From NCBI RefSeq assembly GCF_022828475.1, contig NZ_CP059557.1, forward strand, positions 5,193,470-5,257,469: DNA of 64,000 bases, written 5' to 3'. The position numbers and the translations under genes are program-made. Source of the DNA: Saccharopolyspora gloriosae (lineage in GTDB: Bacteria; Actinomycetota; Actinomycetes; Mycobacteriales; Pseudonocardiaceae). The stretch's first letter is position 1, and each line of letters starts with the position of its first letter. Below the pieces are notes generated by a model. It saw only the letters and a program-made list of their open reading frames with translations, was not told where the DNA came from and did no database searches. Positions 1-64,000 of this stretch are shown here, piece after piece.

Positions 1-286
1 GCCGAATGGACAGCGCGTAGGCCGCCGGAACGGCCAGCGCCACCACCAGCAGGCAGGACACCACGGTCGCGATCAGCGAGTTGGCCAGGTACGGCCCGAG
101 CCCGCCGTCGAAGACCAGCTTGTACTGGTCCAGCGTCGGCTTGAACACGAACGTCGGGGTGTCGGTGTAGGCGTCGGCTTCCTGCTTGAACGACGTGAGC
201 ACCATCCAGAACACCGGGAACACGAACATGATCCCGAGCGCCCAGGCGATGATCGTCAGTGCGGTCCCTCCCGCGCGGCGCTTCAT
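1..286 (-). CDS. Carbohydrate ABC transporter permease, MalG type (3' part cut by window edge)
   Basis: Inner-membrane permease subunit of a binding-protein-dependent sugar importer (MalG/UgpE-like). The visible N-terminal ~95 codons start MKRRAGGTALTIIAWALG and give one hydrophobic segment, then the periplasmic motif TSFKQEADAY and a second hydrophobic segment, as in this family. The ATG overlaps the TGA of the upstream permease (ATGA), so the two are translationally coupled. The C-terminal part, including the EAA loop that contacts the ATPase, lies outside the window. No ATPase gene is visible here; such importers often share a distant MsiK-type ATPase. Confidence 0.85.
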   Translation of the reverse strand, partial: MKRRAGGTALTIIAWALGIMFVFPVFWMVLTSFKQEADAYTDTPTFVFKPTLDQYKLVFDGGLGPYLANSLIATVVSCLLVVALAVPAAYALSIR

Positions 287-1206
287 TCCGAAACCTCCTT
301 GCCGGAAATGGCGGTGAAGATCGCGCGCAACGCGAAGGTGGCCACGATGATGGTCAGGATCACGACCACGACACCGAGCGCGGCCGCCTGGCCGACGTCG
401 AAGCCCTGGAAGACCCGCTGGTACAGGTAGAACGGCAGGTTGGTGGTGGCGATCCCCGGACCGCCCTGGGTCATCATGAAGATCTCGTCGAAGGTGTTCA
501 CGACGTAGATGGAGCCCAGCAGCCCCGCGAGCTGGATGTAGCGGCGCAGGAACGGCAGCGTCATGAAGCGGAACGTCTGCCAGTTGCTCGCGCCGTCCAT
601 CCGGGCAGCTTCGAGGATGTCCCGCGGCTGGCTCTGCAAACCGGCCAGGATGATCAGCATCATGAACGGCGTCCAGCGCCAGACCAGCGCGGCCAGCACC
701 GAGGCCATCGGGTACTCGCCGACCCAGTCGATGCCGCCGAGCCCGATCGGGCCGAGCACGGCGTCCACCAGCCCGTAGGTCGGGTCGAGCATGCTCGTCT
801 TCCACAGCAGCGCGGAGGCGACCGGCATGATCAGGAACGGGGTGATGAGCATGGTGCGCACCACGCCGCGCCCGAAGAACGGCCGGTCCAGCAGCAGCGC
901 GAGCCCGAGGCCGAACACCAGCGCCACCAGCACGCATCCGACGGTGACGATCACCGTGTTCAGCGCGGCGGTGTAGAACTCGCTGTCGGTGAACACGTCG
1001 ACGTAGTTCGACAGCCCGGTGAAGCCCCACGAACCGGGGTTGAGCAGGTTCCACGAGTGCAACGAGTAGAAGATCGTCGCGAGGAACGGGGCCTGCGTGA
1101 TGATGATCGTGAAGATCAACGCGGGCAGCAACGGCCCCCGGCGGGACCACTTCTCCTTGCGACTGAGGGTGGCTCCCTTGGCCGCGGTCATCTCAGCAGT
1201 GGTCAT
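283..1206 (-). CDS. Carbohydrate ABC transporter permease, MalF/UgpA type
   Basis: A 307-residue membrane permease that partners the MalG-type protein downstream. It has a short cytoplasmic N-terminus, a first membrane helix at about residues 27-48 (LLPALIFTIIITQAPFLATI), and about six helices overall. The EAA-type cytoplasmic loop is at about residues 196-215 (ILEAARMDGASNWQTFRFMT), the ATPase docking site. The start overlaps the stop of the binding-protein gene by 4 bp, and its own stop overlaps the next start, so the three transport genes form one tight operon. The transported sugar cannot be read from sequence. Confidence 0.93.
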   Translation of the reverse strand: MTTAEMTAAKGATLSRKEKWSRRGPLLPALIFTIIITQAPFLATIFYSLHSWNLLNPGSWGFTGLSNYVDVFTDSEFYTAALNTVIVTVGCVLVALVFGLGLALLLDRPFFGRGVVRTMLITPFLIMPVASALLWKTSMLDPTYGLVDAVLGPIGLGGIDWVGEYPMASVLAALVWRWTPFMMLIILAGLQSQPRDILEAARMDGASNWQTFRFMTLPFLRRYIQLAGLLGSIYVVNTFDEIFMMTQGGPGIATTNLPFYLYQRVFQGFDVGQAAALGVVVVILTIIVATFALRAIFTAISGKEVSE

Positions 1207-2564
1207 GGCCGGTAGTTCTCCCCCACTGTCTCGGCGTACTGCTGCGCCTGCTCCAACGCTTCGTCGACGGTCTTGGCCCCGGAGATGGCAGCGGACATCT
1301 GCTGGCTCACTCGGGTGCCGAGGTCGACGAACTCGGGGATGCGCACGAACTGCAACCCCTCGTAGGGCGTGGGCTGGGAACTCGGCCTGGTCTGGTCCAC
1401 GCGGCTGATGCCGTGCAGGGTCTGCTGGCCGAAGGCCGCGGCGGCCTTCTTGTACTCCGGCATCTCGTAGGTGGACCGGCGGCTACCGGGCGGCAGGTTC
1501 TGCCAGCCGAGGTTCTCACCGACGGTCCGCAGGTAGTTCTTCGACGTGGACCAGGCGATGAAGTCCCAGGCGTCGTCGGACATCTCGGTCGTCTTCGGGA
1601 CCGCGAGCGCCCAGGTGTAGAGCCAGCTCGCCGGCTTGCCGCCGGGGCCGGTGGGAGCGTTCGCGTAGCCGACCTTGCCGGAGACGTTGCTCTCCTTCGG
1701 GTCCTCCAAGGTGCCCGCCGAGGACGTCGAGTCGAACATCATCGCCGCGTTGCCCTGGCCGAATTCGGTGAGGCATTCGCTGAAGCCACTGCTGGACGCG
1801 CCCGGCTCGCCGTGCTCGCGCACCAGGTCGACGTAGAAGTTCGCTGCCTCGCGCACCTCCGGGGAGGTGAGCTGCGCGTTCCACTGCGGGTCGAACCAAC
1901 GGCCGCCGAAAGAGTTGATCATGGTGTTGAGCGGGGCCATCACCTCGCCCCACCCGGGCAGCCCGCGCAGGCAGATGCCCGCCCGGCCGTTGGCGTCGTC
2001 ATCGAGCTTCGCGGCCATGTCCGCCACCTGCTGCCACGTCGGGTTCTCCGGCATCGTCAACCCGGCCTGCTGGAACAGGTCCTTGCGGTAGTTCAACAGC
2101 GCAGTCTCGCCGTAGAACGGGGCCGCGTGCATGTGCCCCTGGTACGACAGCGAATCCCGGATGGACGGAATGAAGTCGTCCTTGTCGTAGCCCGGAGTCG
2201 CGGTCATCCTCGGATCCAGGTCGTGCAGCCAGCCGTTGGCCGCCCAGATCGGAGTCTCGTAGTTGCTGACCATCACCACGTCGAACTGGCCGCTACCGGT
2301 GGCCACCGACTGGGTGATCTTGTCCCGCGCCTGGTTCTCCGGCAGCGAGATGAACCGCACCCGCACGTCCGGATGCTGCTTCTCGAACTCCCCGGCGAGT
2401 TCCTGCATGTCCTCCATCTGCGGGTTGGACACCACCGCCACCCGCAGCACCCGGCGCCCGTCGCCGGAACCGATCGCCCCCGCTCCCGCACAACTCGCGG
2501 TGAGCAGCACCGCCGCCATCATGGCGACCAGCGACCACCATTTCCTGCCGAAATTCATCGGCAT
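1203..2564 (-). CDS. Sugar ABC transporter substrate-binding lipoprotein
   Basis: A 453-residue family 1 extracellular solute-binding protein. The N-terminus has a signal peptide ending in the lipobox LTASC, so the mature protein should be lipid-anchored at Cys25. The remainder is the two-lobe fold expected for oligosaccharide or polyol binding (LRVAVVSNPQMEDMQELAGE, then GQGNAAMMFDSTSSAG in the hinge region). It precedes the two permeases with coupled starts and stops, and lies 16 bp after the DeoR-type regulator, so all four genes are probably one transcript. Substrate unknown. Confidence 0.93.
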   Translation of the reverse strand: MPMNFGRKWWSLVAMMAAVLLTASCAGAGAIGSGDGRRVLRVAVVSNPQMEDMQELAGEFEKQHPDVRVRFISLPENQARDKITQSVATGSGQFDVVMVSNYETPIWAANGWLHDLDPRMTATPGYDKDDFIPSIRDSLSYQGHMHAAPFYGETALLNYRKDLFQQAGLTMPENPTWQQVADMAAKLDDDANGRAGICLRGLPGWGEVMAPLNTMINSFGGRWFDPQWNAQLTSPEVREAANFYVDLVREHGEPGASSSGFSECLTEFGQGNAAMMFDSTSSAGTLEDPKESNVSGKVGYANAPTGPGGKPASWLYTWALAVPKTTEMSDDAWDFIAWSTSKNYLRTVGENLGWQNLPPGSRRSTYEMPEYKKAAAAFGQQTLHGISRVDQTRPSSQPTPYEGLQFVRIPEFVDLGTRVSQQMSAAISGAKTVDEALEQAQQYAETVGENYRP

Positions 2565-2580
2565 CCCTTTCTGCCGTTGC

Positions 2581-3342
2581 TCACGCTCGCACCACCTGCG
2601 GGCCGATCGCCTCGATGTCCTCGGCGATGCCCTGGTCCAGCCCGGTGTCGGTGACCAGCACGTCGACCTCGGAGAGTTCGCCGTACCGGTGCAGCGAGAC
2701 CGGGCCGATCTTGCTGTGGTCCGCGAGCAGGACCCGTCGTCGCGCCCCGCGCAACATCAGTGTTTTGATCTCCGCAGAGTTCTGATCCGGAGTGGTCAGG
2801 CCCCGATGCAGGGAAATCCCATCGGTGCCCAGAAATGCGACGTCGGCGAACACTTCGCGCCATCGCTGCGCGGCCCAGGATCCGACGCCGCCGTTGGTGG
2901 TCACACGCACCCGTCCGCCGGGGGTGAGCACGGACAGGTTGGGCCGAGCCGCCAACGAGACGGCGATGCTCAAACTGTCGGTGATCACGGTCAGCGGACG
3001 GTCGGCGGGCAGCAGTTCGGCGAACCGGGCACACGTGGTCCCGGACTCGATGAGGATGGCTCCCTCGGCGGGCACTTCACCGAGTGCGGCCCGCGCGATG
3101 CGGGTCTTCTCGGCGACCATCACGTTCTCCCTGGCGGAGAGCTGCGGATCGAAGCTCCACCGCTCCACCGGGATCGCACCTCCGTGCACGCGGTGCAGGA
3201 GTCCGTGCTCTTCGAGCACGGTCAGGTCCCGTCTGATCGTCTCCGGGGTCACCTGAAGCTCCCCCGCGAGTCCGGTCACGTCGACGCGGCCCTCCTGCCT
3301 CGCACGCTCGACGATGAGCTGCTGGCGTTCACGCGCGTACAC
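2581..3342 (-). CDS. DeoR/GlpR family transcriptional regulator
   Basis: A 253-residue sugar-phosphate-responsive repressor. The N-terminal winged helix-turn-helix (residues 1-60) carries the family signature VTPETIRRDLTVLEEHGLL. The C-terminal DeoR sensor domain follows, with motifs such as AILIESGTT, TNGGVGSWAA and VLLADHSKIG. The chosen start is a GTG that puts the helix-turn-helix at the very N-terminus, as usual. It is the first gene of the operon ahead of the ABC importer, so it probably controls that importer and itself in response to the imported sugar. Confidence 0.92.
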   Translation of the reverse strand: MYARERQQLIVERARQEGRVDVTGLAGELQVTPETIRRDLTVLEEHGLLHRVHGGAIPVERWSFDPQLSARENVMVAEKTRIARAALGEVPAEGAILIESGTTCARFAELLPADRPLTVITDSLSIAVSLAARPNLSVLTPGGRVRVTTNGGVGSWAAQRWREVFADVAFLGTDGISLHRGLTTPDQNSAEIKTLMLRGARRRVLLADHSKIGPVSLHRYGELSEVDVLVTDTGLDQGIAEDIEAIGPQVVRA

Positions 3343-3670
3343 CCAGGCGGCCTCCGGTCTCGACCCCGATTCCGATGCCCGAATCGGTCCGCTTTCATCT
3401 GACCGAGTTTGTTTATCTTGTGGCTACAGTCACCGTCAAGGGTGCATGACTAGCAATACGACCAGGTTCAGCGCGGACACCTCCGGTCCGCTTTCGGAGG
3501 GTGACCACAGAAACACACACGGAAACAAACCGACTCGGAAATGACCGCCGGATACCCCCGTCCGGCCCAGACGGCACGGCGAACGGAACCACCGCTCCTT
3601 CGGCCCCGCCTCTGCCCGCCGCGAATCGGGCGAACATCCCATTCCCGCAACGATGCACCCCGACGCACGA
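3343..3670. other. Intergenic region upstream of the deoR-importer operon
   Basis: No convincing gene is visible. Just before the deoR start (about 3400-3430) is an AT-rich patch, GAGTTTGTTTATCTTGTGGC on the + strand, unlike its GC-rich surroundings. It is the best candidate for the operon promoter and regulator operator. The short reading frames here have arginine/proline-rich shadow-like composition and no well-spaced ribosome binding site. Confidence 0.4.
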
Positions 3671-3705
3671 CGGCGGGCCGGGGTGAAAGTCACCCCGGCC
3701 CGCCG
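3671..3705 (-). terminator. Strong hairpin, probable terminator downstream of aroG
   Basis: A perfect 15-bp stem (CGGCGGGCCGGGGTG paired with CACCCCGGCCCGCCG) closes a 5-nt loop, AAAGT. There is no U-tract, which is common in actinobacterial terminators. It lies about 270 bp beyond the aroG stop on the minus strand, behind the repeat copy at 3775-3945. Confidence 0.6.
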
Positions 3706-3774
3706 GTATCCGCGTCGCGGCCGCCTTGATCTTCGTCGGCTCAGGCGTGCACTCGCGGTTTCGTTGTCCTCGTC

Positions 3775-3945
3775 CTAGCAGCGGCGAAGCAGGCGGTGCC
3801 CGGCTCGGCAAGCCGACCACCGGCGGTTCTCACGATTTCCCGAGGACAGCGGCACGGCCCCGGGATTTCGCCGTGCGCCGGACACGCATCAGGAATCGAC
3901 ACCGCAGCGAAGGAGCCGCGGAGGTTCCGCTACCCGGACACCTGC
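3775..3945 (+). repeat. Divergent copy of the dispersed covarying-hairpin element (copy E)
   Basis: Shares both flanks with the other copies: CCGACCACCGGCGG at 3813-3826 and GGTTCCGCTACCCGGACACC at 3923-3942. The internal-loop boxes GAGGACAG (3842-3849) and CCGCAGCGA (3902-3910) are kept. The outer stem is degraded, and the inner hairpin is replaced by an unrelated one (CGGCACGG pairing with CCGTGCG). It ends about 28 bp from the aroG stop codon. See the findings for the family. Confidence 0.75.
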
Positions 3946-3973
3946 GCGAACGAGAACAACGACAGGCCCGCCA

Positions 3974-5422
<1,449 letters not shown>

Positions 5423-5537
5423 TCACCCGCAGCACGAATCGATTCACCCGCCGGCGGCACCCGCCGCCCGCGACGCGAACGCCGCCCGCTCCGGCGAGTT
5501 CCCGGAGGGGCGGCGGACGTCGGTCCTGGTCCGGGCG

Positions 5538-6575
5538 TCAGCCGAACAGGATCTCGGCTTCGGCGTAGCGGGACAGCGGGACCGTCTTGAGCTTCGCGGT
5601 GGCTTCCGCGAGCGAGACCCGCACGATGTCGGTGCCGCGCAGCGCGACCATCTTGCCGAACGCGCCCTCGCTCACCGCGTCCACGGCGTGCAGCCCGAAC
5701 CTCGTCGCGAGCACCCGGTCGTAGGCGGTGGGCGTGCCGCCCCGCTGGGTGTGGCCCAGCACCACCGCGCGGGATTCCTTGCCGGTGCGCCGGGACAGCT
5801 CGTCGGCCAGCCAGGTGCCGACGCCGCCGAGCCGGACGTGGCCGAACGCGTCGGTCTCCCCCGTCTGCAGCACCTCTTCCCCGTCCTGCGGGATGGCGCC
5901 CTCGGCGACGACGATGATCGGCGCGTACTGCCGTTCGAAGCGCTGCCGCACCCAGTCGCAGACCTGGTCGACGCTGAACCGCTTCTCCGGCCCGAGGATC
6001 ACGTTCGCACCGCCCGCCAGTCCGGCGTGCAGCGCGATCCACCCGGCGTGGCGGCCCATGACCTCCACGACCAGCGCCCGGTGGTGCGACTCGGCGGTGG
6101 TGCGCAGCCGGTCGATGGCCTCGGTGGCGATGTGCACCGCGGTGTCGAAGCCGAAGGTGTAGTCGGTGGCGTCGAGGTCGTTGTCGATCGTCTTCGGCAC
6201 GCCCACGACGGGAACTCCGTCCTGGGTGAGCCGTTCGGCGACCCCGAGCGTGTCCTCGCCGCCGATCGCGATCAGCGCGTCCACTTCGTGCTCGGCGAGG
6301 GTGCGCTTGATCCGCTCGATGCCGTCGGGCTCCTTGTACGGGTTCGTGCGCGACGAGCCGAGGATCGTGCCGCCGCGGGCGAGGATGTCCTCCACCGCGT
6401 TCAGCCCGAGCGGCATCGTGTTGCCCTCCAACGGCCCTTGCCAGCCGTTGCGAAACCCGACGATCTCGTGCCCGTGCACCGCGATGCCCTTGCGCGTCAC
6501 CGCGCGCAGCACCGCGTTCAGCCCGGGGCAGTCACCGCCTCCGGTCAACACCCCGATACGCGTTCCAGCCGGCAT
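5538..6575 (-). CDS. pfkA: 6-phosphofructokinase, residues of the pyrophosphate-dependent type
   Basis: A 345-residue group III phosphofructokinase that phosphorylates fructose 6-phosphate. The nucleotide-loop motif GGGDCPGLNAV is at residues 12-22, the catalytic region PKTIDND at 127-133, and MGRHAGWIAL near 173-182. Asp108 in GGEDT and Lys128 in PKTIDND occupy the positions (E. coli 104 and 124) known to specify pyrophosphate rather than ATP, as in the Amycolatopsis methanolica enzyme. The ATG start is preceded by GGGAGGCGGCG, a good ribosome site; a longer upstream frame lacks homology. The preference for PPi is inferred from these residues. Confidence 0.92.
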   Translation of the reverse strand: MPAGTRIGVLTGGGDCPGLNAVLRAVTRKGIAVHGHEIVGFRNGWQGPLEGNTMPLGLNAVEDILARGGTILGSSRTNPYKEPDGIERIKRTLAEHEVDALIAIGGEDTLGVAERLTQDGVPVVGVPKTIDNDLDATDYTFGFDTAVHIATEAIDRLRTTAESHHRALVVEVMGRHAGWIALHAGLAGGANVILGPEKRFSVDQVCDWVRQRFERQYAPIIVVAEGAIPQDGEEVLQTGETDAFGHVRLGGVGTWLADELSRRTGKESRAVVLGHTQRGGTPTAYDRVLATRFGLHAVDAVSEGAFGKMVALRGTDIVRVSLAEATAKLKTVPLSRYAEAEILFG

Positions 6576-6765
6576 CGTCGCCGCCTCCCTTGATCCGTTC
6601 CACAGTGATCTGGATCTCGTGGGGAGCCTGTCACGGGCTGTATCGGTGCAGCAAGTACTCCGACCGGGCGACAAATCGGACGACGTGCCCACCCGGGCGA
6701 TCGAAACGCCTGTTCAGCGGCGGATCACCCGGACAACGGCAACGGGGCCGAACGCCCCGCAACGA

Positions 6766-7266
6766 TCACAGGGGGAAGCCGCGCTTGCGCTGCACGTCCT
6801 CGATGATCTTCCACCGGGTGAGGTTGTGGCGTGCGTCGGCGAGCGCGTCGTGGGCATTGGCCGGAGCGGACGGCAGCCGCGGCTTGCCGACGTCCTCCCA
6901 GCGCTGCCGCAGGTCCCTGGTGAACTTCGGGATCCGCGACGGCAACGCGGGCATCGCGCCCCACAACTGCGCCAGCGCCACGTGGTCGTAGGACGCCAGC
7001 CAGGCCCACAGCTCGATGTCCTGATCGCGTGCGGTCAAGAACTCGTAGAGGTCGTCGCGGATCCGGCCGCGGGAACGCCAGGACTTGTCCGCGGGCGGCG
7101 GCAGCTGCGGAAGCACGTTCCTGCGCACCCACTGCCCGGCTCGTGACTCGTCGAACTCGGTGGACACGGCGTAGAACTCCCGGCCTGTCTCGTCCACCAC
7201 CCCGATCGACACCAGGTCGATGGTCTGACCGTCCTCGATGAATTCACAGTCGTAGAAGAACCGCAC
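6766..7266 (-). CDS. 3'-5' exoribonuclease, Rv2179c family
   Basis: A 166-residue RNase H-fold DEDD exoribonuclease. The first acidic pair is in FYDCEFIEDG at the N-terminus, the middle Asp in AWLASYDHVALAQL, and the last motif is NAHDALADARHN, matching the mycobacterial Rv2179c family that digests RNA 3' overhangs. The GTG start makes the protein begin VRFFYDCEF, as in relatives. It is supported by TACGCT ending 6 nt upstream, a leaderless promoter arrangement. The neighbours (aroG and a PlsC acyltransferase) match mycobacterial gene order. Confidence 0.88.
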   Translation of the reverse strand: MRFFYDCEFIEDGQTIDLVSIGVVDETGREFYAVSTEFDESRAGQWVRRNVLPQLPPPADKSWRSRGRIRDDLYEFLTARDQDIELWAWLASYDHVALAQLWGAMPALPSRIPKFTRDLRQRWEDVGKPRLPSAPANAHDALADARHNLTRWKIIEDVQRKRGFPL

Positions 7267-7278
7267 GGTTCCAGCGTA
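7267..7278 (-). promoter_or_regulatory. Leaderless-type -10 box for the exoribonuclease gene
   Basis: On the minus strand TACGCT is followed by the 6 nt GGAACC and then the GTG start. No Shine-Dalgarno sequence is present, so transcription probably begins at the start codon. Confidence 0.6.
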
Positions 7279-7346
7279 AAGAGCCCGTTTCCCGCCCAAG
7301 GCCCGCCCCGGTCTCGTCGGCCCGGGAAGCGGTGTGCTGCGTTCGT

Positions 7347-8114
7347 TCAGCCCGCTTGGGAGCGGGGAACGCGATCGGCTCCGCCGGACTCGTCGGGGCG
7401 GCTCTGGACGGTCCAGCCCGCGACGTGCTTGCCCTCGGCCGCCAGATCGTCCTTGGCCTTCGAGGCGTAGACGTCCACGTATTCCTGGCCGGAGAGTTCC
7501 ATCAGCGCGTACATGATCTCGTCGGTGATGGAGCGCTCCACGAACCGGTCACCCGCCAGTCCTTCGTAGCGGGAGAAGTCCAGCGGTTCACCCACGATCA
7601 CCTTGACCTTGTGCGGGTACCACATCTTGGAACCGATCGGATTGACCTTGTCGGTGCCGTACATCGCGATCGGGATCACCGGCACGTCGGCCTCCAGCGC
7701 CATCCGCGCCACGCCGGTCTTGCCCTTGTAGAGCCGGCCGTCGGGGGAACGAGTGCCCTCCGGGTACACGCCGAGCAGCTTGCCCTCCCGCAGCAGTCGC
7801 ACTCCGGTGTCCAGCGCGGCCTGCGCGGCGGCGCCGCTGGAACGGTCGATCGGCACCTGGCCGACGCCGGAGAAGAAGTACTTCTGCAGCTTGCCCTTGA
7901 GCCCGGTGCCGGTGAAGTACTCGCGTTTGGCCAGGAACGTCACCCGCCGCGGCATCATCAGCGGCATGAAGAACGAGTCGGCGACCGCGACGTGATTGCT
8001 GACCAGAATCGCCGCACCGGATTCCGGCACGTGCTCGACGCCCTTGACCTGTGGACGGCAGAACAGCTTCATGAGCGGACCGAGCAAAATGCGCTTCATC
8101 ACCCAGTACAGCAC
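7347..8114 (-). CDS. 1-acylglycerol-3-phosphate O-acyltransferase (PlsC family)
   Basis: A 255-residue membrane-associated lysophospholipid acyltransferase. The catalytic NHX4D motif is NHVAVAD at residues 40-46, the acceptor-binding block is FLAKREYF at 60-67, and the EGTR motif lies at 119-122 in GVYPEGTRSPDG. The final conserved block is VPVIPIAMYGT. It should acylate lysophosphatidate or a related lipid acceptor during phospholipid synthesis. The start is a GTG, with ATG at codon 6 as an alternative. It sits next to the exoribonuclease, as in mycobacteria (Rv2182c). Confidence 0.92.
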   Translation of the reverse strand: MLYWVMKRILLGPLMKLFCRPQVKGVEHVPESGAAILVSNHVAVADSFFMPLMMPRRVTFLAKREYFTGTGLKGKLQKYFFSGVGQVPIDRSSGAAAQAALDTGVRLLREGKLLGVYPEGTRSPDGRLYKGKTGVARMALEADVPVIPIAMYGTDKVNPIGSKMWYPHKVKVIVGEPLDFSRYEGLAGDRFVERSITDEIMYALMELSGQEYVDVYASKAKDDLAAEGKHVAGWTVQSRPDESGGADRVPRSQAG

Positions 8115-8288
8115 GCGTCGCTGCCTTTCTGAACACCCGGAATGCCTCGTTCAAGGTTACGGAGCCCGGTCACCGCGCACAATGCGACCCCGGTGAGATG
8201 GATCAGGCGGCTGGAGATCGCCCCGCGGAGCGTGCTCGCGTGCGACGATGAACGAGTAGCGGCGGAGTGATGCGGTAGGGAGGCTGCG

Positions 8289-9056
8289 GTGCCCGTTCTT
8301 CCCGGCGCCGAACCGTTCGTGCACGACGGGTCCGATGACATCGGTGTGCTGCTGTGCCACGGGTTCACCGGTACTCCGCAGAGCATGCGGGACTGGGGTG
8401 AACACCTCGCCGCCGACGGGATCACGGTGCGCTGTCCCCGGCTTCCCGGCCACGGCACGGATTGGCGGGACCTCAACCGCACCGGCTGGAACGAGTGGTA
8501 CGCCGCCGTCGACCGGGCACTCGCGGAGCTGAGCGGACGGTGTCGCTCGGTGTTCGTGTTCGGCCAGTCCATGGGCGGCACGCTGACGCTGCGGCTCGCG
8601 CAGAACCACCCGGAGCTGTCCGGAATCGTGCTGGTGAACCCGTCGGTGACGACACTGCGCCGCGACGCGTTCCTGCTGCCCGCACTGTCCCGAGTCGTGC
8701 CGTCGATCGCCGGAGTGGCAGGCGACATCGCCAAACCCGGAGCCGTCGAAATCGGCTACGACCGCACGCCGCTGCGCGCGGCCGCGAGCCTGCAGCAGCT
8801 GTGGCGGGCGGTGCGCCGGGACCTGGGCCGGGTGCGGCAGCCGGTGCTGCTGATGCGCTCGGCGACCGATCACGTCGTCGAGCCCGTGAACTCCCGGATC
8901 GTGCTGGAAGGCATCCGAAGCGGCGACGTCACCGAGGTCGTCCTGCGGGACAGCTTCCACGTGGCGACCCTCGACCACGACGCGCCTGCGGTGTTCGCCG
9001 GTAGCGTCGAGTTCGTCCACCGGATCCACCGCGAGCGCGTCGAGGAACCAGCATGA
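8289..9056 (+). CDS. Alpha/beta hydrolase (carboxylesterase / monoacylglycerol lipase type)
   Basis: A 255-residue cytoplasmic alpha/beta hydrolase. The oxyanion-hole segment is LLCHGFTGTP (residues 21-30), the nucleophile elbow GQSMG places Ser94, the acid is probably in SATDHVVEP, and the histidine is in FHVATLDHD near the C-terminus. The layout resembles Est30-type carboxylesterases and monoacylglycerol lipases, so a short-chain ester or monoacylglycerol substrate is likely. The start is GTG after a GGGAGG ribosome site. Its stop overlaps the next start (ATGA), so it is coupled to the small membrane protein downstream. Confidence 0.9.
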   Translation: MPVLPGAEPFVHDGSDDIGVLLCHGFTGTPQSMRDWGEHLAADGITVRCPRLPGHGTDWRDLNRTGWNEWYAAVDRALAELSGRCRSVFVFGQSMGGTLTLRLAQNHPELSGIVLVNPSVTTLRRDAFLLPALSRVVPSIAGVAGDIAKPGAVEIGYDRTPLRAAASLQQLWRAVRRDLGRVRQPVLLMRSATDHVVEPVNSRIVLEGIRSGDVTEVVLRDSFHVATLDHDAPAVFAGSVEFVHRIHRERVEEPA

Positions 9057-9493
9057 GCACGCGTCATGAGAACGCCGATGGCCCCGAGGACATCGACGCG
9101 GCCTTCGCCGAGATCGTCGCCGGCCTGGAACGGGACGAGCCGATGGCGCGCTGGCCCGAGGAGACCACGCGCACCAGCTCCGACACCCCGCAACAACCGG
9201 CCGAGCCGGAGGTCGTCGAGTCGGCGCCGCGGGACTGGACGCCGCCCGCCGACGCCCCCGACGAGGGCCACTACGAGCCGCCGGAACCACCGCCGATGCC
9301 CAAGCCGACGGTCACGACCATCGGGGGCATCACCCTGGTCGTGCTCGGGATGACCCTGCTGCTCGTGCCAGGTCTGGTGGGTTTGGGCGCCACCGCCGCG
9401 CTGCCGATCGGCCTGGTCGCGGTGAGCTCCGGAATCGGTTGGCTCCTGTTCCGCATGCGCAAATCTCCACCGGACGACGGCGCCCAGCTCTGA
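9053..9493 (+). CDS. Conserved hypothetical membrane protein
   Basis: A 146-residue protein of unknown function. The N-terminal 80 residues are acidic and proline-rich with no membrane segment (GPEDIDAAFAEIVAGLERDE at the start). The C-terminal half has two hydrophobic helices (ITLVVLGMTLLLVPGLVG and AALPIGLVAVSSGIGWLLF) and a short basic tail. It overlaps the hydrolase stop by 4 bp, so co-expression with the hydrolase is likely. The topology suggests a small membrane anchor with a cytoplasmic disordered domain. Confidence 0.8.
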   Translation: MSTRHENADGPEDIDAAFAEIVAGLERDEPMARWPEETTRTSSDTPQQPAEPEVVESAPRDWTPPADAPDEGHYEPPEPPPMPKPTVTTIGGITLVVLGMTLLLVPGLVGLGATAALPIGLVAVSSGIGWLLFRMRKSPPDDGAQL

Positions 9494-9523
9494 CCGGCTC
9501 CCCGGCTTCGGTGTCCGGGTGGT

Positions 9524-10489
9524 TCAGCGGCGCCCGGTGGTTCGCGCGGTGGCGTCGATGTGCTCCCTGGCGAGGGTGGCGGCTCCGATGATTCCTGCTT
9601 CGTCGCCGTGCTCGGCCACCGCGACCCGGGCGAGCGGGCGGTGTCCGGCGCCGGTGATCGCCGCGGCGTAGTGCCGGCGGGCCTCCGGCAGGAACAGGTG
9701 CGCCGAGCCGGACACACCGCCTGCGAGGACGACGACCTCGGGGTCGTAGACGTCCGCGACCAGGGCCAGTCCTTCGCCGAACCAGCGGGCGAGTTCGGCC
9801 ACCGCGCGCAACGCCACCGGATCGCCCTGCTCGGCGGCCTGCGCGACCCGTTCACCGGTGATCTCGCCGGGATCTTTGGCCGCCTCCGCGGCCAGCGGGG
9901 ACGACGAGTCCTCGGCGAGCATCTCCAGCGCCGTGGTGGCCAAAGCCGTCCCGCTGCAGTAGCGCTCCCAGCAGCCCCGCTTCCCGCAGGGGCAGGCCCG
10001 GCCGTCCGGGACGAGCCGCAGGTGCCCGAGTTCGGGAGCGACGCCGTGCGCGCCGCGGAACACGTCGCCGCCGAGCACCAGCGCGCCGCCGATGCCGGTG
10101 CCGAGCGCGACCAGCGCGGCGACCTTCGCTCCGGCGGCCGCGCCGAAGCGCTGCTCCGCGATCGCGGCGGCGTTCGCATCGTGTTCCAGGACCACCGGCA
10201 GGCCGACGCGGGCGGCGATGTTGTCGGCCACGGCCTCGTGCCGCCACGGCAGGTGCGGCGCGAACCGCACCACCCGCCGGTCCTCGCTGACGAATCCGGC
10301 GACGGCGAGCCCGACTCCCGCCACCGGGTACCGGTCGGCCAGGGACAGCACGGTGTCGGCGATCGCCGAGTCCAGTTCGGGACCGGTGCCCGCGGACGGC
10401 ACCCGCAGCGTCTCCAGCACGGTGCCGTGCGGGTCGACGACACTGGCGCGCAGGCTGGTGCCGCCGATGTCGACCCCGACGGTCAGCAC
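9524..10489 (-). CDS. ROK family glucokinase
   Basis: A 321-residue sugar kinase that phosphorylates glucose with ATP (some actinobacterial members also use polyphosphate). The phosphate-binding motif GVDIGGTSLRASV is at the N-terminus, the catalytic Asp is in EHDANAAAIAEQ, the second phosphate motif is VALGTGIGGALVLGG, and the ROK signature with zinc ligands is CPCGKRGCWERYCSG. The GTG at 10489 follows GGGGAG with good spacing. It overlaps the upstream hypothetical gene by 7 bp. It may supply glucose 6-phosphate to the phosphofructokinase encoded nearby. Confidence 0.92.
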   Translation of the reverse strand: MLTVGVDIGGTSLRASVVDPHGTVLETLRVPSAGTGPELDSAIADTVLSLADRYPVAGVGLAVAGFVSEDRRVVRFAPHLPWRHEAVADNIAARVGLPVVLEHDANAAAIAEQRFGAAAGAKVAALVALGTGIGGALVLGGDVFRGAHGVAPELGHLRLVPDGRACPCGKRGCWERYCSGTALATTALEMLAEDSSSPLAAEAAKDPGEITGERVAQAAEQGDPVALRAVAELARWFGEGLALVADVYDPEVVVLAGGVSGSAHLFLPEARRHYAAAITGAGHRPLARVAVAEHGDEAGIIGAATLAREHIDATARTTGRR

Positions 10490-11079
10490 TCGGACTCCCC
10501 GCTCGCGGCGGCCCGGGCGCCGTCCGGAACGTGCGCGGCGGCGCGGCCGCGCACGCGGCGCACATCGATCCGCTGCACCTTCGGCGCGCCCGGTTCGGCG
10601 GCTCCGGGACCTCCCGGTTCGGCCGCGGGTTCGGCGTGCGGGCGGCGGTGCTCGGCGAGGGACTCCCGCAGCAGGTCGATCAGCCCCGCTAGCTGCTCGG
10701 TGAGCCGGGACGTCAGTTCCGGACGCTCGCCCCTGAGCAGGGTCGCGACCGCGCAGATCGGGCACCAGCCGCACGTGGTCGCCGAACCGGCCCGCTGCTC
10801 GTCAGAACGGCCCGCTTCAGGGCGTTCCGCCGACGAATGCTCGGCGTGCGCGGAATGCTCGGCTCCACCGACACCGCGCAGGTACTCCTCGGCCCGCCAC
10901 GCGGCCGCGTCGAGCAGCAGGCGGAACTCCTCGGACACCCGATCCCGTCCGGTGTCGGCCGCGTCCCCATCGGGCGACTCCTCAGACGCTCCGCCACCGG
11001 CGGTCGCCGTACCCGTCCCTGCGGGATCGGGATGTTCACCTCGCATCTGGTCCACCACATCCACTGGTAGGGGCCTCAT
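10483..11079 (-). CDS. Conserved actinobacterial hypothetical protein with CxxC motif
   Basis: A protein of about 198 residues and unknown function. The central part contains the paired-cysteine motif TTCGWCPICAV, which could bind zinc or be redox-active. It is followed by a predicted helix (TSRLTEQLAGLIDLLRES). Both ends are low-complexity and rich in Ala, Glu, Gly and Pro. The ATG at 11079 overlaps the stop of the ArsA-like gene (ATGA), which I prefer over a GTG three codons upstream. A homolog occupies the same place in mycobacteria (Rv2183c) next to the ArsA-like ATPase, so the two may work together. Confidence 0.8.
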   Translation of the reverse strand: MRPLPVDVVDQMRGEHPDPAGTGTATAGGGASEESPDGDAADTGRDRVSEEFRLLLDAAAWRAEEYLRGVGGAEHSAHAEHSSAERPEAGRSDEQRAGSATTCGWCPICAVATLLRGERPELTSRLTEQLAGLIDLLRESLAEHRRPHAEPAAEPGGPGAAEPGAPKVQRIDVRRVRGRAAAHVPDGARAAASGESEC

Positions 11080-12350
11080 CGCATCCACTGCTCGGGATCC
11101 GGCCGGAACGAGACGACCAGTCCGTCGTCACCCGCCACCGCGCCGATCACGGTGCAGCGGCGCAGCACGGCGGGCAGCGCGATCAGCCGCCTCCTGCCGT
11201 CGACGGTGATCGCGAGCTCGTCACCGATCCGCGCCAGATCCACTTCGGCGTCGTCGTGCAGTGGCAACGCCAACCGCAACGTGTACTCCGAATCCAGCGA
11301 TCGTCCACCACCGCCGAGCTCCATCGCGGGCGCGCTCGCACCGCCCGGCAGCGGATCGTCGGTGGCGTAGAGCTCGTCGCCGAGTTCCAGCAACGCCGCC
11401 GCACCGACCGGTTCCGCGGCGCGGTGCAGCACCGTGCGCAGCGGCAGTTCCGTGGCGGCCCGCATCGCGGCGAGCACCTCGTCCTGCTCCTTGCGGCGCG
11501 TCCGCATCCAGTTCGCCGCTTCCCCGCGCGCCGAACCCGGATGCGGTACCAGCCGGTTGACGACCAGCCCGTCCACTTTGATCTGCTGCAGCGCCAGCGC
11601 GGTCAGCGTGCGCCTGGTCTCGGCGGCCACCACCGCTTCCGGGGTGAGCACCAACCGGACTCCGGTGCCCGTGGACAGCAGCATGCTCCGCAACGCGCGC
11701 AACCGGTCCGCGAGCCTCCCCAGCGCGTCGGCCACCGCGTCCCAGCGGTCCACGTTCTCGCTGCCCGCCACCCCGGCCAGCAGACCGCGCACCATGCGGC
11801 GGTGCGTGGGGAACAGCCGCTCCAGGTAGCCGGACAGCGACTCGGGCAGCGCCAGCAGCCGCAGGGTCTCGGCGGTGGGACCGCAGTCGACGATCACGGT
11901 GTCCCACAGGCCGCTCTCGGCGAGCCGGTGCACCTCGGCCAGCGCCAGGAGGTCCTCGACGCCGGGCAGCAGGGTCAGCTCCGCGGCGTCGAGTTCGCTG
12001 ATCCCCGCGCCGAGCAGCATCGTGCGCAGGTGTTCGCGCAGCTCCGTCCACGCCTCGTCGAGCAGCCCGAGGGTCTGCACCTCCGCCGCGTGCAGCCGGG
12101 CGAGCCTGCCGGATCCCGGGTCGCTGCGGAGCTCGACCTCGCGGGGCTCGCCGGTCAGCGCGGCGCCGAAGGCGTCGCCGAGGGAGTGCGCCGGGTCGGT
12201 GGAGACCGCCAGGACCTTCTCACCGCGCTCGGCCGAGCGCGCGGCGGTCGCGGCGGCAAGGGTCGTCTTGCCGACGCCGCCTTTTCCGGTGAACAAGAGG
12301 ATGCGCAAGGGCGGTCTCTGGGGGATCGGGAACGGGGCTGCATTGATCAT
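11076..12350 (-). CDS. ArsA-family P-loop ATPase
   Basis: A 424-residue cytoplasmic ATPase of the ArsA/GET3 class. The deviant Walker A motif GKGGVGKTT is at residues 22-30, VLAVSTDPAHSLGDAF at about 50-65 is the switch I-like segment, and DTVIVDCGPTAETLRLL is the switch II/Walker B region. The C-terminal ~90 residues (LRLALPLHDDAEVDLARIGD) form the beta-rich domain seen in actinobacterial ArsA-like proteins. There is no arsenic gene nearby, so arsenite export is unlikely. The genomic partner set matches mycobacterial Rv2183c-Rv2185c, whose role is not settled. Confidence 0.88.
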   Translation of the reverse strand: MINAAPFPIPQRPPLRILLFTGKGGVGKTTLAAATAARSAERGEKVLAVSTDPAHSLGDAFGAALTGEPREVELRSDPGSGRLARLHAAEVQTLGLLDEAWTELREHLRTMLLGAGISELDAAELTLLPGVEDLLALAEVHRLAESGLWDTVIVDCGPTAETLRLLALPESLSGYLERLFPTHRRMVRGLLAGVAGSENVDRWDAVADALGRLADRLRALRSMLLSTGTGVRLVLTPEAVVAAETRRTLTALALQQIKVDGLVVNRLVPHPGSARGEAANWMRTRRKEQDEVLAAMRAATELPLRTVLHRAAEPVGAAALLELGDELYATDDPLPGGASAPAMELGGGGRSLDSEYTLRLALPLHDDAEVDLARIGDELAITVDGRRRLIALPAVLRRCTVIGAVAGDDGLVVSFRPDPEQWMR

Positions 12351-12500
12351 GGCTGATCAGCGCCGGGATTGCGGGGACGCCGCACCCGGATCGAGGGAAT
12401 CCGGGGTCTCCTGTTCGGTACTGGAACCGTGTTGCCACCGCGTTGCGGGCGAGTATGTCCGCGGACGCCGCCCTCGAACCGGCCGCGGGCGGGGCCGGGC

Positions 12501-12941
12501 TCAGGCTTCGGGTTCGACCCGGCGCTTGAGCTCTTTGAGCGCGGTGTTCATGATCATTTTTTCGGCCTTGCGCTTGAACATGCCGATCATCGGGATCGCC
12601 AGGTCCACCGCCAGGCTGTAGGTCACCTCGGTGCCGTCGTCCTGCGGGCGGAGCCGGTAGCTGCCCTGCTGCGCCTTCTGCACCTGGCCCTCGGACAAGG
12701 TCCAGCTCACCGAAAGCCCGTCCGCGGCCCACTCGTAGACGTTGACGTAGGTGTCCTTGACGACTCCCGCGTCGAGCACAAAACGCACCTTCTCGGCCTG
12801 GCCCGCCTCGGTCGTGGAGAGCACCTCGGTCTCCTTGACCGCCTCCGCCCACTCCGGATAGCTGGCGAAGTCCGAGATCACCGCCATGATCTCGGCCGGG
12901 GTTGCCTGGATCACGATGGAGTGCGTGGACTGATCGACCAT
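12501..12941 (-). CDS. SRPBCC family protein (polyketide cyclase/dehydrase-like)
   Basis: A 146-residue START/Bet v1-fold protein expected to hold a hydrophobic ligand in its central cavity. The N-terminus STHSIVIQATPAEIMAVISD and the helix SYPEWAEAVKETEVL are typical of the subfamily, and the C-terminal long helix is MFKRKAEKMIMNTALKEL. The family includes mycobacterial Rv2185c, also beside an ArsA-like ATPase. The ATG start is preceded by TAATCT with a 7-nt gap and no ribosome site, so it may be leaderless. The ligand is unknown. Confidence 0.88.
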   Translation of the reverse strand: MVDQSTHSIVIQATPAEIMAVISDFASYPEWAEAVKETEVLSTTEAGQAEKVRFVLDAGVVKDTYVNVYEWAADGLSVSWTLSEGQVQKAQQGSYRLRPQDDGTEVTYSLAVDLAIPMIGMFKRKAEKMIMNTALKELKRRVEPEA

Positions 12942-13039
12942 GCCGCGCAGATTACAGGGCGGCGCCCACCCTCGGCGCGACCGGCGGGCGAGTGTTATCG
13001 CACTCCACCATTCGTGATCTTCATCGGTGCGGGTGCTCG

Positions 13040-13828
13040 TCACCACCGCAGCACGTAGGGGCGTTCGGTGCGCTTGAAATGCCCGACGTTGACGCACTCG
13101 GTACGCCCGATGCGGACCCGCTGCGCCAGCGGCTGGTGCACGTGCCCGAACAGCGACCATCGCGGCCGGTCCTGGTGAATGCGCTCCAGCAGCGCCGCGG
13201 AGCCGTGCTCGGGGCGGCGGGCGATGACGTCGTAGACGAGTTCCGGGACGGCCGGCGGCAGGTGCGTGCACAGCACGTCCACCGGGTCGAGGTCGGCGAC
13301 GGCGGCGTTGTACTCGTCCTCCGGCCGCAGGTACGGCACCCACGCGGCGTCCTTGCGCAGCACCCCGCCCGGCGACAGCACGGTGCCGCCGACGAATCCG
13401 AACCGCAGGCCGCCGATCTCGACGCTGCGGCCGTCGACGAAGTGCACGCCGTCGCGGGCGAACTCCGGCCACAGGTCGGGTTCGTCCACGTTGCCCGCGA
13501 TCGCGTAGGTGGGGGCGCTCATCGCGGCGAACAGCGTCGCGTACTGCTCGCGGACGGCTTCGCGCACGACCTGCTTCGGATCGTCCAGCGACGCCCACAG
13601 CGATCGCGCGTAGGCGCCGATCTCGGAACCGCGGTGGCCGCGGCGGAGCTCGGCGAAGTGCGCGACCTTCTCGGCTCCGAACACCGCGCCCAGGATGCCG
13701 CGGCCGTGTTCGTGATAATCGACGAAGTCGATCAGGTCGCCGAGCACGAGCAGCGCGTCGGCGCCGTCGCCTGCCCTTTTCAAGGCCTCGGCGTTGCCAT
13801 GGACATCGGACACCACGTGCACGCGCAC
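13040..13828 (-). CDS. Calcineurin-like metallophosphoesterase
   Basis: A 262-residue phosphoesterase with the full dinuclear-metal motif series: DVHGN at residues 8-12, GDLID near 30-34, GNVDEPD in the centre, and the C-terminal FGHVHQPL. Together these form the two-metal site that hydrolyses phosphomonoesters or diesters. The start is a GTG after GAGGAG. It is transcribed away from fadD, separated by about 290 bp. The substrate is not evident. Confidence 0.88.
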   Translation of the reverse strand: MRVHVVSDVHGNAEALKRAGDGADALLVLGDLIDFVDYHEHGRGILGAVFGAEKVAHFAELRRGHRGSEIGAYARSLWASLDDPKQVVREAVREQYATLFAAMSAPTYAIAGNVDEPDLWPEFARDGVHFVDGRSVEIGGLRFGFVGGTVLSPGGVLRKDAAWVPYLRPEDEYNAAVADLDPVDVLCTHLPPAVPELVYDVIARRPEHGSAALLERIHQDRPRWSLFGHVHQPLAQRVRIGRTECVNVGHFKRTERPYVLRW

Positions 13829-14122
13829 GACTACTCCTCACCACAAATCTGCCAGGCGAATACCGGACCCCGTGGCGGGCCGCGGAAGGTCTCCTCGATG
13901 GCGTCGATCGCGGGCATACGCGACAGCCTGCCATGATCCTCGCCACCGGCGGAAACGAGTCCGCCGGGCACCGGTGCGCCGCCGGTCCCGGCGTGGCAGG
14001 CTGCGGGCGAGCGGTACGAAACGAGCCGAATCAGTTTCGTAACTAATAACTCGGGACTACCGCTCGGTAACTATCAGCGTTAGGTTGTGCGCACATTTCG
14101 TGTTCCATCGGAGGTTTTCAAG

Positions 14123-15925
14123 GTGCGAGAGTTCAGCGTCCCTGCCACTGAGGCCGTGGCCGAAGACGAGAACCTTACCGACATGGTGTGGGCCAACGCG
14201 GAACGTTTCGGTGGCACCGTGAGCTTCCGGCGCCGGATCAACGGCACCTGGGTCGACGTCACGGCCGCCGAATTCGCCACGCAGGTCCTGGCCGTGTCGA
14301 AGGGGATCATCGCCGCCGGGCTGCAGCACGGCGACCGAATCGGCCTGATGTCGCGGACCCGCTACGAGTGGACGCTGCTCGACTTCGCCATCTGGGCCGC
14401 AGGCTGCGTCACGGTCCCGATCTACGAGACGTCCGCGGCCGACCAGGCCGAATGGATCCTCACCGACTCCGGGGCACGCGCCGTCTTCGTCGAGACCTCG
14501 GCCCACCGCGCCGAACTCGACAGCGTGGTCGCCGGACTCCCCGACGTCGCCCACATCTGGCAGATCGACGGCGAAGCCGGAGCCGCCGACGCCGTCGAGG
14601 AGCTGACCAAGCTCGGCGCCGACGTGAGCGACCAGACCGCCCACGAGCGCCGCCGCGAAGTCCGCGCCGACGAGCTCGCCACGCTCATCTACACCTCGGG
14701 CACCACCGGCCGCCCCAAGGGCTGCGAGCTCAGCCACCGCAACCTGCTGGCCGAAGTCCGCGGCGACGTGAGCGTGTTCCCGCAGCTGCTGCGGCAGGGC
14801 AACTCGATGCTGATGTTCCTGCCGATGGCGCACGTGCTGGCCCGCGCCATCGCCACCGCCTGCGTCTACTCGCGCACCACGCTCGGCCACACCGGCGACG
14901 TGAAGGAACTGGTCAGCGACCTCGGCTCGTTCCGCCCGACGCTGATCCTCGCCGTGCCGCGGGTGTTCGAGAAGGTCTACAACACCGCGAAGCAGAAGGC
15001 CCACGGCGACGGCAAGGGCCGGATCTTCGACGCCGCTGAGGACACCGCAGTGGCCTACAGCCAGGCGCTCGACGCCGGCGGCCCCGGCTTGGGCCTGCGC
15101 GCCAAGCACTTCGTGTTCAACAAGCTCGTCTACGGCAAGCTGCGCGCCGCGCTGGGCGGCCGCTGCCTGGGCGCGGTCTCCGGCGGAGCGCCGCTGGGCG
15201 ACCGGCTCGCGCACTTCTACCGCGGCGTCGGCGTACCGGTGCTGGAGGGCTACGGGCTCACCGAGACCACGGCCGCGGCGGCCGTCAACGTCGAAGAGGG
15301 CTTCAAGATCGGAACCGTGGGCAAGCCGATCCCCGGCACCAGCATCAAGATCGCCGAAGACGGCGAAGTGCTGGTCAAGGGCGACGTGGTGTTCCGCAGG
15401 TACTGGAACAACGAGACCGCCACGAAGGACTCGCTGCAGGACGGCTGGTTCCACACCGGCGACCTCGGCTCCCTCGACGACGAGGGCTACCTGCGGATCA
15501 CCGGCCGCAAGAAGGAGATCATCGTCACGGCGGGCGGCAAGAACGTCGCCCCGGCGGTGCTGGAGGACCACCTGCGGGCGCACCCGCTGATCAGCCAGTG
15601 CATGGTCGTCGGCGACAAGAAGCCGTTCATCGGCGCGCTGGTCACCCTCGACCCCGAGTTCCTTCCCGCCTGGCTGAGCAACCACAACCGCTCCGCCGAC
15701 ACGCCGGTGACCGAACTCGTCGACGACCCCGAGGTGCACGCGGACGTGCAGTCGGCGATCGACGAGGCCAACAAGGCGGTCTCCCGCGCCGAGGCGATCA
15801 AGAAGTTCCGCATCCTGCCCAAGGACTTCACCGAGGCCACCGGCGAGATGACTCCGAGCATGAAGCTCAAGCGCAACAAGGTCGCGGAAAACCACGCCCA
15901 GGACATCGAAGCCATCTACACCTGA
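14123..15925 (+). CDS. Long-chain fatty acid-CoA ligase (FadD15-like)
   Basis: A 600-residue ANL-superfamily acyl-CoA synthetase that activates long-chain fatty acids by adenylation, then thioesterification. The AMP-binding P-loop YTSGTTGRPKG is at residues 190-200, the A5 motif is GYGLTETTAA, the hinge region is WFHTGDLGSLDDEGYLRITG, and the catalytic Lys region is GRKKEIIVTAGGKN. The GTG at 14123 has GGAGG 8 nt upstream; a GTG at 14087 is less likely. Gene position matches mycobacterial fadD15. A bidirectional hairpin at 16057-16087 probably ends the transcript. Confidence 0.94.
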   Translation: MREFSVPATEAVAEDENLTDMVWANAERFGGTVSFRRRINGTWVDVTAAEFATQVLAVSKGIIAAGLQHGDRIGLMSRTRYEWTLLDFAIWAAGCVTVPIYETSAADQAEWILTDSGARAVFVETSAHRAELDSVVAGLPDVAHIWQIDGEAGAADAVEELTKLGADVSDQTAHERRREVRADELATLIYTSGTTGRPKGCELSHRNLLAEVRGDVSVFPQLLRQGNSMLMFLPMAHVLARAIATACVYSRTTLGHTGDVKELVSDLGSFRPTLILAVPRVFEKVYNTAKQKAHGDGKGRIFDAAEDTAVAYSQALDAGGPGLGLRAKHFVFNKLVYGKLRAALGGRCLGAVSGGAPLGDRLAHFYRGVGVPVLEGYGLTETTAAAAVNVEEGFKIGTVGKPIPGTSIKIAEDGEVLVKGDVVFRRYWNNETATKDSLQDGWFHTGDLGSLDDEGYLRITGRKKEIIVTAGGKNVAPAVLEDHLRAHPLISQCMVVGDKKPFIGALVTLDPEFLPAWLSNHNRSADTPVTELVDDPEVHADVQSAIDEANKAVSRAEAIKKFRILPKDFTEATGEMTPSMKLKRNKVAENHAQDIEAIYT

Positions 15926-15945
15926 TCTTCGTTCCTCGGATGACC

Positions 15946-15966
15946 TGATGTCCGGGTAGCGGAGCC
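15946..15966 (-). repeat. Fragment of the dispersed hairpin element (copy F)
   Basis: GTCCGGGTAGCGGAGCCT is the reverse complement of the conserved 3' flank of the element (GGTTCCGCTACCCGGAC) with one change. It lies about 22 bp after the fadD stop codon. No hairpin core is present, so this is a remnant. Confidence 0.5.
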
Positions 15967-16056
15967 TCGTGGCTTCGCCGCTGACGAGACGCGGATCAAC
16001 AGATCAACAGCGGACTCCGCGAGAGCTGCCGAGCTCCTCGTTCGACGCGACGCCGG

Positions 16057-16087
16057 AAGCCCGTGGTGATTCGATCACCACGGGCTT
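16057..16087. terminator. Bidirectional hairpin between fadD and the metallopeptidase-like gene
   Basis: A perfect 14-bp stem (AAGCCCGTGGTGAT paired with ATCACCACGGGCTT) with a TCG loop sits between convergent genes and could stop transcription from both sides. Confidence 0.75.
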
Positions 16088-16100
16088 TCGCGCGTCCGGG

Positions 16101-17357
16101 TCAGCGGAAGCGGTCGTGGAGCTCGGTTCGCCAGGATTCGACCAGTTCGGCCGTGGACAGCCCGGCGAGCTCGCGCAGTGCCGAGTCCACTTCGGACGGC
16201 GTGCCCGCCGAGGCGATGCGGCGGTACAGCTCGACGGTCTTCGGCTCCCCCACCCGCCGCACCAGGTGCTCGACCAGCGACCACGACCGCTGGTAAGCCG
16301 CGTCCAGGCCGTGGCCGGACGTGTGGAAGTCCTGATCATCGGGCGGCCCCTCCGGCAGCTCACCGGTGCGGACCTGGCGTGCCAGGTCCGGCGCGATCCG
16401 CTCCGGCGACAAGCCGCTGCCGCGGTAGCCGACGTAGTCGGCGAATCCCTCCAGCAGCCACATCGGCGCACCGTCGGCGGTGTCGGCCCGCGCCGCCACG
16501 TGCGTCATCTCGTGGCGCAGCACCACGCGCAGCGAGGTGTCCGAGAGCCGGTCCGCCGTCGCGGTGTTGAACACGACGCGGGGGCCTTCGACGTGCCGCG
16601 AGGCGATGTTCACCTCGTCGGCGACCGCGACGGCGGCGATGCCGTCCACCGCGAACTCGGCTCCCACCAGCTCCCGCAGCTCCTCCTGGGAGCGCGGCAA
16701 CAGCACGCCCACCTGGCGCCGCCAGTCCGGCCCCCACACGTCGGTCACGGCGGCCACCGCCGAATCGAGCTCGCCCGCCAGCCGATCCGCCAGCTCCTCG
16801 GTGCCGTCGTGCCCGATGATCACGCCGTGCGGGGTGATCCGCACCCGGCACGGCCCGAAGTCCCACGGGCCGCGCCACTCCTGACCGCGGGCGCGGGCGT
16901 CGTCGCTGACGAACCAGCGCCCGTCGCGCCGGGTGAAGGCGAACCCCATCGGGCGTTCGGTGGGCACCGCGTCCACTCCGGCGAGCGCGTAGCGCAGCAC
17001 CACGTCGGGATTCGCCGAGCGCACGGAAGCATCGGAGCCGGCCCGGACCTCGTAGTCCCACTCCGCCAGCGGCACCTCGGCCAGGTTGTGGAACAGCTCC
17101 CGCTGCCTGCGTTGGAAGTCCGCCGGAGCCGCCGGATCGAGCGAGGCGGTGAACGCCGTCTCATTCCGCGTGAGAACCGCCCGGGCGCGGTCCCGGAGTA
17201 CCGCCTCCCATTCCTGCTCCACGGTCGCCACGGAGGCGTTCTGGAGCCCGGAAACGGGTGTGGGCGGAGCCTGCGCGGGAAACGGGACGAACGCGCCCAC
17301 GGCCAATGCGGCCGCGGCGGCGACCGCCGCAGGCCACCCCCTCGAAGCCCCAGGCAC
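16101..17357 (-). CDS. Secreted gluzincin-type metallopeptidase-like protein
   Basis: A 418-residue exported protein. The N-terminal hydrophobic stretch WPAAVAAAAALAVGAFVPF acts as a signal peptide or anchor. The zinc-binding HEMTH motif is at residues 282-286 and the third ligand is likely Glu303 in WLLEGFADYVGY, the arrangement of the peptidase MA-like family. The region before it (FVSDDARARGQEWRGPWDFG) is a conserved actinobacterial domain. The GTG start has TACGAT 7 nt upstream and no clear ribosome site. Function in wall or surface proteolysis is inferred. Confidence 0.82.
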   Translation of the reverse strand: MPGASRGWPAAVAAAAALAVGAFVPFPAQAPPTPVSGLQNASVATVEQEWEAVLRDRARAVLTRNETAFTASLDPAAPADFQRRQRELFHNLAEVPLAEWDYEVRAGSDASVRSANPDVVLRYALAGVDAVPTERPMGFAFTRRDGRWFVSDDARARGQEWRGPWDFGPCRVRITPHGVIIGHDGTEELADRLAGELDSAVAAVTDVWGPDWRRQVGVLLPRSQEELRELVGAEFAVDGIAAVAVADEVNIASRHVEGPRVVFNTATADRLSDTSLRVVLRHEMTHVAARADTADGAPMWLLEGFADYVGYRGSGLSPERIAPDLARQVRTGELPEGPPDDQDFHTSGHGLDAAYQRSWSLVEHLVRRVGEPKTVELYRRIASAGTPSEVDSALRELAGLSTAELVESWRTELHDRFR

Positions 17358-17422
17358 GAGCCGGATCGTAGGTCGGGCCGCCGCGCGCGGCTCGTCGCGA
17401 GCGGCGGCCGGTCACCCACACG

Positions 17423-17463
17423 CGGCGAGGGCCGCCGTCCACTGGGGACGACGGCCCTCGCCG
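17423..17463 (-). terminator. Terminator downstream of the NlpC/P60 gene
   Basis: Stem CGGCGAGGGCCG/CGGCCCTCGCCG, extended by CGTCC/GGACG across a single mismatch, with a small loop. It lies 38 bp past the NlpC/P60 stop. Confidence 0.75.
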
Positions 17464-17500
17464 TACGAACGATCCCCGCCGTGTCGGCGGGATCCTGCTG

Positions 17501-18553
17501 TCAGCCGACGACGCGGCGCATCGAGGAGACGCTCGCGATGTCGTCGTAGTCGTCGACCTTCACCACGTCGCCCTCGGTGGGCGCGTGCACGGCCTTGCCG
17601 TTGCCCACGTACATGGACACGTGGCTGACCGGGCTGTAGTAGAAGATCAGGTCACCCGGCTGGAGCTGGCTCGCCGAGATGCTCTTGCCCTCGGTGACCT
17701 GGGACTTGGTCGAGCCGCCGATGCTCACGCCCGCCTGCTTGTAGGCCCACTGCATCAGGCCGGAGCAGTCGAAGGTGCTCGGACCCTTGGCGCCGTAGAC
17801 GTAGGACGAGCCCTGCTTGCTCAGCGCGGCGGTGACCGCTTCGGCGGCCGAACCGGTGCCGCCGGGCGACTGGTAGTTCGTGTCGCCGCCACCGGTCAGT
17901 GAGTCCTGGTCCTCCGCGCTCAGCTCGGCGTAGTGCTCCTTGACCTTGGCCACTTGGGCGTCCATGTCGGCCTTCTTCTTGCCGATCTCGCCCTGGATGC
18001 GGGCGGCGTCGGCTTCGGCCTGGGCGGCACGGTTGCGAGCGTCCTCGGCGCGCTTGGTCGCGTCCTCGGCCTGGTGCACGGCTGCGGACAACTGCTTGAT
18101 CGCGTCGTTGTTGTCCTTGGCCAGCACGTCCAGCGCCGAGGCGCGGTCCAGGAAGTCGTTCGGGGATTCGCTGACCAGCAGCGCGGACAGCTTGTTCAGC
18201 CGGGCGCCCTGGTAGGAGGCGGTGGTCAGCTGGTCGACCTGGCCGCGGAAGCGCTCTTCCTCGGCTCTGGCCTGGTTGGCGACCTGCTCGGCCTGGTCCG
18301 CCTCTGCGGTGGACCGGTCGAGCTCCGCCTTCTTGGCCGCGTGGTCGTCCTCGGCCTTCTTGTACTCCTCGGTGACGGCTTCGGCCTGGTGCGAGAGTTC
18401 CCGCACCTGCTTGGCCGCGTCCGAGGCGTTGTCGGGGAGGTTGGGGTCTGCGATCGCCGGCGCGGAGGTCATGCTGACGGCGGTGAGTACCGCCGAAGCC
18501 GCCAGCGCTCCGCGCATCGTGCGCTTCAATCGGTGCGACGCCACGTCGCGCAT
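17501..18553 (-). CDS. Secreted NlpC/P60 peptidoglycan endopeptidase (RipA-like)
   Basis: A 350-residue cell-wall hydrolase. A signal peptide covers residues 1-35 (ending APAIADP). A long coiled-coil region follows (about 45-215), and the C-terminal NlpC/P60 domain (about 235-350) carries Cys263 in FDCSGLMQW, His311 in SHVSMYVG and His323 as the catalytic set. It should cleave D-glutamyl-diaminopimelate bonds during growth and division. The ATG follows AAGGAGCT. The upstream leader resembles a c-di-AMP riboswitch, a common control of wall hydrolases in actinobacteria. It occupies the position of mycobacterial Rv2190c. Confidence 0.93.
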   Translation of the reverse strand: MRDVASHRLKRTMRGALAASAVLTAVSMTSAPAIADPNLPDNASDAAKQVRELSHQAEAVTEEYKKAEDDHAAKKAELDRSTAEADQAEQVANQARAEEERFRGQVDQLTTASYQGARLNKLSALLVSESPNDFLDRASALDVLAKDNNDAIKQLSAAVHQAEDATKRAEDARNRAAQAEADAARIQGEIGKKKADMDAQVAKVKEHYAELSAEDQDSLTGGGDTNYQSPGGTGSAAEAVTAALSKQGSSYVYGAKGPSTFDCSGLMQWAYKQAGVSIGGSTKSQVTEGKSISASQLQPGDLIFYYSPVSHVSMYVGNGKAVHAPTEGDVVKVDDYDDIASVSSMRRVVG

Positions 18554-18594
18554 AGCTCCTTCGTTGTCGGCCGCCTACCGAGTACGCAAGAGGT

Positions 18595-18770
18595 GCTCCA
18601 GGGCGACCCGGACTCCGGGCGCGGCTGCGCGCCCGCACACCCCACGGGGGCAGGTTCCCGGTTCGGCTCCCCGACTAGCCGATTCGGCGGCGCTTCGCGG
18701 AGGACCCGGAGTGGGTCGCTGATCGCCGCGAAGACGCGGTAAGGCTACGAAAGGTGAAGCGTGACGTCCA
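18595..18770 (-). ncRNA. Probable cyclic di-AMP (ydaO/yuaA-type) riboswitch leader
   Basis: The minus-strand leader of the NlpC/P60 gene is long and highly structured. It begins CACCTTTCGTAGCCTTACC and contains GTCGGGGAGCCGAACC and GTGGGGTGTG, blocks reminiscent of the conserved ydaO core, followed by a GC-rich hairpin (GGCGCGCAGCCGCGCC region). In actinobacteria this class commonly precedes rpf and nlpC/P60 genes and turns them off when c-di-AMP is high. A covariance-model search was not possible here. The rest of the interval to 19028 shows no gene. Confidence 0.55.
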
Positions 18771-19028
18771 GAAGCGGGGGGGTAATTCTTCTGAACACTC
18801 CGCAATAGCACAATGGGATTATCTTCATGCGCAGAGCGTGACCGATCTTGCGGGGTCCTGACCAGCGCCTCCCCGAATCCGCCACCGATGCCGCATCCGG
18901 AGCGCGCGCGGAACGATCTCCCTATGAGATCCACCACCTGCGGACGGGCGAGCGGCCACGCCGAGCTCGTGCGCAGTGATCGGACCGCGAGCGGCGGGCA
19001 CCTCCGAACCGGCCGCCGAGCCGTCGGC

Positions 19029-20423
19029 TCACACCCGGTTGAGCCGATCCAGCAGCACCGCCGAAGCGACCGCGTAGGCACCGCCGTGCCGCACCGAGGT
19101 CACGACCGCCCGGTCCGACGTCGCCACCACCAGCTGCCTGCCCTGCGGCTCCGCGCTCACCAGCGACCGGATCACATCATCGGCGATCACCCCGGGATCG
19201 CTGAACAGCACCCGCACCCCGCGCGGCCCGGCGGTGGGGACGGCGAGCACGTCGGCGCCGTCGAACACCACGGTCACCTCCGCGCCGGTGCGCGCCGCCA
19301 GCGCCGCCAGCTGGTGCGCCAGGCGGTTGCGCTGATCGGCCAACGGCAGGTCCGGATAGCCCGTCTTGGTCACGTTGTAGCCGTCGACGATCAGGTGCAC
19401 CGCGGGCAGCGCGAGCAGCCGGTCCAGCGCCGACGCGTCCGCCACCTGGCCCGTGACGCCGGAATCGGTGCGCACCCGCTGCACCACGTCCGCCGGGCGC
19501 GGCCCGTGCCCGCCCGCTCGCAGTTCCCGGCGCAGCCCGCCGAGCGCGCCCTCCATGGTCTCCAGCAGCAGCGAGATCCGGACCTCGTCGCCCTGACGGG
19601 CCTCCCTGGCCGATTGCCGGGCCACTTCCGTTTCGGCGGCGGCCCGCTGGGCGCGTTCGCGTTCCTCCTGCGCCTTCGCCTGCTCGCGGTCCCGCTGGGC
19701 GCGCAGATCCGCCACCTCCGCCTCGACCAGCCGGTGCGCCTCGGCGAGCTCCGCGCGGGCGGCCTGCGCGTCGTCCTTGGCGTCGCGCAGGCGCTGGCCC
19801 TGTTCCCGCAGCCGCTTGCGCAACCGGTCGGCCTCGGTGCCGGATTCGTCGCCCGCCTGCTCCTGCGCGCGCCGCGCCTCGGCGAGCTCGCGCTGCAACC
19901 GTTCGGCGTCACCGGTCAACCGCTGCGCCCGGGCCAGCGCGGAATCCCGCTCGCCGCGCAACCTCCCCTGCTCCACGCGGAACGCGACGAGCTCCAAGTA
20001 GTGCGCCGTGTTCGGCTCCCCCAGCAGGACTCCCGCCGCGGCGACCACCACCGGATCCGAGTTGACCGTGTCCAGGCCCTCAGGGCGGTTCTCGCGGCAC
20101 CAATCGACGACCGCGGTGCGGAACACCGCCGAGTCCCGCAACGCCGCGATCAGCGGCCCCTGGCCGAGCTTCGCCCGCTTGGCGGGCGCGAACCGCACCA
20201 CGGGGCGCAGCGGCACGGGCACGTCGGAGGGACGCATGCTCGCCAGCGCCTCCGCGCCGAGCTCGGCGAGCCTGGCGCGCACCGGCACGGGCAGTTCCTC
20301 CGGGTCACCGGCCGGACAGGACTCGGAGACCTCGTCCGAAACGCCGTTCGGCGCCTGCCGCGGACTGTCCACAGCAGACTCTTCGGTGCGCGGGTCATCA
20401 GCACCCGACGTCGGCGGAACCAC
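19029..20423 (-). CDS. NYN (PIN-like) domain endoribonuclease, YacP family
   Basis: A 464-residue protein. The C-terminal ~150 residues are an NYN/YacP domain with the acidic metal-site residues in LIVDGYNVTKTGY, VVFDGADV, FSDPGVIADDVIRSL and VATSDRAV; homologs cleave RNA. The middle (about 180-290) is a long charged coiled coil (EADRLRKRLREQGQRLRDAK). The N-terminal ~110 residues form a conserved helical block. The start is a GTG with TAGCCT exactly 6 nt upstream, so the transcript is probably leaderless. The promoter faces away from the exonuclease/UvrC fusion gene. Confidence 0.88.
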   Translation of the reverse strand: MVPPTSGADDPRTEESAVDSPRQAPNGVSDEVSESCPAGDPEELPVPVRARLAELGAEALASMRPSDVPVPLRPVVRFAPAKRAKLGQGPLIAALRDSAVFRTAVVDWCRENRPEGLDTVNSDPVVVAAAGVLLGEPNTAHYLELVAFRVEQGRLRGERDSALARAQRLTGDAERLQRELAEARRAQEQAGDESGTEADRLRKRLREQGQRLRDAKDDAQAARAELAEAHRLVEAEVADLRAQRDREQAKAQEERERAQRAAAETEVARQSAREARQGDEVRISLLLETMEGALGGLRRELRAGGHGPRPADVVQRVRTDSGVTGQVADASALDRLLALPAVHLIVDGYNVTKTGYPDLPLADQRNRLAHQLAALAARTGAEVTVVFDGADVLAVPTAGPRGVRVLFSDPGVIADDVIRSLVSAEPQGRQLVVATSDRAVVTSVRHGGAYAVASAVLLDRLNRV

Positions 20424-20435
20424 GGGACCAGGCTA
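20424..20435 (-). promoter_or_regulatory. Leaderless-type -10 box for the NYN RNase gene
   Basis: On the minus strand TAGCCT, 6 nt (GGTCCC), then GTG; no ribosome binding site. Confidence 0.6.
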
Positions 20436-20473
20436 GTCGGCCCCTTCCCGTTCACCCGATCCGGAGGTTGTCG

Positions 20474-22222
20474 GTGGCCGCCCGTAGCGTGCGCGCGATG
20501 ACCGGGGCGCAGCTGACCTTCGACGAGATCAACGACGACCTCCCCCTGCACGAGGCGACGTTCGTCGTGGTCGACCTCGAGACCACCGGCGGCAGCGCGC
20601 AGCGGGACTCGGTGACCGAGATCGGCGCGGTGAAGGTCCGCGGCGGTGAAGTGCTCGGCGAGTTCAGCACCCTCGTCGACCCCGGGTGCGGCATTCCGCC
20701 GATGGTCGTGTCGATCACCGGGATCACCGACGCCATGGTGCACGGGGCGCCGCGCTTCGACTCGGTGCTGCCCGCGTTCCTGGAGTTCAGCCGGGACAGC
20801 GTGCTGGTCGCCCACAACGCCCCGTTCGACGTCGGCTTCCTGCGGGCGCACTGCGAACGACTCGAACTGACCTGGCCGAAACCGCAGGTGCTGTGCACCG
20901 CGAAGCTCGCCCGCCGCGTGCTGAGCCGGGACGAGACGCCGAACCACAAGCTCGGCACCCTGGCCCGCGTGCTGCACGCCCGCACCACCCCGGTGCACCG
21001 CGCCCTCGACGACGCCCGCGCCACCGTCGACGTGCTGCACGCGCTGCTGGAGCGCCTCGGCCCGCTGGGCGTGCGGACGGTACCCGAGCTGCTGGAGCAC
21101 CTGCCGGACGTGACGCCGCAGCAACGGCGCAACCGCGGGCTGGCCGACGACCTGCCGAGCGCACCGGGCGTGTACCTGTTCCGCGGCCCGAACGACGAGG
21201 TCCTCTACGTCGGCACGGCCTCCGATCTGCGACGCCGGGTGCGGCAGTACTTCACCGCGGGGGAACGCCGCGGCCGGGTACGGGAGATGGCCGGGCTCGC
21301 GCAACGGGTGGATCACGTGGAGTGCGCGCATCCGCTGGAGGCCGAAGTGCGGGAGCTGCGGCTGCTCGGCGCGCACCAGCCGCGCTACAACCGCCGCTCG
21401 AAGTTCCCGAAGCGCACCTGGTGGGTCGTGCTCACCGAGGAGGCGTTCCCCCGGCTCTCGATCGTGCGCACCGCCCGCGATGGGGCGCTGGGGCCGTTCC
21501 GTTCTCGGACGGCGGCCGGTGAGGCGGTGGAGACCTTGCAGGCGGGCACGATGCTGCGCCGGTGCACCGATCGGATCCCCGCGCGGAACCCGCGGGGGCG
21601 GCCGTGCGCGGTGTACGAGCTGGGGCGCTGCGCGGCACCGTGCGCCGGCCACCAGAGCGTCGAGGAGTACGCGCCGCAGGTCGTCTCGGTGCGCGAAGTG
21701 ATCTCCGGCGGTACCGCCCCGAACACCGGAGGCGGACTGCTGGAGCGGCTCAACACCGAACTCGACCGGCTCGCCGCGGAGCAGCGCTTCGAGGACGCCG
21801 CCGCGGCCCGCGACCGGCTCGCCGGGCTGGTGCGCGCGCTCGACCAGGCGCAGCGCTGGGCCGCGCTGGCCGCGGTGCCCGAGCTGGTGGCGGCCCGCCC
21901 GGACGGCGCGGGCGGCTGGCAGCTCGCCGTGGTGCGCCACGGCAGGCTCGCCGCCGCGGGAAACGCGCGACGCGGCGTGCCGCCGATGCCGATCGTGGAC
22001 GCCCTCCAGGCCGCGGCCGAAACGGTGCTGCCCGAGCCCGGCCCGCTGCGCGGAGCCCCCGCCGACGAAGTGCGCGTCGTGCACCGCTGGCTCACCACCG
22101 GCGGCACCCGCCTGGTCCGCTGCGCGGTCCCGTGGTCGGAACCCGCAGGCTCAGCCGCTTCCTGGCGCACCTGGCTCGACCGCGCGACCCAGGCCCGAAC
22201 CCCGTATCCCGCCGCCGACTGA
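20474..22222 (+). CDS. DEDDh 3'-5' exonuclease fused to a GIY-YIG (UvrC-N-like) nuclease
   Basis: A protein of about 582 residues combining two nuclease modules. Residues ~20-195 are a DNA polymerase III epsilon-like exonuclease (VVVDLETTGG, VAHNAPFDVGFL, HRALDDARATVDVL with the last His-Asp). Residues ~220-330 form a GIY-YIG domain (APGVYLFRGPNDEVLYVG), followed by a UvrC-like region (CAAPCAGHQSVEEY and a UvrB-interaction-like helix). Mycobacterial Rv2191 has the same design, and a role in excision-type DNA repair is likely. The GTG at 20474 has GGAGG 6 nt before it; TTG at 20468 and ATG at 20498 are alternatives. Confidence 0.9.
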   Translation: MAARSVRAMTGAQLTFDEINDDLPLHEATFVVVDLETTGGSAQRDSVTEIGAVKVRGGEVLGEFSTLVDPGCGIPPMVVSITGITDAMVHGAPRFDSVLPAFLEFSRDSVLVAHNAPFDVGFLRAHCERLELTWPKPQVLCTAKLARRVLSRDETPNHKLGTLARVLHARTTPVHRALDDARATVDVLHALLERLGPLGVRTVPELLEHLPDVTPQQRRNRGLADDLPSAPGVYLFRGPNDEVLYVGTASDLRRRVRQYFTAGERRGRVREMAGLAQRVDHVECAHPLEAEVRELRLLGAHQPRYNRRSKFPKRTWWVVLTEEAFPRLSIVRTARDGALGPFRSRTAAGEAVETLQAGTMLRRCTDRIPARNPRGRPCAVYELGRCAAPCAGHQSVEEYAPQVVSVREVISGGTAPNTGGGLLERLNTELDRLAAEQRFEDAAAARDRLAGLVRALDQAQRWAALAAVPELVAARPDGAGGWQLAVVRHGRLAAAGNARRGVPPMPIVDALQAAAETVLPEPGPLRGAPADEVRVVHRWLTTGGTRLVRCAVPWSEPAGSAASWRTWLDRATQARTPYPAAD

Positions 22223-22251
22223 GCCCTCGCCGCTGCGCCCCCATCCCCATC

Positions 22252-22365
22252 AGGTGAATGGCCCATTCGACCGACAGGACCGGGCGAAGGAGACATTGAC
22301 CTGACCCCGCCGGTGAGGTGAACGGCCCGTTCGACCAGAGGGACCGGGCGAAGGAGCACTCACCT
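22252..22365 (+). repeat. Two tandem ~50-bp repeats with covarying mini-hairpins
   Basis: Copy 1 is 22252-22302 and copy 2 is 22316-22365. Both read AGGTGAA, a hairpin, TTCGACC, a short variable spacer, GGACCGGGCGAAGGAG, and end in a TCACCT-like motif that is inverted relative to the AGGTGA start. The hairpin is GAATGG-C-CCATTC in copy 1 and GAACGG-C-CCGTTC in copy 2, a compensatory T-A to C-G change. Lies between the exonuclease stop and the qcrB terminator. Function unknown. Confidence 0.75.
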
Positions 22366-22402
22366 CACATGGGCGCCGGGGCGGCGAGCGGAGCTCACGA
22401 CG

Positions 22403-22442
22403 CGGAGCGGCCCGGCACCCGCTGGGGTGCCGGGCCGCTCCG
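22403..22442 (-). terminator. Terminator downstream of qcrB
   Basis: A long GC-rich stem (CGGAGCGGCCCGGCACCC with GGGTGCCGGGCCGCTCCG) and a 4-nt loop, 14 bp after the qcrB stop. It ends the ctaE-qcrCAB transcript and may also block readthrough from the opposite side. Confidence 0.85.
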
Positions 22443-22455
22443 GGAACGATCAGGC

Positions 22456-24120
22456 TCACTCGGAAGGCTGCTGCGGCCTTCCGGAGACCAACTCGCGATC
22501 CTCCTGCGCCTCGTGCTCCAAGCGCTCGTTCTCCGCCTTGGCACGGTTGAGGGCCTCGGTCTCCTCGGCCGGGTCCGGCTTGAGCCAGCTGCCCTCGATC
22601 GGAGTGCCCGCGGCACCGAGCTTGTTCATCTTGCTCGGCACCGGCGCGCCCTGGTAGGGCAACTCCTCCGGGTGACCGTGCGAGTCCACCGGCCCGAGCG
22701 GCTGGTGCACCTCGATGAACTCACCATGCGGCAACCGCTTGATGATGCCGGTCTCCACGCCGTGCTCCAGCACCTCGCGGTCGGCCCGCTGCAGACCCAG
22801 GCAGATCCGGTAGGTGATGTAGTACGTGATCGGCGGCGCCAGCAGCAGCCCGATCCGGCCGGCCCACGTCATCGCGTTCAGCGAGATGTTCAGCTCGAAC
22901 GCGACCACGTCGTTCATGCCGGAGATCATCAGCACCGCGAAGAAGGACAGCGCCATCATGCCGAGGCTCGTGCGTACCGGGTTGTCCCGCGGACGCTGCA
23001 GCAGGTTGTGGTGCGCGTTGTCCCCGCTGAGCTTCCGCTCGATCATCGGGTAGGCGATCAGCAGCGTGAACATGATGCCCATGCCGATCGCGCCGCAGAA
23101 GAACACCGGCGGCACCGTGTACGGCCCGAGGTAGAGCTCCCAGGCCGGCCAGATCCGCAGGATGCCGTCCGCCCACATCAGGTACCAGTCCGGCTGCGAG
23201 GCCGCCGAGACCTGCGAACCGAGGTACGGCCCGAGGTTCCAGATCGCGTTGATCTGGAACAACCCGCTCATCATCGCCAGGACGCCGGTGGTCAGCGCGA
23301 AGAACGCACCGCTCTTGAGCGCGAAGGTCGGCAGAATGCGAATGCCGACGACGTTGGTCTCCTTGCGCTTGGCGCCCGGGAACTGGGTGTGCTTCTGGTA
23401 CCAGACCAGCGCCAAGTGCGCCGCGACCAGGCCCAGCATGATCCCCGGCAGCACCAGCACGTGCAGGATGTAGAGCCGCGGAATGATCTCCATGCCGGGG
23501 AATTCGCCGCCGAACAGCGCCCAGTGCATCCAGGTGCCCAGCACCGGGATCGACAGCACGATGCCGGACATGGTGGCGCGGACACCGGTACCGGAGAGCA
23601 GGTCGTCCGGCAGCGAGTAGCCGAAGAAGCCCTCGAACATGCCCAGGATCAGCAGCAGCGAGCCGATGACCCAGTTCCCCTCACGCGGGCGCCGGAACGC
23701 ACCGGTGAAGAAGATCCGGAACATGTGGGCCATCATCCCGGCCACGAACAGCAGCGCCGCCCAGTGGTGCAGCTGCCGGATGAACAGACCGCCGCGCACC
23801 TCGAACGAGATGTCCAGGGTGCTCGCGAACGCCTTGGACATCTCGACGTCCTGCAGGTTCCGGAACACACCGTCGTAGGTGACCTCCTCCATGGAGGGGT
23901 CGAAGAACAGCGACAGGTAGATCCCGGTCAGGATCAGGATGATGAAGGTGTAGAGCGCGATCTCACCGAGCAGGAACGACCAGTGCGTCGGGAAGACCTT
24001 GTTGAGCTGGCGCCGGATGCCGGGCGCCATGTTGTAACGGCTGTCGGCCTCGTCGGCCGCAGTTGCCGCCTTCCGGTAGAGCTTGCTCTCCGGCTTGGTG
24101 GGCGTCGTGATCGAACTCAT
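22456..24120 (-). CDS. qcrB: Cytochrome bc1 complex cytochrome b subunit
   Basis: A 554-residue integral membrane protein with the quinol-oxidation site and two b hemes of the actinobacterial bcc complex. Heme-ligand histidines fall in [20 protein letters not shown] and in [14 protein letters not shown]. The Qo-site motif is PDWY (QPDWYLMW), and about nine hydrophobic helices are visible. A C-terminal cytoplasmic extension of about 100 residues is typical of actinobacteria. The ATG overlaps the qcrA stop (ATGA). The complex passes electrons from menaquinol through QcrC heme c directly to the aa3 oxidase (CtaC/D/E/F). Confidence 0.96.
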
Positions 24121-25277
24121 GAGTTTCGCTCCCAGTACGCTGGGCCGACCGGCTCGATGAAGTCGTGCTCGGCCACGAAATATCCCTCTTCGTCCACCGT
24201 GATCGGTAGTTGCGGCAGGGAACGGGTGGCCGGACCGAACACCGGCTTGGCGTATGTGTTGACCACGTCGAACTGCGATTGGTGGCAGGGGCAGAGCAGG
24301 CGGCCGGTCTGCTGCTCGAACAGCGAGGTCGGGCAGCCCACGTGGGTGCACACCTTCGAGTAAGCGTAGTAGTCGCCGTAGTTGAAGTCTTCCTGGCCCT
24401 TGCGCTTGACCGGAGCACTGCCCGGCCGCAGCCGGATCAGCATCACCGGGGCGTCGCTGCGGCGCAGCACCGAGGCGAGCTTGTGCTCGTCCTCGCGGTC
24501 GGACTCGCGGAACGGGAAGACCGTCTCGAAGCCGCCGGCGTCGATGTCCTCCGGGCGCAGCAGCGACACGTCGTGCGGGTCGCCGGTGTCACGCCGCAGG
24601 TAGATCTTCTCGTCGGTCTCCTTCATCCACGCCGTGTGCTTGAGGGAGTCGGGTCCGTCGGTGGCCCACGGGTCGCGGACGAAACCGCCGATGGCGATCA
24701 CGCCGGTGCCCAGGCCCAGCGCGGCCCCGCCGAAGCCCAGCGTGCGACGGATCATGGAGCGCCGGGCGAAACCGCTGCGCACGCCGGTGTCGGCGAGGAT
24801 CGCGGTCGTCGTCTGCTTGTCGACCTCTTCGGAACCGTGCCCGTCGTGGCGCTGCTGGACGGCGACCTCGTGCGGGATCAGCTTCTTGGCGTAGAGCACC
24901 ACGCCCACACCCACCGCGAAGATCGACAGCCCCAGGAACAGGCCGATCAGCGGGGTGTAGAGGTTGTAGAGGAAGTACTCCCGGCCACCCTGCTGCGGGG
25001 TGACGTAGGCCCACGGCCAGAAGATGAACACCGCGATGAACGCGATCGCGGAGAAACCGGAGAGCGCGAACCACGCGGCGACCGACCGCTCGGCGCGGCG
25101 CTCGGCGCGGGTGTTCTCCACCGGGAACGGGTCCTGGTAGTGGATGAGCTCGACGTCGTCGAGCGCCAATCCCAGCCGCATCTTCTCGTCGCGGCTCATC
25201 TCGGCCAGTTCGGCCTCGGTGTAGTCCCGCTTGGGGCTTGCCTGCCCGTCTTCTCGCGGGGTGTCACTTGCACTCAT
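24117..25277 (-). CDS. qcrA: Cytochrome bc1 complex Rieske iron-sulfur subunit
   Basis: A 386-residue membrane-anchored 2Fe-2S protein. The N-terminal ~65 residues are cytoplasmic, then come three membrane helices (residues ~70-145 and ~185-205, the last [20 protein letters not shown]), a hallmark of actinobacterial QcrA. The Rieske domain has cluster ligands in CTHVGCP and CPCHQSQFD. The ATG at 25277 overlaps the qcrC stop by 4 bp, so I prefer it to a start six codons upstream. It transfers electrons from quinol at QcrB to the di-heme cytochrome QcrC. Confidence 0.95.
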
Positions 25278-26076
25278 GCCCTGGCTCCGATCCACAGGGT
25301 GATGCCGATCAGCGCGCCGAGTCCGACGACCCAGGCGATGACGCTCTCCGAAGCGGGGCCGAAGCCACCGGCCGAGCTGCCGCCGGGATTGTTGTTGTTG
25401 TCCGTCACGGACTTGACGTACGCGATGATGTCCTTCTTCTCCTCCGGCGTGAGCTGCCGGTCGGAGAACTTCGGCATGTTCTGCGGACCGGTGAGCATCG
25501 CCTCGTAGATCTGCTGCTCGCTGGCCGGGTCGAGGTGCGGCGCGAACTTGCCGGACGACATCGCGATGCCGCGGCCGGTGAAGTTGTGGCAGGAGGCGCA
25601 GTTGAGGCGGAACAGCTCACCGCCGCGCGCCGAGTCGCCCGTCGCGGCCGCACCGGCGGTGTCCGGGGATTCCGGGCCGCCGCCGTAGGTCTGCACGTAG
25701 GCGGACATCGCGTCGATCTCCTCGGGGGAGAACTTCGCGGGCTTGCGGATGGCCTGGGCTTCCTGGCGGACCATCGGCATGCGGCCGGAGGAGACCTGGA
25801 AGTGCACCGCGGCCTCGCCGACGCCGACCAGGCTCGGGCCGCGGTCCTTGACCCCGCCCAGGTTCGCGCCGTGGCAGCTGATGCACGCGTTGTTGTAGAG
25901 CTGCTCGCCCTGCCTGACCAGCGCCGGGTCCGCCGCGGCGTGCGCGGTCTGCGGCTCGGGGTCAGGACGGTGTACAGCCCGCCCGCGCCGACCAAGGCGA
26001 TCCCGAGCGCGAGGACACCGGAGAGCCTGCGCCGGAACTTGGATCCCGCGCGGTTCCGTTTCTTGATGGTGGTCAT
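25274..26076 (-). CDS. qcrC: Cytochrome bc1 complex di-heme cytochrome c subunit (frameshifted as sequenced)
   Basis: Encodes the di-heme cytochrome c that links bc1 to the aa3 oxidase. The N-terminal anchor ([20 protein letters not shown]) is in one frame. Both CxxCH heme motifs ([13 protein letters not shown] and [12 protein letters not shown]) and the C-terminal membrane helix are in another. The frames meet at about 25957-25968, where one extra C in the C-run (minus strand CTGACCCCGAGCCG) would restore a 267-residue QcrC of normal size. Without it the product ends early and lacks both hemes. Since the gene is central to respiration, a sequencing indel is the simplest explanation. Confidence 0.88.
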
Positions 26077-26141
26077 GAGTGCGGCAACCCTTGCTGTCAG
26101 GTTCGGGGTGTTACGTGGCGGCCCTGGTTAAGACCGGTGAA

Positions 26142-26753
26142 TCACGGAACGAGGTAGATCACGGCGAACAGTCCGATCCACACGATGTCGACGAAGTGCC
26201 AGTAGTACGACACGACGATCGCCGCGATGGCCTGTGCCGGGGTGAACTTGCTCAGCTTGGTTCGGATGAGCAGGAACACGAAGGCGATGAGTCCGCCGAT
26301 GACGTGCAGGCCGTGGAAGCCGGTCGTCATGAAGAACACGGTGCCGAAGGCCGACGAGGCGATCGTGGTGTGGTGCGCGGTGACCAGCGTGTAGTACTCG
26401 CCCGCCTGCCCCAGCGTGAAGATCGTGCCCATGATCAGGGTCACCACGTACCAGCGGCGGAGGCCGAACACATCTCCGCGCTCGGCCGCGAAAACACCCC
26501 ACTGGCAGGTGAACGAGGACGCCACCAGGATCACCGTGAACGGGAGTGCGTAGGCGATGTTCAGCTCGCTGGGCGCCGGTGGCCAAGCGCCCTCGTTCTG
26601 CGCCTTCACCGTGAAGAACATGGCGAAGAGTCCAGCGAAGAACATCAGCTCGCTGGCCAACCAAACGATGGTGCCGACGCTGACCATGTTCGGCCGGTTC
26701 AGCGAGTGCACGCGTTGACTGATTGAGGGCGCTGCCGTTGTCACGCGACGCAT
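26142..26753 (-). CDS. ctaE: Cytochrome c oxidase subunit III
   Basis: A 203-residue protein with five membrane helices, the short form of subunit III found in bacteria. Characteristic segments are [20 protein letters not shown] (helix 1), the GQAGEYY loop, [20 protein letters not shown], and the C-terminal [20 protein letters not shown]. First gene of the ctaE-qcrC-qcrA-qcrB cluster on the minus strand, 65 bp upstream of qcrC. The promoter should lie in the 85-bp interval shared with the divergent hypothetical gene. Subunit I (ctaD) is not in this window. Confidence 0.95.
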
Positions 26754-26838
26754 TATGTCCCGTGCGTTTTGCCCCTGCGCCCTCGGGTCCCGCGCGTGGC
26801 GTTTCAGTGATCAGATCGCGACCTGGAGGTAACTCGTT

Positions 26839-27291
26839 GTGATTAATTTTCGGCGTTTTTTGTCCCGCCTGGGGTTTCCGCTCGGCCAGAAGGGTGTCGC
26901 GGAGCCCGACTGGGACGATCCAGAGCTGATCGTCGTGGTCAGCGCCTTCGACGAGACCGAGGCCGCCTCCACCGCACTCTCCCGCTCGCAGCGGTGGGTC
27001 CCGGAGGCCGCCGCGGTGCTGCGCCACCACCTGCTGCTCCCGCCGGATTCGATCAGCACCGCCGCTGAACTGCTCGAACAGGACGGCTGGCGGTTGCGCC
27101 CCGATCCGGGCGACGAGCGAGTCCCGTTCGGCGCGGAGCCCGCGCCCGGCGAGAACCCGCTGTTCGCGGAGCGTGTGCAGAAACTCGACGCGTTGCATTG
27201 CTCACAGGAGAGCTCCCGGATGGCCGGACTCGCCCAGCGTCTGCACGGCAGGGCCGTCGGCTGGGTCGCGTTGCAGAACGAGCCCGGCTGA
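26839..27291 (+). CDS. Conserved hypothetical protein divergent from ctaE
   Basis: A 150-residue soluble protein of unknown function. There is no signal peptide or membrane helix. The N-terminus is basic (MINFRRFLSRLG) and the remainder is mixed alpha/beta with the conserved-looking segment DPELIVVVSAFDETEAASTA and a C-terminal helix SSRMAGLAQRLHGRAVGWVA. Start is GTG with GGAGG about 9 nt upstream. Divergent arrangement with ctaE suggests shared promoter DNA but not necessarily shared function. Confidence 0.75.
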   Translation: MINFRRFLSRLGFPLGQKGVAEPDWDDPELIVVVSAFDETEAASTALSRSQRWVPEAAAVLRHHLLLPPDSISTAAELLEQDGWRLRPDPGDERVPFGAEPAPGENPLFAERVQKLDALHCSQESSRMAGLAQRLHGRAVGWVALQNEPG

Positions 27292-27434
27292 GCACCGGGG
27301 CTCGTGGCGGCTACTGCTCACGCCTGTTCAGCCGCTAGCATCCGGAGATCACCGTCATCGAGGGCACCATCTCGTCGTCGGGCCGAGTCACCACAACGTC
27401 GTGAGCCGACCGCCTAGCCAGCGAGGAGCAGCTG

Positions 27435-27845
27435 ATGAGCACACCGACCACCACGATCCTGGTGTTCAGCCACCGGCCCGAAGTTCGCGAATCGATCATC
27501 AACGCGATCGGCAGACGGCCGGCGCCCGACCTGGCCAAGGTCGACTACGTCGAAGCGGGCAACGTCGCCGACGTGCTCACCGAGGTCGACGCGGGCCGCG
27601 CCGACCTGGTGGTGCTGGACGGCGAGGCACAGCCCACCGGCGGCATGGGGGTGTCGCGGCAGTTGAAGAACGAGATCGCGAACTGCCCGCCGATCGTGCT
27701 CACGGTGCGCAGGCGGGACGACCGATGGCTGGCGACCTGGTCGCAGGCCGACGCGGTGCTGGTGCACCCGCTGGATCCGTTGTCGTCCGCCGAAACCGTC
27801 GCAGAACTGATCCGCACCGCAGTGCCGTCCGCGGTGCGGGCCTGA
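27435..27845 (+). CDS. Receiver-like (CheY-fold) protein without output domain
   Basis: A 136-residue protein resembling a response-regulator receiver domain. The beta1 strand TTILVFSHRPEVRESI lacks the usual acidic pair; the potential phosphoacceptor Asp is in LVVLDGEAQPTGGMGV, and PPIVLTVRRRDDRW occupies the beta4 region. There is no DNA-binding domain. The acidic pocket is incomplete, so it may be a pseudo-receiver. It sits just upstream of trpD, 18 bp apart and co-directional. Ribosome site GAGGAG precedes the ATG. Confidence 0.75.
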   Translation: MSTPTTTILVFSHRPEVRESIINAIGRRPAPDLAKVDYVEAGNVADVLTEVDAGRADLVVLDGEAQPTGGMGVSRQLKNEIANCPPIVLTVRRRDDRWLATWSQADAVLVHPLDPLSSAETVAELIRTAVPSAVRA

Positions 27846-27863
27846 ACCACCCGGAGAACAATC

Positions 27864-28904
27864 GTGGGCACCATGTCGGGCACCTGGCCGGAACTCCTCG
27901 GGCACCTCGTCGCGGGCAATGACCTGTCCGCGACGGACACCGCCTGGGCGATGGACCTGGTGATGACCGGCGCGGCCACCCCGGCTCGCGTCGCCGCGTT
28001 CGTCGTGGCGCTGCGCGCGAAGGGCGAGACCGCGGCCGAGGTGCGCGGCCTGGCCGACACGATGCTCGCGCACTCGCTGCCGCTGGAGGTCGAGGGCCGG
28101 GCCATCGACGTCGTCGGCACCGGCGGGGACCGGTCGGGCAGCGTGAACATCTCCACGATGACGGCGATCGTGCTCGCCGCCTGCGGCGCGACCGTCGTCA
28201 AGCACGGCAACCGCGCGGCCTCCTCCAAGTGCGGCACCGCGGACGTGCTGGAAACGCTGGGCGTCACGATCGACCTGCCGCCCGCGGACGTGCGGGCGTG
28301 CGTGTCGGCGGTCGGCATCGGGTTCTGCTTCGCGCCGGTGTTCCACCCGGCGATGAAGTACGCGGCGGGTCCGCGCCGGGAGATCGGCATTCCCACCGCC
28401 TTCAACGTGCTCGGCCCGCTGACGAACCCGGCCCGGCCGACCAGCGGCCTGATCGGCTGCGCGGACAAGCGGATGGCTCCGGTGATGGCGGAGGTGTTCG
28501 CGGCGCGCGGCAACTCGGTGCTGCTGGTGTCCGGGGACGACGGCATGGACGAGATCACCACCACCGCCACCACGACGGCCTGGGTCATCGGCGACGGCCA
28601 GGTCCGGCAGGAGCGCATCGTCCCGGAGGACCTCGGCGTCCCGCGCACGACGCCGGAGGCGCTGCAGGGCGGCGACGCCGAGGTGAACGCCGAGGTGGTG
28701 CGCAAACTCCTGGCAGGCGAGCGCGGCCCGGTGCGCGACGCGGTGGTGCTGAACACGGCAGGCGCACTGGCGGCCTACGACGGCATCGGCGAGGACCTGA
28801 CCGCGCAGCTGCGCGACGGCATCGACCGCGCCGCCCGAGCACTCGACTCGGGTGCCGCCGCCGATCTGCTGGCCCGCTGGGCCGCCTTCGGCCCGCAGGA
28901 GTAG
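27864..28904 (+). CDS. trpD: Anthranilate phosphoribosyltransferase
   Basis: A 346-residue enzyme that transfers phosphoribose from PRPP to anthranilate, the second step of tryptophan synthesis. The PRPP-binding motif VVGTGGDRSGSVNISTM, the KHGNRAASSKCGTADVLE block, and the anthranilate-site segment HPAMKYAAGPRREIG are all present. Start is GTG at 27864, with ATG at codon 4 as an alternative. It stands alone here, away from the trp operon, as in mycobacteria (Rv2192c, also beside ctaE). Confidence 0.96.
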   Translation: MGTMSGTWPELLGHLVAGNDLSATDTAWAMDLVMTGAATPARVAAFVVALRAKGETAAEVRGLADTMLAHSLPLEVEGRAIDVVGTGGDRSGSVNISTMTAIVLAACGATVVKHGNRAASSKCGTADVLETLGVTIDLPPADVRACVSAVGIGFCFAPVFHPAMKYAAGPRREIGIPTAFNVLGPLTNPARPTSGLIGCADKRMAPVMAEVFAARGNSVLLVSGDDGMDEITTTATTTAWVIGDGQVRQERIVPEDLGVPRTTPEALQGGDAEVNAEVVRKLLAGERGPVRDAVVLNTAGALAAYDGIGEDLTAQLRDGIDRAARALDSGAAADLLARWAAFGPQE

Positions 28905-28929
28905 CTCTCGGCAGTGGTCGGACGGCAGG

Positions 28930-30513
28930 TCAGGGAGCCGGATCGAACGGCCCCCGGTCCGGGAGGCAGACGGTGCCTTCGGCGGGCAGTGCGCCGTCGG
29001 TGAAGTAGGCGTTCAACGCGCCATCGATGCAGGAGCTCTTCCCCCGAGCGCCGTGTCCGAACGTGTCCAACGTGAGCAACCGGGCGTCGGAGAGCAGCTC
29101 CGAGGTCGTGCGCGCGTCCTCGTACGGCGTGGACGGATCGCCCTGCCGGTTGCCGATGACCAGCACCGGCTCGGCCGTCTCCCGGTCCCACGGCCCGGTG
29201 TAGCGATCCGGGTCCGATCCGCCGGGCCAGTCCGCGCACGCCAGCGACGCGTACGTCCAGTACGAGCCGAAACCGCGCCCGGCCTCGTCGGCCCGCCGCG
29301 CGTACTCGGACCACACCCACGGATCGCCGGGGTTGCTGGAGTCGTTGCACTTCACGCTGAGCCCCTGCTCGGGTTTGCGTCCCGGTCGTTTGGGCGGCTC
29401 GGGCACCTCGACGACGGGCGGCGCACCGGGGTCGCCCGGCAGGGAGTGCTCGTGGAGCAGCTGCAGGAACTCACCGAGCTTCGGGGCGGATTCGGCGGTG
29501 TGCAGCGCGCTCAGGGTGCCGCGCACCGCGACCTGGTAGGTGATCTCCATCGGTGCGCCGCCGGGCGAGATGACCGCGACGGGCCGCACCAGCAGCCGGT
29601 CGAGCAGCGCGTTGTACTTGTCGAGCAGCTCGACGCCGGGCTCCCGGAAAGCGCAGCGCTCATCGGCGGCGCAGACATCGAGGAACGAGTGCAGCGCCGA
29701 CTGGGCGCCCTTCTCCGCACCCAGCCGGTAGCTGAACGGGTGGAAGGCTTCTTCCGGCCGGTAGCCGGTGGTCCATTCGATCGGGTCGAGCACGCCGTCG
29801 ATCGCCACCGAGCCGACTCGCTCCGGGAACAGGTTCGCGTACACGGCGCCGAGGTGGCTGCCGTAGGAAATGCCGTAGTAGTCGAGCCGGTCCTCCCCCA
29901 CCGCCCGCCGCAGCAGATCGAGGTCACGAGCCACGTTCGCCGTCGAGGTGTGCCGCAGCAGCGGCCCCGCGTTCCGCTCGCACCGCTCGACTCCGCGCGC
30001 GGCGTCTTCGACCTGGACCCGTTCCTGCTCGGAGGTGACCGGGAAGGTGTTCTCGTGCTGGAAACCGTCGGCGGAGTCGGTGAAGCAGCTCAACCCGGTG
30101 CTCTCGCCGACACCGCGCGGATCGAATCCGACGATGTCGAAACGCTCGTGGAGCTCGGGCGTCAATTCCGGGGCGATCCTGCCGATTCCCCCGGGTCCGC
30201 CGGGGTTGTAGAAGATCGTGCCGAGCTTGTGCTCCTGATCAACGGCGGGCAATTTCCCCACGGCGAGGGAAATTCGCTGCCCCGCCGGATCTCGATAGGA
30301 CAGCGGCACCTCGGCGGTGGCGCATTCATGGCCGGGCGAGTCGGCACACGGCTCCCAGTGCAGCGCCGGGACGTCCGCGCCACCGGTGCGCAGCGCTCCA
30401 GCGACCCGTTCGGCTTCGGATCGTCCGGCCGCGAACGGAGTGAGCGAGCTCGCGATGAGCGCTGCGATGAGCACGGTCGTGCCGCGCGCGGAAACGGCGA
30501 TGCGTGATGACAT
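28930..30513 (-). CDS. Secreted alpha/beta hydrolase, tripeptidyl-aminopeptidase-like (paralog 1)
   Basis: A 527-residue exported hydrolase of the SlpD/SlpE/TAP type. A signal peptide is at residues 1-30. The N-terminal alpha/beta-hydrolase part has IFYNPGGPGGIG (oxyanion region), DPRGVGEST and the nucleophile Ser216 in YYGISYGSHLG. The C-terminal TAP-like domain holds VLVIGNRQGDPSTPYEDA (acid) and LDTFGHGARG (His). Likely function is release of N-terminal peptides outside the cell. A close paralog lies at 31136-32731, with a small AsnC-type gene between. Confidence 0.88.
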   Translation of the reverse strand: MSSRIAVSARGTTVLIAALIASSLTPFAAGRSEAERVAGALRTGGADVPALHWEPCADSPGHECATAEVPLSYRDPAGQRISLAVGKLPAVDQEHKLGTIFYNPGGPGGIGRIAPELTPELHERFDIVGFDPRGVGESTGLSCFTDSADGFQHENTFPVTSEQERVQVEDAARGVERCERNAGPLLRHTSTANVARDLDLLRRAVGEDRLDYYGISYGSHLGAVYANLFPERVGSVAIDGVLDPIEWTTGYRPEEAFHPFSYRLGAEKGAQSALHSFLDVCAADERCAFREPGVELLDKYNALLDRLLVRPVAVISPGGAPMEITYQVAVRGTLSALHTAESAPKLGEFLQLLHEHSLPGDPGAPPVVEVPEPPKRPGRKPEQGLSVKCNDSSNPGDPWVWSEYARRADEAGRGFGSYWTYASLACADWPGGSDPDRYTGPWDRETAEPVLVIGNRQGDPSTPYEDARTTSELLSDARLLTLDTFGHGARGKSSCIDGALNAYFTDGALPAEGTVCLPDRGPFDPAP

Positions 30514-30710
30514 TCCTCGACAACTCCCCAGTGGTTTCCGTTTTCGGCCGGAAACTAGCGAGGAAGGTCATCGCGCACTCCCTGAAATCACGGAACGGCG
30601 ACGGAAAGCGGAGCTGTCCGAGAAATCGCGGTCGCACTCGGCAAAGGAACGGCGAGGAATCCGCATGCCCTTCCCGCCCCACTGCGCGGACCGCTCGGTG
30701 CGGCTCCGGC

Positions 30711-30989
30711 TCACTCCAAGCCGATGGAGAACGTGGCCTCGGTGTCCTGGCGGGAATACGAGCGGAAGGCGATGTGGGTGTCGGTGTCGAGGACACCGGC
30801 GACCTTGTTGATCCTGCCCGGCACGATCTCCGCGATGTCCTCGTGGTCGGTGACCCGCACGATGGCGATCAGGTCGACGTCGCCCGCGCAGGAGTAGACC
30901 TCGGCGACGCCGTCGATGTCGGCGACTTCCTGGGCCGCCTCGGTGAGTCGGTCGGCGACGGTCTGGATGAGCACGATCGCGGTGATCAC
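30711..30989 (-). CDS. Stand-alone Lrp/AsnC ligand-binding (RAM) domain protein
   Basis: A 92-residue protein equal to the C-terminal effector-binding domain of Lrp/AsnC regulators, without the helix-turn-helix. The segment ITAIVLIQTVADRLTEAAQE and the effector-site pattern YSCAGDVDLIAIVRV are typical, followed by GVLDTDTHIAFRSYS. Such proteins form dimers or octamers and can sense amino acids; a direct DNA role is unlikely without a DNA-binding domain. The GTG follows AGGAGGCTCTTC. It sits between the two secreted hydrolase paralogs on the same strand. Confidence 0.88.
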   Translation of the reverse strand: MITAIVLIQTVADRLTEAAQEVADIDGVAEVYSCAGDVDLIAIVRVTDHEDIAEIVPGRINKVAGVLDTDTHIAFRSYSRQDTEATFSIGLE

Positions 30990-31082
30990 GAAGAGCCTCC
31001 TGGCTGCGGGACTGCGTTGCTGCGGTCTTCGAATCCTAAGCTCACCGGAGCGCGCGTTTCCCGTCGCCGCACCACGAACGAA

Positions 31083-31115
31083 CGGCCCGCTCGACCGGTC
31101 GGGCCGAGCGGGCCG
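31083..31115 (-). terminator. Terminator downstream of hydrolase paralog 2
   Basis: Stem CGGCCCGCTCG/CGAGCGGGCCG with an 11-nt loop, about 20 bp after the stop at 31136, on the minus strand. Confidence 0.65.
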
Positions 31116-31135
31116 CCGCAGCACGTCCGGTCCGG

Positions 31136-32731
31136 TCAGGGCACCGGGTCGAACGGGCCTCGGTCCGGCTGGCAGACGGTGCCTTCGGCGGGCAGTGCGC
31201 CGTCGGTGAAGTAGGCGTTCAACGCCCCGTCGATGCAGGCGCTCTCACCGCGAGCGCCGTGTCCGAACGAGTCGAGGGTGAGCAGCCGGGCGTCGGAGAG
31301 CAGCTCCGAGGTCTTGCGCGCGTCCTCGTACGGCGTGGCCGGGTCGCCCTGCCGGTTGCCGATGACCAGCACCGGCTCGGCCGTCTCCCGGTCCCACGGC
31401 CCGGTGTAGCGATCCGGATCGGATCCGCCGGGCCAGTCCGCGCACGCCAGCGACCAGTACGTCCAGTACGAGCCGAAACCGCGCCCGACCTCGTCGGCCC
31501 GCCGCGCGTACTCGGACCACACCCAGGGGTCGCCGGGGTTGCTGGTGTCGTTGCACCTCACGCTGAGCCCCTGCTCCGTTCTCAGGGCGCCCACCCGATC
31601 TTGCGGGGCCGCCGGTACCGCCACGACCGGTGCCGGCCCGGCGGCGGCACCGGGCAGGGAGAGTTCGTGCAGCTGCTGCAGGAACTCACCGAGTTGCGTC
31701 GACGCCGAAGCGCCGTAGAGCGAGCCCAGCGTGCTGATCGCGGCCACCTGGTAGGTGATCTCCTGCGGCGTTCCGTCGGGCCGGGTGATCGTGACGGGCT
31801 GGGCCAGCAGCCGGTCCAGCACCGCGTTGTACTTGCCGAACAGGTCGGTACCCGGCTCCCGGAACGCGCAGCGCTCATCGGCGGCGCACGCGTCGAGGAA
31901 CGAGTGCAGCGCCTGCTGAGCACCGCCGTAGCTGCCTATCCGGAAGGTGAACGGGTCGAACGCCTCCTCCGGCCGGTATCCGGTGGTCCACTCGATCGGG
32001 TCGAGCACGGCATCGATCGCCAGCGACCCCACCCGCTCTGGGAACAGGTTCGCGTACACCGTGCCGAGGTGACTGCCGTAGGAAATGCCGTAGTAATCGA
32101 GCCGGTCCTCCCCCACCGCCTCGCGCAGCAGGTCAAGGTCACGGGCCACGTTCGCCGTCGACGTGTGCTGCAGCAACGGCCCCGCGTTCTGGGCGCACCG
32201 CTCGACTCCGCGCGCGGTGTCGTCGACCTGGACCCGTTCCTGCTCCGGAGTCACGGGGAAGGTGCCGTCGTAGTGGAAGCCATCGCCGGGCGCGGTGAAG
32301 CAGCTCAACCCGGTGCTCTCGCCGATGCCGCGCGGATCGAAGCCGACGATGTCGAAGCGCTGGTGCAATTCCGGAGTCAGTTCCGGCGCCAACTTGCCGC
32401 TGCCGCCCGGCCCGCCCGGGTTGTAGAAGATCGTGCCGAGCTTGTGCTCCTGATCAACGGCGGGCAGCTTTCCCACGGCGAGCCGGATCTGCTGTCCCGC
32501 CGGATCTCGATAGGACAGCGGCACCTCGGCGGTCGCGCATTCGTAACCGGGCGCGAGCTCGCACGGCGCCCACTCCAGCGCCGGGACGGCCGCCCCGTTG
32601 GTGCGCAGCGGAGCGGGCGTGGAGTCCGCGGCGGGCGGCCCGGCGACGGCGGTCGGTGTGAGCGAACCCGCGACGAGCACGGCGGCGAGAACCGCCGAAC
32701 TGCGAGTTAAGGCGGCGATGTGTGACGACAT
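31136..32731 (-). CDS. Secreted alpha/beta hydrolase, tripeptidyl-aminopeptidase-like (paralog 2)
   Basis: A 531-residue paralog of the gene at 28930-30513, with the same order of elements: signal peptide, IFYNPGGPGGSG, DPRGIGEST, nucleophile Ser217 in YYGISYGSHLG, and the C-terminal VLVIGNRQGDPATPYEDA and LDSFGHGARG. Long stretches, notably the last ~170 codons, are almost identical in DNA between the copies, so the duplication is recent or homogenised by gene conversion. Differences concentrate in the linker near residues 330-390, where this copy has an extra proline/alanine-rich insert. Confidence 0.88.
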   Translation of the reverse strand: MSSHIAALTRSSAVLAAVLVAGSLTPTAVAGPPAADSTPAPLRTNGAAVPALEWAPCELAPGYECATAEVPLSYRDPAGQQIRLAVGKLPAVDQEHKLGTIFYNPGGPGGSGKLAPELTPELHQRFDIVGFDPRGIGESTGLSCFTAPGDGFHYDGTFPVTPEQERVQVDDTARGVERCAQNAGPLLQHTSTANVARDLDLLREAVGEDRLDYYGISYGSHLGTVYANLFPERVGSLAIDAVLDPIEWTTGYRPEEAFDPFTFRIGSYGGAQQALHSFLDACAADERCAFREPGTDLFGKYNAVLDRLLAQPVTITRPDGTPQEITYQVAAISTLGSLYGASASTQLGEFLQQLHELSLPGAAAGPAPVVAVPAAPQDRVGALRTEQGLSVRCNDTSNPGDPWVWSEYARRADEVGRGFGSYWTYWSLACADWPGGSDPDRYTGPWDRETAEPVLVIGNRQGDPATPYEDARKTSELLSDARLLTLDSFGHGARGESACIDGALNAYFTDGALPAEGTVCQPDRGPFDPVP

Positions 32732-32828
32732 TCCCCAGCCAATCCCCAGTAGTTTTCACGTCCGAGTGAAAACTAGCGAAGCGGATCAGCTGACCGCCAC
32801 CGAAAGTAACCAACTGGCGGCAGAAATG

Positions 32829-32863
32829 GGTGAGCCCCCGGACCAGAGATCCGGGGGCTCACC
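32829..32863 (-). terminator. Terminator downstream of ctaF
   Basis: Perfect 14-bp stem GGTGAGCCCCCGGA/TCCGGGGGCTCACC with a 7-nt loop, 13 bp after the ctaF stop. Confidence 0.85.
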
Positions 32864-32876
32864 TAGGTACTGAAGC

Positions 32877-33275
32877 TCACTCGTGGTTCGGTCCGGTGTG
32901 GTACTCGAACACGAGACCCGCGACCATGATCAGCAGCACACCGGTCGCGATCACGATCATGACCACGTGGAAGAACGCCAAGGCGATACCGGCGAACGCG
33001 GCGGCGGCCGCCACCCCGGCGGGCCAGTAGCTGCCGGGGCTGAAGAAGCCCAGCTCGCCCGCGCCGTCGCTGATCTCCGCGTCCGGGTTGTCCTCCGGAC
33101 GCGGCTCGATGCGCCGCGCCACGAACTGGAAGTAGCTGCCGATCAGCAGCGACAACCCGCCCACCAGGACCAGTGCCGTCGTGCCCACGGGCTCGTGCGA
33201 CCACACCCCGTAGACGACCGCCGACAGGAAGAAGAAACCGGTGATCATGTTGAAGATCTTCGCTTCGACCTTCAT
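32877..33275 (-). CDS. ctaF: Cytochrome c oxidase subunit IV, actinobacterial
   Basis: A 132-residue membrane protein with four hydrophobic helices in two pairs (IFNMITGFFFLSAVVYGVWS, TALVLVGGLSLLIGSYFQFV, then two in the C-terminal half) separated by an acidic loop (PRPEDNPDAEISDGAGELG). This is the characteristic actinobacterial CtaF fold. Immediately downstream of ctaC on the same strand; both belong to the aa3-type oxidase. Confidence 0.94.
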   Translation of the reverse strand: MKVEAKIFNMITGFFFLSAVVYGVWSHEPVGTTALVLVGGLSLLIGSYFQFVARRIEPRPEDNPDAEISDGAGELGFFSPGSYWPAGVAAAAAFAGIALAFFHVVMIVIATGVLLIMVAGLVFEYHTGPNHE

Positions 33276-33311
33276 GGAGTCCTCACTCTCGCGCCCTGCG
33301 TCCTGCCGGGA

Positions 33312-34229
33312 TCAGTTGCCCGCTTGCCGGCCACCGATGGTGGACGGCTCACCGGAGGTTCGGTCGGTGTCGAACGGCACCGAGGTCACCGCCCGCGGCG
33401 CGCACAGCTCACCGCAGTTCATCTGGTTCAACGCCTCGGCCGCGGTGTAGTACTGCCCGGTGGCCGGGTTGTTCTGCGTCCGCAGCTGCATGTACTGGTC
33501 GAACTTGTCCGGCGACAAGGCGCGGACCTCGAAGTTCATCATCGAGTGGTAGGTGCCGCACAGTTCGGCGCACCGCCCGACGAACGAGCCCTCGCGTTCG
33601 ATGGTGTTCTCGAAGACGGCGTCCTGGTTGTTCTTGTCCGGGTGCGGGAAGGTGTCCCGCTTGAAGTGGAACTCGGGGACGAAGAACGAGTGGATGACGT
33701 CGGTGGAGCTCAGGTTGTACTGGATCGACGATCCGGTCGGCAGCACCAGCAGCGGGATCTCGCTGCTGCTGCCCACGGTCCGCACCGGCTGCCCGTCCGG
33801 CGTGCGGTGGTCCGGGTAGTTGAACTCCCAGTTCCACTGGAACGAGACGACGTTGACCTTCTCGTCCGGATCAGCGGACTTCGCCATCACGTAGTTCTGC
33901 GTGGTGGCGGTGAAGTAGAACAGCACCACGACCATCACGAACGGCACCGCCGTGTAGATGACCTCCAGCGGCACGTTGTACTGGAACTGCCGGGGCAGCT
34001 CCTCGCTCTTCTTGCGGTGGAAGGCGATCGTCCAGAACATCAGGCCCCACACCAGGACGCCGACCGCCAGCGCAGCGATCACCGACCACGTCCACAGCTG
34101 CCGCATGGACTCGGCCTGCGGAGTGACACCTTGCGGCCAGCCGAACCGCAGGACCTCGTCGGTCGAACAGCCCGTGGCCGCGACCGCGACCAGGCCTACC
34201 AGCCCGGCGACTTTGACCAGCCGTGGCAC
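33312..34229 (-). CDS. ctaC: Cytochrome c oxidase subunit II
   Basis: A 305-residue lipoprotein-type subunit II. The signal peptide ends in the lipobox AATGC, then come two membrane helices (WSVIAALAVGVLVWGLMFWT and IYTAVPFVMVVVLFYFTAT) and the periplasmic cupredoxin domain with the CuA ligands in CAELCGTYHSMMNFEV and the upstream HSFFVPEFHF. It accepts electrons from QcrC heme. The GTG at 34229 is preceded by GGAGGGG; longer frames upstream look random. The 444-bp interval to asnB holds the divergent promoters. Confidence 0.95.
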   Translation of the reverse strand: MPRLVKVAGLVGLVAVAATGCSTDEVLRFGWPQGVTPQAESMRQLWTWSVIAALAVGVLVWGLMFWTIAFHRKKSEELPRQFQYNVPLEVIYTAVPFVMVVVLFYFTATTQNYVMAKSADPDEKVNVVSFQWNWEFNYPDHRTPDGQPVRTVGSSSEIPLLVLPTGSSIQYNLSSTDVIHSFFVPEFHFKRDTFPHPDKNNQDAVFENTIEREGSFVGRCAELCGTYHSMMNFEVRALSPDKFDQYMQLRTQNNPATGQYYTAAEALNQMNCGELCAPRAVTSVPFDTDRTSGEPSTIGGRQAGN

Positions 34230-34388
34230 TCGGGTCCCCTCCTTCAGACGTTCCTGCCGCAAGCTCCCCATCCGAAAGCCCACTGCGCGACGCCTCCTCG
34301 CTGCGTGTTTCCACCGTCGCCGCGGGGTTTGGACACACTGCGCACCCACCATGCCCCGCGGCCGGAATGCTGCGGGGGAGCCTAGCCC

Positions 34389-34409
34389 AGCAGTAGCCGC
34401 GATACTGCT
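34389..34409. promoter_or_regulatory. 21-bp inverted repeat in the ctaC-asnB divergent region
   Basis: AGCAGTA and TACTGCT form a perfect 7-bp inverted repeat around a 7-nt spacer (GCCGCGA), one helical turn apart. It lies about 160 bp from the ctaC start and 265 bp from the asnB start. It could be an operator for a dimeric regulator. The rest of 34230-34673 shows no gene. Confidence 0.35.
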
Positions 34410-34673
34410 CCGGGGTGGCGAGGTGCGCTGCACATCACCGAGATCGTCCCCGGCGCGGCGCGAAGATCCGATTCACGCGCGCACGCGGGGGCTCGCACGC
34501 GTCGCGCGGGAAACCAACGGCGTCCGCGTGCACATGGTGCCCGCCAGGACTCACCGCGCCTGCACGGCAAGGCGGCGGACCCGGCATACTGGGGCTCCCG
34601 CCCGCCGAGATCCCAGCCGGGGCCGCGGGGCGGAGCCCGACCCATCGCCGACGCGAGAGGTGCCCGAGACGCC

Positions 34674-36602
34674 GTGTGCGGCCTGCTTGGACTTGTCTGT
34701 CCCACTGAAGAGAACGCCGGTTTCGCCGTCGACGCCGTGGCCAAAGCGCTGCCCTGCCAACGGCACCGGGGGCCGGACGAGAGCGACACCTGGCAGGGCG
34801 GTGAGGCCGTCTTCGGCTTCAACCGGCTGTCGATCATCGACCTGGAGCATTCGCACCAGCCGTTGACCTGGGGTCCGCCGGAGAACCCCGGCCGCTACAC
34901 CATCAACTTCAACGGCGAGATCTACAACTACCTGGAACTGCGCGCGGAGCTCGCCGAGCACTACGGCGCCCGGTTCAACACCGACGGCGACACCGAGGTG
35001 ATCGTCGCCGCCTACCACTACCTGGGCACCGCGATGGTCGGCCGGTTGCGCGGCATGTTCGCGTTCCTGATCTGGGACAGCGAGCGCCGCGTCGTGTTCG
35101 GCGCGCGCGACCCGTTCGGGATCAAGCCGCTGTTCTACGCCGACGGCCCGGGCGGCACGGCGTTCGCCAGCGAGAAGAAGAGCCTGCTGAGCCTGGCCAC
35201 GACGCTGCGCATCGGCGAGGACATCGATCACAAGGCGCTGCAGCACTACCTGACGCTGCAGTACGTCCCGGAGCCGGAGACGCTGCACCGCCAGATCCGG
35301 CGCATCGAGTCCGGCACCTCGTTCACCGTCTCCCCCGGCGGGCGGCTGGTGACCGAGCGGTACTTCGTGCCGAACTTCACCTCGAAGCCGGTGCGCAACG
35401 ACTCCGAGGCCCGGCGGTTGCACGATCAGGTCGTGGACGTCATGCGGGACTCGGTCGCCAAGCACATGCGCGCCGACGTCACCGTGGGCTCCTTCCTGTC
35501 CGGCGGCATCGACTCGACGGCGATCGCCTGCCTGGCCAAGGAGCACAACCCGAACCTGATCACCTTCACCACCGGGTTCGAGCGGCAGGGCTACTCCGAG
35601 GTGGACGTGGCCGCCGAGTCGGCCGCGGCGATCGGCGTGAAGCACGTGATCCGCACCGTCTCCCCCGAGGAGATGATGGAGACGCTGCCGCTGATCATCT
35701 GGTATCTCGACGACCCGGTGGCGGACCCGGCGCTGGTGCCGCTGTGGTTCATCGCCCGCGAAGCCCGCCAGCACGTCAAGGTGGTCCTCTCCGGGGAGGG
35801 CGCTGACGAGCTGTTCGGCGGCTACACGATCTACCGCGAGCCGCTGTCGCTGGCTCCGTTCGAGCGGGTGCCGGGCTCGTTGCGCAAGGCGATGGGCAAG
35901 GTCTCCACCGCGATCCCGGACGGGGTGCGCGGCAAGGACCTGCTGCGTCGCGGCGCGCTGTCGCTGGAGGACCGCTACTACGGCAACGCGCGGATCTTCC
36001 GCGACGACCAGCTCAAGTCGGTGATGGCGGCCTTCGACCCGGGCGTCTCGCACCGCGACGTCACCGCCGAGCCGTACCGCACCTCCGAGCACTGGGACCC
36101 GGTGACCCGGATGCAGCACGTGGACCTGTTCACGTGGCTGCGCGGGGACATCCTGGTCAAGGCCGACAAGGTGACGATGGCGAACTCGCTGGAACTGCGG
36201 GTTCCGTTCCTGGACAACGAGGTGTTCCGGGTCGCCAGCGGCATCCCGCTGGACCAGAAGATCACCCCGGAGACCACGAAGTACGCGCTGCGCCAGGCGA
36301 TGAAGCAGGTCGTGCCCGCGCACGTGCTCAACCGCCGCAAGCTCGGCTTCCCGGTCCCGATCCGGCACTGGCTGCGCGACGAGATGCACGACTGGGCGCG
36401 CAACATCATCCAGCAGTCGCAGACGGAACGGCTGCTGAACAAGACGGCGATCCTGCAGCTGCTGGAAGAACACCGTTCCGGCGTGCTCGACCACAGCCGT
36501 CGGCTGTGGGCGCTGCTGGTGTTCATGATCTGGCACGGCATCTTCGTCGAGGGCCGCTTGTCACCTGAGGTCCCGGAGCCGTACTACCCGGTCAAGCTTT
36601 GA
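34674..36602 (+). CDS. asnB: Asparagine synthetase (glutamine-hydrolysing)
   Basis: A 642-residue two-domain enzyme that makes asparagine (or amidates another carboxylate) with glutamine and ATP. The N-terminal class II glutaminase starts with GTG directly followed by the nucleophile Cys2 (CGLLGLVCPTEE). The synthetase domain has the PP-loop SFLSGGIDSTAIA and the conserved GEGADELFGGY. The AsnB position next to ctaC matches mycobacteria (Rv2201), where the enzyme amidates peptidoglycan diaminopimelate. The stop codon abuts the 3' end of a repeat copy split by IS481. Confidence 0.95.
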   Translation: MCGLLGLVCPTEENAGFAVDAVAKALPCQRHRGPDESDTWQGGEAVFGFNRLSIIDLEHSHQPLTWGPPENPGRYTINFNGEIYNYLELRAELAEHYGARFNTDGDTEVIVAAYHYLGTAMVGRLRGMFAFLIWDSERRVVFGARDPFGIKPLFYADGPGGTAFASEKKSLLSLATTLRIGEDIDHKALQHYLTLQYVPEPETLHRQIRRIESGTSFTVSPGGRLVTERYFVPNFTSKPVRNDSEARRLHDQVVDVMRDSVAKHMRADVTVGSFLSGGIDSTAIACLAKEHNPNLITFTTGFERQGYSEVDVAAESAAAIGVKHVIRTVSPEEMMETLPLIIWYLDDPVADPALVPLWFIAREARQHVKVVLSGEGADELFGGYTIYREPLSLAPFERVPGSLRKAMGKVSTAIPDGVRGKDLLRRGALSLEDRYYGNARIFRDDQLKSVMAAFDPGVSHRDVTAEPYRTSEHWDPVTRMQHVDLFTWLRGDILVKADKVTMANSLELRVPFLDNEVFRVASGIPLDQKITPETTKYALRQAMKQVVPAHVLNRRKLGFPVPIRHWLRDEMHDWARNIIQQSQTERLLNKTAILQLLEEHRSGVLDHSRRLWALLVFMIWHGIFVEGRLSPEVPEPYYPVKL

Positions 36603-37620
36603 GTCTTTTTGCTTTGGTGGTCGGGTAGCTGTTGTGTCTTGTGAGGTTGGGGACGCGGCTGGCGGGTGGGTGGCCGCCGAGTGCGGTGTGGCCGCGGTGG
36701 TGATTGTAGGTGTGGAGCCAGTGTGGGAGGGCGTTTCGGCGTTCGGTGTCGGAGAGGTAGAGCTGGGCGTAGGCCCATTCGTCGAGCAGGGTGCGGTTGT
36801 AGCGTTCGACTTTGCCGTTGGTTTGGGGTCGGTAGGGGCGGGTGCGGAGGTGTGTGATGCCGGCGGCGGTGAGTGTGGCGGTCCAGAGGTGGGAGCGGTA
36901 GCAGGAGCCGTTGTCGGTCAGTACTCGGAGCACGGTGATCCCGGCATCGGTGAAGAATGTGTGTGCTCGTTGCCAGAACGCGGCGGCGGTTTCGCGTGTC
37001 TCGTCGGGAAGGATTTCGGTGTAGGCAAGCCGCGAGTGGTCATCGACGGCGTTGTGCAGGTAGCTGTAGCCGATGGCGGGTTTCTTCCCGCCGGCGCGGC
37101 GGCGGTCGGTGACGGTGGCCTGGCTGTTGTGGCTGCCGGCCTGGCGGCCGAGGACTTTGCTGCCGCCGCCGTCGGGGACGTTGCCGACTTTCTTGATGTC
37201 GACGTGGACGAGGCCGCCGGGCTGCGGGTACTCGTAGCGGCGGATCACCCGCCCGGTGGCCCGGTCCAGGTGTGCGAGCCGGGCCAGCCTGTAGCGGCCC
37301 AAGACCCGGTGCACGGTAGCCGGGTTCAAGCCCAGCAAAAACGCGATCCGTGCCGGCCCCCACCGGCGGATCACCCGGACCTTGATGATCCGCCGCTCGG
37401 TGCGCGACGGAGTGCGCCGCGGACTGTGATGCGGACGCGAGGACCGGTCTGCCATCCCCGCCTCGCCCTCGGTGCGATACCGATCCGCCCACCGTTGCGC
37501 GGTGCTGGGCGAGACTTGGAAACGCTCAGCCGCACGCCGCAACGGCCAGCGATCGTCCACGACACACCGAGCCAGACGCAGCCTGCCCGTCTCAGTCAAC
37601 GGAGCGTTACGGTGACACAC
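36592..37620 (-). CDS. IS481-family transposase
   Basis: A 342-residue DDE transposase. An N-terminal helix-turn-helix (RLRLARCVVDDRWPLRRAAE) is followed by the catalytic core: first Asp in LVHVDIKKVG, second in LRVLTDNGSCYRS, and Glu in TNGKVERYNRTLL. GTG at 37620 has GGAGG just upstream, and that ribosome site lies inside a long hairpin. The frame does not stop at the element's left end (36630); it reads through the inverted repeat into flanking repeat DNA and ends at 36592, overlapping asnB by 11 bp. The last ~12 residues therefore depend on the insertion site. Confidence 0.9.
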   Translation of the reverse strand: MCHRNAPLTETGRLRLARCVVDDRWPLRRAAERFQVSPSTAQRWADRYRTEGEAGMADRSSRPHHSPRRTPSRTERRIIKVRVIRRWGPARIAFLLGLNPATVHRVLGRYRLARLAHLDRATGRVIRRYEYPQPGGLVHVDIKKVGNVPDGGGSKVLGRQAGSHNSQATVTDRRRAGGKKPAIGYSYLHNAVDDHSRLAYTEILPDETRETAAAFWQRAHTFFTDAGITVLRVLTDNGSCYRSHLWTATLTAAGITHLRTRPYRPQTNGKVERYNRTLLDEWAYAQLYLSDTERRNALPHWLHTYNHHRGHTALGGHPPASRVPNLTRHNSYPTTKAKRLKA

Positions 37621-37736
37621 GAGGACCTCCAGGTATTCGGTGCAGATGTCGTGATCCACACCGAACCCGGAGGTCCTCACTCATTCCAAGATCATCCGCC
37701 CCGTGTCCCCCGTTCACAACCTCCCGAGACACAACA
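36630..37736 (-). mobile_element. IS481-family insertion sequence, complete, with target duplication
   Basis: A 1107-bp element. The left end reads TGTTGTGTCTTGTGAGGTTG and the right end, reverse-complemented, TGTTGTGTCTCGGGAGGTTG, so the terminal inverted repeats match over about 26 bp with a few differences. Both sides are flanked by a perfect 6-bp direct repeat GGTAGC (36624-36629 and 37737-37742). The transposase looks intact. Removing the element and one GGTAGC rejoins the two halves of a dispersed hairpin repeat. Confidence 0.9.
37621..37678 (-). promoter_or_regulatory. Hairpin that would sequester the transposase ribosome site
   Basis: On the minus strand, GAGGACCTCC at the 5' side pairs perfectly with GGAGGTCCTC at the 3' side, and TTCGGTG pairs with CACCGAA further in. 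The 3' arm contains the Shine-Dalgarno of the transposase and ends at its GTG. Transcripts entering from outside would fold and mask translation, as known for IS10 and IS50. Confidence 0.6.
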
Positions 37737-37742
37737 GGTAGC

Positions 37743-37947
37743 GGAACCTCAGTGAGCCTCTCGCTGCGGGATCTTTTTCCCAAGTGGCTCCGCCACGAGG
37801 GAAAAAGCTGTCCTCGCGAGAGGCTCACTGAGAACCCGCCGGTGGTCGACCTGGGTACGTGGGCTAATCGCTGCGCGATTACAGGCACGGCCTACGGCCG
37901 CCAGGCAGGCTGGCTTCGCCGCCTTCGCGGACTTCGCCGCTCAAAAG
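37743..37947 (-). repeat. Dispersed hairpin element, copy A (main part; 3' tip at 36601-36629)
   Basis: Minus-strand orientation. The 81-bp hairpin is 37750-37830, with the outer stem CAGTGAGCCTCTCGC paired with GCGAGAGGCTCACTG, the conserved loop box GAGGACAG, the inner stem CTTTTTCCC/GGGAAAAAG and the tip GTGGC-GGA-GCCAC. The 5' flank (CCGACCACCGGCGGGTTCT) and tail (GGCGAAG repeats to about 37947) follow. The 3' tip (GACCACCAAAGCAAAAAG) is on the other side of the IS481 at 36608-36625. No gene is visible between here and the M23 peptidase. Confidence 0.85.
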
Positions 37948-38040
37948 GACTGTGTCGACGTGACGGGGCGACGACCTGGAGTGCGCCGGTGCACGTACTG
38001 AACCGGGTCTCAGTCGAGTTCTGATCTTGTGCATTGACGG

Positions 38041-38073
38041 ACGGCCGCTTCGCCCCCAGGACGAAGCGGCCGT
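38041..38073 (-). terminator. Terminator downstream of the M23 peptidase gene
   Basis: Perfect stem ACGGCCGCTTCG/CGAAGCGGCCGT with a 9-nt loop, 22 bp after the stop. Confidence 0.75.
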
Positions 38074-38095
38074 TCGCTCTTTCGACGCCGGTCGG

Positions 38096-38638
38096 TCAGC
38101 AGTCGTTCTTGCTGGTGAAGTCGGTGTGGCCGTTGTAGGGCACGTCCTTGCCGTTGAGCGTGACCTTGACGTCGTCACCGCCGGAGCGCTGCTCGAAGTG
38201 CAGGTGCGGGCCGGTGACGCCTCCAGTCGCCCCGGCCTCGCCGATCTTCTGCCCCAGTTTCACCTTGTCGCCCTTGGAAACGCTCTGCACCGACAGGTGC
38301 GCGTACCTGGTGGTCCAGCCCGAACCGTGGTCGATCTCGATCCAACGGCCATAACTGGTGTCGCCCTCGTTGCCGACGACACTGACGGTGCCTCCGGCGG
38401 AGGCCACCACGGGCATGCCGGTGATGCCGCTGCGCTGGAAGTCGACCGAGTTGGCCGGGCTGTGCCCGCTGAACGTGGCCGCGGTGACGGTGACGCCGCA
38501 GCGGAACGGGACTTGGAAGTTCGGTGCGGCGAAAGCGGGCGTGCTGCCCGCCAGCACGCCGAGGCCGGTGAGCGCCGCGGTCGCCGCCGCGGCTCCGAGT
38601 CTGCGGGTGAGGGTCGTCGCAGGTCTTGCTCCGGTCAT
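38096..38638 (-). CDS. Secreted M23 family metallopeptidase (LytM-like)
   Basis: A 180-residue exported protein. A signal peptide of about 37 residues ends in AFA. The mature part is a single LytM domain with zinc-ligand motifs near SGHSPANSVDFQ and in the C-terminal GPHLHFEQR; GRWIEIDHGSGWTTRYAHLS is also typical. It is expected to cut peptidoglycan cross-bridges or act as a binding/regulatory factor. The small size and lack of a separate wall-binding domain resemble short actinomycete M23 proteins. Confidence 0.9.
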   Translation of the reverse strand: MTGARPATTLTRRLGAAAATAALTGLGVLAGSTPAFAAPNFQVPFRCGVTVTAATFSGHSPANSVDFQRSGITGMPVVASAGGTVSVVGNEGDTSYGRWIEIDHGSGWTTRYAHLSVQSVSKGDKVKLGQKIGEAGATGGVTGPHLHFEQRSGGDDVKVTLNGKDVPYNGHTDFTSKNDC

Positions 38639-38839
38639 CAGAACGCCTCCTTGCTCCGGGCATCCGGCGCGCCGGATGCACCTGACGGGGAGATCGATCC
38701 GACCACAGGTCGCTCGACAAGAACAGACGGATCAGGCCGTATTTCAGGTGAATCGTTGACGAAAACTCGCCAACTCCCGCTGATCGCCGCTCGGTTCGCG
38801 CGGACGATTCCGCGTTGAGGGCAGGGCTATCCGAACGTG

Positions 38840-38888
38840 CGGCGGCCTCCTCCCGGGGATCCGGAGATCCGCGGCGAGGAGGCCGCCG
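38840..38888 (-). terminator. Terminator downstream of the alpha-amylase gene
   Basis: Stem CGGCGGCCTCCTC/GAGGAGGCCGCCG with a 23-nt loop, about 30 bp after the stop. Confidence 0.7.
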
Positions 38889-38916
38889 AGGTCGCACTAC
38901 ATCAACAACAGCGAGA

Positions 38917-40389
38917 TCAGCTCAGCTTCGCACCGGCGTGCAGCGCGATACCCGAGTTGCCCGGCACCGAGGTGGTGACGGTGCCGTCGTCCCGCACTTG
39001 CGCGGTCGCGCCGGTGCAGGATCCGTTCTCCAAGGAACCGGACATCACGTCGCAGTACGTCCCGGCGGGCAGCGAGGTCTGGAATTCCTGGTCGGTGATC
39101 TCGCCGTCCTCCCGGTTGATCACGACGAAGCCGGCGTCAGCGCGGCCGAACGCGATCCGGCCGGAGCCGTCGTCCCACCAGTTCGTCAGCTCCTTGCCCT
39201 GCACGGCCTGGTGGAACCCGGCCATCCCGGCGATGATCGGCCGCTGGTGCTCGCACACCCACGCCTGGTCGGCGCAGTTCGCGGGGCTGGTGCGGCCGTC
39301 GGAGTCCGCGGGCGGACCGGCGTCCGGGTCGTCGAAGGCGAAACCGGAGATCAGCTGCGGCGTGCCGTACGGGTAGGCGAGCATGAACGCGTTCGCCAGG
39401 TCGTAGGAGACGCCGTCCTTGTAGGTCAGCGTCGGCTCGCTGCGCTGCGTGTCGTGGTTGTCGATGAACACCACGGCCTGATCGCTGGGCAAGGTCATCT
39501 CGTCCGGCACGTTCGCCAGCTGGGCCAGCGAGCCGTCCTTGAACGCGGAGCTGACCTTGTGGTGATACGCGAATTCGGTGACGTCGCCGTTGCCTGCGTA
39601 CTCACCTGCCGACGTGGTCTGATCCGCGATGACCTCTTGGAACATGTACGGCTTCGCGCCGGTATCGGGCACCGTGTTCAACCCGCCGAAGATCGCGCCG
39701 ACGTCCTCCGGCGGCATGTGCTTCACGCCGTCCACCCGGAACCCGGAGACGCCGAGGCTGATCAGGTCGTTGAGGTACCCGATCTCGGCGGAACGCACGT
39801 AGTCGGTCCCGGTCTTGAGGTCCGAGAGCCCGACGAGTTCGCAGTTGCGGACCTCCCACTTGTCGTCGTAGTCGGCGATGTCGCGGCGGCAGTCGCTGAA
39901 GTCGGCGTCGCTGTAGAGACCCGGGTAGTCGTACTTCGAGTGGGTCGTGCCCGCGCTGCCCACCGCGTCGCTGGCGGCCATGTGGTTCACCACGGCGTCG
40001 GCGTAGATCTCCACACCGGCGTCGTTGCAGGCGGAGACCATCGAGGCGAACTGTTCGCGGTCGCCGCGCCGGGTCTCCAGCTGGTAGCTCACCGGCTGGT
40101 AGTCCTGGTACCAGGGGTGGCCCTCACCGGAGAGCTGCACGTGCTCCTGGGGCGGCGAAACCTGGACCGCGCCGAATCCCTTCGGGCCGAGCGTGCTGCG
40201 ACATTCCTGCGCGATCGACTCCCACGGCCACTGGAACATCTGCACGATCGGCCCGGAAACCGGAGCCGTCGCCGGGGCCGCCGCGGGAGCCGGTGCCGGA
40301 GCGGGCGTCGCCGGGGTGACGGCGGCCGCGGCGGGCACGACGGCCACGCCTGCGAACGCCACTGCCAGAGCTAGTACGGGTAATCGCAT
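38917..40389 (-). CDS. Secreted alpha-amylase (GH13, animal/Streptomyces type)
   Basis: A 490-residue exported glycoside hydrolase that cleaves internal alpha-1,4 bonds in starch. A signal peptide is followed by an Ala/Pro-rich linker (TPAPAPAPAAAPATAP). GH13 conserved regions are DAVVNH (I), GFRVDGVKH with the nucleophile Asp (II), FQEVI with the acid Glu (III) and FIDNHDTQR (IV). Cysteines in the C-terminal part (ANCADQAWVCEHQRP) fit the disulfides of this subfamily. It stands alone, with its own terminator and a ~180-bp upstream region that may hold its promoter. Confidence 0.93.
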   Translation of the reverse strand: MRLPVLALAVAFAGVAVVPAAAAVTPATPAPAPAPAAAPATAPVSGPIVQMFQWPWESIAQECRSTLGPKGFGAVQVSPPQEHVQLSGEGHPWYQDYQPVSYQLETRRGDREQFASMVSACNDAGVEIYADAVVNHMAASDAVGSAGTTHSKYDYPGLYSDADFSDCRRDIADYDDKWEVRNCELVGLSDLKTGTDYVRSAEIGYLNDLISLGVSGFRVDGVKHMPPEDVGAIFGGLNTVPDTGAKPYMFQEVIADQTTSAGEYAGNGDVTEFAYHHKVSSAFKDGSLAQLANVPDEMTLPSDQAVVFIDNHDTQRSEPTLTYKDGVSYDLANAFMLAYPYGTPQLISGFAFDDPDAGPPADSDGRTSPANCADQAWVCEHQRPIIAGMAGFHQAVQGKELTNWWDDGSGRIAFGRADAGFVVINREDGEITDQEFQTSLPAGTYCDVMSGSLENGSCTGATAQVRDDGTVTTSVPGNSGIALHAGAKLS

Positions 40390-40567
40390 CGGACAACTTT
40401 CTCGATTGAGTAATTGCCCGATGATCAGATGTTCTTTCGCCCTGTTCAGTCAATGCGCCATTGGAACCAGCGTTGAGCTGCTCTTATGCTCGCAAGTTCT
40501 TACAACCACCCCGCTCGCCGCCGCCCGTCCATCGGCGCACTCGGGCCTCCGGCGGAGAATGCGGGAC

Positions 40568-40780
40568 ATGCATGATGTGGAGATCCGGGAAGGCACGATC
40601 CGGCTGGGCCAGCTGCTGAAGCTGGCGGGACTCGCCGAGCACGGTGCGGACGCGAAGGCGCTGCTCGAAGAAGGCGAAGTCCTGGTCAACGACGAGGTCG
40701 AGACCCGGCGCGGACGGCAACTCACGCCGGGCGACCGGGTCGCCCTCGGCGATGAGGTCGTGCGGATCGTGTCCCGCTGA
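40568..40780 (+). CDS. S4 RNA-binding domain protein (YbcJ-like)
   Basis: A 70-residue protein that is essentially one S4 domain (RLGQLLKLAGLAEHGADAKA then GEVLVNDEVETRRGRQLTPG), the alpha-L RNA-binding motif. Homologs such as YbcJ are linked to RNA metabolism; the precise RNA target is unknown. The ATG at 40568 has GGAG about 10 nt upstream; an ATG three codons earlier is too close to it. Convergent with erpA across a shared hairpin terminator. Confidence 0.88.
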   Translation: MHDVEIREGTIRLGQLLKLAGLAEHGADAKALLEEGEVLVNDEVETRRGRQLTPGDRVALGDEVVRIVSR

Positions 40781-40795
40781 CACCGGCGCACGCGA

Positions 40796-40828
40796 ACGGC
40801 CCGGTCCCCCGTCGGGGTACCGGGCCGT
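40796..40828. terminator. Bidirectional hairpin between the S4 gene and erpA
   Basis: CGGCCCGGT pairs with ACCGGGCCG and CCCC with GGGG around a short loop, between convergent genes. Confidence 0.75.
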
Positions 40829-40845
40829 CGTGGGCGCTGGAGCGG

Positions 40846-41208
40846 TCAGTGGAAGGAGTCGCCGCAGGCGCAGGAGCCGCCCGCGTTCGGGTTGTCGATC
40901 GTGAAGCCCTGCTTCTCGATGGTGTCGACGAAGTCGATGACCGCGCCTTCCACGTACGGGGCGCTCATCCGGTCGACGACCACGTCGAGGCCCTCGAAGC
41001 CGCGGCGCGCGTCGCCGTCGAGCGAACGCTCGTCGAAGAACAGCTGGTAGCGCAGGCCCGCGCAGCCACCGGGCTGGACGGCGATGCGCAGGTGCATGTC
41101 ATCGCGGCCCTCCTGCTCCAGCAGCGCCTTGGCCTTCTGCGCCGCGGAGCCGGTCAAGGTGACACCGTGCTCGGGCGCCTCGCTCTCGATCGTGGTCTGG
41201 GCGGTCAT
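40846..41208 (-). CDS. erpA: Iron-sulfur cluster insertion protein, A-type (ErpA/HesB)
   Basis: A 120-residue A-type carrier that delivers 4Fe-4S clusters to apoproteins. The three conserved cysteines are present: the first in QPGGCAGLRYQL and the last two in GGSCACGDSF at the C-terminus. The ATG at 41208 follows TAGGGAGAG. A natural client nearby would be the Fe-S enzyme for lipoate synthesis, though lipA itself is not in the window. Position matches mycobacterial Rv2204c. Confidence 0.93.
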   Translation of the reverse strand: MTAQTTIESEAPEHGVTLTGSAAQKAKALLEQEGRDDMHLRIAVQPGGCAGLRYQLFFDERSLDGDARRGFEGLDVVVDRMSAPYVEGAVIDFVDTIEKQGFTIDNPNAGGSCACGDSFH

Positions 41209-41474
41209 GACTCTCCCTAGAGGTCTCGCTCGTCCGCTTCCGGCGTGACGTCCAACGTCGGCGCCGACCCGAGATATTCCTGCCGACGCGAGTCGGGGAA
41301 CGGTGACTCGGGAGGCGAGTCGTGTTGGTCTACCTGCCCCCATGGTGGCACAGACCGCGCCGAATCCCGCGTGAACGTCCCCGCATGTGGACGACCGGAC
41401 CCGGACGGCGGGCGCCCGCGGGGGAGGCGACGACGAAACGCACGGTCACGTGCGCCCGGCCGAGTGGCGTCGAA

Positions 41475-41486
41475 TACCCTGGAGGT
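41475..41486 (+). promoter_or_regulatory. Leaderless-type -10 box for the DUF3043 gene
   Basis: TACCCT, then 6 nt (GGAGGT), then GTG. The GGAGG is too close to the start to work as a normal ribosome site, which favours a leaderless transcript. Confidence 0.6.
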
Positions 41487-42125
41487 GTGAGGTTCCTTCG
41501 CCGTAGCAGCGCTGAGCAGACCGCGACCGACGACTCTCTCGCCGAGAGCACCGACGTCGCCTCGGAACCCGCCCGAGATCGCACTCCCGGCAAGGGACGG
41601 GCGACGCCCAAGCGCCGCGAGGCCGAGAGCCGCCGCCGCGGACCGGTGGCGCCGCCGCCGAAGACGCAGCGCGAGGCGATGAAGCGCGCCCGCGGCAACA
41701 AGGAGGAGCGCCGCAAGGCCTCGCGGGAACGCCGCGAGCGGATGATGGCGGGCGACGACCGCTACCTGATGCCGCGTGACCGCGGCCCCGTGCGCGCGTA
41801 CGTGCGCGACATCGTGGACACCCGCAGGCACATGATGGGCATGTTCATGCCGCTGGTGCTGATCGTGTTCGTCACGACCCTGGTGCAGAACGTCCTCGTG
41901 CAGCAGTACGCCACCTTGGCGTGCCTTGTCCTGCTGCTGACGATGCTGTTCGAGGGAACCCTGCTGGCCCGCGCGGTGAACAAGCGGGTGCGCGCGAAGT
42001 TCCCGGACGCGACCGACCGCTCGCTGTCCCTGGGCTGGTACGCCTTCACCCGCGCCATGCAGCTCCGCCGCCTCCGCGTCCCCCGCCCCCGCCTCACCCC
42101 AAAGGACTTCCACAAGATCGGCTGA
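41487..42125 (+). CDS. DUF3043 family membrane protein
   Basis: A 212-residue actinobacterial protein of unknown function. The N-terminal ~100 residues are soluble and very basic (RATPKRREAESRRRG, KRARGNKEERRKASRERRER). Two membrane helices follow (MGMFMPLVLIVFVTTLVQNV and YATLACLVLLLTMLFEGTLL), then a basic C-terminal tail. It occupies the place of mycobacterial Rv2206, before the cobalamin genes. Start chosen from the leaderless promoter and homology of the N-terminus (VRFLRRS). Confidence 0.85.
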   Translation: MRFLRRSSAEQTATDDSLAESTDVASEPARDRTPGKGRATPKRREAESRRRGPVAPPPKTQREAMKRARGNKEERRKASRERRERMMAGDDRYLMPRDRGPVRAYVRDIVDTRRHMMGMFMPLVLIVFVTTLVQNVLVQQYATLACLVLLLTMLFEGTLLARAVNKRVRAKFPDATDRSLSLGWYAFTRAMQLRRLRVPRPRLTPKDFHKIG

Positions 42126-42191
42126 CCCGCACCAAGCCTCACCTAGCGCTGTTCGGGCCTGTCCGGTGACCAGGAACGCCATTCAGATTGA

Positions 42192-42372
42192 TCTTTTGCC
42201 GGTGTCTTGTCAGCGGCGAAGCCGCTGAGCGGCGACCACCAAAGCAACCGGCACCGCCGCGGGTTCTCAGGTGTCTTCTCGCGAGGACAGCTTTTTCCCT
42301 CGTGGCGGAGCCACTTGGGAAAAAGATCCCGCAGCGAGAAGACACCTGAGGTTCCGCCACCCGCCCCACCTG
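42192..42372 (+). repeat. Dispersed hairpin element, copy B
   Basis: Plus orientation, between the DUF3043 and aldo/keto reductase genes. The hairpin is 42268-42348 (81 bp), outer stem CAGGTGTCTTCTCGC/GCGAGAAGACACCTG. The loop boxes GAGGACAG and ATCCCGCA, inner stem and tip are identical to copies A and D. The 5' tail starts CTTTTGCCGG and contains GGCGAAGCC. The 3' flank is GAGGTTCCGCCACCC. Confidence 0.85.
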
Positions 42373-42385
42373 CCCGAATCACCCT

Positions 42386-42397
42386 TAGGGTCGAAGC
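42386..42397 (+). promoter_or_regulatory. Leaderless-type -10 box for the aldo/keto reductase gene
   Basis: TAGGGT, 6 nt (CGAAGC), then ATG; no ribosome site. Confidence 0.6.
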
Positions 42398-43384
42398 ATG
42401 GAGTTTCGGCGTCTTGGTAATAGTGGGTTGTCCATCAGTGAGATCGCCTACGGCAACTGGCTCACGCACGGGTCCCAGGTCGAAGAGGACGCGGCACGCT
42501 CCTGCGTGCAGGCCGCGCTCGACGTGGGCATCACCACCTTCGACACCGCCGATGTGTACGCCCGGACGAAAGCCGAGTCGGTGCTCGGCAGGGCGCTGTC
42601 CGGGCAGCGGCGGGAAAGCCTGGAGATCTTCACCAAGGTCTACTTCCCCACCGGTGACGGCCCGAACGATCGCGGTCTCGGGCGCAAGCACATCATCGAG
42701 TCCTGCAATGCCTCGCTGACCCGGCTGCAGACCGACTACGTCGATCTCTACCAGGCGCACCGGTTCGATCACACGGTGCCGCTGGAGGAGACGATGAGCG
42801 CGTTCGCGGACCTGGTCCGGCAGGGCAAGGCGCTCTACATCGGCGTCTCCGAGTGGACCGCCGAGCAGCTCACCCGCGGCGCCGAGCTGGCGCGGGAACT
42901 GTCGGTGCCGCTGATCTCGAACCAGCCGGAGTATTCGATGCTGTGGCGCGTCATCGAGTCGCAGGTGGTGCCCGCGAGCGAACGCGAAGGCATCGGCCAG
43001 GTCGTGTTCTCCCCCATCTCCCAAGGGGTGCTCACCGGCAAGTACCTGCCCGGTGAGCAGCCGCCCGCCGGTTCGCGCGCGACCGACGAGGGCGGTGGTT
43101 CCTCGATGATCTCGCGGTGGATGGGCGACGACGTGCTCGGCGCGGTGCAGCGGCTCCAGCCGATCGCGAGCGATCTGGGGCTCTCCACGGCGCAGCTCGC
43201 CGTGGCGTGGGTGCTGCAGAACCCGAACGTGTCGGCGGCGATCATCGGCGCTTCCCGGCCGGAACAGGTCAGGGACAACGCCGCCGCCTCCGGAGTGGAA
43301 CTCGGCGAGGACGTGCTGGACCGGGTCGACGATGTGCTCGGCGATCTCGTCACCAGCGATCCGCGGCGGACCAGATCGCACTGA
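42398..43384 (+). CDS. Aldo/keto reductase (potassium-channel beta-subunit-like)
   Basis: A 328-residue NADPH-dependent oxidoreductase with a TIM-barrel. The catalytic tetrad is visible: Asp and Tyr in FDTADVYARTKAES, Lys in EIFTKVYFP, and His in YQAHRFDHTVPLEE. The cofactor segment at the C-terminus is ASRPEQVRDNAAAS. It begins MEFRRLGNSGLSISEIAYGNW, as in bacterial YghZ/KCNAB2-like members. The physiological carbonyl substrate is unknown. Confidence 0.92.
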   Translation: MEFRRLGNSGLSISEIAYGNWLTHGSQVEEDAARSCVQAALDVGITTFDTADVYARTKAESVLGRALSGQRRESLEIFTKVYFPTGDGPNDRGLGRKHIIESCNASLTRLQTDYVDLYQAHRFDHTVPLEETMSAFADLVRQGKALYIGVSEWTAEQLTRGAELARELSVPLISNQPEYSMLWRVIESQVVPASEREGIGQVVFSPISQGVLTGKYLPGEQPPAGSRATDEGGGSSMISRWMGDDVLGAVQRLQPIASDLGLSTAQLAVAWVLQNPNVSAAIIGASRPEQVRDNAAASGVELGEDVLDRVDDVLGDLVTSDPRRTRSH

Positions 43385-43413
43385 CACCTGCTGACGCGGG
43401 CCGATGACCTGTC

Positions 43414-43454
43414 CCGCGGATCACCCGGCGAGGAACTCCACGGGTGATCCGCGG
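43414..43454 (+). terminator. Terminator after the aldo/keto reductase gene
   Basis: A perfect 13-bp stem CCGCGGATCACCC/GGGTGATCCGCGG with a 15-nt loop, 30 bp past the stop and just ahead of cobU. Confidence 0.7.
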
Positions 43455-43500
43455 CGGGTACGGTTCGTCCTGTCGCTCACCCGAATGCAGGAGGTCCCCG

Positions 43501-44058
43501 GTGTCCGCGTCTCCCGCACGCACGCTGGTGCTCGGCGGCGCCCGCTCGGGGAAGTCAGCGCACGCCGAGGGTCTCGTCGCCGCTGAGGAGCGCGTCACCT
43601 ACGTCGCTACCTCCCGCCAGGATCCGGGCGACGCCGAGTGGACGGAGCGCATCGCCGCGCACGTGTCCCGCAGGCCCGCGAGCTGGGCCACGGTGGAGGC
43701 CGGCGAACCCGAGTCCTTGATCACCACGTTGCGCACGGCCGCAGCGGGCGGTCCGACGCTGCTGGTGGACGACCTGGCGACCTGGCTCACCGGCGCGCTC
43801 GACGACGCGGGCGCCTGGGAGCGCGACCCGGCCGCGCTGCGCGAGGTCGACGCGCACTGCGCCGCGCTCGCCGACGCCACCGCTGGCTGCGCGGCCCGGC
43901 TGGTGCTGGTCTCGGCCGAGGTCGGACTCGGCATCGTTCCGGCGACCAGGTCTGGAAGACTTTTCCGCGACCGGCTCGGGGAGCTCAACGCGCGGCTCGC
44001 CGAACGCTGCGACGAGGTGCTGCTGCTCGTCGCCGGTGTCCCGCTGCGGTTGCGCTGA
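43501..44058 (+). CDS. cobU: Bifunctional adenosylcobinamide kinase / guanylyltransferase
   Basis: A 185-residue enzyme that phosphorylates adenosylcobinamide and converts it to GDP-cobinamide in the last stage of B12 assembly. The P-loop LVLGGARSGKSAHAE is at the N-terminus; VTYVATSRQDPGDAEWTERI and the catalytic-His segment RIAAHVSRRPASW follow, then LLVDDLATWL and VSAEVGLGIVPATRSGRLFRD. GTG at 43501 follows GCAGGAGGTC. First of cobU-cobT-cobS on one strand, probably one operon. No cobalamin riboswitch was recognised in the 116 bp upstream. Confidence 0.94.
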   Translation: MSASPARTLVLGGARSGKSAHAEGLVAAEERVTYVATSRQDPGDAEWTERIAAHVSRRPASWATVEAGEPESLITTLRTAAAGGPTLLVDDLATWLTGALDDAGAWERDPAALREVDAHCAALADATAGCAARLVLVSAEVGLGIVPATRSGRLFRDRLGELNARLAERCDEVLLLVAGVPLRLR

Positions 44059-44097
44059 ACACCTGCCCGCGCCCGCACCGAACCACGGAGGTAACCC

Positions 44098-45204
44098 TTG
44101 TCCACCGCACCCGAGAACACCCCGATCCGGTTCGGCGCCGTGCACGCCCCGGACGAGCAGGCGCGGCGGCAGGCGGTGGCCCGGCAGGAACAGCTCACCA
44201 AACCGGCCGGGTCGCTGGGACGGCTGGAGGAGCTCGGCGTGTGGGTCGCGAGCCGCCAGGGCAGTTGCCCGCCTCGCCCGTTCACCCGACCCCGCGTGGT
44301 GATCTTCGCCGGGGACCATGGGGTCGCCGAGCACGGCGTGTCGGCCTACCCCAGCGAGGTCACCGGCCAGATGGTGCGCAACTTCCTCGACGGCGGGGCC
44401 GCGGTGAACGCGCTGGCCCGCGCGAACGGGGCCACCGTTCGGGTGCTGGACATGGCGGTGAACGCGGAGACGCCGCAGGTCGTCGCCGCCCGCAAGATCC
44501 GCCGCGGTTCCGGCGCCATCGACCGTGAGGACGCGCTCACCCAGGAACAGGCGCAGGCCGCGGTCGCGGCGGGCCGCGACGTGGCGGACGAGGAGATCGA
44601 TTCCGGCGCGGACCTGCTCATCGCCGGGGACATGGGCATCGGCAACACCACGCCCGCCGCGGTGCTCATCGCCGCGCTCACCGGCATCGAACCGGTCGCG
44701 GTCGTCGGGCGCGGCACCGGCATCGACGACAACGCGTGGATGCGCAAGACCGCCGCGATCCGCGACGCGCTGCGCCGCGCCCGGCCGGTGCTGGACGATC
44801 CGGTGGCGCTGCTGCGCACCTCGGGCGGCGCGGACATCGCCGCGCTGGCGGGCTTCCTCGCGCAGGCCGCGGTGCGGCGCACCCCGGTGTTGCTGGACGG
44901 CGTGGTCGTCGGCGCGGCGGCGATGGTCGCCGAGGAGCTCACACCGGGCGCGCGGCAGTGGTGGCTGGCCGGTCACCGCTCGGCCGAACCGGGCGGCACG
45001 CTGGTCCTCGAACACCTCGACTTGAGCCCGATCCTCGACCTGGAACTGCGGCTCGGGGAGGGTTCCGGGGCGGTCACGGCGCTGCCGGTGCTGTCCGCCG
45101 CGGTGCACGTGCTCGCCGAGATGGCGACGTTCGGCGAGGCCGGGGTCGGTGGCCCGACGCCCGCCGAGGCCACCGGGCCGGACCCCGAGGACCAAGAGCT
45201 GTGA
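44098..45204 (+). CDS. cobT: Nicotinate-nucleotide-dimethylbenzimidazole phosphoribosyltransferase
   Basis: A 368-residue enzyme that makes alpha-ribazole phosphate, the lower-ligand precursor of B12. Diagnostic stretches include [44 protein letters not shown] and the catalytic-Glu region near the C-terminus ([11 protein letters not shown]). The start codon is TTG, preceded by CACGGAGGTAACCC. Follows cobU by about 40 bp and is nearly contiguous with cobS. Confidence 0.95.
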
Positions 45205-45232
45205 GCGTGTCCTGCGGTTCGGCGGGTGCGCG

Positions 45233-45976
45233 GTGAACGGTCTGCTGCTGGCGGTGTCGTGGCTGACGGTGCTGCCGTTTCCCGCCCGCGAGGTCGACGC
45301 ACGCGCCTGCCGCCAGGCGATCACGTTGGCACCGGTGGTGGGTGCGCTGCTCGGCGTGTTCGGCGCGGTCCTGCTGTGGGGGCTGAGTGCGCTGGGGGCG
45401 CCCGGGCTGCTCGCCGGGCTGCTCACCGTGGCGGCGTTGGCGCTGGTCACCCGGGGCATGCATGTGGACGGACTCGCCGACACCGTGGACGGGCTCGGTT
45501 GCTACGGGCCGCCGGAGCGGGCGCTGTCGGTGATGCGCGACGGTGGCGCGGGTCCGTTCGCGGTGGTCGCGCTGATCATCGTGGTCGGCGTTCAAGCGGT
45601 CGCGCTGGCCGAGCTCGCGGCGTCCGGGCGGTGGCTCACAGTGGTCCTGGCGTGCGCGGTGAGCCGGGCCGCGTTCGTGTTCTGCTGCCGACGCGGGCTG
45701 CCCTCGGCCCGCCCGGAAGGCATGGGTTCGCTGGTGGCGGGCACCCAGCCGTGGTGGCTGGTGGCCTGCTGGTGGGGCGTGCTGCTGCTCGGCGGCGCGT
45801 TCGCGCTGCCGGGCTCGTGGTGGCTCGGCCCGATCTCCGTGCTGCTCGCCGGCGCGTTCCTGCTGGTGTTCACCGCGCACGTGCGGCGGCGGTTCGGCGG
45901 CATCACCGGGGACGTCCTCGGCGCCGCCGCCGAACTCACCACCACGCTGGTGCTGGCCGTGTCGGTGCTGAACTGA
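45233..45976 (+). CDS. cobS: Adenosylcobinamide-GDP ribazoletransferase (cobalamin synthase)
   Basis: A 247-residue integral membrane enzyme that joins GDP-cobinamide and alpha-ribazole, the final B12 step. Conserved motifs are RGMHVDGLADTVDGLGCY (acidic metal site) and RRRFGGITGDVLGAAAEL near the C-terminus; about six hydrophobic segments are visible. Start is GTG at 45233; no strong ribosome site, so the exact start is uncertain. Its stop codon lies in the first unit of a short tandem repeat shared with the convergent MoaD-like gene. Confidence 0.92.
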   Translation: MNGLLLAVSWLTVLPFPAREVDARACRQAITLAPVVGALLGVFGAVLLWGLSALGAPGLLAGLLTVAALALVTRGMHVDGLADTVDGLGCYGPPERALSVMRDGGAGPFAVVALIIVVGVQAVALAELAASGRWLTVVLACAVSRAAFVFCCRRGLPSARPEGMGSLVAGTQPWWLVACWWGVLLLGGAFALPGSWWLGPISVLLAGAFLLVFTAHVRRRFGGITGDVLGAAAELTTTLVLAVSVLN

Positions 45977-46051
45977 ACGGTGGGCCTCCGGTGCCGGACT
46001 GAACCGTCGGCCTCCGGCGACCGGGTTGAACCGTCAGCCTCCGGCGACCGA
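45973..46051. repeat. Three tandem ~26-bp repeats at the cobS/MoaD convergent junction
   Basis: Units start at 45973, 45999 and 46026 and share TGAAC(C/G)GT(C/G)(A/G/C)GCCTCCGG. Unit 1 holds the cobS stop codon. Unit 3 encodes, on the minus strand, the functional C-terminus SVAGG and stop of the MoaD-like protein. So the end of that gene appears to have been copied outward. Confidence 0.7.
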
Positions 46052-46315
46052 CGGGATGATCCTGATCTCCGTCCCGTCCCGCACCGGTGAAGCGGCACCG
46101 TCGATCCACCGGCACTCCGAGTCGTCCAAGTAGAAGTTGACGTAGCGCCGCAACGCGCGGCTCTCGTCGCGCAGCCGGCGTTCCAACCCCGGATGCCGCT
46201 CGGCCACCACGTCGAGCACTCCCCCGAGCGTGGCCTCGTCCACGTCGATCTCCAGCCGCTGCACCCCGTCGGCGTGCTCGCACAGCAGCTTCGGCAACAA
46301 CACCGTCACCCGCAT
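46034..46315 (-). CDS. MoaD/ThiS family sulfur-carrier-like protein
   Basis: A 93-residue ubiquitin-fold protein ending in the GG tail (RIIPSVAGG) that is adenylated and thiocarboxylated in this family. The N-terminal strand is MRVTVLLPKLL. Partners such as MoaE or ThiF are not nearby, so whether it serves molybdopterin, another pathway, or an orphan sulfur carrier cannot be told. The ATG at 46315 has GAGGTGA upstream. It starts about 10 bp after the BNR gene stop and is probably co-transcribed with it. Confidence 0.88.
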   Translation of the reverse strand: MRVTVLLPKLLCEHADGVQRLEIDVDEATLGGVLDVVAERHPGLERRLRDESRALRRYVNFYLDDSECRWIDGAASPVRDGTEIRIIPSVAGG

Positions 46316-46325
46316 CGCCGTCACC

Positions 46326-47407
46326 TCACAGGACCGCCGCGCGCAGCGACATCACGTCGGGCAGGTGACTCGCGACCTGCTGCCAGTCGTCCCCGTCGCC
46401 GCTGCCCGCGTACACCTCGCCGCTGCGGGAACCGAAGTACACCCCGGCCGGGTCGCCGTCGTCCACGCACAACGCGTCGCGCATCACCGCGGACCAGAAC
46501 CGGTCCGGCAACCCCCGCGACAGCGCCGTCCACGACTCCCCCGCGTCCTCGCTGCGGTAGACGCGGCAGCGCCCGTCCGGCGGGTAGCGCGTCGCGTCCG
46601 CGGTCAGCGGGAATCCGTAGACGACGTCCGGGCGGTGCGGATGCGTGACGATCGGGAAACCGAAGTCGCTGGGCAGGCCGTCGGCGATGGACTGCCAGGT
46701 CGCCGCGTCGTCGTCGCTGCGGTAGACGCCGTGGTGGTTCTGCAGGAAGAACCGCTCCGGTTTCGCCGGGTGCCGGGCCACCTTGTGCACGCACTGGCCG
46801 AATTCCGGGTACGGATCCGGGTAGAAGTAGGCCTTGATGCCGCTGTTGCTCGCCTGCCAGCTGCTGCCGCCGTCAGCCGTCCGGTAGACGCCACCGGCGG
46901 ACATCGCCACCACGGTGCGCTCGCGGTCGTGCGGGTGCGGCAGCACGGTGTGCACCGCCATTCCCCCGAACCCCGGCGTCCAGTGCTCGCGTGCGGGTGG
47001 TCCCACAGCCCGCGCACCAGCTCGAACGTCCGGCCGCGATCCTCGGAGCGGAACAACGCCGAGGGTTCGGTACCGGCGTACACCACTTCGGGCTGGTCCA
47101 CCGGTCCGGGCGCGAGCTGCCACACCCGTTCCAGTGCGGCTCCGGTGTCGGCGGGGAACGCCAGCGGCGCGGCCTCCGGCTCCTGCCAGGTGGCACCGAG
47201 GTCGTCGCTGGTCACGACGCTGGGGCCGAAGTGCGTGCTGGAGGCGCCGACGAGCAGCCGCGGCGAACTCCGGGTGTCCACGGCGACGGCGTAGATCTCG
47301 GCCATCGGCAGGTGCGGACCGGTGACCTCCCAGGCCGCGCCGCCACGGCGGTGCGCCAGCCACAGTCCCTTACGAGTGCCGATCAAGAGCAGAACGCGAT
47401 CAGACAT
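46326..47407 (-). CDS. BNR/sialidase-like beta-propeller protein (frameshifted as sequenced)
   Basis: A WD40/YVTN-BNR type beta-propeller, about 360 residues when read through. The N-terminal part begins MSDRVLLLIGTRKGLWLAHR and runs to GLWDHPHA. The C-terminal part continues in another frame from REHWTPGFGGMAVHTVLPHP to the end. The frames meet near 46990; one extra C in CACGCGAG (minus strand) would join them. Asp-box-like repeats are SDDLGATW, SEDRGRTF, TADGGSSW, SDDDAATW and SEDAGESW. No sialidase catalytic set is evident, so it may be a binding or scaffold propeller. It is coupled to the MoaD-like gene downstream. Confidence 0.8.
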
Positions 47408-47547
47408 GCCTGACTCCCCAGATGGTGACTTGCATCACCCGGAAGCTACTCCGGCCCACCGACAATCACTCGGGCCGAAAGCAACGACACCCTCCCCGAC
47501 CTGCGAAGAGGGTGCCGTTGAGAACGCCGGACCCCAGCACGAAACGA

Positions 47548-47762
47548 TCTTTTCGCCGCTGCTTGCCAACGGCGAAGCCGAATCCTCGCGGCCGAAGGCC
47601 GTGCCTGGATTTGCGAAGCACAGAGCCCACGTCACAAAGCCGACCACCGGCGGGTTCTCAGTGGTTTCCTCACGAGGACGGCCTTTTCCTTCGTGGCGGA
47701 GCCACTTGGAAAAAGATCCCGCAGCGAGGAAGCCACTGAGGTTCCGCTACCCGGACACCCGA
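47548..47762 (+). repeat. Dispersed hairpin element, copy C
   Basis: Plus orientation, ending about 15 bp from the ilvE stop. The hairpin is 47659-47738 (80 bp), outer stem CAGTGGTTTCCTC/GAGGAAGCCACTG with one G-T pair. The 5' part has CCGAAGGCCGTGCCTGGAT and CCGACCACCGGCGGGTTCT. The 3' flank is GAGGTTCCGCTACCCGGACA. The rest of 47408-47776 shows no gene. Confidence 0.85.
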
Positions 47763-47776
47763 GCAGGCCCCCGAGA

Positions 47777-48880
47777 TCAAGCCAGCGGGACCATCCAGCC
47801 GTGGTCGTCGGGGGCCGTGCCCTGTTGGATGGCGGTGAGCTGATCGCGCAGCTTCATCGTCACTTCGCCCGCCTGGCCCTCTGCGATGCCGAATTCGCCG
47901 TCCTGGTGCTTCACGTGCCCGACGGGAGTGATCACGGCCGCGGTGCCGCAGGCGAACACCTCGGTGAGCTCGCCGGAGCGAGCGCGCTTCTCCCACTCGT
48001 CGGTGGTGATCCGCCGCTCCTCCACCGGAAGCCCCAGGTCCTCGCCGAGCTGCAGCACCGAGGAGCGGGTGACGCCGGGCAGCAGACTGCCGGACAGCTC
48101 GGGGGTGACCAGGCGCGCGTCGGAGCCGGAGCCGAAGACGAAGAACAGGTTCATCCCGCCCATCTCCTCGACCGCGCGGCGCTCCACCGCGTCCAGCCAC
48201 ACCACCTGGTCGCAGCCGTTCTCCACGGCCTGCGCCTGCGCGACGAACGAGGCCGCGTAGTTGCCCGCGAACTTCGCCGCCCCGGTGCCGCCGGGCGCGG
48301 CCCGCACGTACTCGTGGCCGAGCCACACCGTGACCGGCTTGACCCCGCCGGAGAAGTAGGAACCGGCGGGTGAGGCGATCACCGAGTACAGGTACTCGTT
48401 CGCGGGCCGGTTCACGCCGAGGCTCACCTCGGTGGAGATCATGAACGGCCGCAGGTACAGCGAGCTCTCCCCCGCCTCCGGCACCCACGCGCGGTCGACG
48501 TCGATCAGGTCGCGCAGCGAGTCCAGGAACACCTGCTCGGGCAGTTCGGGCATCGCGATGCGCTGCGCCGAGCGCTGGAACCGCTGCGCGTTCTGCTCCG
48601 GCCGGAACGCCGCGATGGAGCCATCGGGCTGCCGGTAGGCCTTCAGGCCCTCGAAGATCGCCTGCGCGTAGTGCAGCACCGTCGTCGCAGGGTCGATCTC
48701 GAACGAGTGGTACGCCTCGATCTTCGCGTCGTACCAGCCGCGGTCCGCGGAGTACCGCACGGTCGCCATGTGATCGGTGAAGAACTTCCCGAATCCCGGG
48801 TTCGCCAATACGTCCGCGCGGTGCGACTCGGTGGCGGGATGCGAACTGGGGAACCGGGTGAACGAGAGTTCTTCTGTCAT
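47777..48880 (-). CDS. ilvE: Branched-chain amino acid aminotransferase
   Basis: A 367-residue fold-type IV PLP enzyme that transaminates Leu, Ile and Val in both directions. The PLP lysine is in [16 protein letters not shown]; other marks are [37 protein letters not shown] and [17 protein letters not shown] start. Between repeat copy C at its 3' end and a divergent small membrane-protein gene upstream. Position matches mycobacterial ilvE after the cob genes. Confidence 0.95.
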
Positions 48881-49025
48881 GTCAATACCGTATCGCGCGC
48901 CTCAGAACAGTGGAAACGGTGGACCAGCAAGTCGGTCCTCCTAGTTTTCCGGGCTCAGCGACGGCATCCGTGCCGGTACCGCGGCGAAGTGAGCGAAGCC
49001 GTATCCGATGATCGCGGCGGCGCTC

Positions 49026-49037
49026 TATGATGGACGC
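49026..49037 (+). promoter_or_regulatory. Leaderless-type -10 box for the small membrane protein gene
   Basis: TATGAT, 6 nt (GGACGC), then ATG; the best consensus -10 of the set, with no ribosome site. Confidence 0.65.
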
Positions 49038-49337
49038 ATGACTCAGCCGGAGAAGCTGCCCGTGAGCGGGCCGACAACGGTGCAGCAGGACACGTTGGCC
49101 GCCGCTTTGGGCCTGCTGATGCCGCTGGGCGGCGGACTGCTGGTGATGTGGGGCTACGCCTGGCTCGACGTGTTCGGCGCGATCATCGGCGCGGCCGGCG
49201 TCGCCTGGTGGGGTTTCTGGTGGTACGGCAAGCACAAGACGCTGTTCCCCAAGGACCTGCGCGGCGGCCAGGTCGGCGGCATCGCAGCCCTCGCAGCCCT
49301 GTTCGGCCTCTTCTTCTTCATCGCGCTGGGAAGCTGA
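49038..49337 (+). CDS. Small conserved membrane protein of unknown function
   Basis: A 99-residue protein with three hydrophobic helices (AAALGLLMPLGGGLLVMWGY, VFGAIIGAAGVAWWGFWWYG, GIAALAALFGLFFFIALG) and a short polar N-terminus (MTQPEKLPVSGPTTVQQDTL). No signal peptide or enzymatic motif. The ATG is at the predicted leaderless transcription start. Its TGA stop codon is the first base of a remnant of the dispersed hairpin element, so an insertion may have trimmed or replaced the original 3' end. Confidence 0.78.
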   Translation: MTQPEKLPVSGPTTVQQDTLAAALGLLMPLGGGLLVMWGYAWLDVFGAIIGAAGVAWWGFWWYGKHKTLFPKDLRGGQVGGIAALAALFGLFFFIALGS

Positions 49338-49361
49338 TCCCGCAGCGAGAAGACACCTGAG
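49336..49361 (+). repeat. 3' remnant of the dispersed hairpin element (copy G)
   Basis: GATCCCGCAGCGAGAAGACACCTGAG (26 bp; 49336-49361) is identical to the right arm of copy B, without the left arm. Its first bases form part of the stop codon of the preceding gene. Confidence 0.7.
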
Positions 49362-49366
49362 CCCCG

Positions 49367-50035
49367 TCAGGACACCAGGTCGTTCGGCAGGGACGGCAGC
49401 TTCCACGTCGGGTCCGGGCGGGCGTCGCAGTAGGTGCCGTCGAACGGGAACCTGCCGCGTTCGGCGAGGCCGGCCATCCGCTCACCTTCCGCGCGCAACC
49501 GGTTCAGCCGCGCCTGATCGATGCGGCCCGCGGTGAGCGCCGAGCTCAGCTCGTCCTCGTCCTTCCACGCCCATTCGCCGCCGGGGAAGACCTCCAGGTC
49601 CAGCACGCCGTCGACGCGGTTCACACCGGCCTCGTCGCGGCCGAGCGGCACCTCGAGGTTCACGTACCAGTTGCGGAACGTGCCGTCGGCCTCGTAGAAC
49701 CACCACACCGAAGACCAGTGCTCGGCGAACACGAGCCGCAGCGTGGCCGTGGTGTGCCACACCGACAGCGCGGGGACGCGGGTACCGGAGAACCGCTCGT
49801 GCAGCGGGAGCTCGCGGGGTTTGCGCCCGTCCGGCGAGGTGGTGATGCGGATCGGCGTGCCCGGCAGCACCCAGCACAGCAGCCGGTCGGGTGCGTCGCT
49901 GACCACCCGCGCCGGATGCACGGTGCCCAGGGATCCGTCGAGGCGCCAGAACCGGTAGAGGATGTCCGAACCCGGCGCCCACTCCCTCGGGGCGGCCTCG
50001 AGCCGTGCACCACGTTCCGAACCTCGTTCGAGCAT
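49367..50035 (-). CDS. DUF402 domain protein
   Basis: A 222-residue cytoplasmic protein of the DUF402/FomD-like family. The core reads HTTATLRLVFAEHWSSVWWF, then FRNWYVNLEVPL, and the acidic metal-binding cluster VDGVLDLEVFPGGEWAWKDE. Related proteins hydrolyse nucleoside diphosphates or act on nucleotidyl phosphonates; the reaction here is unknown. The ATG at 50035 has GAGG 9 nt upstream and begins just after the stop of the APC permease gene, so the two are co-transcribed. Confidence 0.85.
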   Translation of the reverse strand: MLERGSERGARLEAAPREWAPGSDILYRFWRLDGSLGTVHPARVVSDAPDRLLCWVLPGTPIRITTSPDGRKPRELPLHERFSGTRVPALSVWHTTATLRLVFAEHWSSVWWFYEADGTFRNWYVNLEVPLGRDEAGVNRVDGVLDLEVFPGGEWAWKDEDELSSALTAGRIDQARLNRLRAEGERMAGLAERGRFPFDGTYCDARPDPTWKLPSLPNDLVS

Positions 50036-50042
50036 GCCGACC

Positions 50043-51323
50043 TCAACTCCAGCGCCGAGAGACCAGGGCCGCCAGCAACGGACCTGCGATGACCACCACG
50101 AGCGTTCCGAGCATCGCATGAACCGGCATGCTCATGGCCAGGATCACGGCCAATCCCATGCCCAGGCAGGCGGAACGCATTCGCCACACCTGATCATCGG
50201 CGAGCAGCACCCGCGCGGCCGCGTTGGCCAGCGCGTGGTGCACGAGCAGGCAGCACGCGGCGAACGCCATGGCCGTCACCGGCTGCACCAGCAGAGCCAC
50301 CACCGCCGCGGCGATCCCCGCGCACAGGTCCAGCAGATACGGCGTACCGGCGCGGCTCTCGCGTCCCAGCACGGCGGGCAGGTCCTGGTCGCGTTGCACC
50401 GCGAGCGCGGTCGATCGCAGCGACTCCAGGATGCCCAGCAGCACGGGGAACAGCGCGAGGCCCACGGCGGTGCCGATCAGCTGCCGCAGCCGTCCGCCCG
50501 CGGCGGCGTCGAGCGCGTCGAGCAGCGGCTGCCCGGACAGCGCCAGCCGTGCCGGGCCGAGCTGGTGCAGCAACGCCCAGGCCAGCAACGACACCAGCGT
50601 CCCGGTGATGATCAGCGAGACGATGACGCCCCACTTCACGATCGCGCCCCGATGCCGGTCCCGTTCCTCCGCCGGGGCGGTGAGCCGTTCGAAGCCGAGG
50701 AACCCGAAGAACAGCACGCCCGCCGCACCGGTGATCCCGATGGCGCCGTCCGCCTGCACCGCCCCCACCGGCGGAGACGGCGGCGGTTCGATCGCGAAGC
50801 ACACCGCGATCACCAGCGCCACCACGGCCAACGTGAGCAGCAACCACACCCAGGCGGCCACGCCGCGGATCCGCAGACCCGCCGTCGCGGCCAGCACCAC
50901 CAGCAGCGTCACCGCGGACGCCACGATCGGCGGTGCGGCGGGCATCGCATGCTCGGCGATCACCCTCGCCACCGCGCCCAGCGCAGCGACCTGACCCGCC
51001 AACGCGGTGGCGGCCGCGAACCGCGCCGGCAGCACCCCCAGCCGGGCGCGTACGCACGCGTATCCGGCGCCGGGTCCCCGGTAACTGGCGGATTGGTGCG
51101 CCGAAGCCAGTGCGCAGCACGCCACCAGCACCAGCACCAGCGGCACCGCGAGCAGCAGCAGCGGTCCGGCCGCGAGCGCGGCGGGCGCGGCACCGACGAA
51201 CAGGCCCGCGCCGAGCATGCCGCCGAGCGCGAGCGGCAACGCCGACCCGATCGAGCGCCGAGGCCGACCGCCGACGGACTCCGCCGGTGGGCTCGCCCCC
51301 TGATCCGCGACCTGTTGCGCCAC
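50043..51323 (-). CDS. APC-superfamily amino acid permease
   Basis: A transporter of about 426 residues with around twelve hydrophobic helices. The family signature in helix 1 is [21 protein letters not shown], and the second APC motif lies in [16 protein letters not shown]. It probably moves an amino acid or amine across the membrane. Start placed at GTG 51323 after AAGGGTGG; ATG at 51353 is possible. Substrate unknown. Confidence 0.85.
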
Positions 51324-51744
51324 CCGTCCACCCTTGCAGAACGCGATTTCCACCGGCAGCCGCCCGCCCGGTCGTCATCCGGCCGGACGCGCCCGCGCGG
51401 CGGAATCCGACCCCGGCGCCGCGGGCTCGGAGCACGTCGGCCTGAGGGGGCACAGCCTACGCACCGGCCGGGCGGCACGTCCCGCACGCACGGGAGCCGC
51501 TGCGCTGAGCGTTTCGAGCGAAGTCGAGCGCTCAAGAACCCTAGGACTGATCAACGCGGGGCTAAGCTCGGTGCGGACGGCGCGGCCGGTGCGCGAACAG
51601 CGGCCCGCCTGTCGGATACACCTCGGCTCGCTGCTTCTAGAGTGGCGGGCGCGGGAAGGCCTCCGACCAGGTCAGCCCGCCGGGGACCCCGGTCCCCGCG
51701 TTCGACGACCACCATCGACGGCGAAACCGCCCGGAGGAACACAC
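51324..51744. other. Divergent intergenic region between the APC permease and pepA
   Basis: About 420 bp with no convincing gene. Candidate promoter boxes on the pepA side are CCTAGGACT near 51539 and GCTAAGCT near 51562. A loose dyad GAGCGTTTCGAGCG...CGAGCGCTC spans about 51507-51533. pepA itself has a good GGAGGA ribosome site at its start. Confidence 0.35.
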
Positions 51745-53232
51745 GTGAGCACGCCGAAACTCGCCCTCACCGACACCAAGGCCGCGAAGCTGACCGCGGA
51801 CGTTCTGGTCATCGGCACCATCTCGGGTGCCGACGGTCCGGAGATCGCGCCCGGCGGCGAGGAGGTCGCCGCGGCCTTCGACGGTGACCTGGCGAAGGTG
51901 CTGGCGACGCTCGGCGCCACCGGCAAGGCCGAAGAGGTCGTGAAGCTGCCCGCGAGCGGACTGCGCGCGGACGTGCTGCTGGCCGTCGGCCTCGGCAAGA
52001 TCGCCGGCGACGCCCCCACCGGCGAGCAGGTGCGCCGCGCCGCGGGCTCCGCGGCCCGCGCCCTCAGCGGCGTCGAGCACGCCGCGACGACGCTGGGCGC
52101 GCTGGATCTCGCCGCGACCGTGCAGGGCACCGTGCTGGGCGCCTACTCGTTCCGCAAGTACAAGTCCGAACCCGGCGACGACCCGGTGGCCCAGGTCGAC
52201 CTGATCGTGCCGGACGCGAAGGACGACACGGCAAAGCACGCGCTCAAGGGCGGCACCGCGATCGGCGAGTCCGTCACCATCGCCCGTGACCTGATCAACA
52301 CCCCGCCGAACGACCTGTTCCCCGCCTCCTTCGCCGAGCGCGCGAGCGAACTCGCCCGTTCCGCCGGGCTGGAGGTCGAGGTGCTCGACGAGGCGGCGCT
52401 GCGCAAGGGCGGCTTCGGCGGCATCCTCGGCGTCGGTTCCGGCTCGAGCCGCCCGCCGCGCCTGGTGCGGCTGCGGCACAAGGGGCCGAAGGCCGCGAAG
52501 AAGGTCGCGCTGGTCGGCAAGGGCGTCACCTTCGACACCGGCGGCATCTCGCTCAAGCCCGCGGGCTCGATGGACGAGATGACCTCGGATATGTCCGGTG
52601 CGGCCGCGGTGATCGCCACGATGGTGCTGGTCTCGAAGCTGAACTACCCGCTGGACGTGACCGCGACGGTGCCGATGGTGGAGAACATGCCCTCCGGCAC
52701 CGCCTACCGGCCCGGCGACGTGCTGCGCATGTACGGCGGCAAGACCGTCGAGGTGCTCAACACCGACGCCGAAGGCCGGTTGATCCTGGCCGACGCCATC
52801 GTGCGGGCCGCCGAGGACGAGCCGGACTACCTGATCGAGACCTCCACGCTCACCGGCGCGCAGGTGGTGGCGCTGGGCAAGCGCACGCCCGCTGTGATGG
52901 GCGACGAGGACTTCCGCGACCGGGTCGCGAAGCTCTCGCAGGCCACGGGCGAAGGCGCCTGGCCGATGCCGCTGCCCGAGGAGCTGCGCGGCGACCTGGA
53001 CTCGAAGCTCGCCGACCTCGCCAACGTCGCCGGGCACCGCTGGGGCGGCATGCTCTCGGCCGGGCTGTTCCTGAAGGAGTTCGTCGCCGACGGCCTGCCG
53101 TGGGCGCACATCGACGTGGCCGGTCCGGCGTACAACACGAACTCGCCGTGGGGCTACACCTCGAAGGGCGGCACCGGCGTTCCGGTGCGCACCATCGCGG
53201 CCGTGCTCGCCGACATCGCCGAGAACGGCTGA
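51745..53232 (+). CDS. pepA: Leucyl aminopeptidase (M17)
   Basis: A 495-residue cytosolic exopeptidase with a two-metal site. The catalytic C-terminal domain has [14 protein letters not shown], the signature [13 protein letters not shown] and the region [13 protein letters not shown]; the N-terminal domain (about 1-170) is the regulatory or DNA-binding half of this family. GTG at 51745 follows CCGGAGGA. A strong terminator follows at 53249. The gene is at the position of mycobacterial pepB (Rv2213). Confidence 0.95.
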
Positions 53233-53248
53233 CCCGATTCCGCCGGCA

Positions 53249-53284
53249 CCGGAGGCCCGCCGAGTCCGCTCGGCGGGCCTCCGG
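53249..53284 (+). terminator. Strong terminator after pepA
   Basis: Perfect 16-bp stem CCGGAGGCCCGCCGAG/CTCGGCGGGCCTCCGG with a TCCG loop, 17 bp after the stop. Confidence 0.9.
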
Positions 53285-53379
53285 CGTGCGGTGACCGCTG
53301 CACCGGCGCGGGATCCGTGCTGTGAGCCGCGTCTCAAAGGGATCACCACTGGCCGCACTCGCGATGCCAGGATGGAGCG

Positions 53380-53889
53380 GTGAGCGAACCCATCGGGCGG
53401 CAACCGACCTCACCGGCGCCTGCGCGGCACGGTTTCGCGGTCGAAGTGGTGTGGACCGGCAACACCGGCGCCGGCACCAGCAGCTATCACAGCTACGAGC
53501 GGACCCACGAGGTGCGTTCGGAGGGCAAGAACGCCATCGAGGCCTCCGCGGATCCCGCGTTCCTCGGCGACTCCGACCGGTACAACCCGGAGGAGCTGCT
53601 CATCGCATCGCTGTCGCAGTGCCACATGCTGTGGTTCCTGCACTTGGCGGCGGATCACGGCGTGGTGGTGATCGGGTACCACGACCGGGCGCAGGGAGTT
53701 CTCGCGGAGAACGCCGACGGCTCCGGCCGGTTCCGGGAGGTCGTGCTCAGCCCCGAGGTGACCGTCAAGGACCTGGCCAGCGTGGACGTCGCGGAGGCGC
53801 TGCACGACCGCGCCCACGAACTCTGCTACATCTCGAAGTCGGTGAACTTCCCGGTGCGCCTGACACCGTCCACCAGGGTCGCGAACTAG
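53380..53889 (+). CDS. OsmC family peroxiredoxin-like protein
   Basis: A 169-residue OsmC/Ohr-fold protein. The first conserved cysteine is in LLIASLSQCHMLWFLHLAAD and the second in RAHELCYISKSVNFPV, the pair that reduces organic peroxides in this family. The Arg/Glu partners are less clear, so substrate range is uncertain. GTG start with CAGGAT 6 nt upstream may be leaderless. Its TAG stop overlaps the stop of the convergent gene (shared CTAG). Confidence 0.88.
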   Translation: MSEPIGRQPTSPAPARHGFAVEVVWTGNTGAGTSSYHSYERTHEVRSEGKNAIEASADPAFLGDSDRYNPEELLIASLSQCHMLWFLHLAADHGVVVIGYHDRAQGVLAENADGSGRFREVVLSPEVTVKDLASVDVAEALHDRAHELCYISKSVNFPVRLTPSTRVAN

Positions 53890-54227
53890 CCCAGGTCGCG
53901 GCGTCGTTCCCGGTCCCGTAAGACCCGCTGGCGAGCCTGGTAGTCGCGCATCCGCTGCGGATAGCCGAGTTTCGACACCTCGTAGCAGGGCATGCCGTGC
54001 TTGCGGGCGAAGCGGAACGCCGCGTCGGGGCCGTTCACCCGGCGCCGGGTCCACTCGCCGTCGTGCGCGACCAGCAGCACCGTGGTCTCGGTGACGGTGG
54101 TGCGCGGTTCGACGAACGCCTCCACGCCGTGGCGTTGCTCGGCCCAGGTCCGCAGGTGGTCGGCGTCGCGCGAATCGGCCGGTCGCCCGGCACCTCGCCT
54201 GCGGCGGAAACGATCGAATAGGCCCAC
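53886..54227 (-). CDS. Conserved actinobacterial hypothetical protein
   Basis: A 113-residue basic protein of unknown function. The N-terminus is VGLFDRFRRRRGAGRP, and the centre has TETTVLLVAHDGEWTRRRVN. The C-terminus is KLGYPQRMRDYQARQRVLRD, arginine-rich. Homologs are common near the pyruvate/2-oxoglutarate dehydrogenase genes of actinomycetes, as here beside lpd; that is from memory. GTG at 54227 follows GGAGGC. Confidence 0.75.
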   Translation of the reverse strand: MGLFDRFRRRRGAGRPADSRDADHLRTWAEQRHGVEAFVEPRTTVTETTVLLVAHDGEWTRRRVNGPDAAFRFARKHGMPCYEVSKLGYPQRMRDYQARQRVLRDRERRRDLG

Positions 54228-54536
54228 AGCATTCGCCTCCCTGAACCCGGAAGCCCGGCCGCCCGGATTCGATTCACCTCGGGCGGCGACGCACTCGGAG
54301 CCACCTTCGAAAACCAGTGCTCCCGTTCGAGATGATGCCACCGGGAGCCTGTGACGAAGCTGAGAATCGGAAAAAACGATTCAGTGTCCTCGCGCACGTT
54401 CCGGCGATCAGAGCGAGCCCACGTCGCGTCGTTCCTTCGGGTGGTGACAAGATGGCTGCCAGGTGTTCCGTGCCTCGCGCGACAGCCGGGACGGCGGCAC
54501 CTCAGCGATTCAACGATGGCTGTCGAGGAGTGCGAA
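54228..54536. other. Intergenic region between the hypothetical gene and lpd
   Basis: 309 bp with no gene supported. It should hold divergent promoters. Possible -35/-10 elements for lpd lie around GGTGACAAGATGG (54441-54455), but none is convincing. Confidence 0.35.
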
Positions 54537-55906
54537 GTGACCGACACGTCCGCCGATCTGGTCATTCTCGGCGGCGGTTCGGGCGGCTACGCCTGCGCTT
54601 TCCGCGCGGCTGAGCTGGGCCTGTCCGTCGTCCTCATTGAAAAGGACAAGCTCGGGGGACTTGCCTGCACCGCGGGTGCATTCCCACCAAGGCTTTGCTG
54701 CACGCCGCGGAGGTCGCCGACTCCGCGCGCGACGGAGATCAGTTCGGTGTCAAGACCTCCCTTGAGGGCATCGACATCGCGGGGGTGAACTCCTACAAGG
54801 ACGGTGTCGTCGGCAAGCTCTACAAGGGTCTGCAGGGCCTGGCCAAGGCGCACAAGGTGACGCTGGTCGAAGGCGCGGGCACCCTGGTCGACGCCAACAC
54901 CGTCGAGGTCGACGGCACCCGCTACACCGGCAAGAACATCGTGCTGGCCACCGGTTCGTACTCCAAGTCGCTGCCCGGCCTGGAGCTCGGCGGCCGGGTC
55001 ATCGCCAGTGAGCAGGCGCTGAACCTGGACTACGTGCCGGAGAAGGTCGTGGTGCTCGGCGGCGGTGTGATCGGCGTGGAGTTCGCCAGCGTGTGGCGCT
55101 CCTTCGGCGCCGAGGTCAACATCGTCGAAGCCCTGCCGCACCTGGTGCCCAACGAGGACGAGTTCGCCTCGAAGCAGCTGGAGCGCGCGTTCCGCAAGCG
55201 CGGCATCAAGTTCAAGACCGGCGTGAAGTTCACCGGCGCCACCCAGACCGACTCCGGTGTCTCGGTGAGCCTGGAGAACGGCGACCAGCTCGACGCGGAC
55301 CTGCTGCTGGTGGCCGTCGGCCGCGGCCCGAACACCGCGGGCCACGGCTACGAGGAGGCGGGCGTCAAGCTGGAGCGCGGCTTCGTCGTCACCGACGACC
55401 GCCTGCGCACGAGCCTGCCCGGCGTCTACGCGGTCGGCGACATCGTGCCCGGCCTGCAGCTGGCGCACCGCGGCTTCCAGCAGGGCGTGTTCATCGCCGA
55501 GGAGATCGCGGGCCAGAACCCGCAGTCCATCGACGAGGCCGGCATCCCGCGCGTCACCTACAGCCACCCCGAGGTGGCCTCGGTGGGCCTGACCGAGAGC
55601 GCTGCCAAGGAGCAGTACGGCTCGGTGCAGACCTTCACCTACGACTTGGCCGGTAACGGCAAGAGCCAGATCCTCAAGACGGCGGGCGCGGTGAAGCTGG
55701 TCCGCGCCACCGACGGGCCGGTGCTCGGCCTGCACCTGGTCGGGGACCGGGTCGGCGAGCTCATCGGCGAAGCCCAGTTGATCTACAACTGGGAGGCGCT
55801 GCCCGAGGACGTGGCACCGCTGGTGCACGCCCACCCCACGCAGACCGAGGCCCTCGGCGAGGCGCATCTCGCCTTGGCCGGCAAGCCGTTGCACGTCCAC
55901 GGCTGA
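54537..55906 (+). CDS. lpd: Dihydrolipoamide dehydrogenase, E3 (frameshifted as sequenced)
   Basis: The FAD-dependent E3 component that reoxidises dihydrolipoyl groups of 2-oxo acid dehydrogenases. The FAD motif VILGGGSGGYACAFRAAELG lies in one frame. Right after GGL the sequence for the redox disulfide (expected GTCLHRGCIPTKALLH) appears in the next frame. One G missing from the GGGGG run at 54654-54658 explains this; with it restored the protein is 456 residues and otherwise normal. The NAD domain (VVVLGGGVIGVEFAS) and the C-terminal His-Glu pair (HAHPTQTEALGE) are intact. GTG at 54537 follows GAGGAG. It is directly upstream of sucB. Confidence 0.9.
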
Positions 55907-55972
55907 GCCGTCTCGGTTCGCATCCCGCACCAGCACAGCACCCCGCCACACCGCACGAGGAGTCAGCGACCG

Positions 55973-57754
55973 ATGTCCTTCTCCGTCCAGATGCCCGCGC
56001 TAGGCGAAAGCGTCAGCGAGGGCACGATCACCCGGTGGCTCAAGCAGGCCGGCGACACCGTCGAGGTCGACGAACCCCTGCTGGAGGTCTCCACCGACAA
56101 GGTCGACACCGAGATCCCGTCCCCGGCCGCCGGTGTGCTCCAGCGCATCGTCGCCGAGGAGGACGACACGGTGGAGATCGGCGGCGAGCTCGCCGTCATC
56201 GGTGACAGCGCCGATGACGGAGCCGCCGCACCGGCGCAGGAAGCGCCCGCCGCGGAGCCCGCTCCGGCGCAGGAGTCCGCTCCGGCGGCTCCGGCCCAGG
56301 AGGCTCCGGCCGCCGAGCAGCCCGCTGCTCCGGCCGCGCCCGCTTCCGGTGGTTCGGCGCAGGGCACCGAGGTGCCGATGCCCGCGCTGGGCGAGAGCGT
56401 CAGCGAGGGCACGATCACCCGGTGGCTCAAGCAGGTCGGCGACACCGTCGAGGTCGACGAACCCCTGCTGGAGGTCTCCACCGACAAGGTCGACACCGAA
56501 ATCCCCTCGCCGGTGGCGGGCACGCTGCTGGAGATCGCCGCGGCAGAGGACGACACGGTGGAGGTCGGCGGCAAGCTGGCCGTCGTCGGCGAGCAGGGTG
56601 CCGCTGCGGCGGCCCCGGCGCAGTCCGAGCCCGAACCGGAACCGGCCGCTCCGGCTCCCGAACCGGAGCCGGAACCGGCTGCTCAGGCACAGCCCGCTCA
56701 GCCCGCGGCCCCGGCTCAGCCCGCGGCCCCGGCTCAGCCGGCCGCTCCGGCTCAGCCCGCGGCCCCGGCTCAGGAAGCCCCGGCGCAGCAGTCGTCGGCT
56801 CCTTCCGGGAGCACGCCGTACGTGACGCCGCTGGTGCGCAAGCTGGCCAACCAGCACGGCATCGACCTGTCCACGATTCAGGGCAGCGGCGTCGGCGGCC
56901 GCATCCGCAAGCAGGACGTGCAGGCCGCGGTGGACGCCGCGAAGTCGCAGACGGCCGCTCCGGCGGCACCGGCGGCGGCGAAGTCCAGCGCTCCGGCCCC
57001 GCGAGCCGAGCAGTCGGACGAGGCGGACGCGCTGCGCGGCACCACGCAGAAGATGTCCCGCCTGCGTCAACTGCTGGCTCGCCGCATGGTCGAGTCGTTG
57101 CAGACCGCGGCGCAGCTGACCACGGTGATCGAGGTCGACGTGACCCGCATCGCCAAGCTGCGCCAGCAGGCGAAGAACTCCTTCGAGGCCGCGGAGGGCG
57201 TGAAGCTGTCCTTCCTGCCCTTCTTCGCGAAGGCCGCCACGGAGGCGCTCAAGCTGCACCCGAAGGTGAACGCCTCGGTCAACGAGGAGACCAAGGAGAT
57301 CACCTACCACGCGGCCGAGCACCTGTCGGTCGCGGTGGACACGCCGCGCGGCCTGGTCTCGCCGGTGATCCACGACGCCGGGGACCTGAACCTCGGCGGG
57401 CTGGCCCGCAAGATCTCCGACGTGGCCGAGCGCACCCGGAACAACAAGCTCAAGCCGGACGAGCTGTCCGGGGGCACGTTCACGATCACCAACACCGGCA
57501 GCCGCGGCGCGCTGTTCGACACCCCGATCCTGAACCCGCCGCAGGTGGGCATGCTGGGCACGGGCACCGTCGTGAAGCGTCCCGTGGTGGTCTCCGACGA
57601 CAACGGCGGCGACACCATCGCGATCCGTTCGATGGTGTACCTGGCGCTGTCCTACGACCACCGGCTGGTCGACGGCGCGGACGCCGCCCGGTTCCTCAGC
57701 ACGCTCAAGCAGCGGCTGGAAGACGGCGCGTTCGAGGCCGACTTGGGCCTGTGA
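55973..57754 (+). CDS. sucB: Dihydrolipoamide acyltransferase (E2) of 2-oxo acid dehydrogenase, two lipoyl domains
   Basis: A 593-residue E2 core protein. Two N-terminal lipoyl domains (about 1-80 and 130-210) carry the lipoylated Lys43 and Lys172 in [11 protein letters not shown]. Ala/Pro/Gln-rich linkers include repeated QPAAPA units. A peripheral-subunit-binding domain ([20 protein letters not shown]) and the C-terminal catalytic acyltransferase domain with [11 protein letters not shown] follow. In actinobacteria this protein can serve both pyruvate and 2-oxoglutarate dehydrogenases. Follows lpd by about 66 bp; lipB, which attaches the octanoyl precursor, is downstream. Confidence 0.95.
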
Positions 57755-57776
57755 CGCCCCGGATGTGACATTTCCG

Positions 57777-57812
57777 CGGAGGGCCGCTCACCTGCTGGTG
57801 AGCGGCCCTCCG
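57777..57812 (+). terminator. Strong terminator after sucB
   Basis: Perfect 16-bp stem CGGAGGGCCGCTCACC/GGTGAGCGGCCCTCCG with a TGCT loop, 22 bp after the stop. Confidence 0.9.
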
Positions 57813-57881
57813 TGCTGTCCGGGGTCGGTTCACCTCGGCGAAATTGTCGCGCGCGGAAGATCATTGCGGGACGATCGGGGC

Positions 57882-58769
57882 ATGCGCGTGGTTATCGCCG
57901 GTTCGTCCGGGTTGATCGGCACGAGTCTCGTGGCGGCGTTGCGGCAGGGTGAGCACGAGGTGCGGCGGCTGGTGCGACGGCGACCGGAGGCCCCCGACGA
58001 GCACGGCTGGGATCCGGCCGAGGATCTGCTCGACGAGGAGGCGCTGGCCGGCGCGGACGCGGTGGTGAACCTGTGCGGCGCGGGCCTGCTGGATCGCCGC
58101 TGGAGCACCGAGCGCAAGGAGCTGCTGGTGTCCTCGCGGGTGCGGCCGACCGCGCTGCTGTCCGAGGCGGTGGCCCGGCACGGCGTGCCGACGCTGATCA
58201 ACGGTTCGGCCGTCGGCTACTACGGCGACACCGGTGAGCTGCCGGTGACCGAGTCGACGCCGCCGGGTTCGGGTTTCCTCGCGGATCTGTGCCGCCAGTG
58301 GGAGGCGGCGACGAGCCCGGCGCAGGGTGCGGGCGCGCGGGTGGTGGTGTCGCGCACCGGCCTGGTGATCGCCCCGGCGGGCGGCCTCATCGGCAAGCTC
58401 AAACCACTGTTCTCGCTGCTGCTGGGCGCGAAGCTCGGCGACGGATCGCAGTACATGCCGTGGATCTCGCTGGACGACGCGGTGGGTGCCCTCCGGTTCC
58501 TGGTGGAACGCGACGAGGTGTCCGGCCCGGTGAACCTGACCGCCCCGTCCCCCGTCACGAACGCCGAGTTCACCCGCGAACTCGGCGCGGCGCTGGGCCG
58601 CCCCGCCCCCTGGAAGGCCCCGGAGTTCGTCCTGCGAACAGCACTGGGCCAAGCAGCCGACGAAGCCCTCCTCACCGGCCAACGAGCCATCCCCCAACAA
58701 CTCGACGAACACGGCTACCCCTTCGCCCACCCCACCCTGGACACGGCCCTCACCGCCATCACAGGCTGA
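57882..58769 (+). CDS. TIGR01777 family NAD-dependent epimerase-like oxidoreductase
   Basis: A 295-residue Rossmann-fold protein. The dinucleotide motif [14 protein letters not shown] is at the N-terminus; [19 protein letters not shown] and [11 protein letters not shown] occupy the positions of the SDR core, and the C-terminal helix [15 protein letters not shown] matches the DUF1731 tail. The family (E. coli YfcH, mycobacterial Rv2216) has no firmly assigned substrate. The ATG has GACGAT 6 nt upstream. It lies between sucB and lipB, an arrangement shared with mycobacteria. Confidence 0.9.
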
Positions 58770-58844
58770 CCCCGCCCGCCGCCCCCGCGCACAGCAGGCA
58801 CCCAAAGCCCGCAAAGCACTGCGAACCGAACCTGCCTCGCAGCA

Positions 58845-59125
58845 AAGCCCTGTCTCGCGACCGAAGGCCGTCCTTTTCGGCCGAAGGCCGTACCTCTAGG
58901 CGAAGCCGTGCCCTCCGGCCGAAGGCCGCGCATCGCGGCGAAGCCGTGCCTGGATGCGCGAAGCGCATAGCCCACGTCGAAAAGCCGCTCACCGGCGGGT
59001 TCTCAGCTGTCTTCTCGCGAGGACAGCTTTTTCCCTCGTGGCGGAGCCACTTGGGAAAAAGATCCCGCAGCGAGAAGACAGCTGAGGTTCCGCCACCCGA
59101 CCACCCAAGCAAAAAGAGCCGTGAA
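58845..59125 (+). repeat. Dispersed hairpin element, copy D (longest, with five tail repeats)
   Basis: Plus orientation, between the epimerase and lipB genes. The 5' tail (about 58858-58955) is about five degenerate ~19-bp units of the type CCGAAGGCCGT/GCGAAGCCGTG. The hairpin is 59004-59084 (81 bp), outer stem CAGCTGTCTTCTCGC/GCGAGAAGACAGCTG, with the standard loop boxes, inner stem and tip. The 3' flank extends to CACCCAAGCAAAAAG, matching the 3' tip of copy A. No gene lies in 58770-59137. Confidence 0.85.
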
Positions 59126-59137
59126 ACCACCAAGGCG

Positions 59138-59149
59138 TACCCTGACCGA
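59138..59149 (+). promoter_or_regulatory. Leaderless-type -10 box for lipB
   Basis: TACCCT, 6 nt (GACCGA), then GTG, identical in layout to the DUF3043 promoter. Confidence 0.6.
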
Positions 59150-59896
59150 GTGAGTCGTGCGGAGATGTCATGTCGTGCCTCGTCTGATCCGGTCGAGGTG
59201 CGTGAGCTGGGAAGAATCGACTACCTGGACGCCTGGGACCTGCAGCGGGAACTGGCCACGAGCCGCGCGGAGGATTCCGGCCCGGACACGCTGCTGCTGT
59301 TGGAGCACCCGTCGGTGTACACGGCGGGGAAGCGCACCCAGCCGGAGGACCGCCCGCAGGACGGCACGCCGGTGATCGACGTGGACCGCGGCGGCAAGAT
59401 CACTTGGCACGGCCCGGGGCAGATCGTGGGCTATCCGATCTTGGGTCTGGCGGATCCGATCGACGTGGTCGATTACGTGCGCCGTCTTGAACAGGGCCTG
59501 ATCCGGACCTGTGCGCGGTTCGGTTTGACGACCGGCCGCGTAGAGGGTCGCAGCGGGGTGTGGCTGGCCGCGGAGGACGGCCGCCCGGAGCGCAAGATCG
59601 CCGCGATCGGGATTCGGGTGCAGCGCGGCGTGACGATGCACGGTTTGGAGCTCAACTGCACCCCGGACATGGGGGAGTTCGATCGGATCGTCCCGTGCGG
59701 CATCCGGGACGCGGGTGTCACGTCGTTGTCGGCGGAGCTGGGCCGGGACGTGCCGATCGACGAGGTGCTGCCTTGGGTTCGCCAGGACGTGCTGGACGCC
59801 GTGGACGGGACGTTGCCGGTGACGGAATCCGACATCGCGCGGACCGAGCCGGAGGCTCCGGGTGTGACGCTGGCGTTGGATCCGACCCTTCGCTGA
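59150..59896 (+). CDS. lipB: Lipoyl(octanoyl) transferase
   Basis: A 248-residue enzyme that moves octanoate from acyl carrier protein to lipoyl domains such as those of the E2 protein encoded upstream. Signature [19 protein letters not shown] and the catalytic Cys in [13 protein letters not shown] with the partner Lys in [10 protein letters not shown] are present. The GTG at 59150 fits a leaderless promoter; ATG at 59165 (GGAG immediately before it) is an alternative. The partner lipA is not seen in the window; downstream genes are accessory. Confidence 0.94.
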
Positions 59897-59912
59897 CAAC
59901 CGAACCCCACTC

Positions 59913-59944
59913 CTCTAGTATTCCGTAATTACGGATTACTAGAG
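59913..59944. promoter_or_regulatory. 32-bp near-perfect palindrome, probable operator of the serine hydrolase operon
   Basis: CTCTAGTA at the left and TACTAGAG at the right flank a perfect 12-bp core, CCGTAATTACGG. Only two positions break full symmetry. It lies immediately before the ribosome site (GAGGAG overlaps its right end) of the gene at 59955, where a bound repressor would block transcription or translation. It is AT-rich relative to its surroundings. Confidence 0.75.
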
Positions 59945-59954
59945 GAGTAAACTC

Positions 59955-61097
59955 ATGTCGCTGTCCCGCCGCACCCTGCTCACCGGCTGCACCGCCGCCG
60001 TCGCCGCCATGCCGTTGCTGACCGCCTGCTCGCCGGCGCAGGCACGCTCGATCGCCGCTCCGCGAGCCGCGGAACCCGACCTGAGCACGCCCGACGGCTG
60101 GCTCACCTGGATCACCGGCAACCGCGACCACCTCGCGCTCACCCTGACCGACACCACCGGCCTGCGGATCGCGCACCGCGCGAACACGGCCCAGCCGCTG
60201 GCCTCGGCGGTGAAGGCGACGCACCTCGCCGCGTACGCCACCGCCGTCGCCTACGGCGAGCTCGACCCGAACGAGCAGATCCGGGTGGGCGACTGGGAAC
60301 GCTTCTACGTGCCCACCGACGGCGGCGCACACGCCAACGCGCTCGCCGAACTCGGCATCCCTGCCGACGCCACCGGTCTCTACGCCGCCGACCCCGAACG
60401 ACGGGTCGCGCTGGAGCGGATGGCGACGATGATGATCGCCCACAGCGACAGCGCGGTGCCCGACTTCCTGCGCGACCGGCTCGGCACCGACTACGTGCTG
60501 CGCGCCGCGCGAGCGGGCGGCTGGCCGGACGCGGACGTGCGCTCCCTGTGCGCGGAATACCTGTTCCTGGTGCTCCCGGACGAGGCCCCGGCGCCAGGCA
60601 CTCCGCTGTCGCGACGGCTGGCCATCGGATTCGAGCTGGAACGCCGCCACCGCGACGACAAGGCCCTGCGCGACCAGGTGCGCGACCGGCTGCTCACCCA
60701 GCCGCTGCCGCCCTACGAACAGCAGCTGACCTGGGCTTCGGGCACCGCCGCCAGCACCCCGGAGCAGCTCGCCGCGCTGCACCGCAGCATCGCCGAAGGC
60801 CGCTACCCGTCCGGCCGGGCCGGGGACATCGCGCGCGGAATCCTGGAGCGCCAAGCCGCGGGCAACCTGCCCGAGGGCATGCTGGGCTTCGGCTACAAGG
60901 GCGGCAGCCTGCCCGGCGTGCTCACCGCCGGAATGTCGGTGCGCTTCGCCGACGGCCGCATCGCCGCCGGGGCGCTGCTCGCGCACGGCGGGATCTCCGC
61001 GGCGCAGCTGCAGAAGGGCGACCCGTCGCTGCCGCTGCTGAAGGCGGTGCAGGACGCGGCGTGGCGGGACCGGCTGATCTCGGCGCTGCGCGGATAA
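59955..61097 (+). CDS. Exported serine hydrolase, class A beta-lactamase/PBP-like
   Basis: A 380-residue exported protein with an N-terminal SRRTLLTG (twin-arginine-like) signal and a lipobox-like LLTAC at residues 21-25. The penicillin-interacting-enzyme motifs are all present: SAVK (Ser84, Lys87), SDS at 164-166 in place of SDN, and KGG at 315-317 in place of KTG. The class A Glu166 equivalent is not obvious, so carboxypeptidase or esterase activity is as likely as beta-lactamase activity. ATG after GAGGAG. Probably co-transcribed with the downstream winged-helix regulator. Confidence 0.85.
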   Translation: MSLSRRTLLTGCTAAVAAMPLLTACSPAQARSIAAPRAAEPDLSTPDGWLTWITGNRDHLALTLTDTTGLRIAHRANTAQPLASAVKATHLAAYATAVAYGELDPNEQIRVGDWERFYVPTDGGAHANALAELGIPADATGLYAADPERRVALERMATMMIAHSDSAVPDFLRDRLGTDYVLRAARAGGWPDADVRSLCAEYLFLVLPDEAPAPGTPLSRRLAIGFELERRHRDDKALRDQVRDRLLTQPLPPYEQQLTWASGTAASTPEQLAALHRSIAEGRYPSGRAGDIARGILERQAAGNLPEGMLGFGYKGGSLPGVLTAGMSVRFADGRIAAGALLAHGGISAAQLQKGDPSLPLLKAVQDAAWRDRLISALRG

Positions 61098-61111
61098 GGC
61101 AAGCTCGACCG

Positions 61112-61582
61112 GTGAGCTCCGACGACGTGCACTCCCGGTTGGACGCGCTCGAACAGCGGGTCGCCGCGCTCGAAGGCCGACCCGCCGCTCCCGCGCGGCG
61201 ATCCAGCGGCGGATCCGTGGCCTACCAGGGCCGGCTCGGCGAACCCGTCGCGCTGGAGTGGGACATCCACGTCGACCCGGCCCAGGTGCTGGACCTGCCG
61301 GACGCGCCGCGCACCGACGTGCTCGCCGCGCTGGGCCACCCGCTGCGGGCGGCGATGGTGCGCAGGCTCGCCGAATCGGGTCCGGCGACCACGGCGGAGT
61401 TGCAGGCGGCCGCGGAGCTCGGTTCGACCGGGCAGCTCTACCACCACCTCAAGAGCCTCACCGGCTGCGGCCTGGTCGAGCAGGACAAGCGCGGTTCCTA
61501 CCGGCTGCGCCCGCAGGCCACCGTGCCCGCGCTCGTCCTGCTCACCGCCGCGTCCGACATCGCCGGACAGCTCCGGCCCTGA
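61112..61582 (+). CDS. ArsR-type winged-helix transcriptional regulator
   Basis: A 156-residue protein. The N-terminus is a predicted coiled coil (RLDALEQRVAALEG), then a linker. The C-terminal winged helix (about 70-140) contains LAALGHPLRAAMVRRLAE and the recognition region GSTGQLYHHLKSLTGCGLVE, as in ArsR/HTH_20 regulators. No metal-binding cysteine pair is seen. It follows the serine hydrolase by 14 bp and is the natural candidate to bind the palindrome at 59913-59944, giving autoregulation; that is inference. GTG start. Confidence 0.82.
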   Translation: MSSDDVHSRLDALEQRVAALEGRPAAPARRSSGGSVAYQGRLGEPVALEWDIHVDPAQVLDLPDAPRTDVLAALGHPLRAAMVRRLAESGPATTAELQAAAELGSTGQLYHHLKSLTGCGLVEQDKRGSYRLRPQATVPALVLLTAASDIAGQLRP

Positions 61583-61597
61583 CGACCGGCTCGCGCG

Positions 61598-62545
61598 TCA
61601 GCTCAGCTGCGGCGCGACCTCGGCGGCGACCAGATCGATGTGGTCGAGGTCCGCCAGGTCCAGCACCTGCAGGTACAGCCGGGTGATGCCGGTGCGCTCC
61701 CGCCACGTGCCGATCTTGTCCACGGCCTCGGCGGGCGTTCCGGCCAGCCCGTTGGCGCGCAGCTCGTCGACGTCCCGGCCGACGGCGGCCGCCCGCCGCG
61801 CGATCTCCGCGTCGTCCTTGCCGACGCACAGCACCAGCGCCGCGGAACGGACGATCTCACCGGAGTCCCGGCCGATCGCGGAGCAGGCCGCCGCGACCCG
61901 CTCGTACTGCGCGGCGGCGGTGTCGAGGTCGGTGAACGGCAGGTTGAACTCGTCGGCGAAACGCGCCGCCAGCTCCGGCGTGCGCTTCTTGCCGCCACCG
62001 CCGATGAGCACCGGTGGGCGCGGGCTCTGCGCGGGCTTCGGCAGCGCGGGCGAGTCGGTGAGCCGGTAGTACCGCCCGTCGAAGCTGAAGGTCTCCCCGG
62101 CCGGGGTCGCCCACAGTCCGGTGATGATCTCCAGCTGTTCGGCGTAGCGGTCGAACCGCTCCTTCAACGCCGGGAACGGGATGCCGTAGGCCGCATGCTC
62201 CTCCTCGTACCACCCGCTGCCCAGGCCGAACTCGAGCCGCCCGCCGGACATCTGGTCGACCTGCGCCGCGGCGATCGCCAGCGGTCCCGGGTAGCGGAAG
62301 GTGCCCGCGGTCATCAGCGTGCCCAGCCGCACTCGTGAGGTCTCGCGCGCCAGCCCGCCCAGCGTCACCCAGGCGTCGGTGGGTCCGGGTTCACCGGACA
62401 CCGAGCCCATCTTGAGGTAGTGGTCGGAGCGGAAGAACGCGTCGTAGCCCGCCGCCTCGGTGGCCTTGGCCACGCGCAGCAGGTCGTCGTAGGTGGCCCC
62501 TTGCTGGGGTTCGGTGAAAATGCGGAGTTTGAATGACTCGGTCAC
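61598..62545 (-). CDS. LLM-class F420-dependent oxidoreductase
   Basis: A 315-residue luciferase-like TIM-barrel enzyme that uses coenzyme F420 (or FMN). It begins KLRIFTEPQQGATYDDLLRV, with FFRSDHYLKMG, TLMTAGTFRYPGPLAIAAAQ and the GRLEFGLGSGWYEEEHAAYG segment typical of the F420 subgroup. Substrate is unknown. GTG with TAGCCT 7 nt upstream and no ribosome site suggests a leaderless transcript. Downstream of tetR on the same strand, 34 bp away, so possibly under related control. Confidence 0.9.
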   Translation of the reverse strand: MTESFKLRIFTEPQQGATYDDLLRVAKATEAAGYDAFFRSDHYLKMGSVSGEPGPTDAWVTLGGLARETSRVRLGTLMTAGTFRYPGPLAIAAAQVDQMSGGRLEFGLGSGWYEEEHAAYGIPFPALKERFDRYAEQLEIITGLWATPAGETFSFDGRYYRLTDSPALPKPAQSPRPPVLIGGGGKKRTPELAARFADEFNLPFTDLDTAAAQYERVAAACSAIGRDSGEIVRSAALVLCVGKDDAEIARRAAAVGRDVDELRANGLAGTPAEAVDKIGTWRERTGITRLYLQVLDLADLDHIDLVAAEVAPQLS

Positions 62546-62579
62546 GAATCCGAGGCTAATCGCCGCCCACCGGGCACGC

Positions 62580-63191
62580 TCAGACCGCTCGCAGGCCCTG
62601 CATCACGGCGTCGACGACCTCGCCGACCTCGGCGCTGGTCTTCTTCTGCTGCGCGGATCCCGCGATGGTGGTGGCACCGGCGGACAGGGCGCCGAACACG
62701 ACGTGCGCGAGCGCCTCGACGGGCAGCGGCACGAACTCGCCCGCCTCGACCAGCGCGCGCAACGCTTCCCGGATCACGCCGAAGGTGAAGCGTTCCTCCG
62801 CCTCCCGCCAGCGTTCCCAGCCCATCACCGCGGGCGCCTCGTGCACGACGATCCGCTGGTAGGAGGGTTCCAGGCACACCTTGAGGAACTCGCCGAGCCC
62901 GGCGCGGACGGTCTCCCAGATGTTGCCCGAGCCGAACAGTTCCGCCGACAGCCGCCGCACCACCTGGGTTTCGACCTCTTCGAAGGCGGCCTCGAACAAC
63001 GTCTGCTTGCCGTTGAAGTGGTGGTAGAGGGCGCCCTTGGTGACTCGGGCGCGCTTGGCGATCTCGTCGAGCGAGGTTCCGGCGTAGCCCTTCTTCGTGA
63101 ACAGGACCACCGCCGAATCCACCAGCGCCTGCCGGGTGCTCTCGGTGTTCTCCACTCGCCGGGGCCGCGCTGTAGCCATACTCACAATCAT
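62580..63191 (-). CDS. TetR family transcriptional regulator
   Basis: A 203-residue repressor. The N-terminal helix-turn-helix is STRQALVDSAVVLFTKKGYA then TSLDEIAKRARVTKGALYHH, followed by FNGKQTLFEAAFEEVE. The C-terminal ligand domain (about 85-200) has the TetR_C pattern EPSYQRIVVHEAPAVMGWER. The ATG at 63191 has GGAGGT 7 nt upstream; ATG at 63179 (MATARPRR) is an alternative. Two 15-bp palindromes lie just upstream, toward the divergent gene, so it probably represses both itself and that gene. Confidence 0.9.
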   Translation of the reverse strand: MIVSMATARPRRVENTESTRQALVDSAVVLFTKKGYAGTSLDEIAKRARVTKGALYHHFNGKQTLFEAAFEEVETQVVRRLSAELFGSGNIWETVRAGLGEFLKVCLEPSYQRIVVHEAPAVMGWERWREAEERFTFGVIREALRALVEAGEFVPLPVEALAHVVFGALSAGATTIAGSAQQKKTSAEVGEVVDAVMQGLRAV

Positions 63192-63195
63192 AAAA

Positions 63196-63210
63196 CATAC
63201 CTCCGGTATG
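63196..63210. promoter_or_regulatory. TetR operator candidate 1
   Basis: CATACCTCCGGTATG, a 15-bp inverted repeat (CATACC/GGTATG). It covers the ribosome site of tetR. Confidence 0.65.
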
Positions 63211-63234
63211 CCCCCGGTGGTACCTTCGAACGCA

Positions 63235-63249
63235 CATACTCCCGGTATG
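63235..63249. promoter_or_regulatory. TetR operator candidate 2
   Basis: CATACTCCCGGTATG, the same half-sites (CATAC/GTATG) 39 bp from operator 1, about 40 bp before the divergent gene start. Confidence 0.65.
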
Positions 63250-63290
63250 CCGCACACCCGGGGTACGCCACCGTCCAGTCTGGAGGAACC

Positions 63291-63806
63291 ATGACCTGGA
63301 ACGACTTCTACCAGCGGAAAAACGCCATCCGGGCCGTCCTCGACCACGCCGGAGAAGACCCGGCGGCACCACTGGATCCCGCGTTGGTGCCCGCTGCCGC
63401 CACCGTCTTCGCCGACCGCGACGAACTGCTGCGCGCGCTGCACCACAAGTGGAACCGCAGCCTCACCGGCCGCGTCGACATCGGCATCGAGGACGCCGAC
63501 GCCGACCCGCGCGGCGACCGGGTCGAGGCCGTGAGCAACGCCTGGCGACGCACCACCTCGGACAACCCCGTGCTGCGCCGAATCCTCGACTCGCACGCCG
63601 ACGAACCGGCGATCGCCGGACTCCTGCGCCAAGAACGGCGGACGCTCGCGCTCGCCGCCGGACTCGCGGAACCGCACGAGCCGATCGAAGAAATCGACCG
63701 CGTCGGCCACGCGTTCATGAACCTGCTGCGCACCTCAGCGCCCCAGGCCACCGCGCGCCGCCGCAGTCCGCTGTCCCAGCTGCGCAGGCTCATCCCCACC
63801 CGCTGA
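63291..63806 (+). CDS. Conserved hypothetical protein divergent from tetR
   Basis: A 171-residue soluble, mostly helical protein of unknown function. It starts MTWNDFYQRKNAIRAVLDHA after TGGAGGAACC. The middle holds TVFADRDELLRALHHKWNRS and DPRGDRVEAVSNAWRRTTSD. No membrane segment or known catalytic motif is visible. Its promoter region carries two TetR-type operators, so expression probably responds to the TetR ligand. A helical four-helix fold is guessed from composition only. Confidence 0.78.
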   Translation: MTWNDFYQRKNAIRAVLDHAGEDPAAPLDPALVPAAATVFADRDELLRALHHKWNRSLTGRVDIGIEDADADPRGDRVEAVSNAWRRTTSDNPVLRRILDSHADEPAIAGLLRQERRTLALAAGLAEPHEPIEEIDRVGHAFMNLLRTSAPQATARRRSPLSQLRRLIPTR

Positions 63807-63987
63807 GCACCACGTCCACCACGGGCGGCAACAGCAAGACCACCCATCGCAGCGGCCCTCGGTCGGTACGCATCGCGGCGTCACCGACCGAATGCGGCAC
63901 TCGAAATCGGCACTCGCGCGGCCGGTGATCCGATTGTGCTGCGTTACGCCTTTTCCCCGTCCCGCGGCGCAGGTAAGGGTGAAGACA

Positions 63988-64000
63988 TGGCGCAATGGAC
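63988..64000 (+). CDS. Possible start of a further gene (cut by window edge)
   Basis: ATGGCGCAATGGAC could begin a protein MAQW. AAGGGT ends 6 nt upstream, similar to the leaderless pattern, and GTGAAG could act as a weak ribosome site. Too little sequence to identify. Confidence 0.3.

Follow-up and report, generated by a model that had tools for sequence, protein, structure and literature searches.

A hairpin of about 107 nt that lies behind stop codons in a Saccharopolyspora genome belongs to a family of non-coding mobile repeats, polymorphic between sister species. Most copies are surrounded by a strand-polar shift in base composition (hereafter, the halo). It is anchored about 49 nt away from the hairpin, and its boundary follows the hairpin rather than the neighbouring gene.

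Architecture of the Hairpin

The window, the whole stretch of 64,000 nt that was analysed, contains four copies that a preliminary description had located and assigned a common fold, and both sequence and folding bear this out. The fold at 42268 has z = -7.5 when modelled as RNA and -8.3 when modelled as DNA (0/200 shuffles as stable in each), and the fold at 47659 has z = -5.0 as RNA (again 0/200 shuffles as stable). The fold was described correctly, but its length of ~81 nt was too short: the stem extends through a GTT/GTT loop into GCGG/CCGC, and the conserved hairpin measures ~107 nt. The whole unit spans ~165–300 nt or more and comprises the hairpin, a short leader on one side and mini-hairpins on the other; the tails once listed as GGCGAAG repeats are one or more mini-hairpins with a GNA loop. 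The natural sense strand is the reverse complement of the strand read at first. This strand assignment, the halo, an IS481-family insertion and a fifth fragment are features beyond those initially reported.

The hairpin of copy 1 lies at 37737–37842 (reader strand -, sense strand +; identified by sequence and alignment, with an R1 match of 125.3 bits) and is followed by a mini-hairpin array at 37843–37955 (- strand; end approximate). Its leader (36603–36629, + strand) sits directly behind the TGA (36600–36602) of an asparagine synthase gene and is separated from the hairpin by the IS481-family insertion (36630–37736, no strand assigned), which has inverted ends TGTTGTGTCT and a 6-bp direct repeat, GGTAGC, at 36624–36629 and 37737–37742; the same junction occurs in 5/150 copies in the genome. 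Copy 2 occupies 42200–42370 (hairpin 42256–42362, + strand). Copy 3 occupies 47547–47776 (start approximate; hairpin 47647–47752, + strand) and ends at the stop codon of an ilvE-like gene (47777–48880, - strand). Copy 4 with its array occupies 58820–59118 (ends approximate; hairpin 58992–59098, + strand). On the ORF calls of this analysis, all four copies lie between genes, as had been claimed. The fifth fragment is a lone right arm at 49335–49361 (+ strand), at the stop codon of the gene 49008–49337; it is apparently a deletion remnant, and its sequence is missing at the orthologous site in the relatives G001, G002 and G003.

Covariation between the arms had been proposed from the four copies. 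In a first alignment of seven copies (these four and three others), only 7/40 pairs were changed on both sides, with invariant neighbours around the seven doubly changed pairs. At the level of the family the proposal holds: in a 61-sequence alignment from several genera, the covariation score was 0.326 against 0.097 in shuffles, far above both controls. The compensatory changes are real, but they are weaker evidence of selection for pairing than had been claimed, since template switching at hairpins can likewise yield matching arms (PMC8794818). The mismatched GTT/GTT loop is kept in 146/150 copies in the genome, and one arm is copied onto the other in only two of 150; therefore, the structure is probably conserved for a reason. 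Interchangeable complementary segments in the stem stand alongside fixed internal loops, and other genera do not retain the inner-stem T-run (CTTTTTCCC). The idea that hairpins lose one half asymmetrically was also considered and set aside, most lone right halves being contig ends.

Size and Turnover of the Family

Among 1925 candidates in the 6.88 Mb Saccharopolyspora genome, all 150 that were scored matched the hairpin family, and a right-arm pattern found 291 sites, which supports a dispersed, structured, intergenic repeat family. The same pattern found 8–361 sites in each of nine relatives. The range of the family includes Halopolyspora, which NCBI places incertae sedis rather than in Pseudonocardiaceae. 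The preliminary description did not recognise a known family, and Rfam gave no match in the window at the gathering score; a permissive search returned only microRNA-precursor hairpins, all below threshold. Phage and plasmid collections gave no match, and no account of the family was found in the titles and abstract openings of the literature searched.

The suggestion of a MITE- or REP-like mobile family gained support from a comparison of empty sites. When 32 copies were mapped to the sister species G001, 16 were in the same orientation, four were inverted and 12 lacked the hairpin; one of the 12 (6101892) is a truncated element, leaving 11 empty sites. The copy at 47647 is absent from G001, G002 and G003. 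Only one of the 16 orthologous pairs in the same orientation shares its 9-nt stem type; between sister species, insertion positions as well as stem types are replaced quickly. At the empty sites, where the orthologous genes exist without the element, intergenic DNA has been replaced, and no target-site duplication could be defined.

Position Behind Stop Codons and the Halo

That most copies abut a stop codon is true of the family; of the four copies in the window, however, just two (37736 and 47647) do so on the hairpin side. On that side, 118 copies in the genome meet a gene end, and 107 of these have the hairpin edge within 41 nt of a stop codon (31/149 copies meet no gene end there). The leader faces the gene and the element sits just behind its stop codon. 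In tandem contexts, 42/44 '--' copies lie within 41 nt of the stop codon, and '--' outnumbers '++' by 44:24 in this genome, 19:3 in G001, 12:2 in G018 (a second genus) and 7:0 in G017.

In the halo, C gives way to T or G on the sense strand beside and beyond the element, and the opposite change lies 54–83 nt upstream. The frequency of T at third positions in the last 10 codons is 0.252, against 0.035 in 46 control genes. Compared with G001, T here against C there stands at 16:0 over the last nine codons, and A against G stands at 41:1 in 44 codons on the distal side. Distance from the hairpin fits the boundary better (-logL 1169.7) than distance from the stop codon (1200.5), and in the histogram from this analysis 73/77 copies exceed 0.2. 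The halo is alike on both replication strands and for either direction of the distal gene, and it is present in codons and also in non-coding DNA. Upstream T is 0.24 in 13 cases without an array versus 0.36 in 87 of the array type. The halo recurs in G001; G018 shows the G-poor patch upstream and the shift on the distal side again, but no clear T-rich zone, and in G017 the halo is absent (20 upstream and 14 distal genes).

Several sources of the bias were examined. Rho or translation was rejected, because the same zones occur in non-coding DNA and at distal genes of either direction. Besides C>T (41/178) and C>G (51/178), the distal side shows more G>T (21/239 vs 7/248) and less G>C (15/239 vs 31/248). 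Cytosine deamination alone does not fully match this spectrum, so the bias may come from selection for a G/T-rich strand or from drift towards one. The lost C shows no sharp neighbour-base motif, about half being changed in every context. Mutual pairing of the two upstream zones was not convincing (true partners -15.9, swapped partners -15.3, sd of means 0.29).

Relation to Known Systems

Profile searches of this genome and its relatives found no mobilising enzyme for the family. The Y1 (HUH) transposase TnpA-REP (PF01797) had no match in this genome (G000) or in G001–G003, with one match in G004, two in G005 and four in G010; reverse transcriptase (PF00078) had none in G000, G001, G003–G005 and G010 and one in G002, both profiles having been run on G000–G005 and G010. 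Y1 transposition and reverse transcription or DGR-like mutagenesis were rejected accordingly, Y1 and RVT_1 being missing from this genome. The IS91-like Y2 transposase (PF04986) was found in 0/16 genomes, and the control genomes were silent too.

In diversity-generating retroelements, a hairpin just downstream of the gene end directs change in the 3' end of the gene (PMC3240598). The present family likewise has a hairpin behind the gene end and a changed 3' end, but this genome lacks a reverse transcriptase, and the change is a loss of C or G according to strand, not of A. REP/REPIN repeats with TnpA-REP (RAYT) resemble the family in their high copy number, intergenic position, palindromic form and ssDNA-hairpin logic (PMC2817692, PMC3116915, PMC8266576). 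Unlike them, this hairpin is much longer, is fixed behind stop codons, carries a halo and has no Y1 transposase in its own genome or in G001–G003. PMC3733652 gives the REP as a 20–40 bp palindrome with a GTAG/CGTC tag; no such tag was seen by eye in the ~107-nt hairpin, which lies outside this size. ERIC, enterobacterial RU and other MITEs are ~100–170 bp imperfect palindromes, non-autonomous and located between genes (PMC2759123, PMC2229807). The present family shares the properties of a MITE in being non-coding and dispersed with polymorphic insertions. It differs in having a stem segment that covaries and can be exchanged, an array of mini-hairpins, a halo and an orientation relative to the gene upstream, and no parent IS was found.

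Proposed Mechanism and Alternatives

About an even chance is given to the reading that the family is a non-autonomous palindromic mobile element (MITE/REP-like) copied through single-stranded DNA. Copying or re-insertion would go by way of a single-stranded intermediate. The exposed part of the sense strand would begin ~49 nt upstream, take in the element and reach 100–300 nt further, and a short upstream stretch of the other strand would be exposed as well; a nick near -50 followed by strand displacement could have this effect. Damage to the exposed strand, or its error-prone repair, would leave the halo, which would fade with the age of the copy. The hairpin with its fixed loops may be the recognition site of a putative host or helper enzyme, the variable stem a spacer in which pairing alone matters, and new stem types would spread when active master copies take over. 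Against this reading, no target-site duplication could be defined, and the searches found neither a mobilising enzyme nor an autonomous copy; no hairpin halves flanked a gene in 146 loci and the window, apart from one loose pair (L272). The missing halo of G017 and the partial one of G018 also count against it. The sense strand is the presumed lagging-strand template in 42/47 perfect-arm copies in G018 and 37/46 copies in G017, but this genome has no such bias (76/150).

A structured 3'-UTR RNA is rather unlikely; here the sense transcript would fold behind the stop codon and terminate transcription, block 3' decay or insulate neighbours, and selection would have kept such copies. Strong covariation, the excess of '--' over '++' in all four genomes, the orientation of the copies and a stop adjacency far tighter than first noticed all favour it, as does the adjacency that G017 keeps without a halo. 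Yet 31/149 copies meet no gene end with their hairpin side, the T-run is not shared by other genera, and a halo is found even beside elements into which no gene is read, as well as distally for either gene direction. Orthologous genes at empty sites also manage without the element. Intrinsic terminators are stable hairpins with a T run directly after them; calls for them in the window region only modestly exceed shuffles (11 vs 6.0 ± 2.6), matching parts of the arms only. A chromosomal protein-binding site, comparable to BIMEs bound by gyrase or nucleoid proteins, with flanks selected for a G/T-rich strand, appears improbable. It would suit the conserved loops, the G/T-directed shift (including more G>T and less G>C) and the scarcity of copies in the terminus region (2/150 vs 26 expected at 2.5–3.7 Mb, an interval picked after the data were seen), but not the fast turnover of positions and stem types, nor a halo that is absent in G017 and weaker in the array-less type.

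Integron attC sites follow a stop codon, always in one orientation, work as folded single strands and combine a free stem sequence with fixed unpaired features; their core boxes are GTTRRRY/RYYYAAC. The hairpin resembles them in stop-codon position, fixed orientation, free stem sequence and fixed unpaired features, and the possible use of the lagging-strand template in G018 and G017 would fit relics of integron cassettes. However, the family consists of single dispersed copies without integrase or cassettes, and no core boxes were seen by eye at the hairpin base. The integron integrase IntI (TIGR02249) was found above cut-off in none of 16 genomes, so that the attC-like reading once offered finds no support in its strict sense, and cassette relics are very improbable.

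Implications

A more specific form of copying through single-stranded DNA is put forward tentatively, as possible and short of probable: insertion may be mutagenic by design, a putative enzyme nicking ~50 nt from the folded hairpin behind the stop codon and copying the element via the displaced sense strand, which would leave a strand-switching footprint of C loss in both neighbouring genes. If the proposal is true, the family would represent a new route of DNA movement, free of reverse transcriptase and Y1 and aimed at gene ends, in which the strand switches at a constant ~49 nt from the hairpin, a geometry for an enzyme to explain. It would also caution against reading a role as RNA into hairpin arms merely because they match. 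Its readable scar would report how a bacterial palindromic repeat moves, which is hard to settle for REP- or ERIC-like repeats, and hundreds of dated insertions would serve as a test set. The proposal would, in addition, provide a mechanism by which gene ends beside a non-coding repeat come to be rewritten by it.

Hairpin Architecture and Pairing

The four hairpins of the window (37737–37842, minus strand; 42256–42362; 47647–47752; 58992–59098) lie where the preliminary description had placed them, fold far above shuffled sequence, and are all copies of one ~107-nt hairpin. A lone right arm (49335–49361) is a fifth trace of the family in the window. On the strand used in that description, the left half reads GCGG-GTT-CTCAG, a variable segment of ~9 nt and CGCGAGGACAGC, followed by the inner stem and tip, and the right half reads GATCCCGCAGCG, the complement of the variable segment and CTGAG-GTT-CCGC. 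At least one mini-hairpin with a GNA loop (AGCGGCGAAGCCGCT, GTGCGAAGCAC, or arrays of GGCGAAGCC units) is found on the 5′ side of the hairpin and a leader of ~25–30 nt on its 3′ side.

Compensatory change in the stem, claimed from these four copies, was recovered in an alignment of 61 sequences from element-bearing genera. The covariation score is 0.326, compared with 0.097 ± 0.006 in 500 shuffles (0/500) and 0.06–0.13 in slid structures; 88.4% of cells pair (75.6 in shuffles), and 19 of 39 pairs show two-sided change. The outer helix is paired in 98.8% of cells, with two-sided change in 11 of 23 pairs, and helix 3 in 69.3%; the innermost tip of other genera is not alignable with own-genus pairing. 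The internal loop had been described as fixed, and its GAGGACAGC and GATCCCGCA columns are indeed invariant or nearly so. Among 150 copies of the Saccharopolyspora gloriosae genome, the 9-nt arms are perfectly complementary in 118, carry at least one mismatch in 26, and are unparsable in 6, and the GTT/GTT mismatch is retained in 146. At least four of the 26 combine arms from different types of the variable segment, a sign of recombination between copies. Recombinant-armed hairpins are located at 1170761, 5960364 and 6439336 of the genome. The right arm has been rewritten from the left arm in two copies; template switching (PMC8794818) is another way in which matching arms can arise.

ORF 55973–57754 of the window contains a 221-nt direct repeat (55985–56205 and 56372–56592, 87% alike), possibly repeated domains of one protein.

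Copy Number and Host Range

When the genome, a single 6,878,695-bp contig that includes the window at 5193470–5257469, was searched with a covariance model of the family as had been proposed, the model matched all 150 of the candidates scored (E 4e-26 to 2e-16) out of 1925; the family therefore has at least 150 members, and the copies used in later counts are the best-scoring and probably the youngest ones. Sites matching the right-arm pattern with up to three mismatches number 291 in this genome; 361, 203, 133, 36, and 32 in five congeners; and 14, 42, 115, and 8 in the relatives G010, G017, G018, and G019, compared with 0–2 per genome for the backwards pattern. Under stricter filters, the model finds matches in 10 of 41 genomes: the own genome, 5/5 congeners, and 4/19 other genera of the family, with 0/16 among genomes from other families of the order. 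An exact pattern occurs in 106 stretches of named genomes, and all 80 listed belong to Saccharopolyspora (Pseudonocardiaceae) or Halopolyspora (incertae sedis at NCBI). The hairpin has no match in Rfam at the gathering score, and the family has none in phage and plasmid collections. Contigs of the Saccharopolyspora sp. NFXS83 draft end inside the hairpin (loci L281, L283, L285, L318, and L320 among others), and the family is therefore undercounted in short-read assemblies. The presumed terminus (2.5–3.7 Mb) holds 2 of the 150 copies vs 26 expected; dnaA was identified by eye at base 1 of the contig.

Position Relative to Genes

The neighbouring genes, called by a simple codon-based caller, are convergent around 74 of the 150 copies, tandem around 68, and divergent around 7, and one copy overlaps a gene call. 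The proximity to stop codons noted in the window extends to the whole family: where a leader-side gene end is present (118 copies), 107 have the stop codon −6 to 41 nt away from the edge of the hairpin (TGA 92, TAG 12, TAA 3). Of the tandem copies whose leader adjoins a gene end, 42/44 are equally close to the stop, despite the long gap to the next gene. The same adjacency is found in the sister species G001 (29/31), in G018 (24/28 within 50 nt), and in G017 (20/21 within 68 nt; no parsable hairpin at 9/30 loci). The natural sense of the element is therefore the reverse complement of the strand first described.

Turnover Between Species

Empty sites in relatives had been suggested as a check on mobility. 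For the 32 copies with both flanks mapped to the fetched parts of G001 (~90% identical), the orthologous site carries a hairpin in the same orientation in 16 cases, in the opposite orientation in 4, and none in 12, one of which has a truncated element; only 1 of the 16 same-orientation pairs has a stem type in common. The copy at 47647 is absent from G001, G002, and G003. The site at 42256 carries a differently shortened copy in G002, an inverted copy of another subfamily in G001, and no copy in G003. These hairpins are polymorphic, fast-turning, non-coding repeats, and single absences could reflect loss instead of a site never inserted. The truncated element, at the G001 orthologue of position 6101892, has its hairpin core deleted and its leader and array retained.

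An IS481-family insertion (36630–37736, with the 6-bp repeat GGTAGC) lies within the first hairpin copy of the window; the listed transposase ORF (36592–37680) extends beyond its end. The identical junction, at the same base, is found in 5/150 copies, and the base of the hairpin is therefore a hot spot for this IS.

The Flanking Halo

Third codon positions adjoining the element are abnormal. On the sense strand, C is replaced by T at 24–50 nt before the hairpin: the 107 genes have a third-position T of 0.252 in their last ten codons and the 46 control genes one of 0.035 (Fisher p 6e-29 with codons taken as independent). At 54 to 83 nt, A and C take the place of G, and beyond ~84 nt the composition is normal. 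On the far side, beyond the array, A and C substitute for G on the convergent gene's own strand over ~45 codons (86 genes, and also at four-fold sites), so C has been lost from the element's sense strand. The near boundary follows distance from the hairpin better than distance from the stop (−logL 1169.7 vs 1200.5), with a midpoint of 49 nt and a width of 3 nt; the second-zone fit is poorly determined. Of the 77 copies offering enough sites, 73 have at least 20% T in the near zone. This halo is alike with the first-described strand leading or lagging and beside convergent and tandem neighbours, and is also found at 27 copies lacking an upstream gene end; intergenic DNA behind 44 tandem copies is low in C over ~300 nt. 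Halo T is 0.24 in the array-less type (13 genes) vs 0.36 in the array type (87 genes).

Sites that are empty in G001 show the direction of change clearly. Across 7 genes, own T faces G001 C 16 to 0 in the last nine codons. In the distal 44 codons (10 genes, one adjoining the truncated G001 element), own A faces G001 G 41 to 1 and own C faces G001 G 51 to 15; further out, the counts are 13:3 and 24:22. G001 shows the halo too, in 29 upstream genes and 14 distal ones; 426 control genes there have a normal composition. G018, of another genus, has a G-poor patch at 45–71 nt and the distal shift, the T-rich zone not being clear, and G017 has no halo (20 upstream, 14 distal genes).

Origin of the Halo

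Exposed single strands may scar the flanks of the element. Such a scar accounts for the strand polarity, the sharp boundary set by the hairpin, the slow far-side decay, and the absence in an older branch. On the far side, C>T (41/178 vs 17/228) and C>G (51/178 vs 31/228) are accompanied by a rise in G>T (21/239 vs 7/248) and a fall in G>C (15/239 vs 31/248), and the substitution spectrum is therefore broader than cytosine deamination. Error-prone gap filling and selection for a G/T-rich strand are possible sources of the halo as well. A purely functional RNA explanation fails where there is no transcription in the needed direction. With the origin of these two genomes assumed to be where the contig begins, the sense strand lies on the lagging-strand template in 42/47 perfect-arm copies of G018 and 37/46 copies of G017, orientation flipping between chromosome halves, unlike in the own genome; the bias is not significant in a second G018 subfamily (17/26) or in the own genome (76/150). 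For some lineages this pattern agrees with a single-strand route; for others it says nothing either way.

The mobilising enzyme was sought among several classes. RVT_1 has one match in G002 and none in the own genome, G001, G003–G005, and G010; Y1_Tnp has none in the own genome and G001–G003. The Y2_Tnp search gave 0 matches, its control being likewise silent. No integron integrase lies above cut-off in 16 genomes, and no hairpin halves enclosing a gene were seen. The early suggestion of a MITE/REP-like mobile family is upheld in that the hairpins form a new family of a known kind, the palindromic intergenic mobile repeat, and both its siting behind stop codons and the scar in its flanks are unusual.
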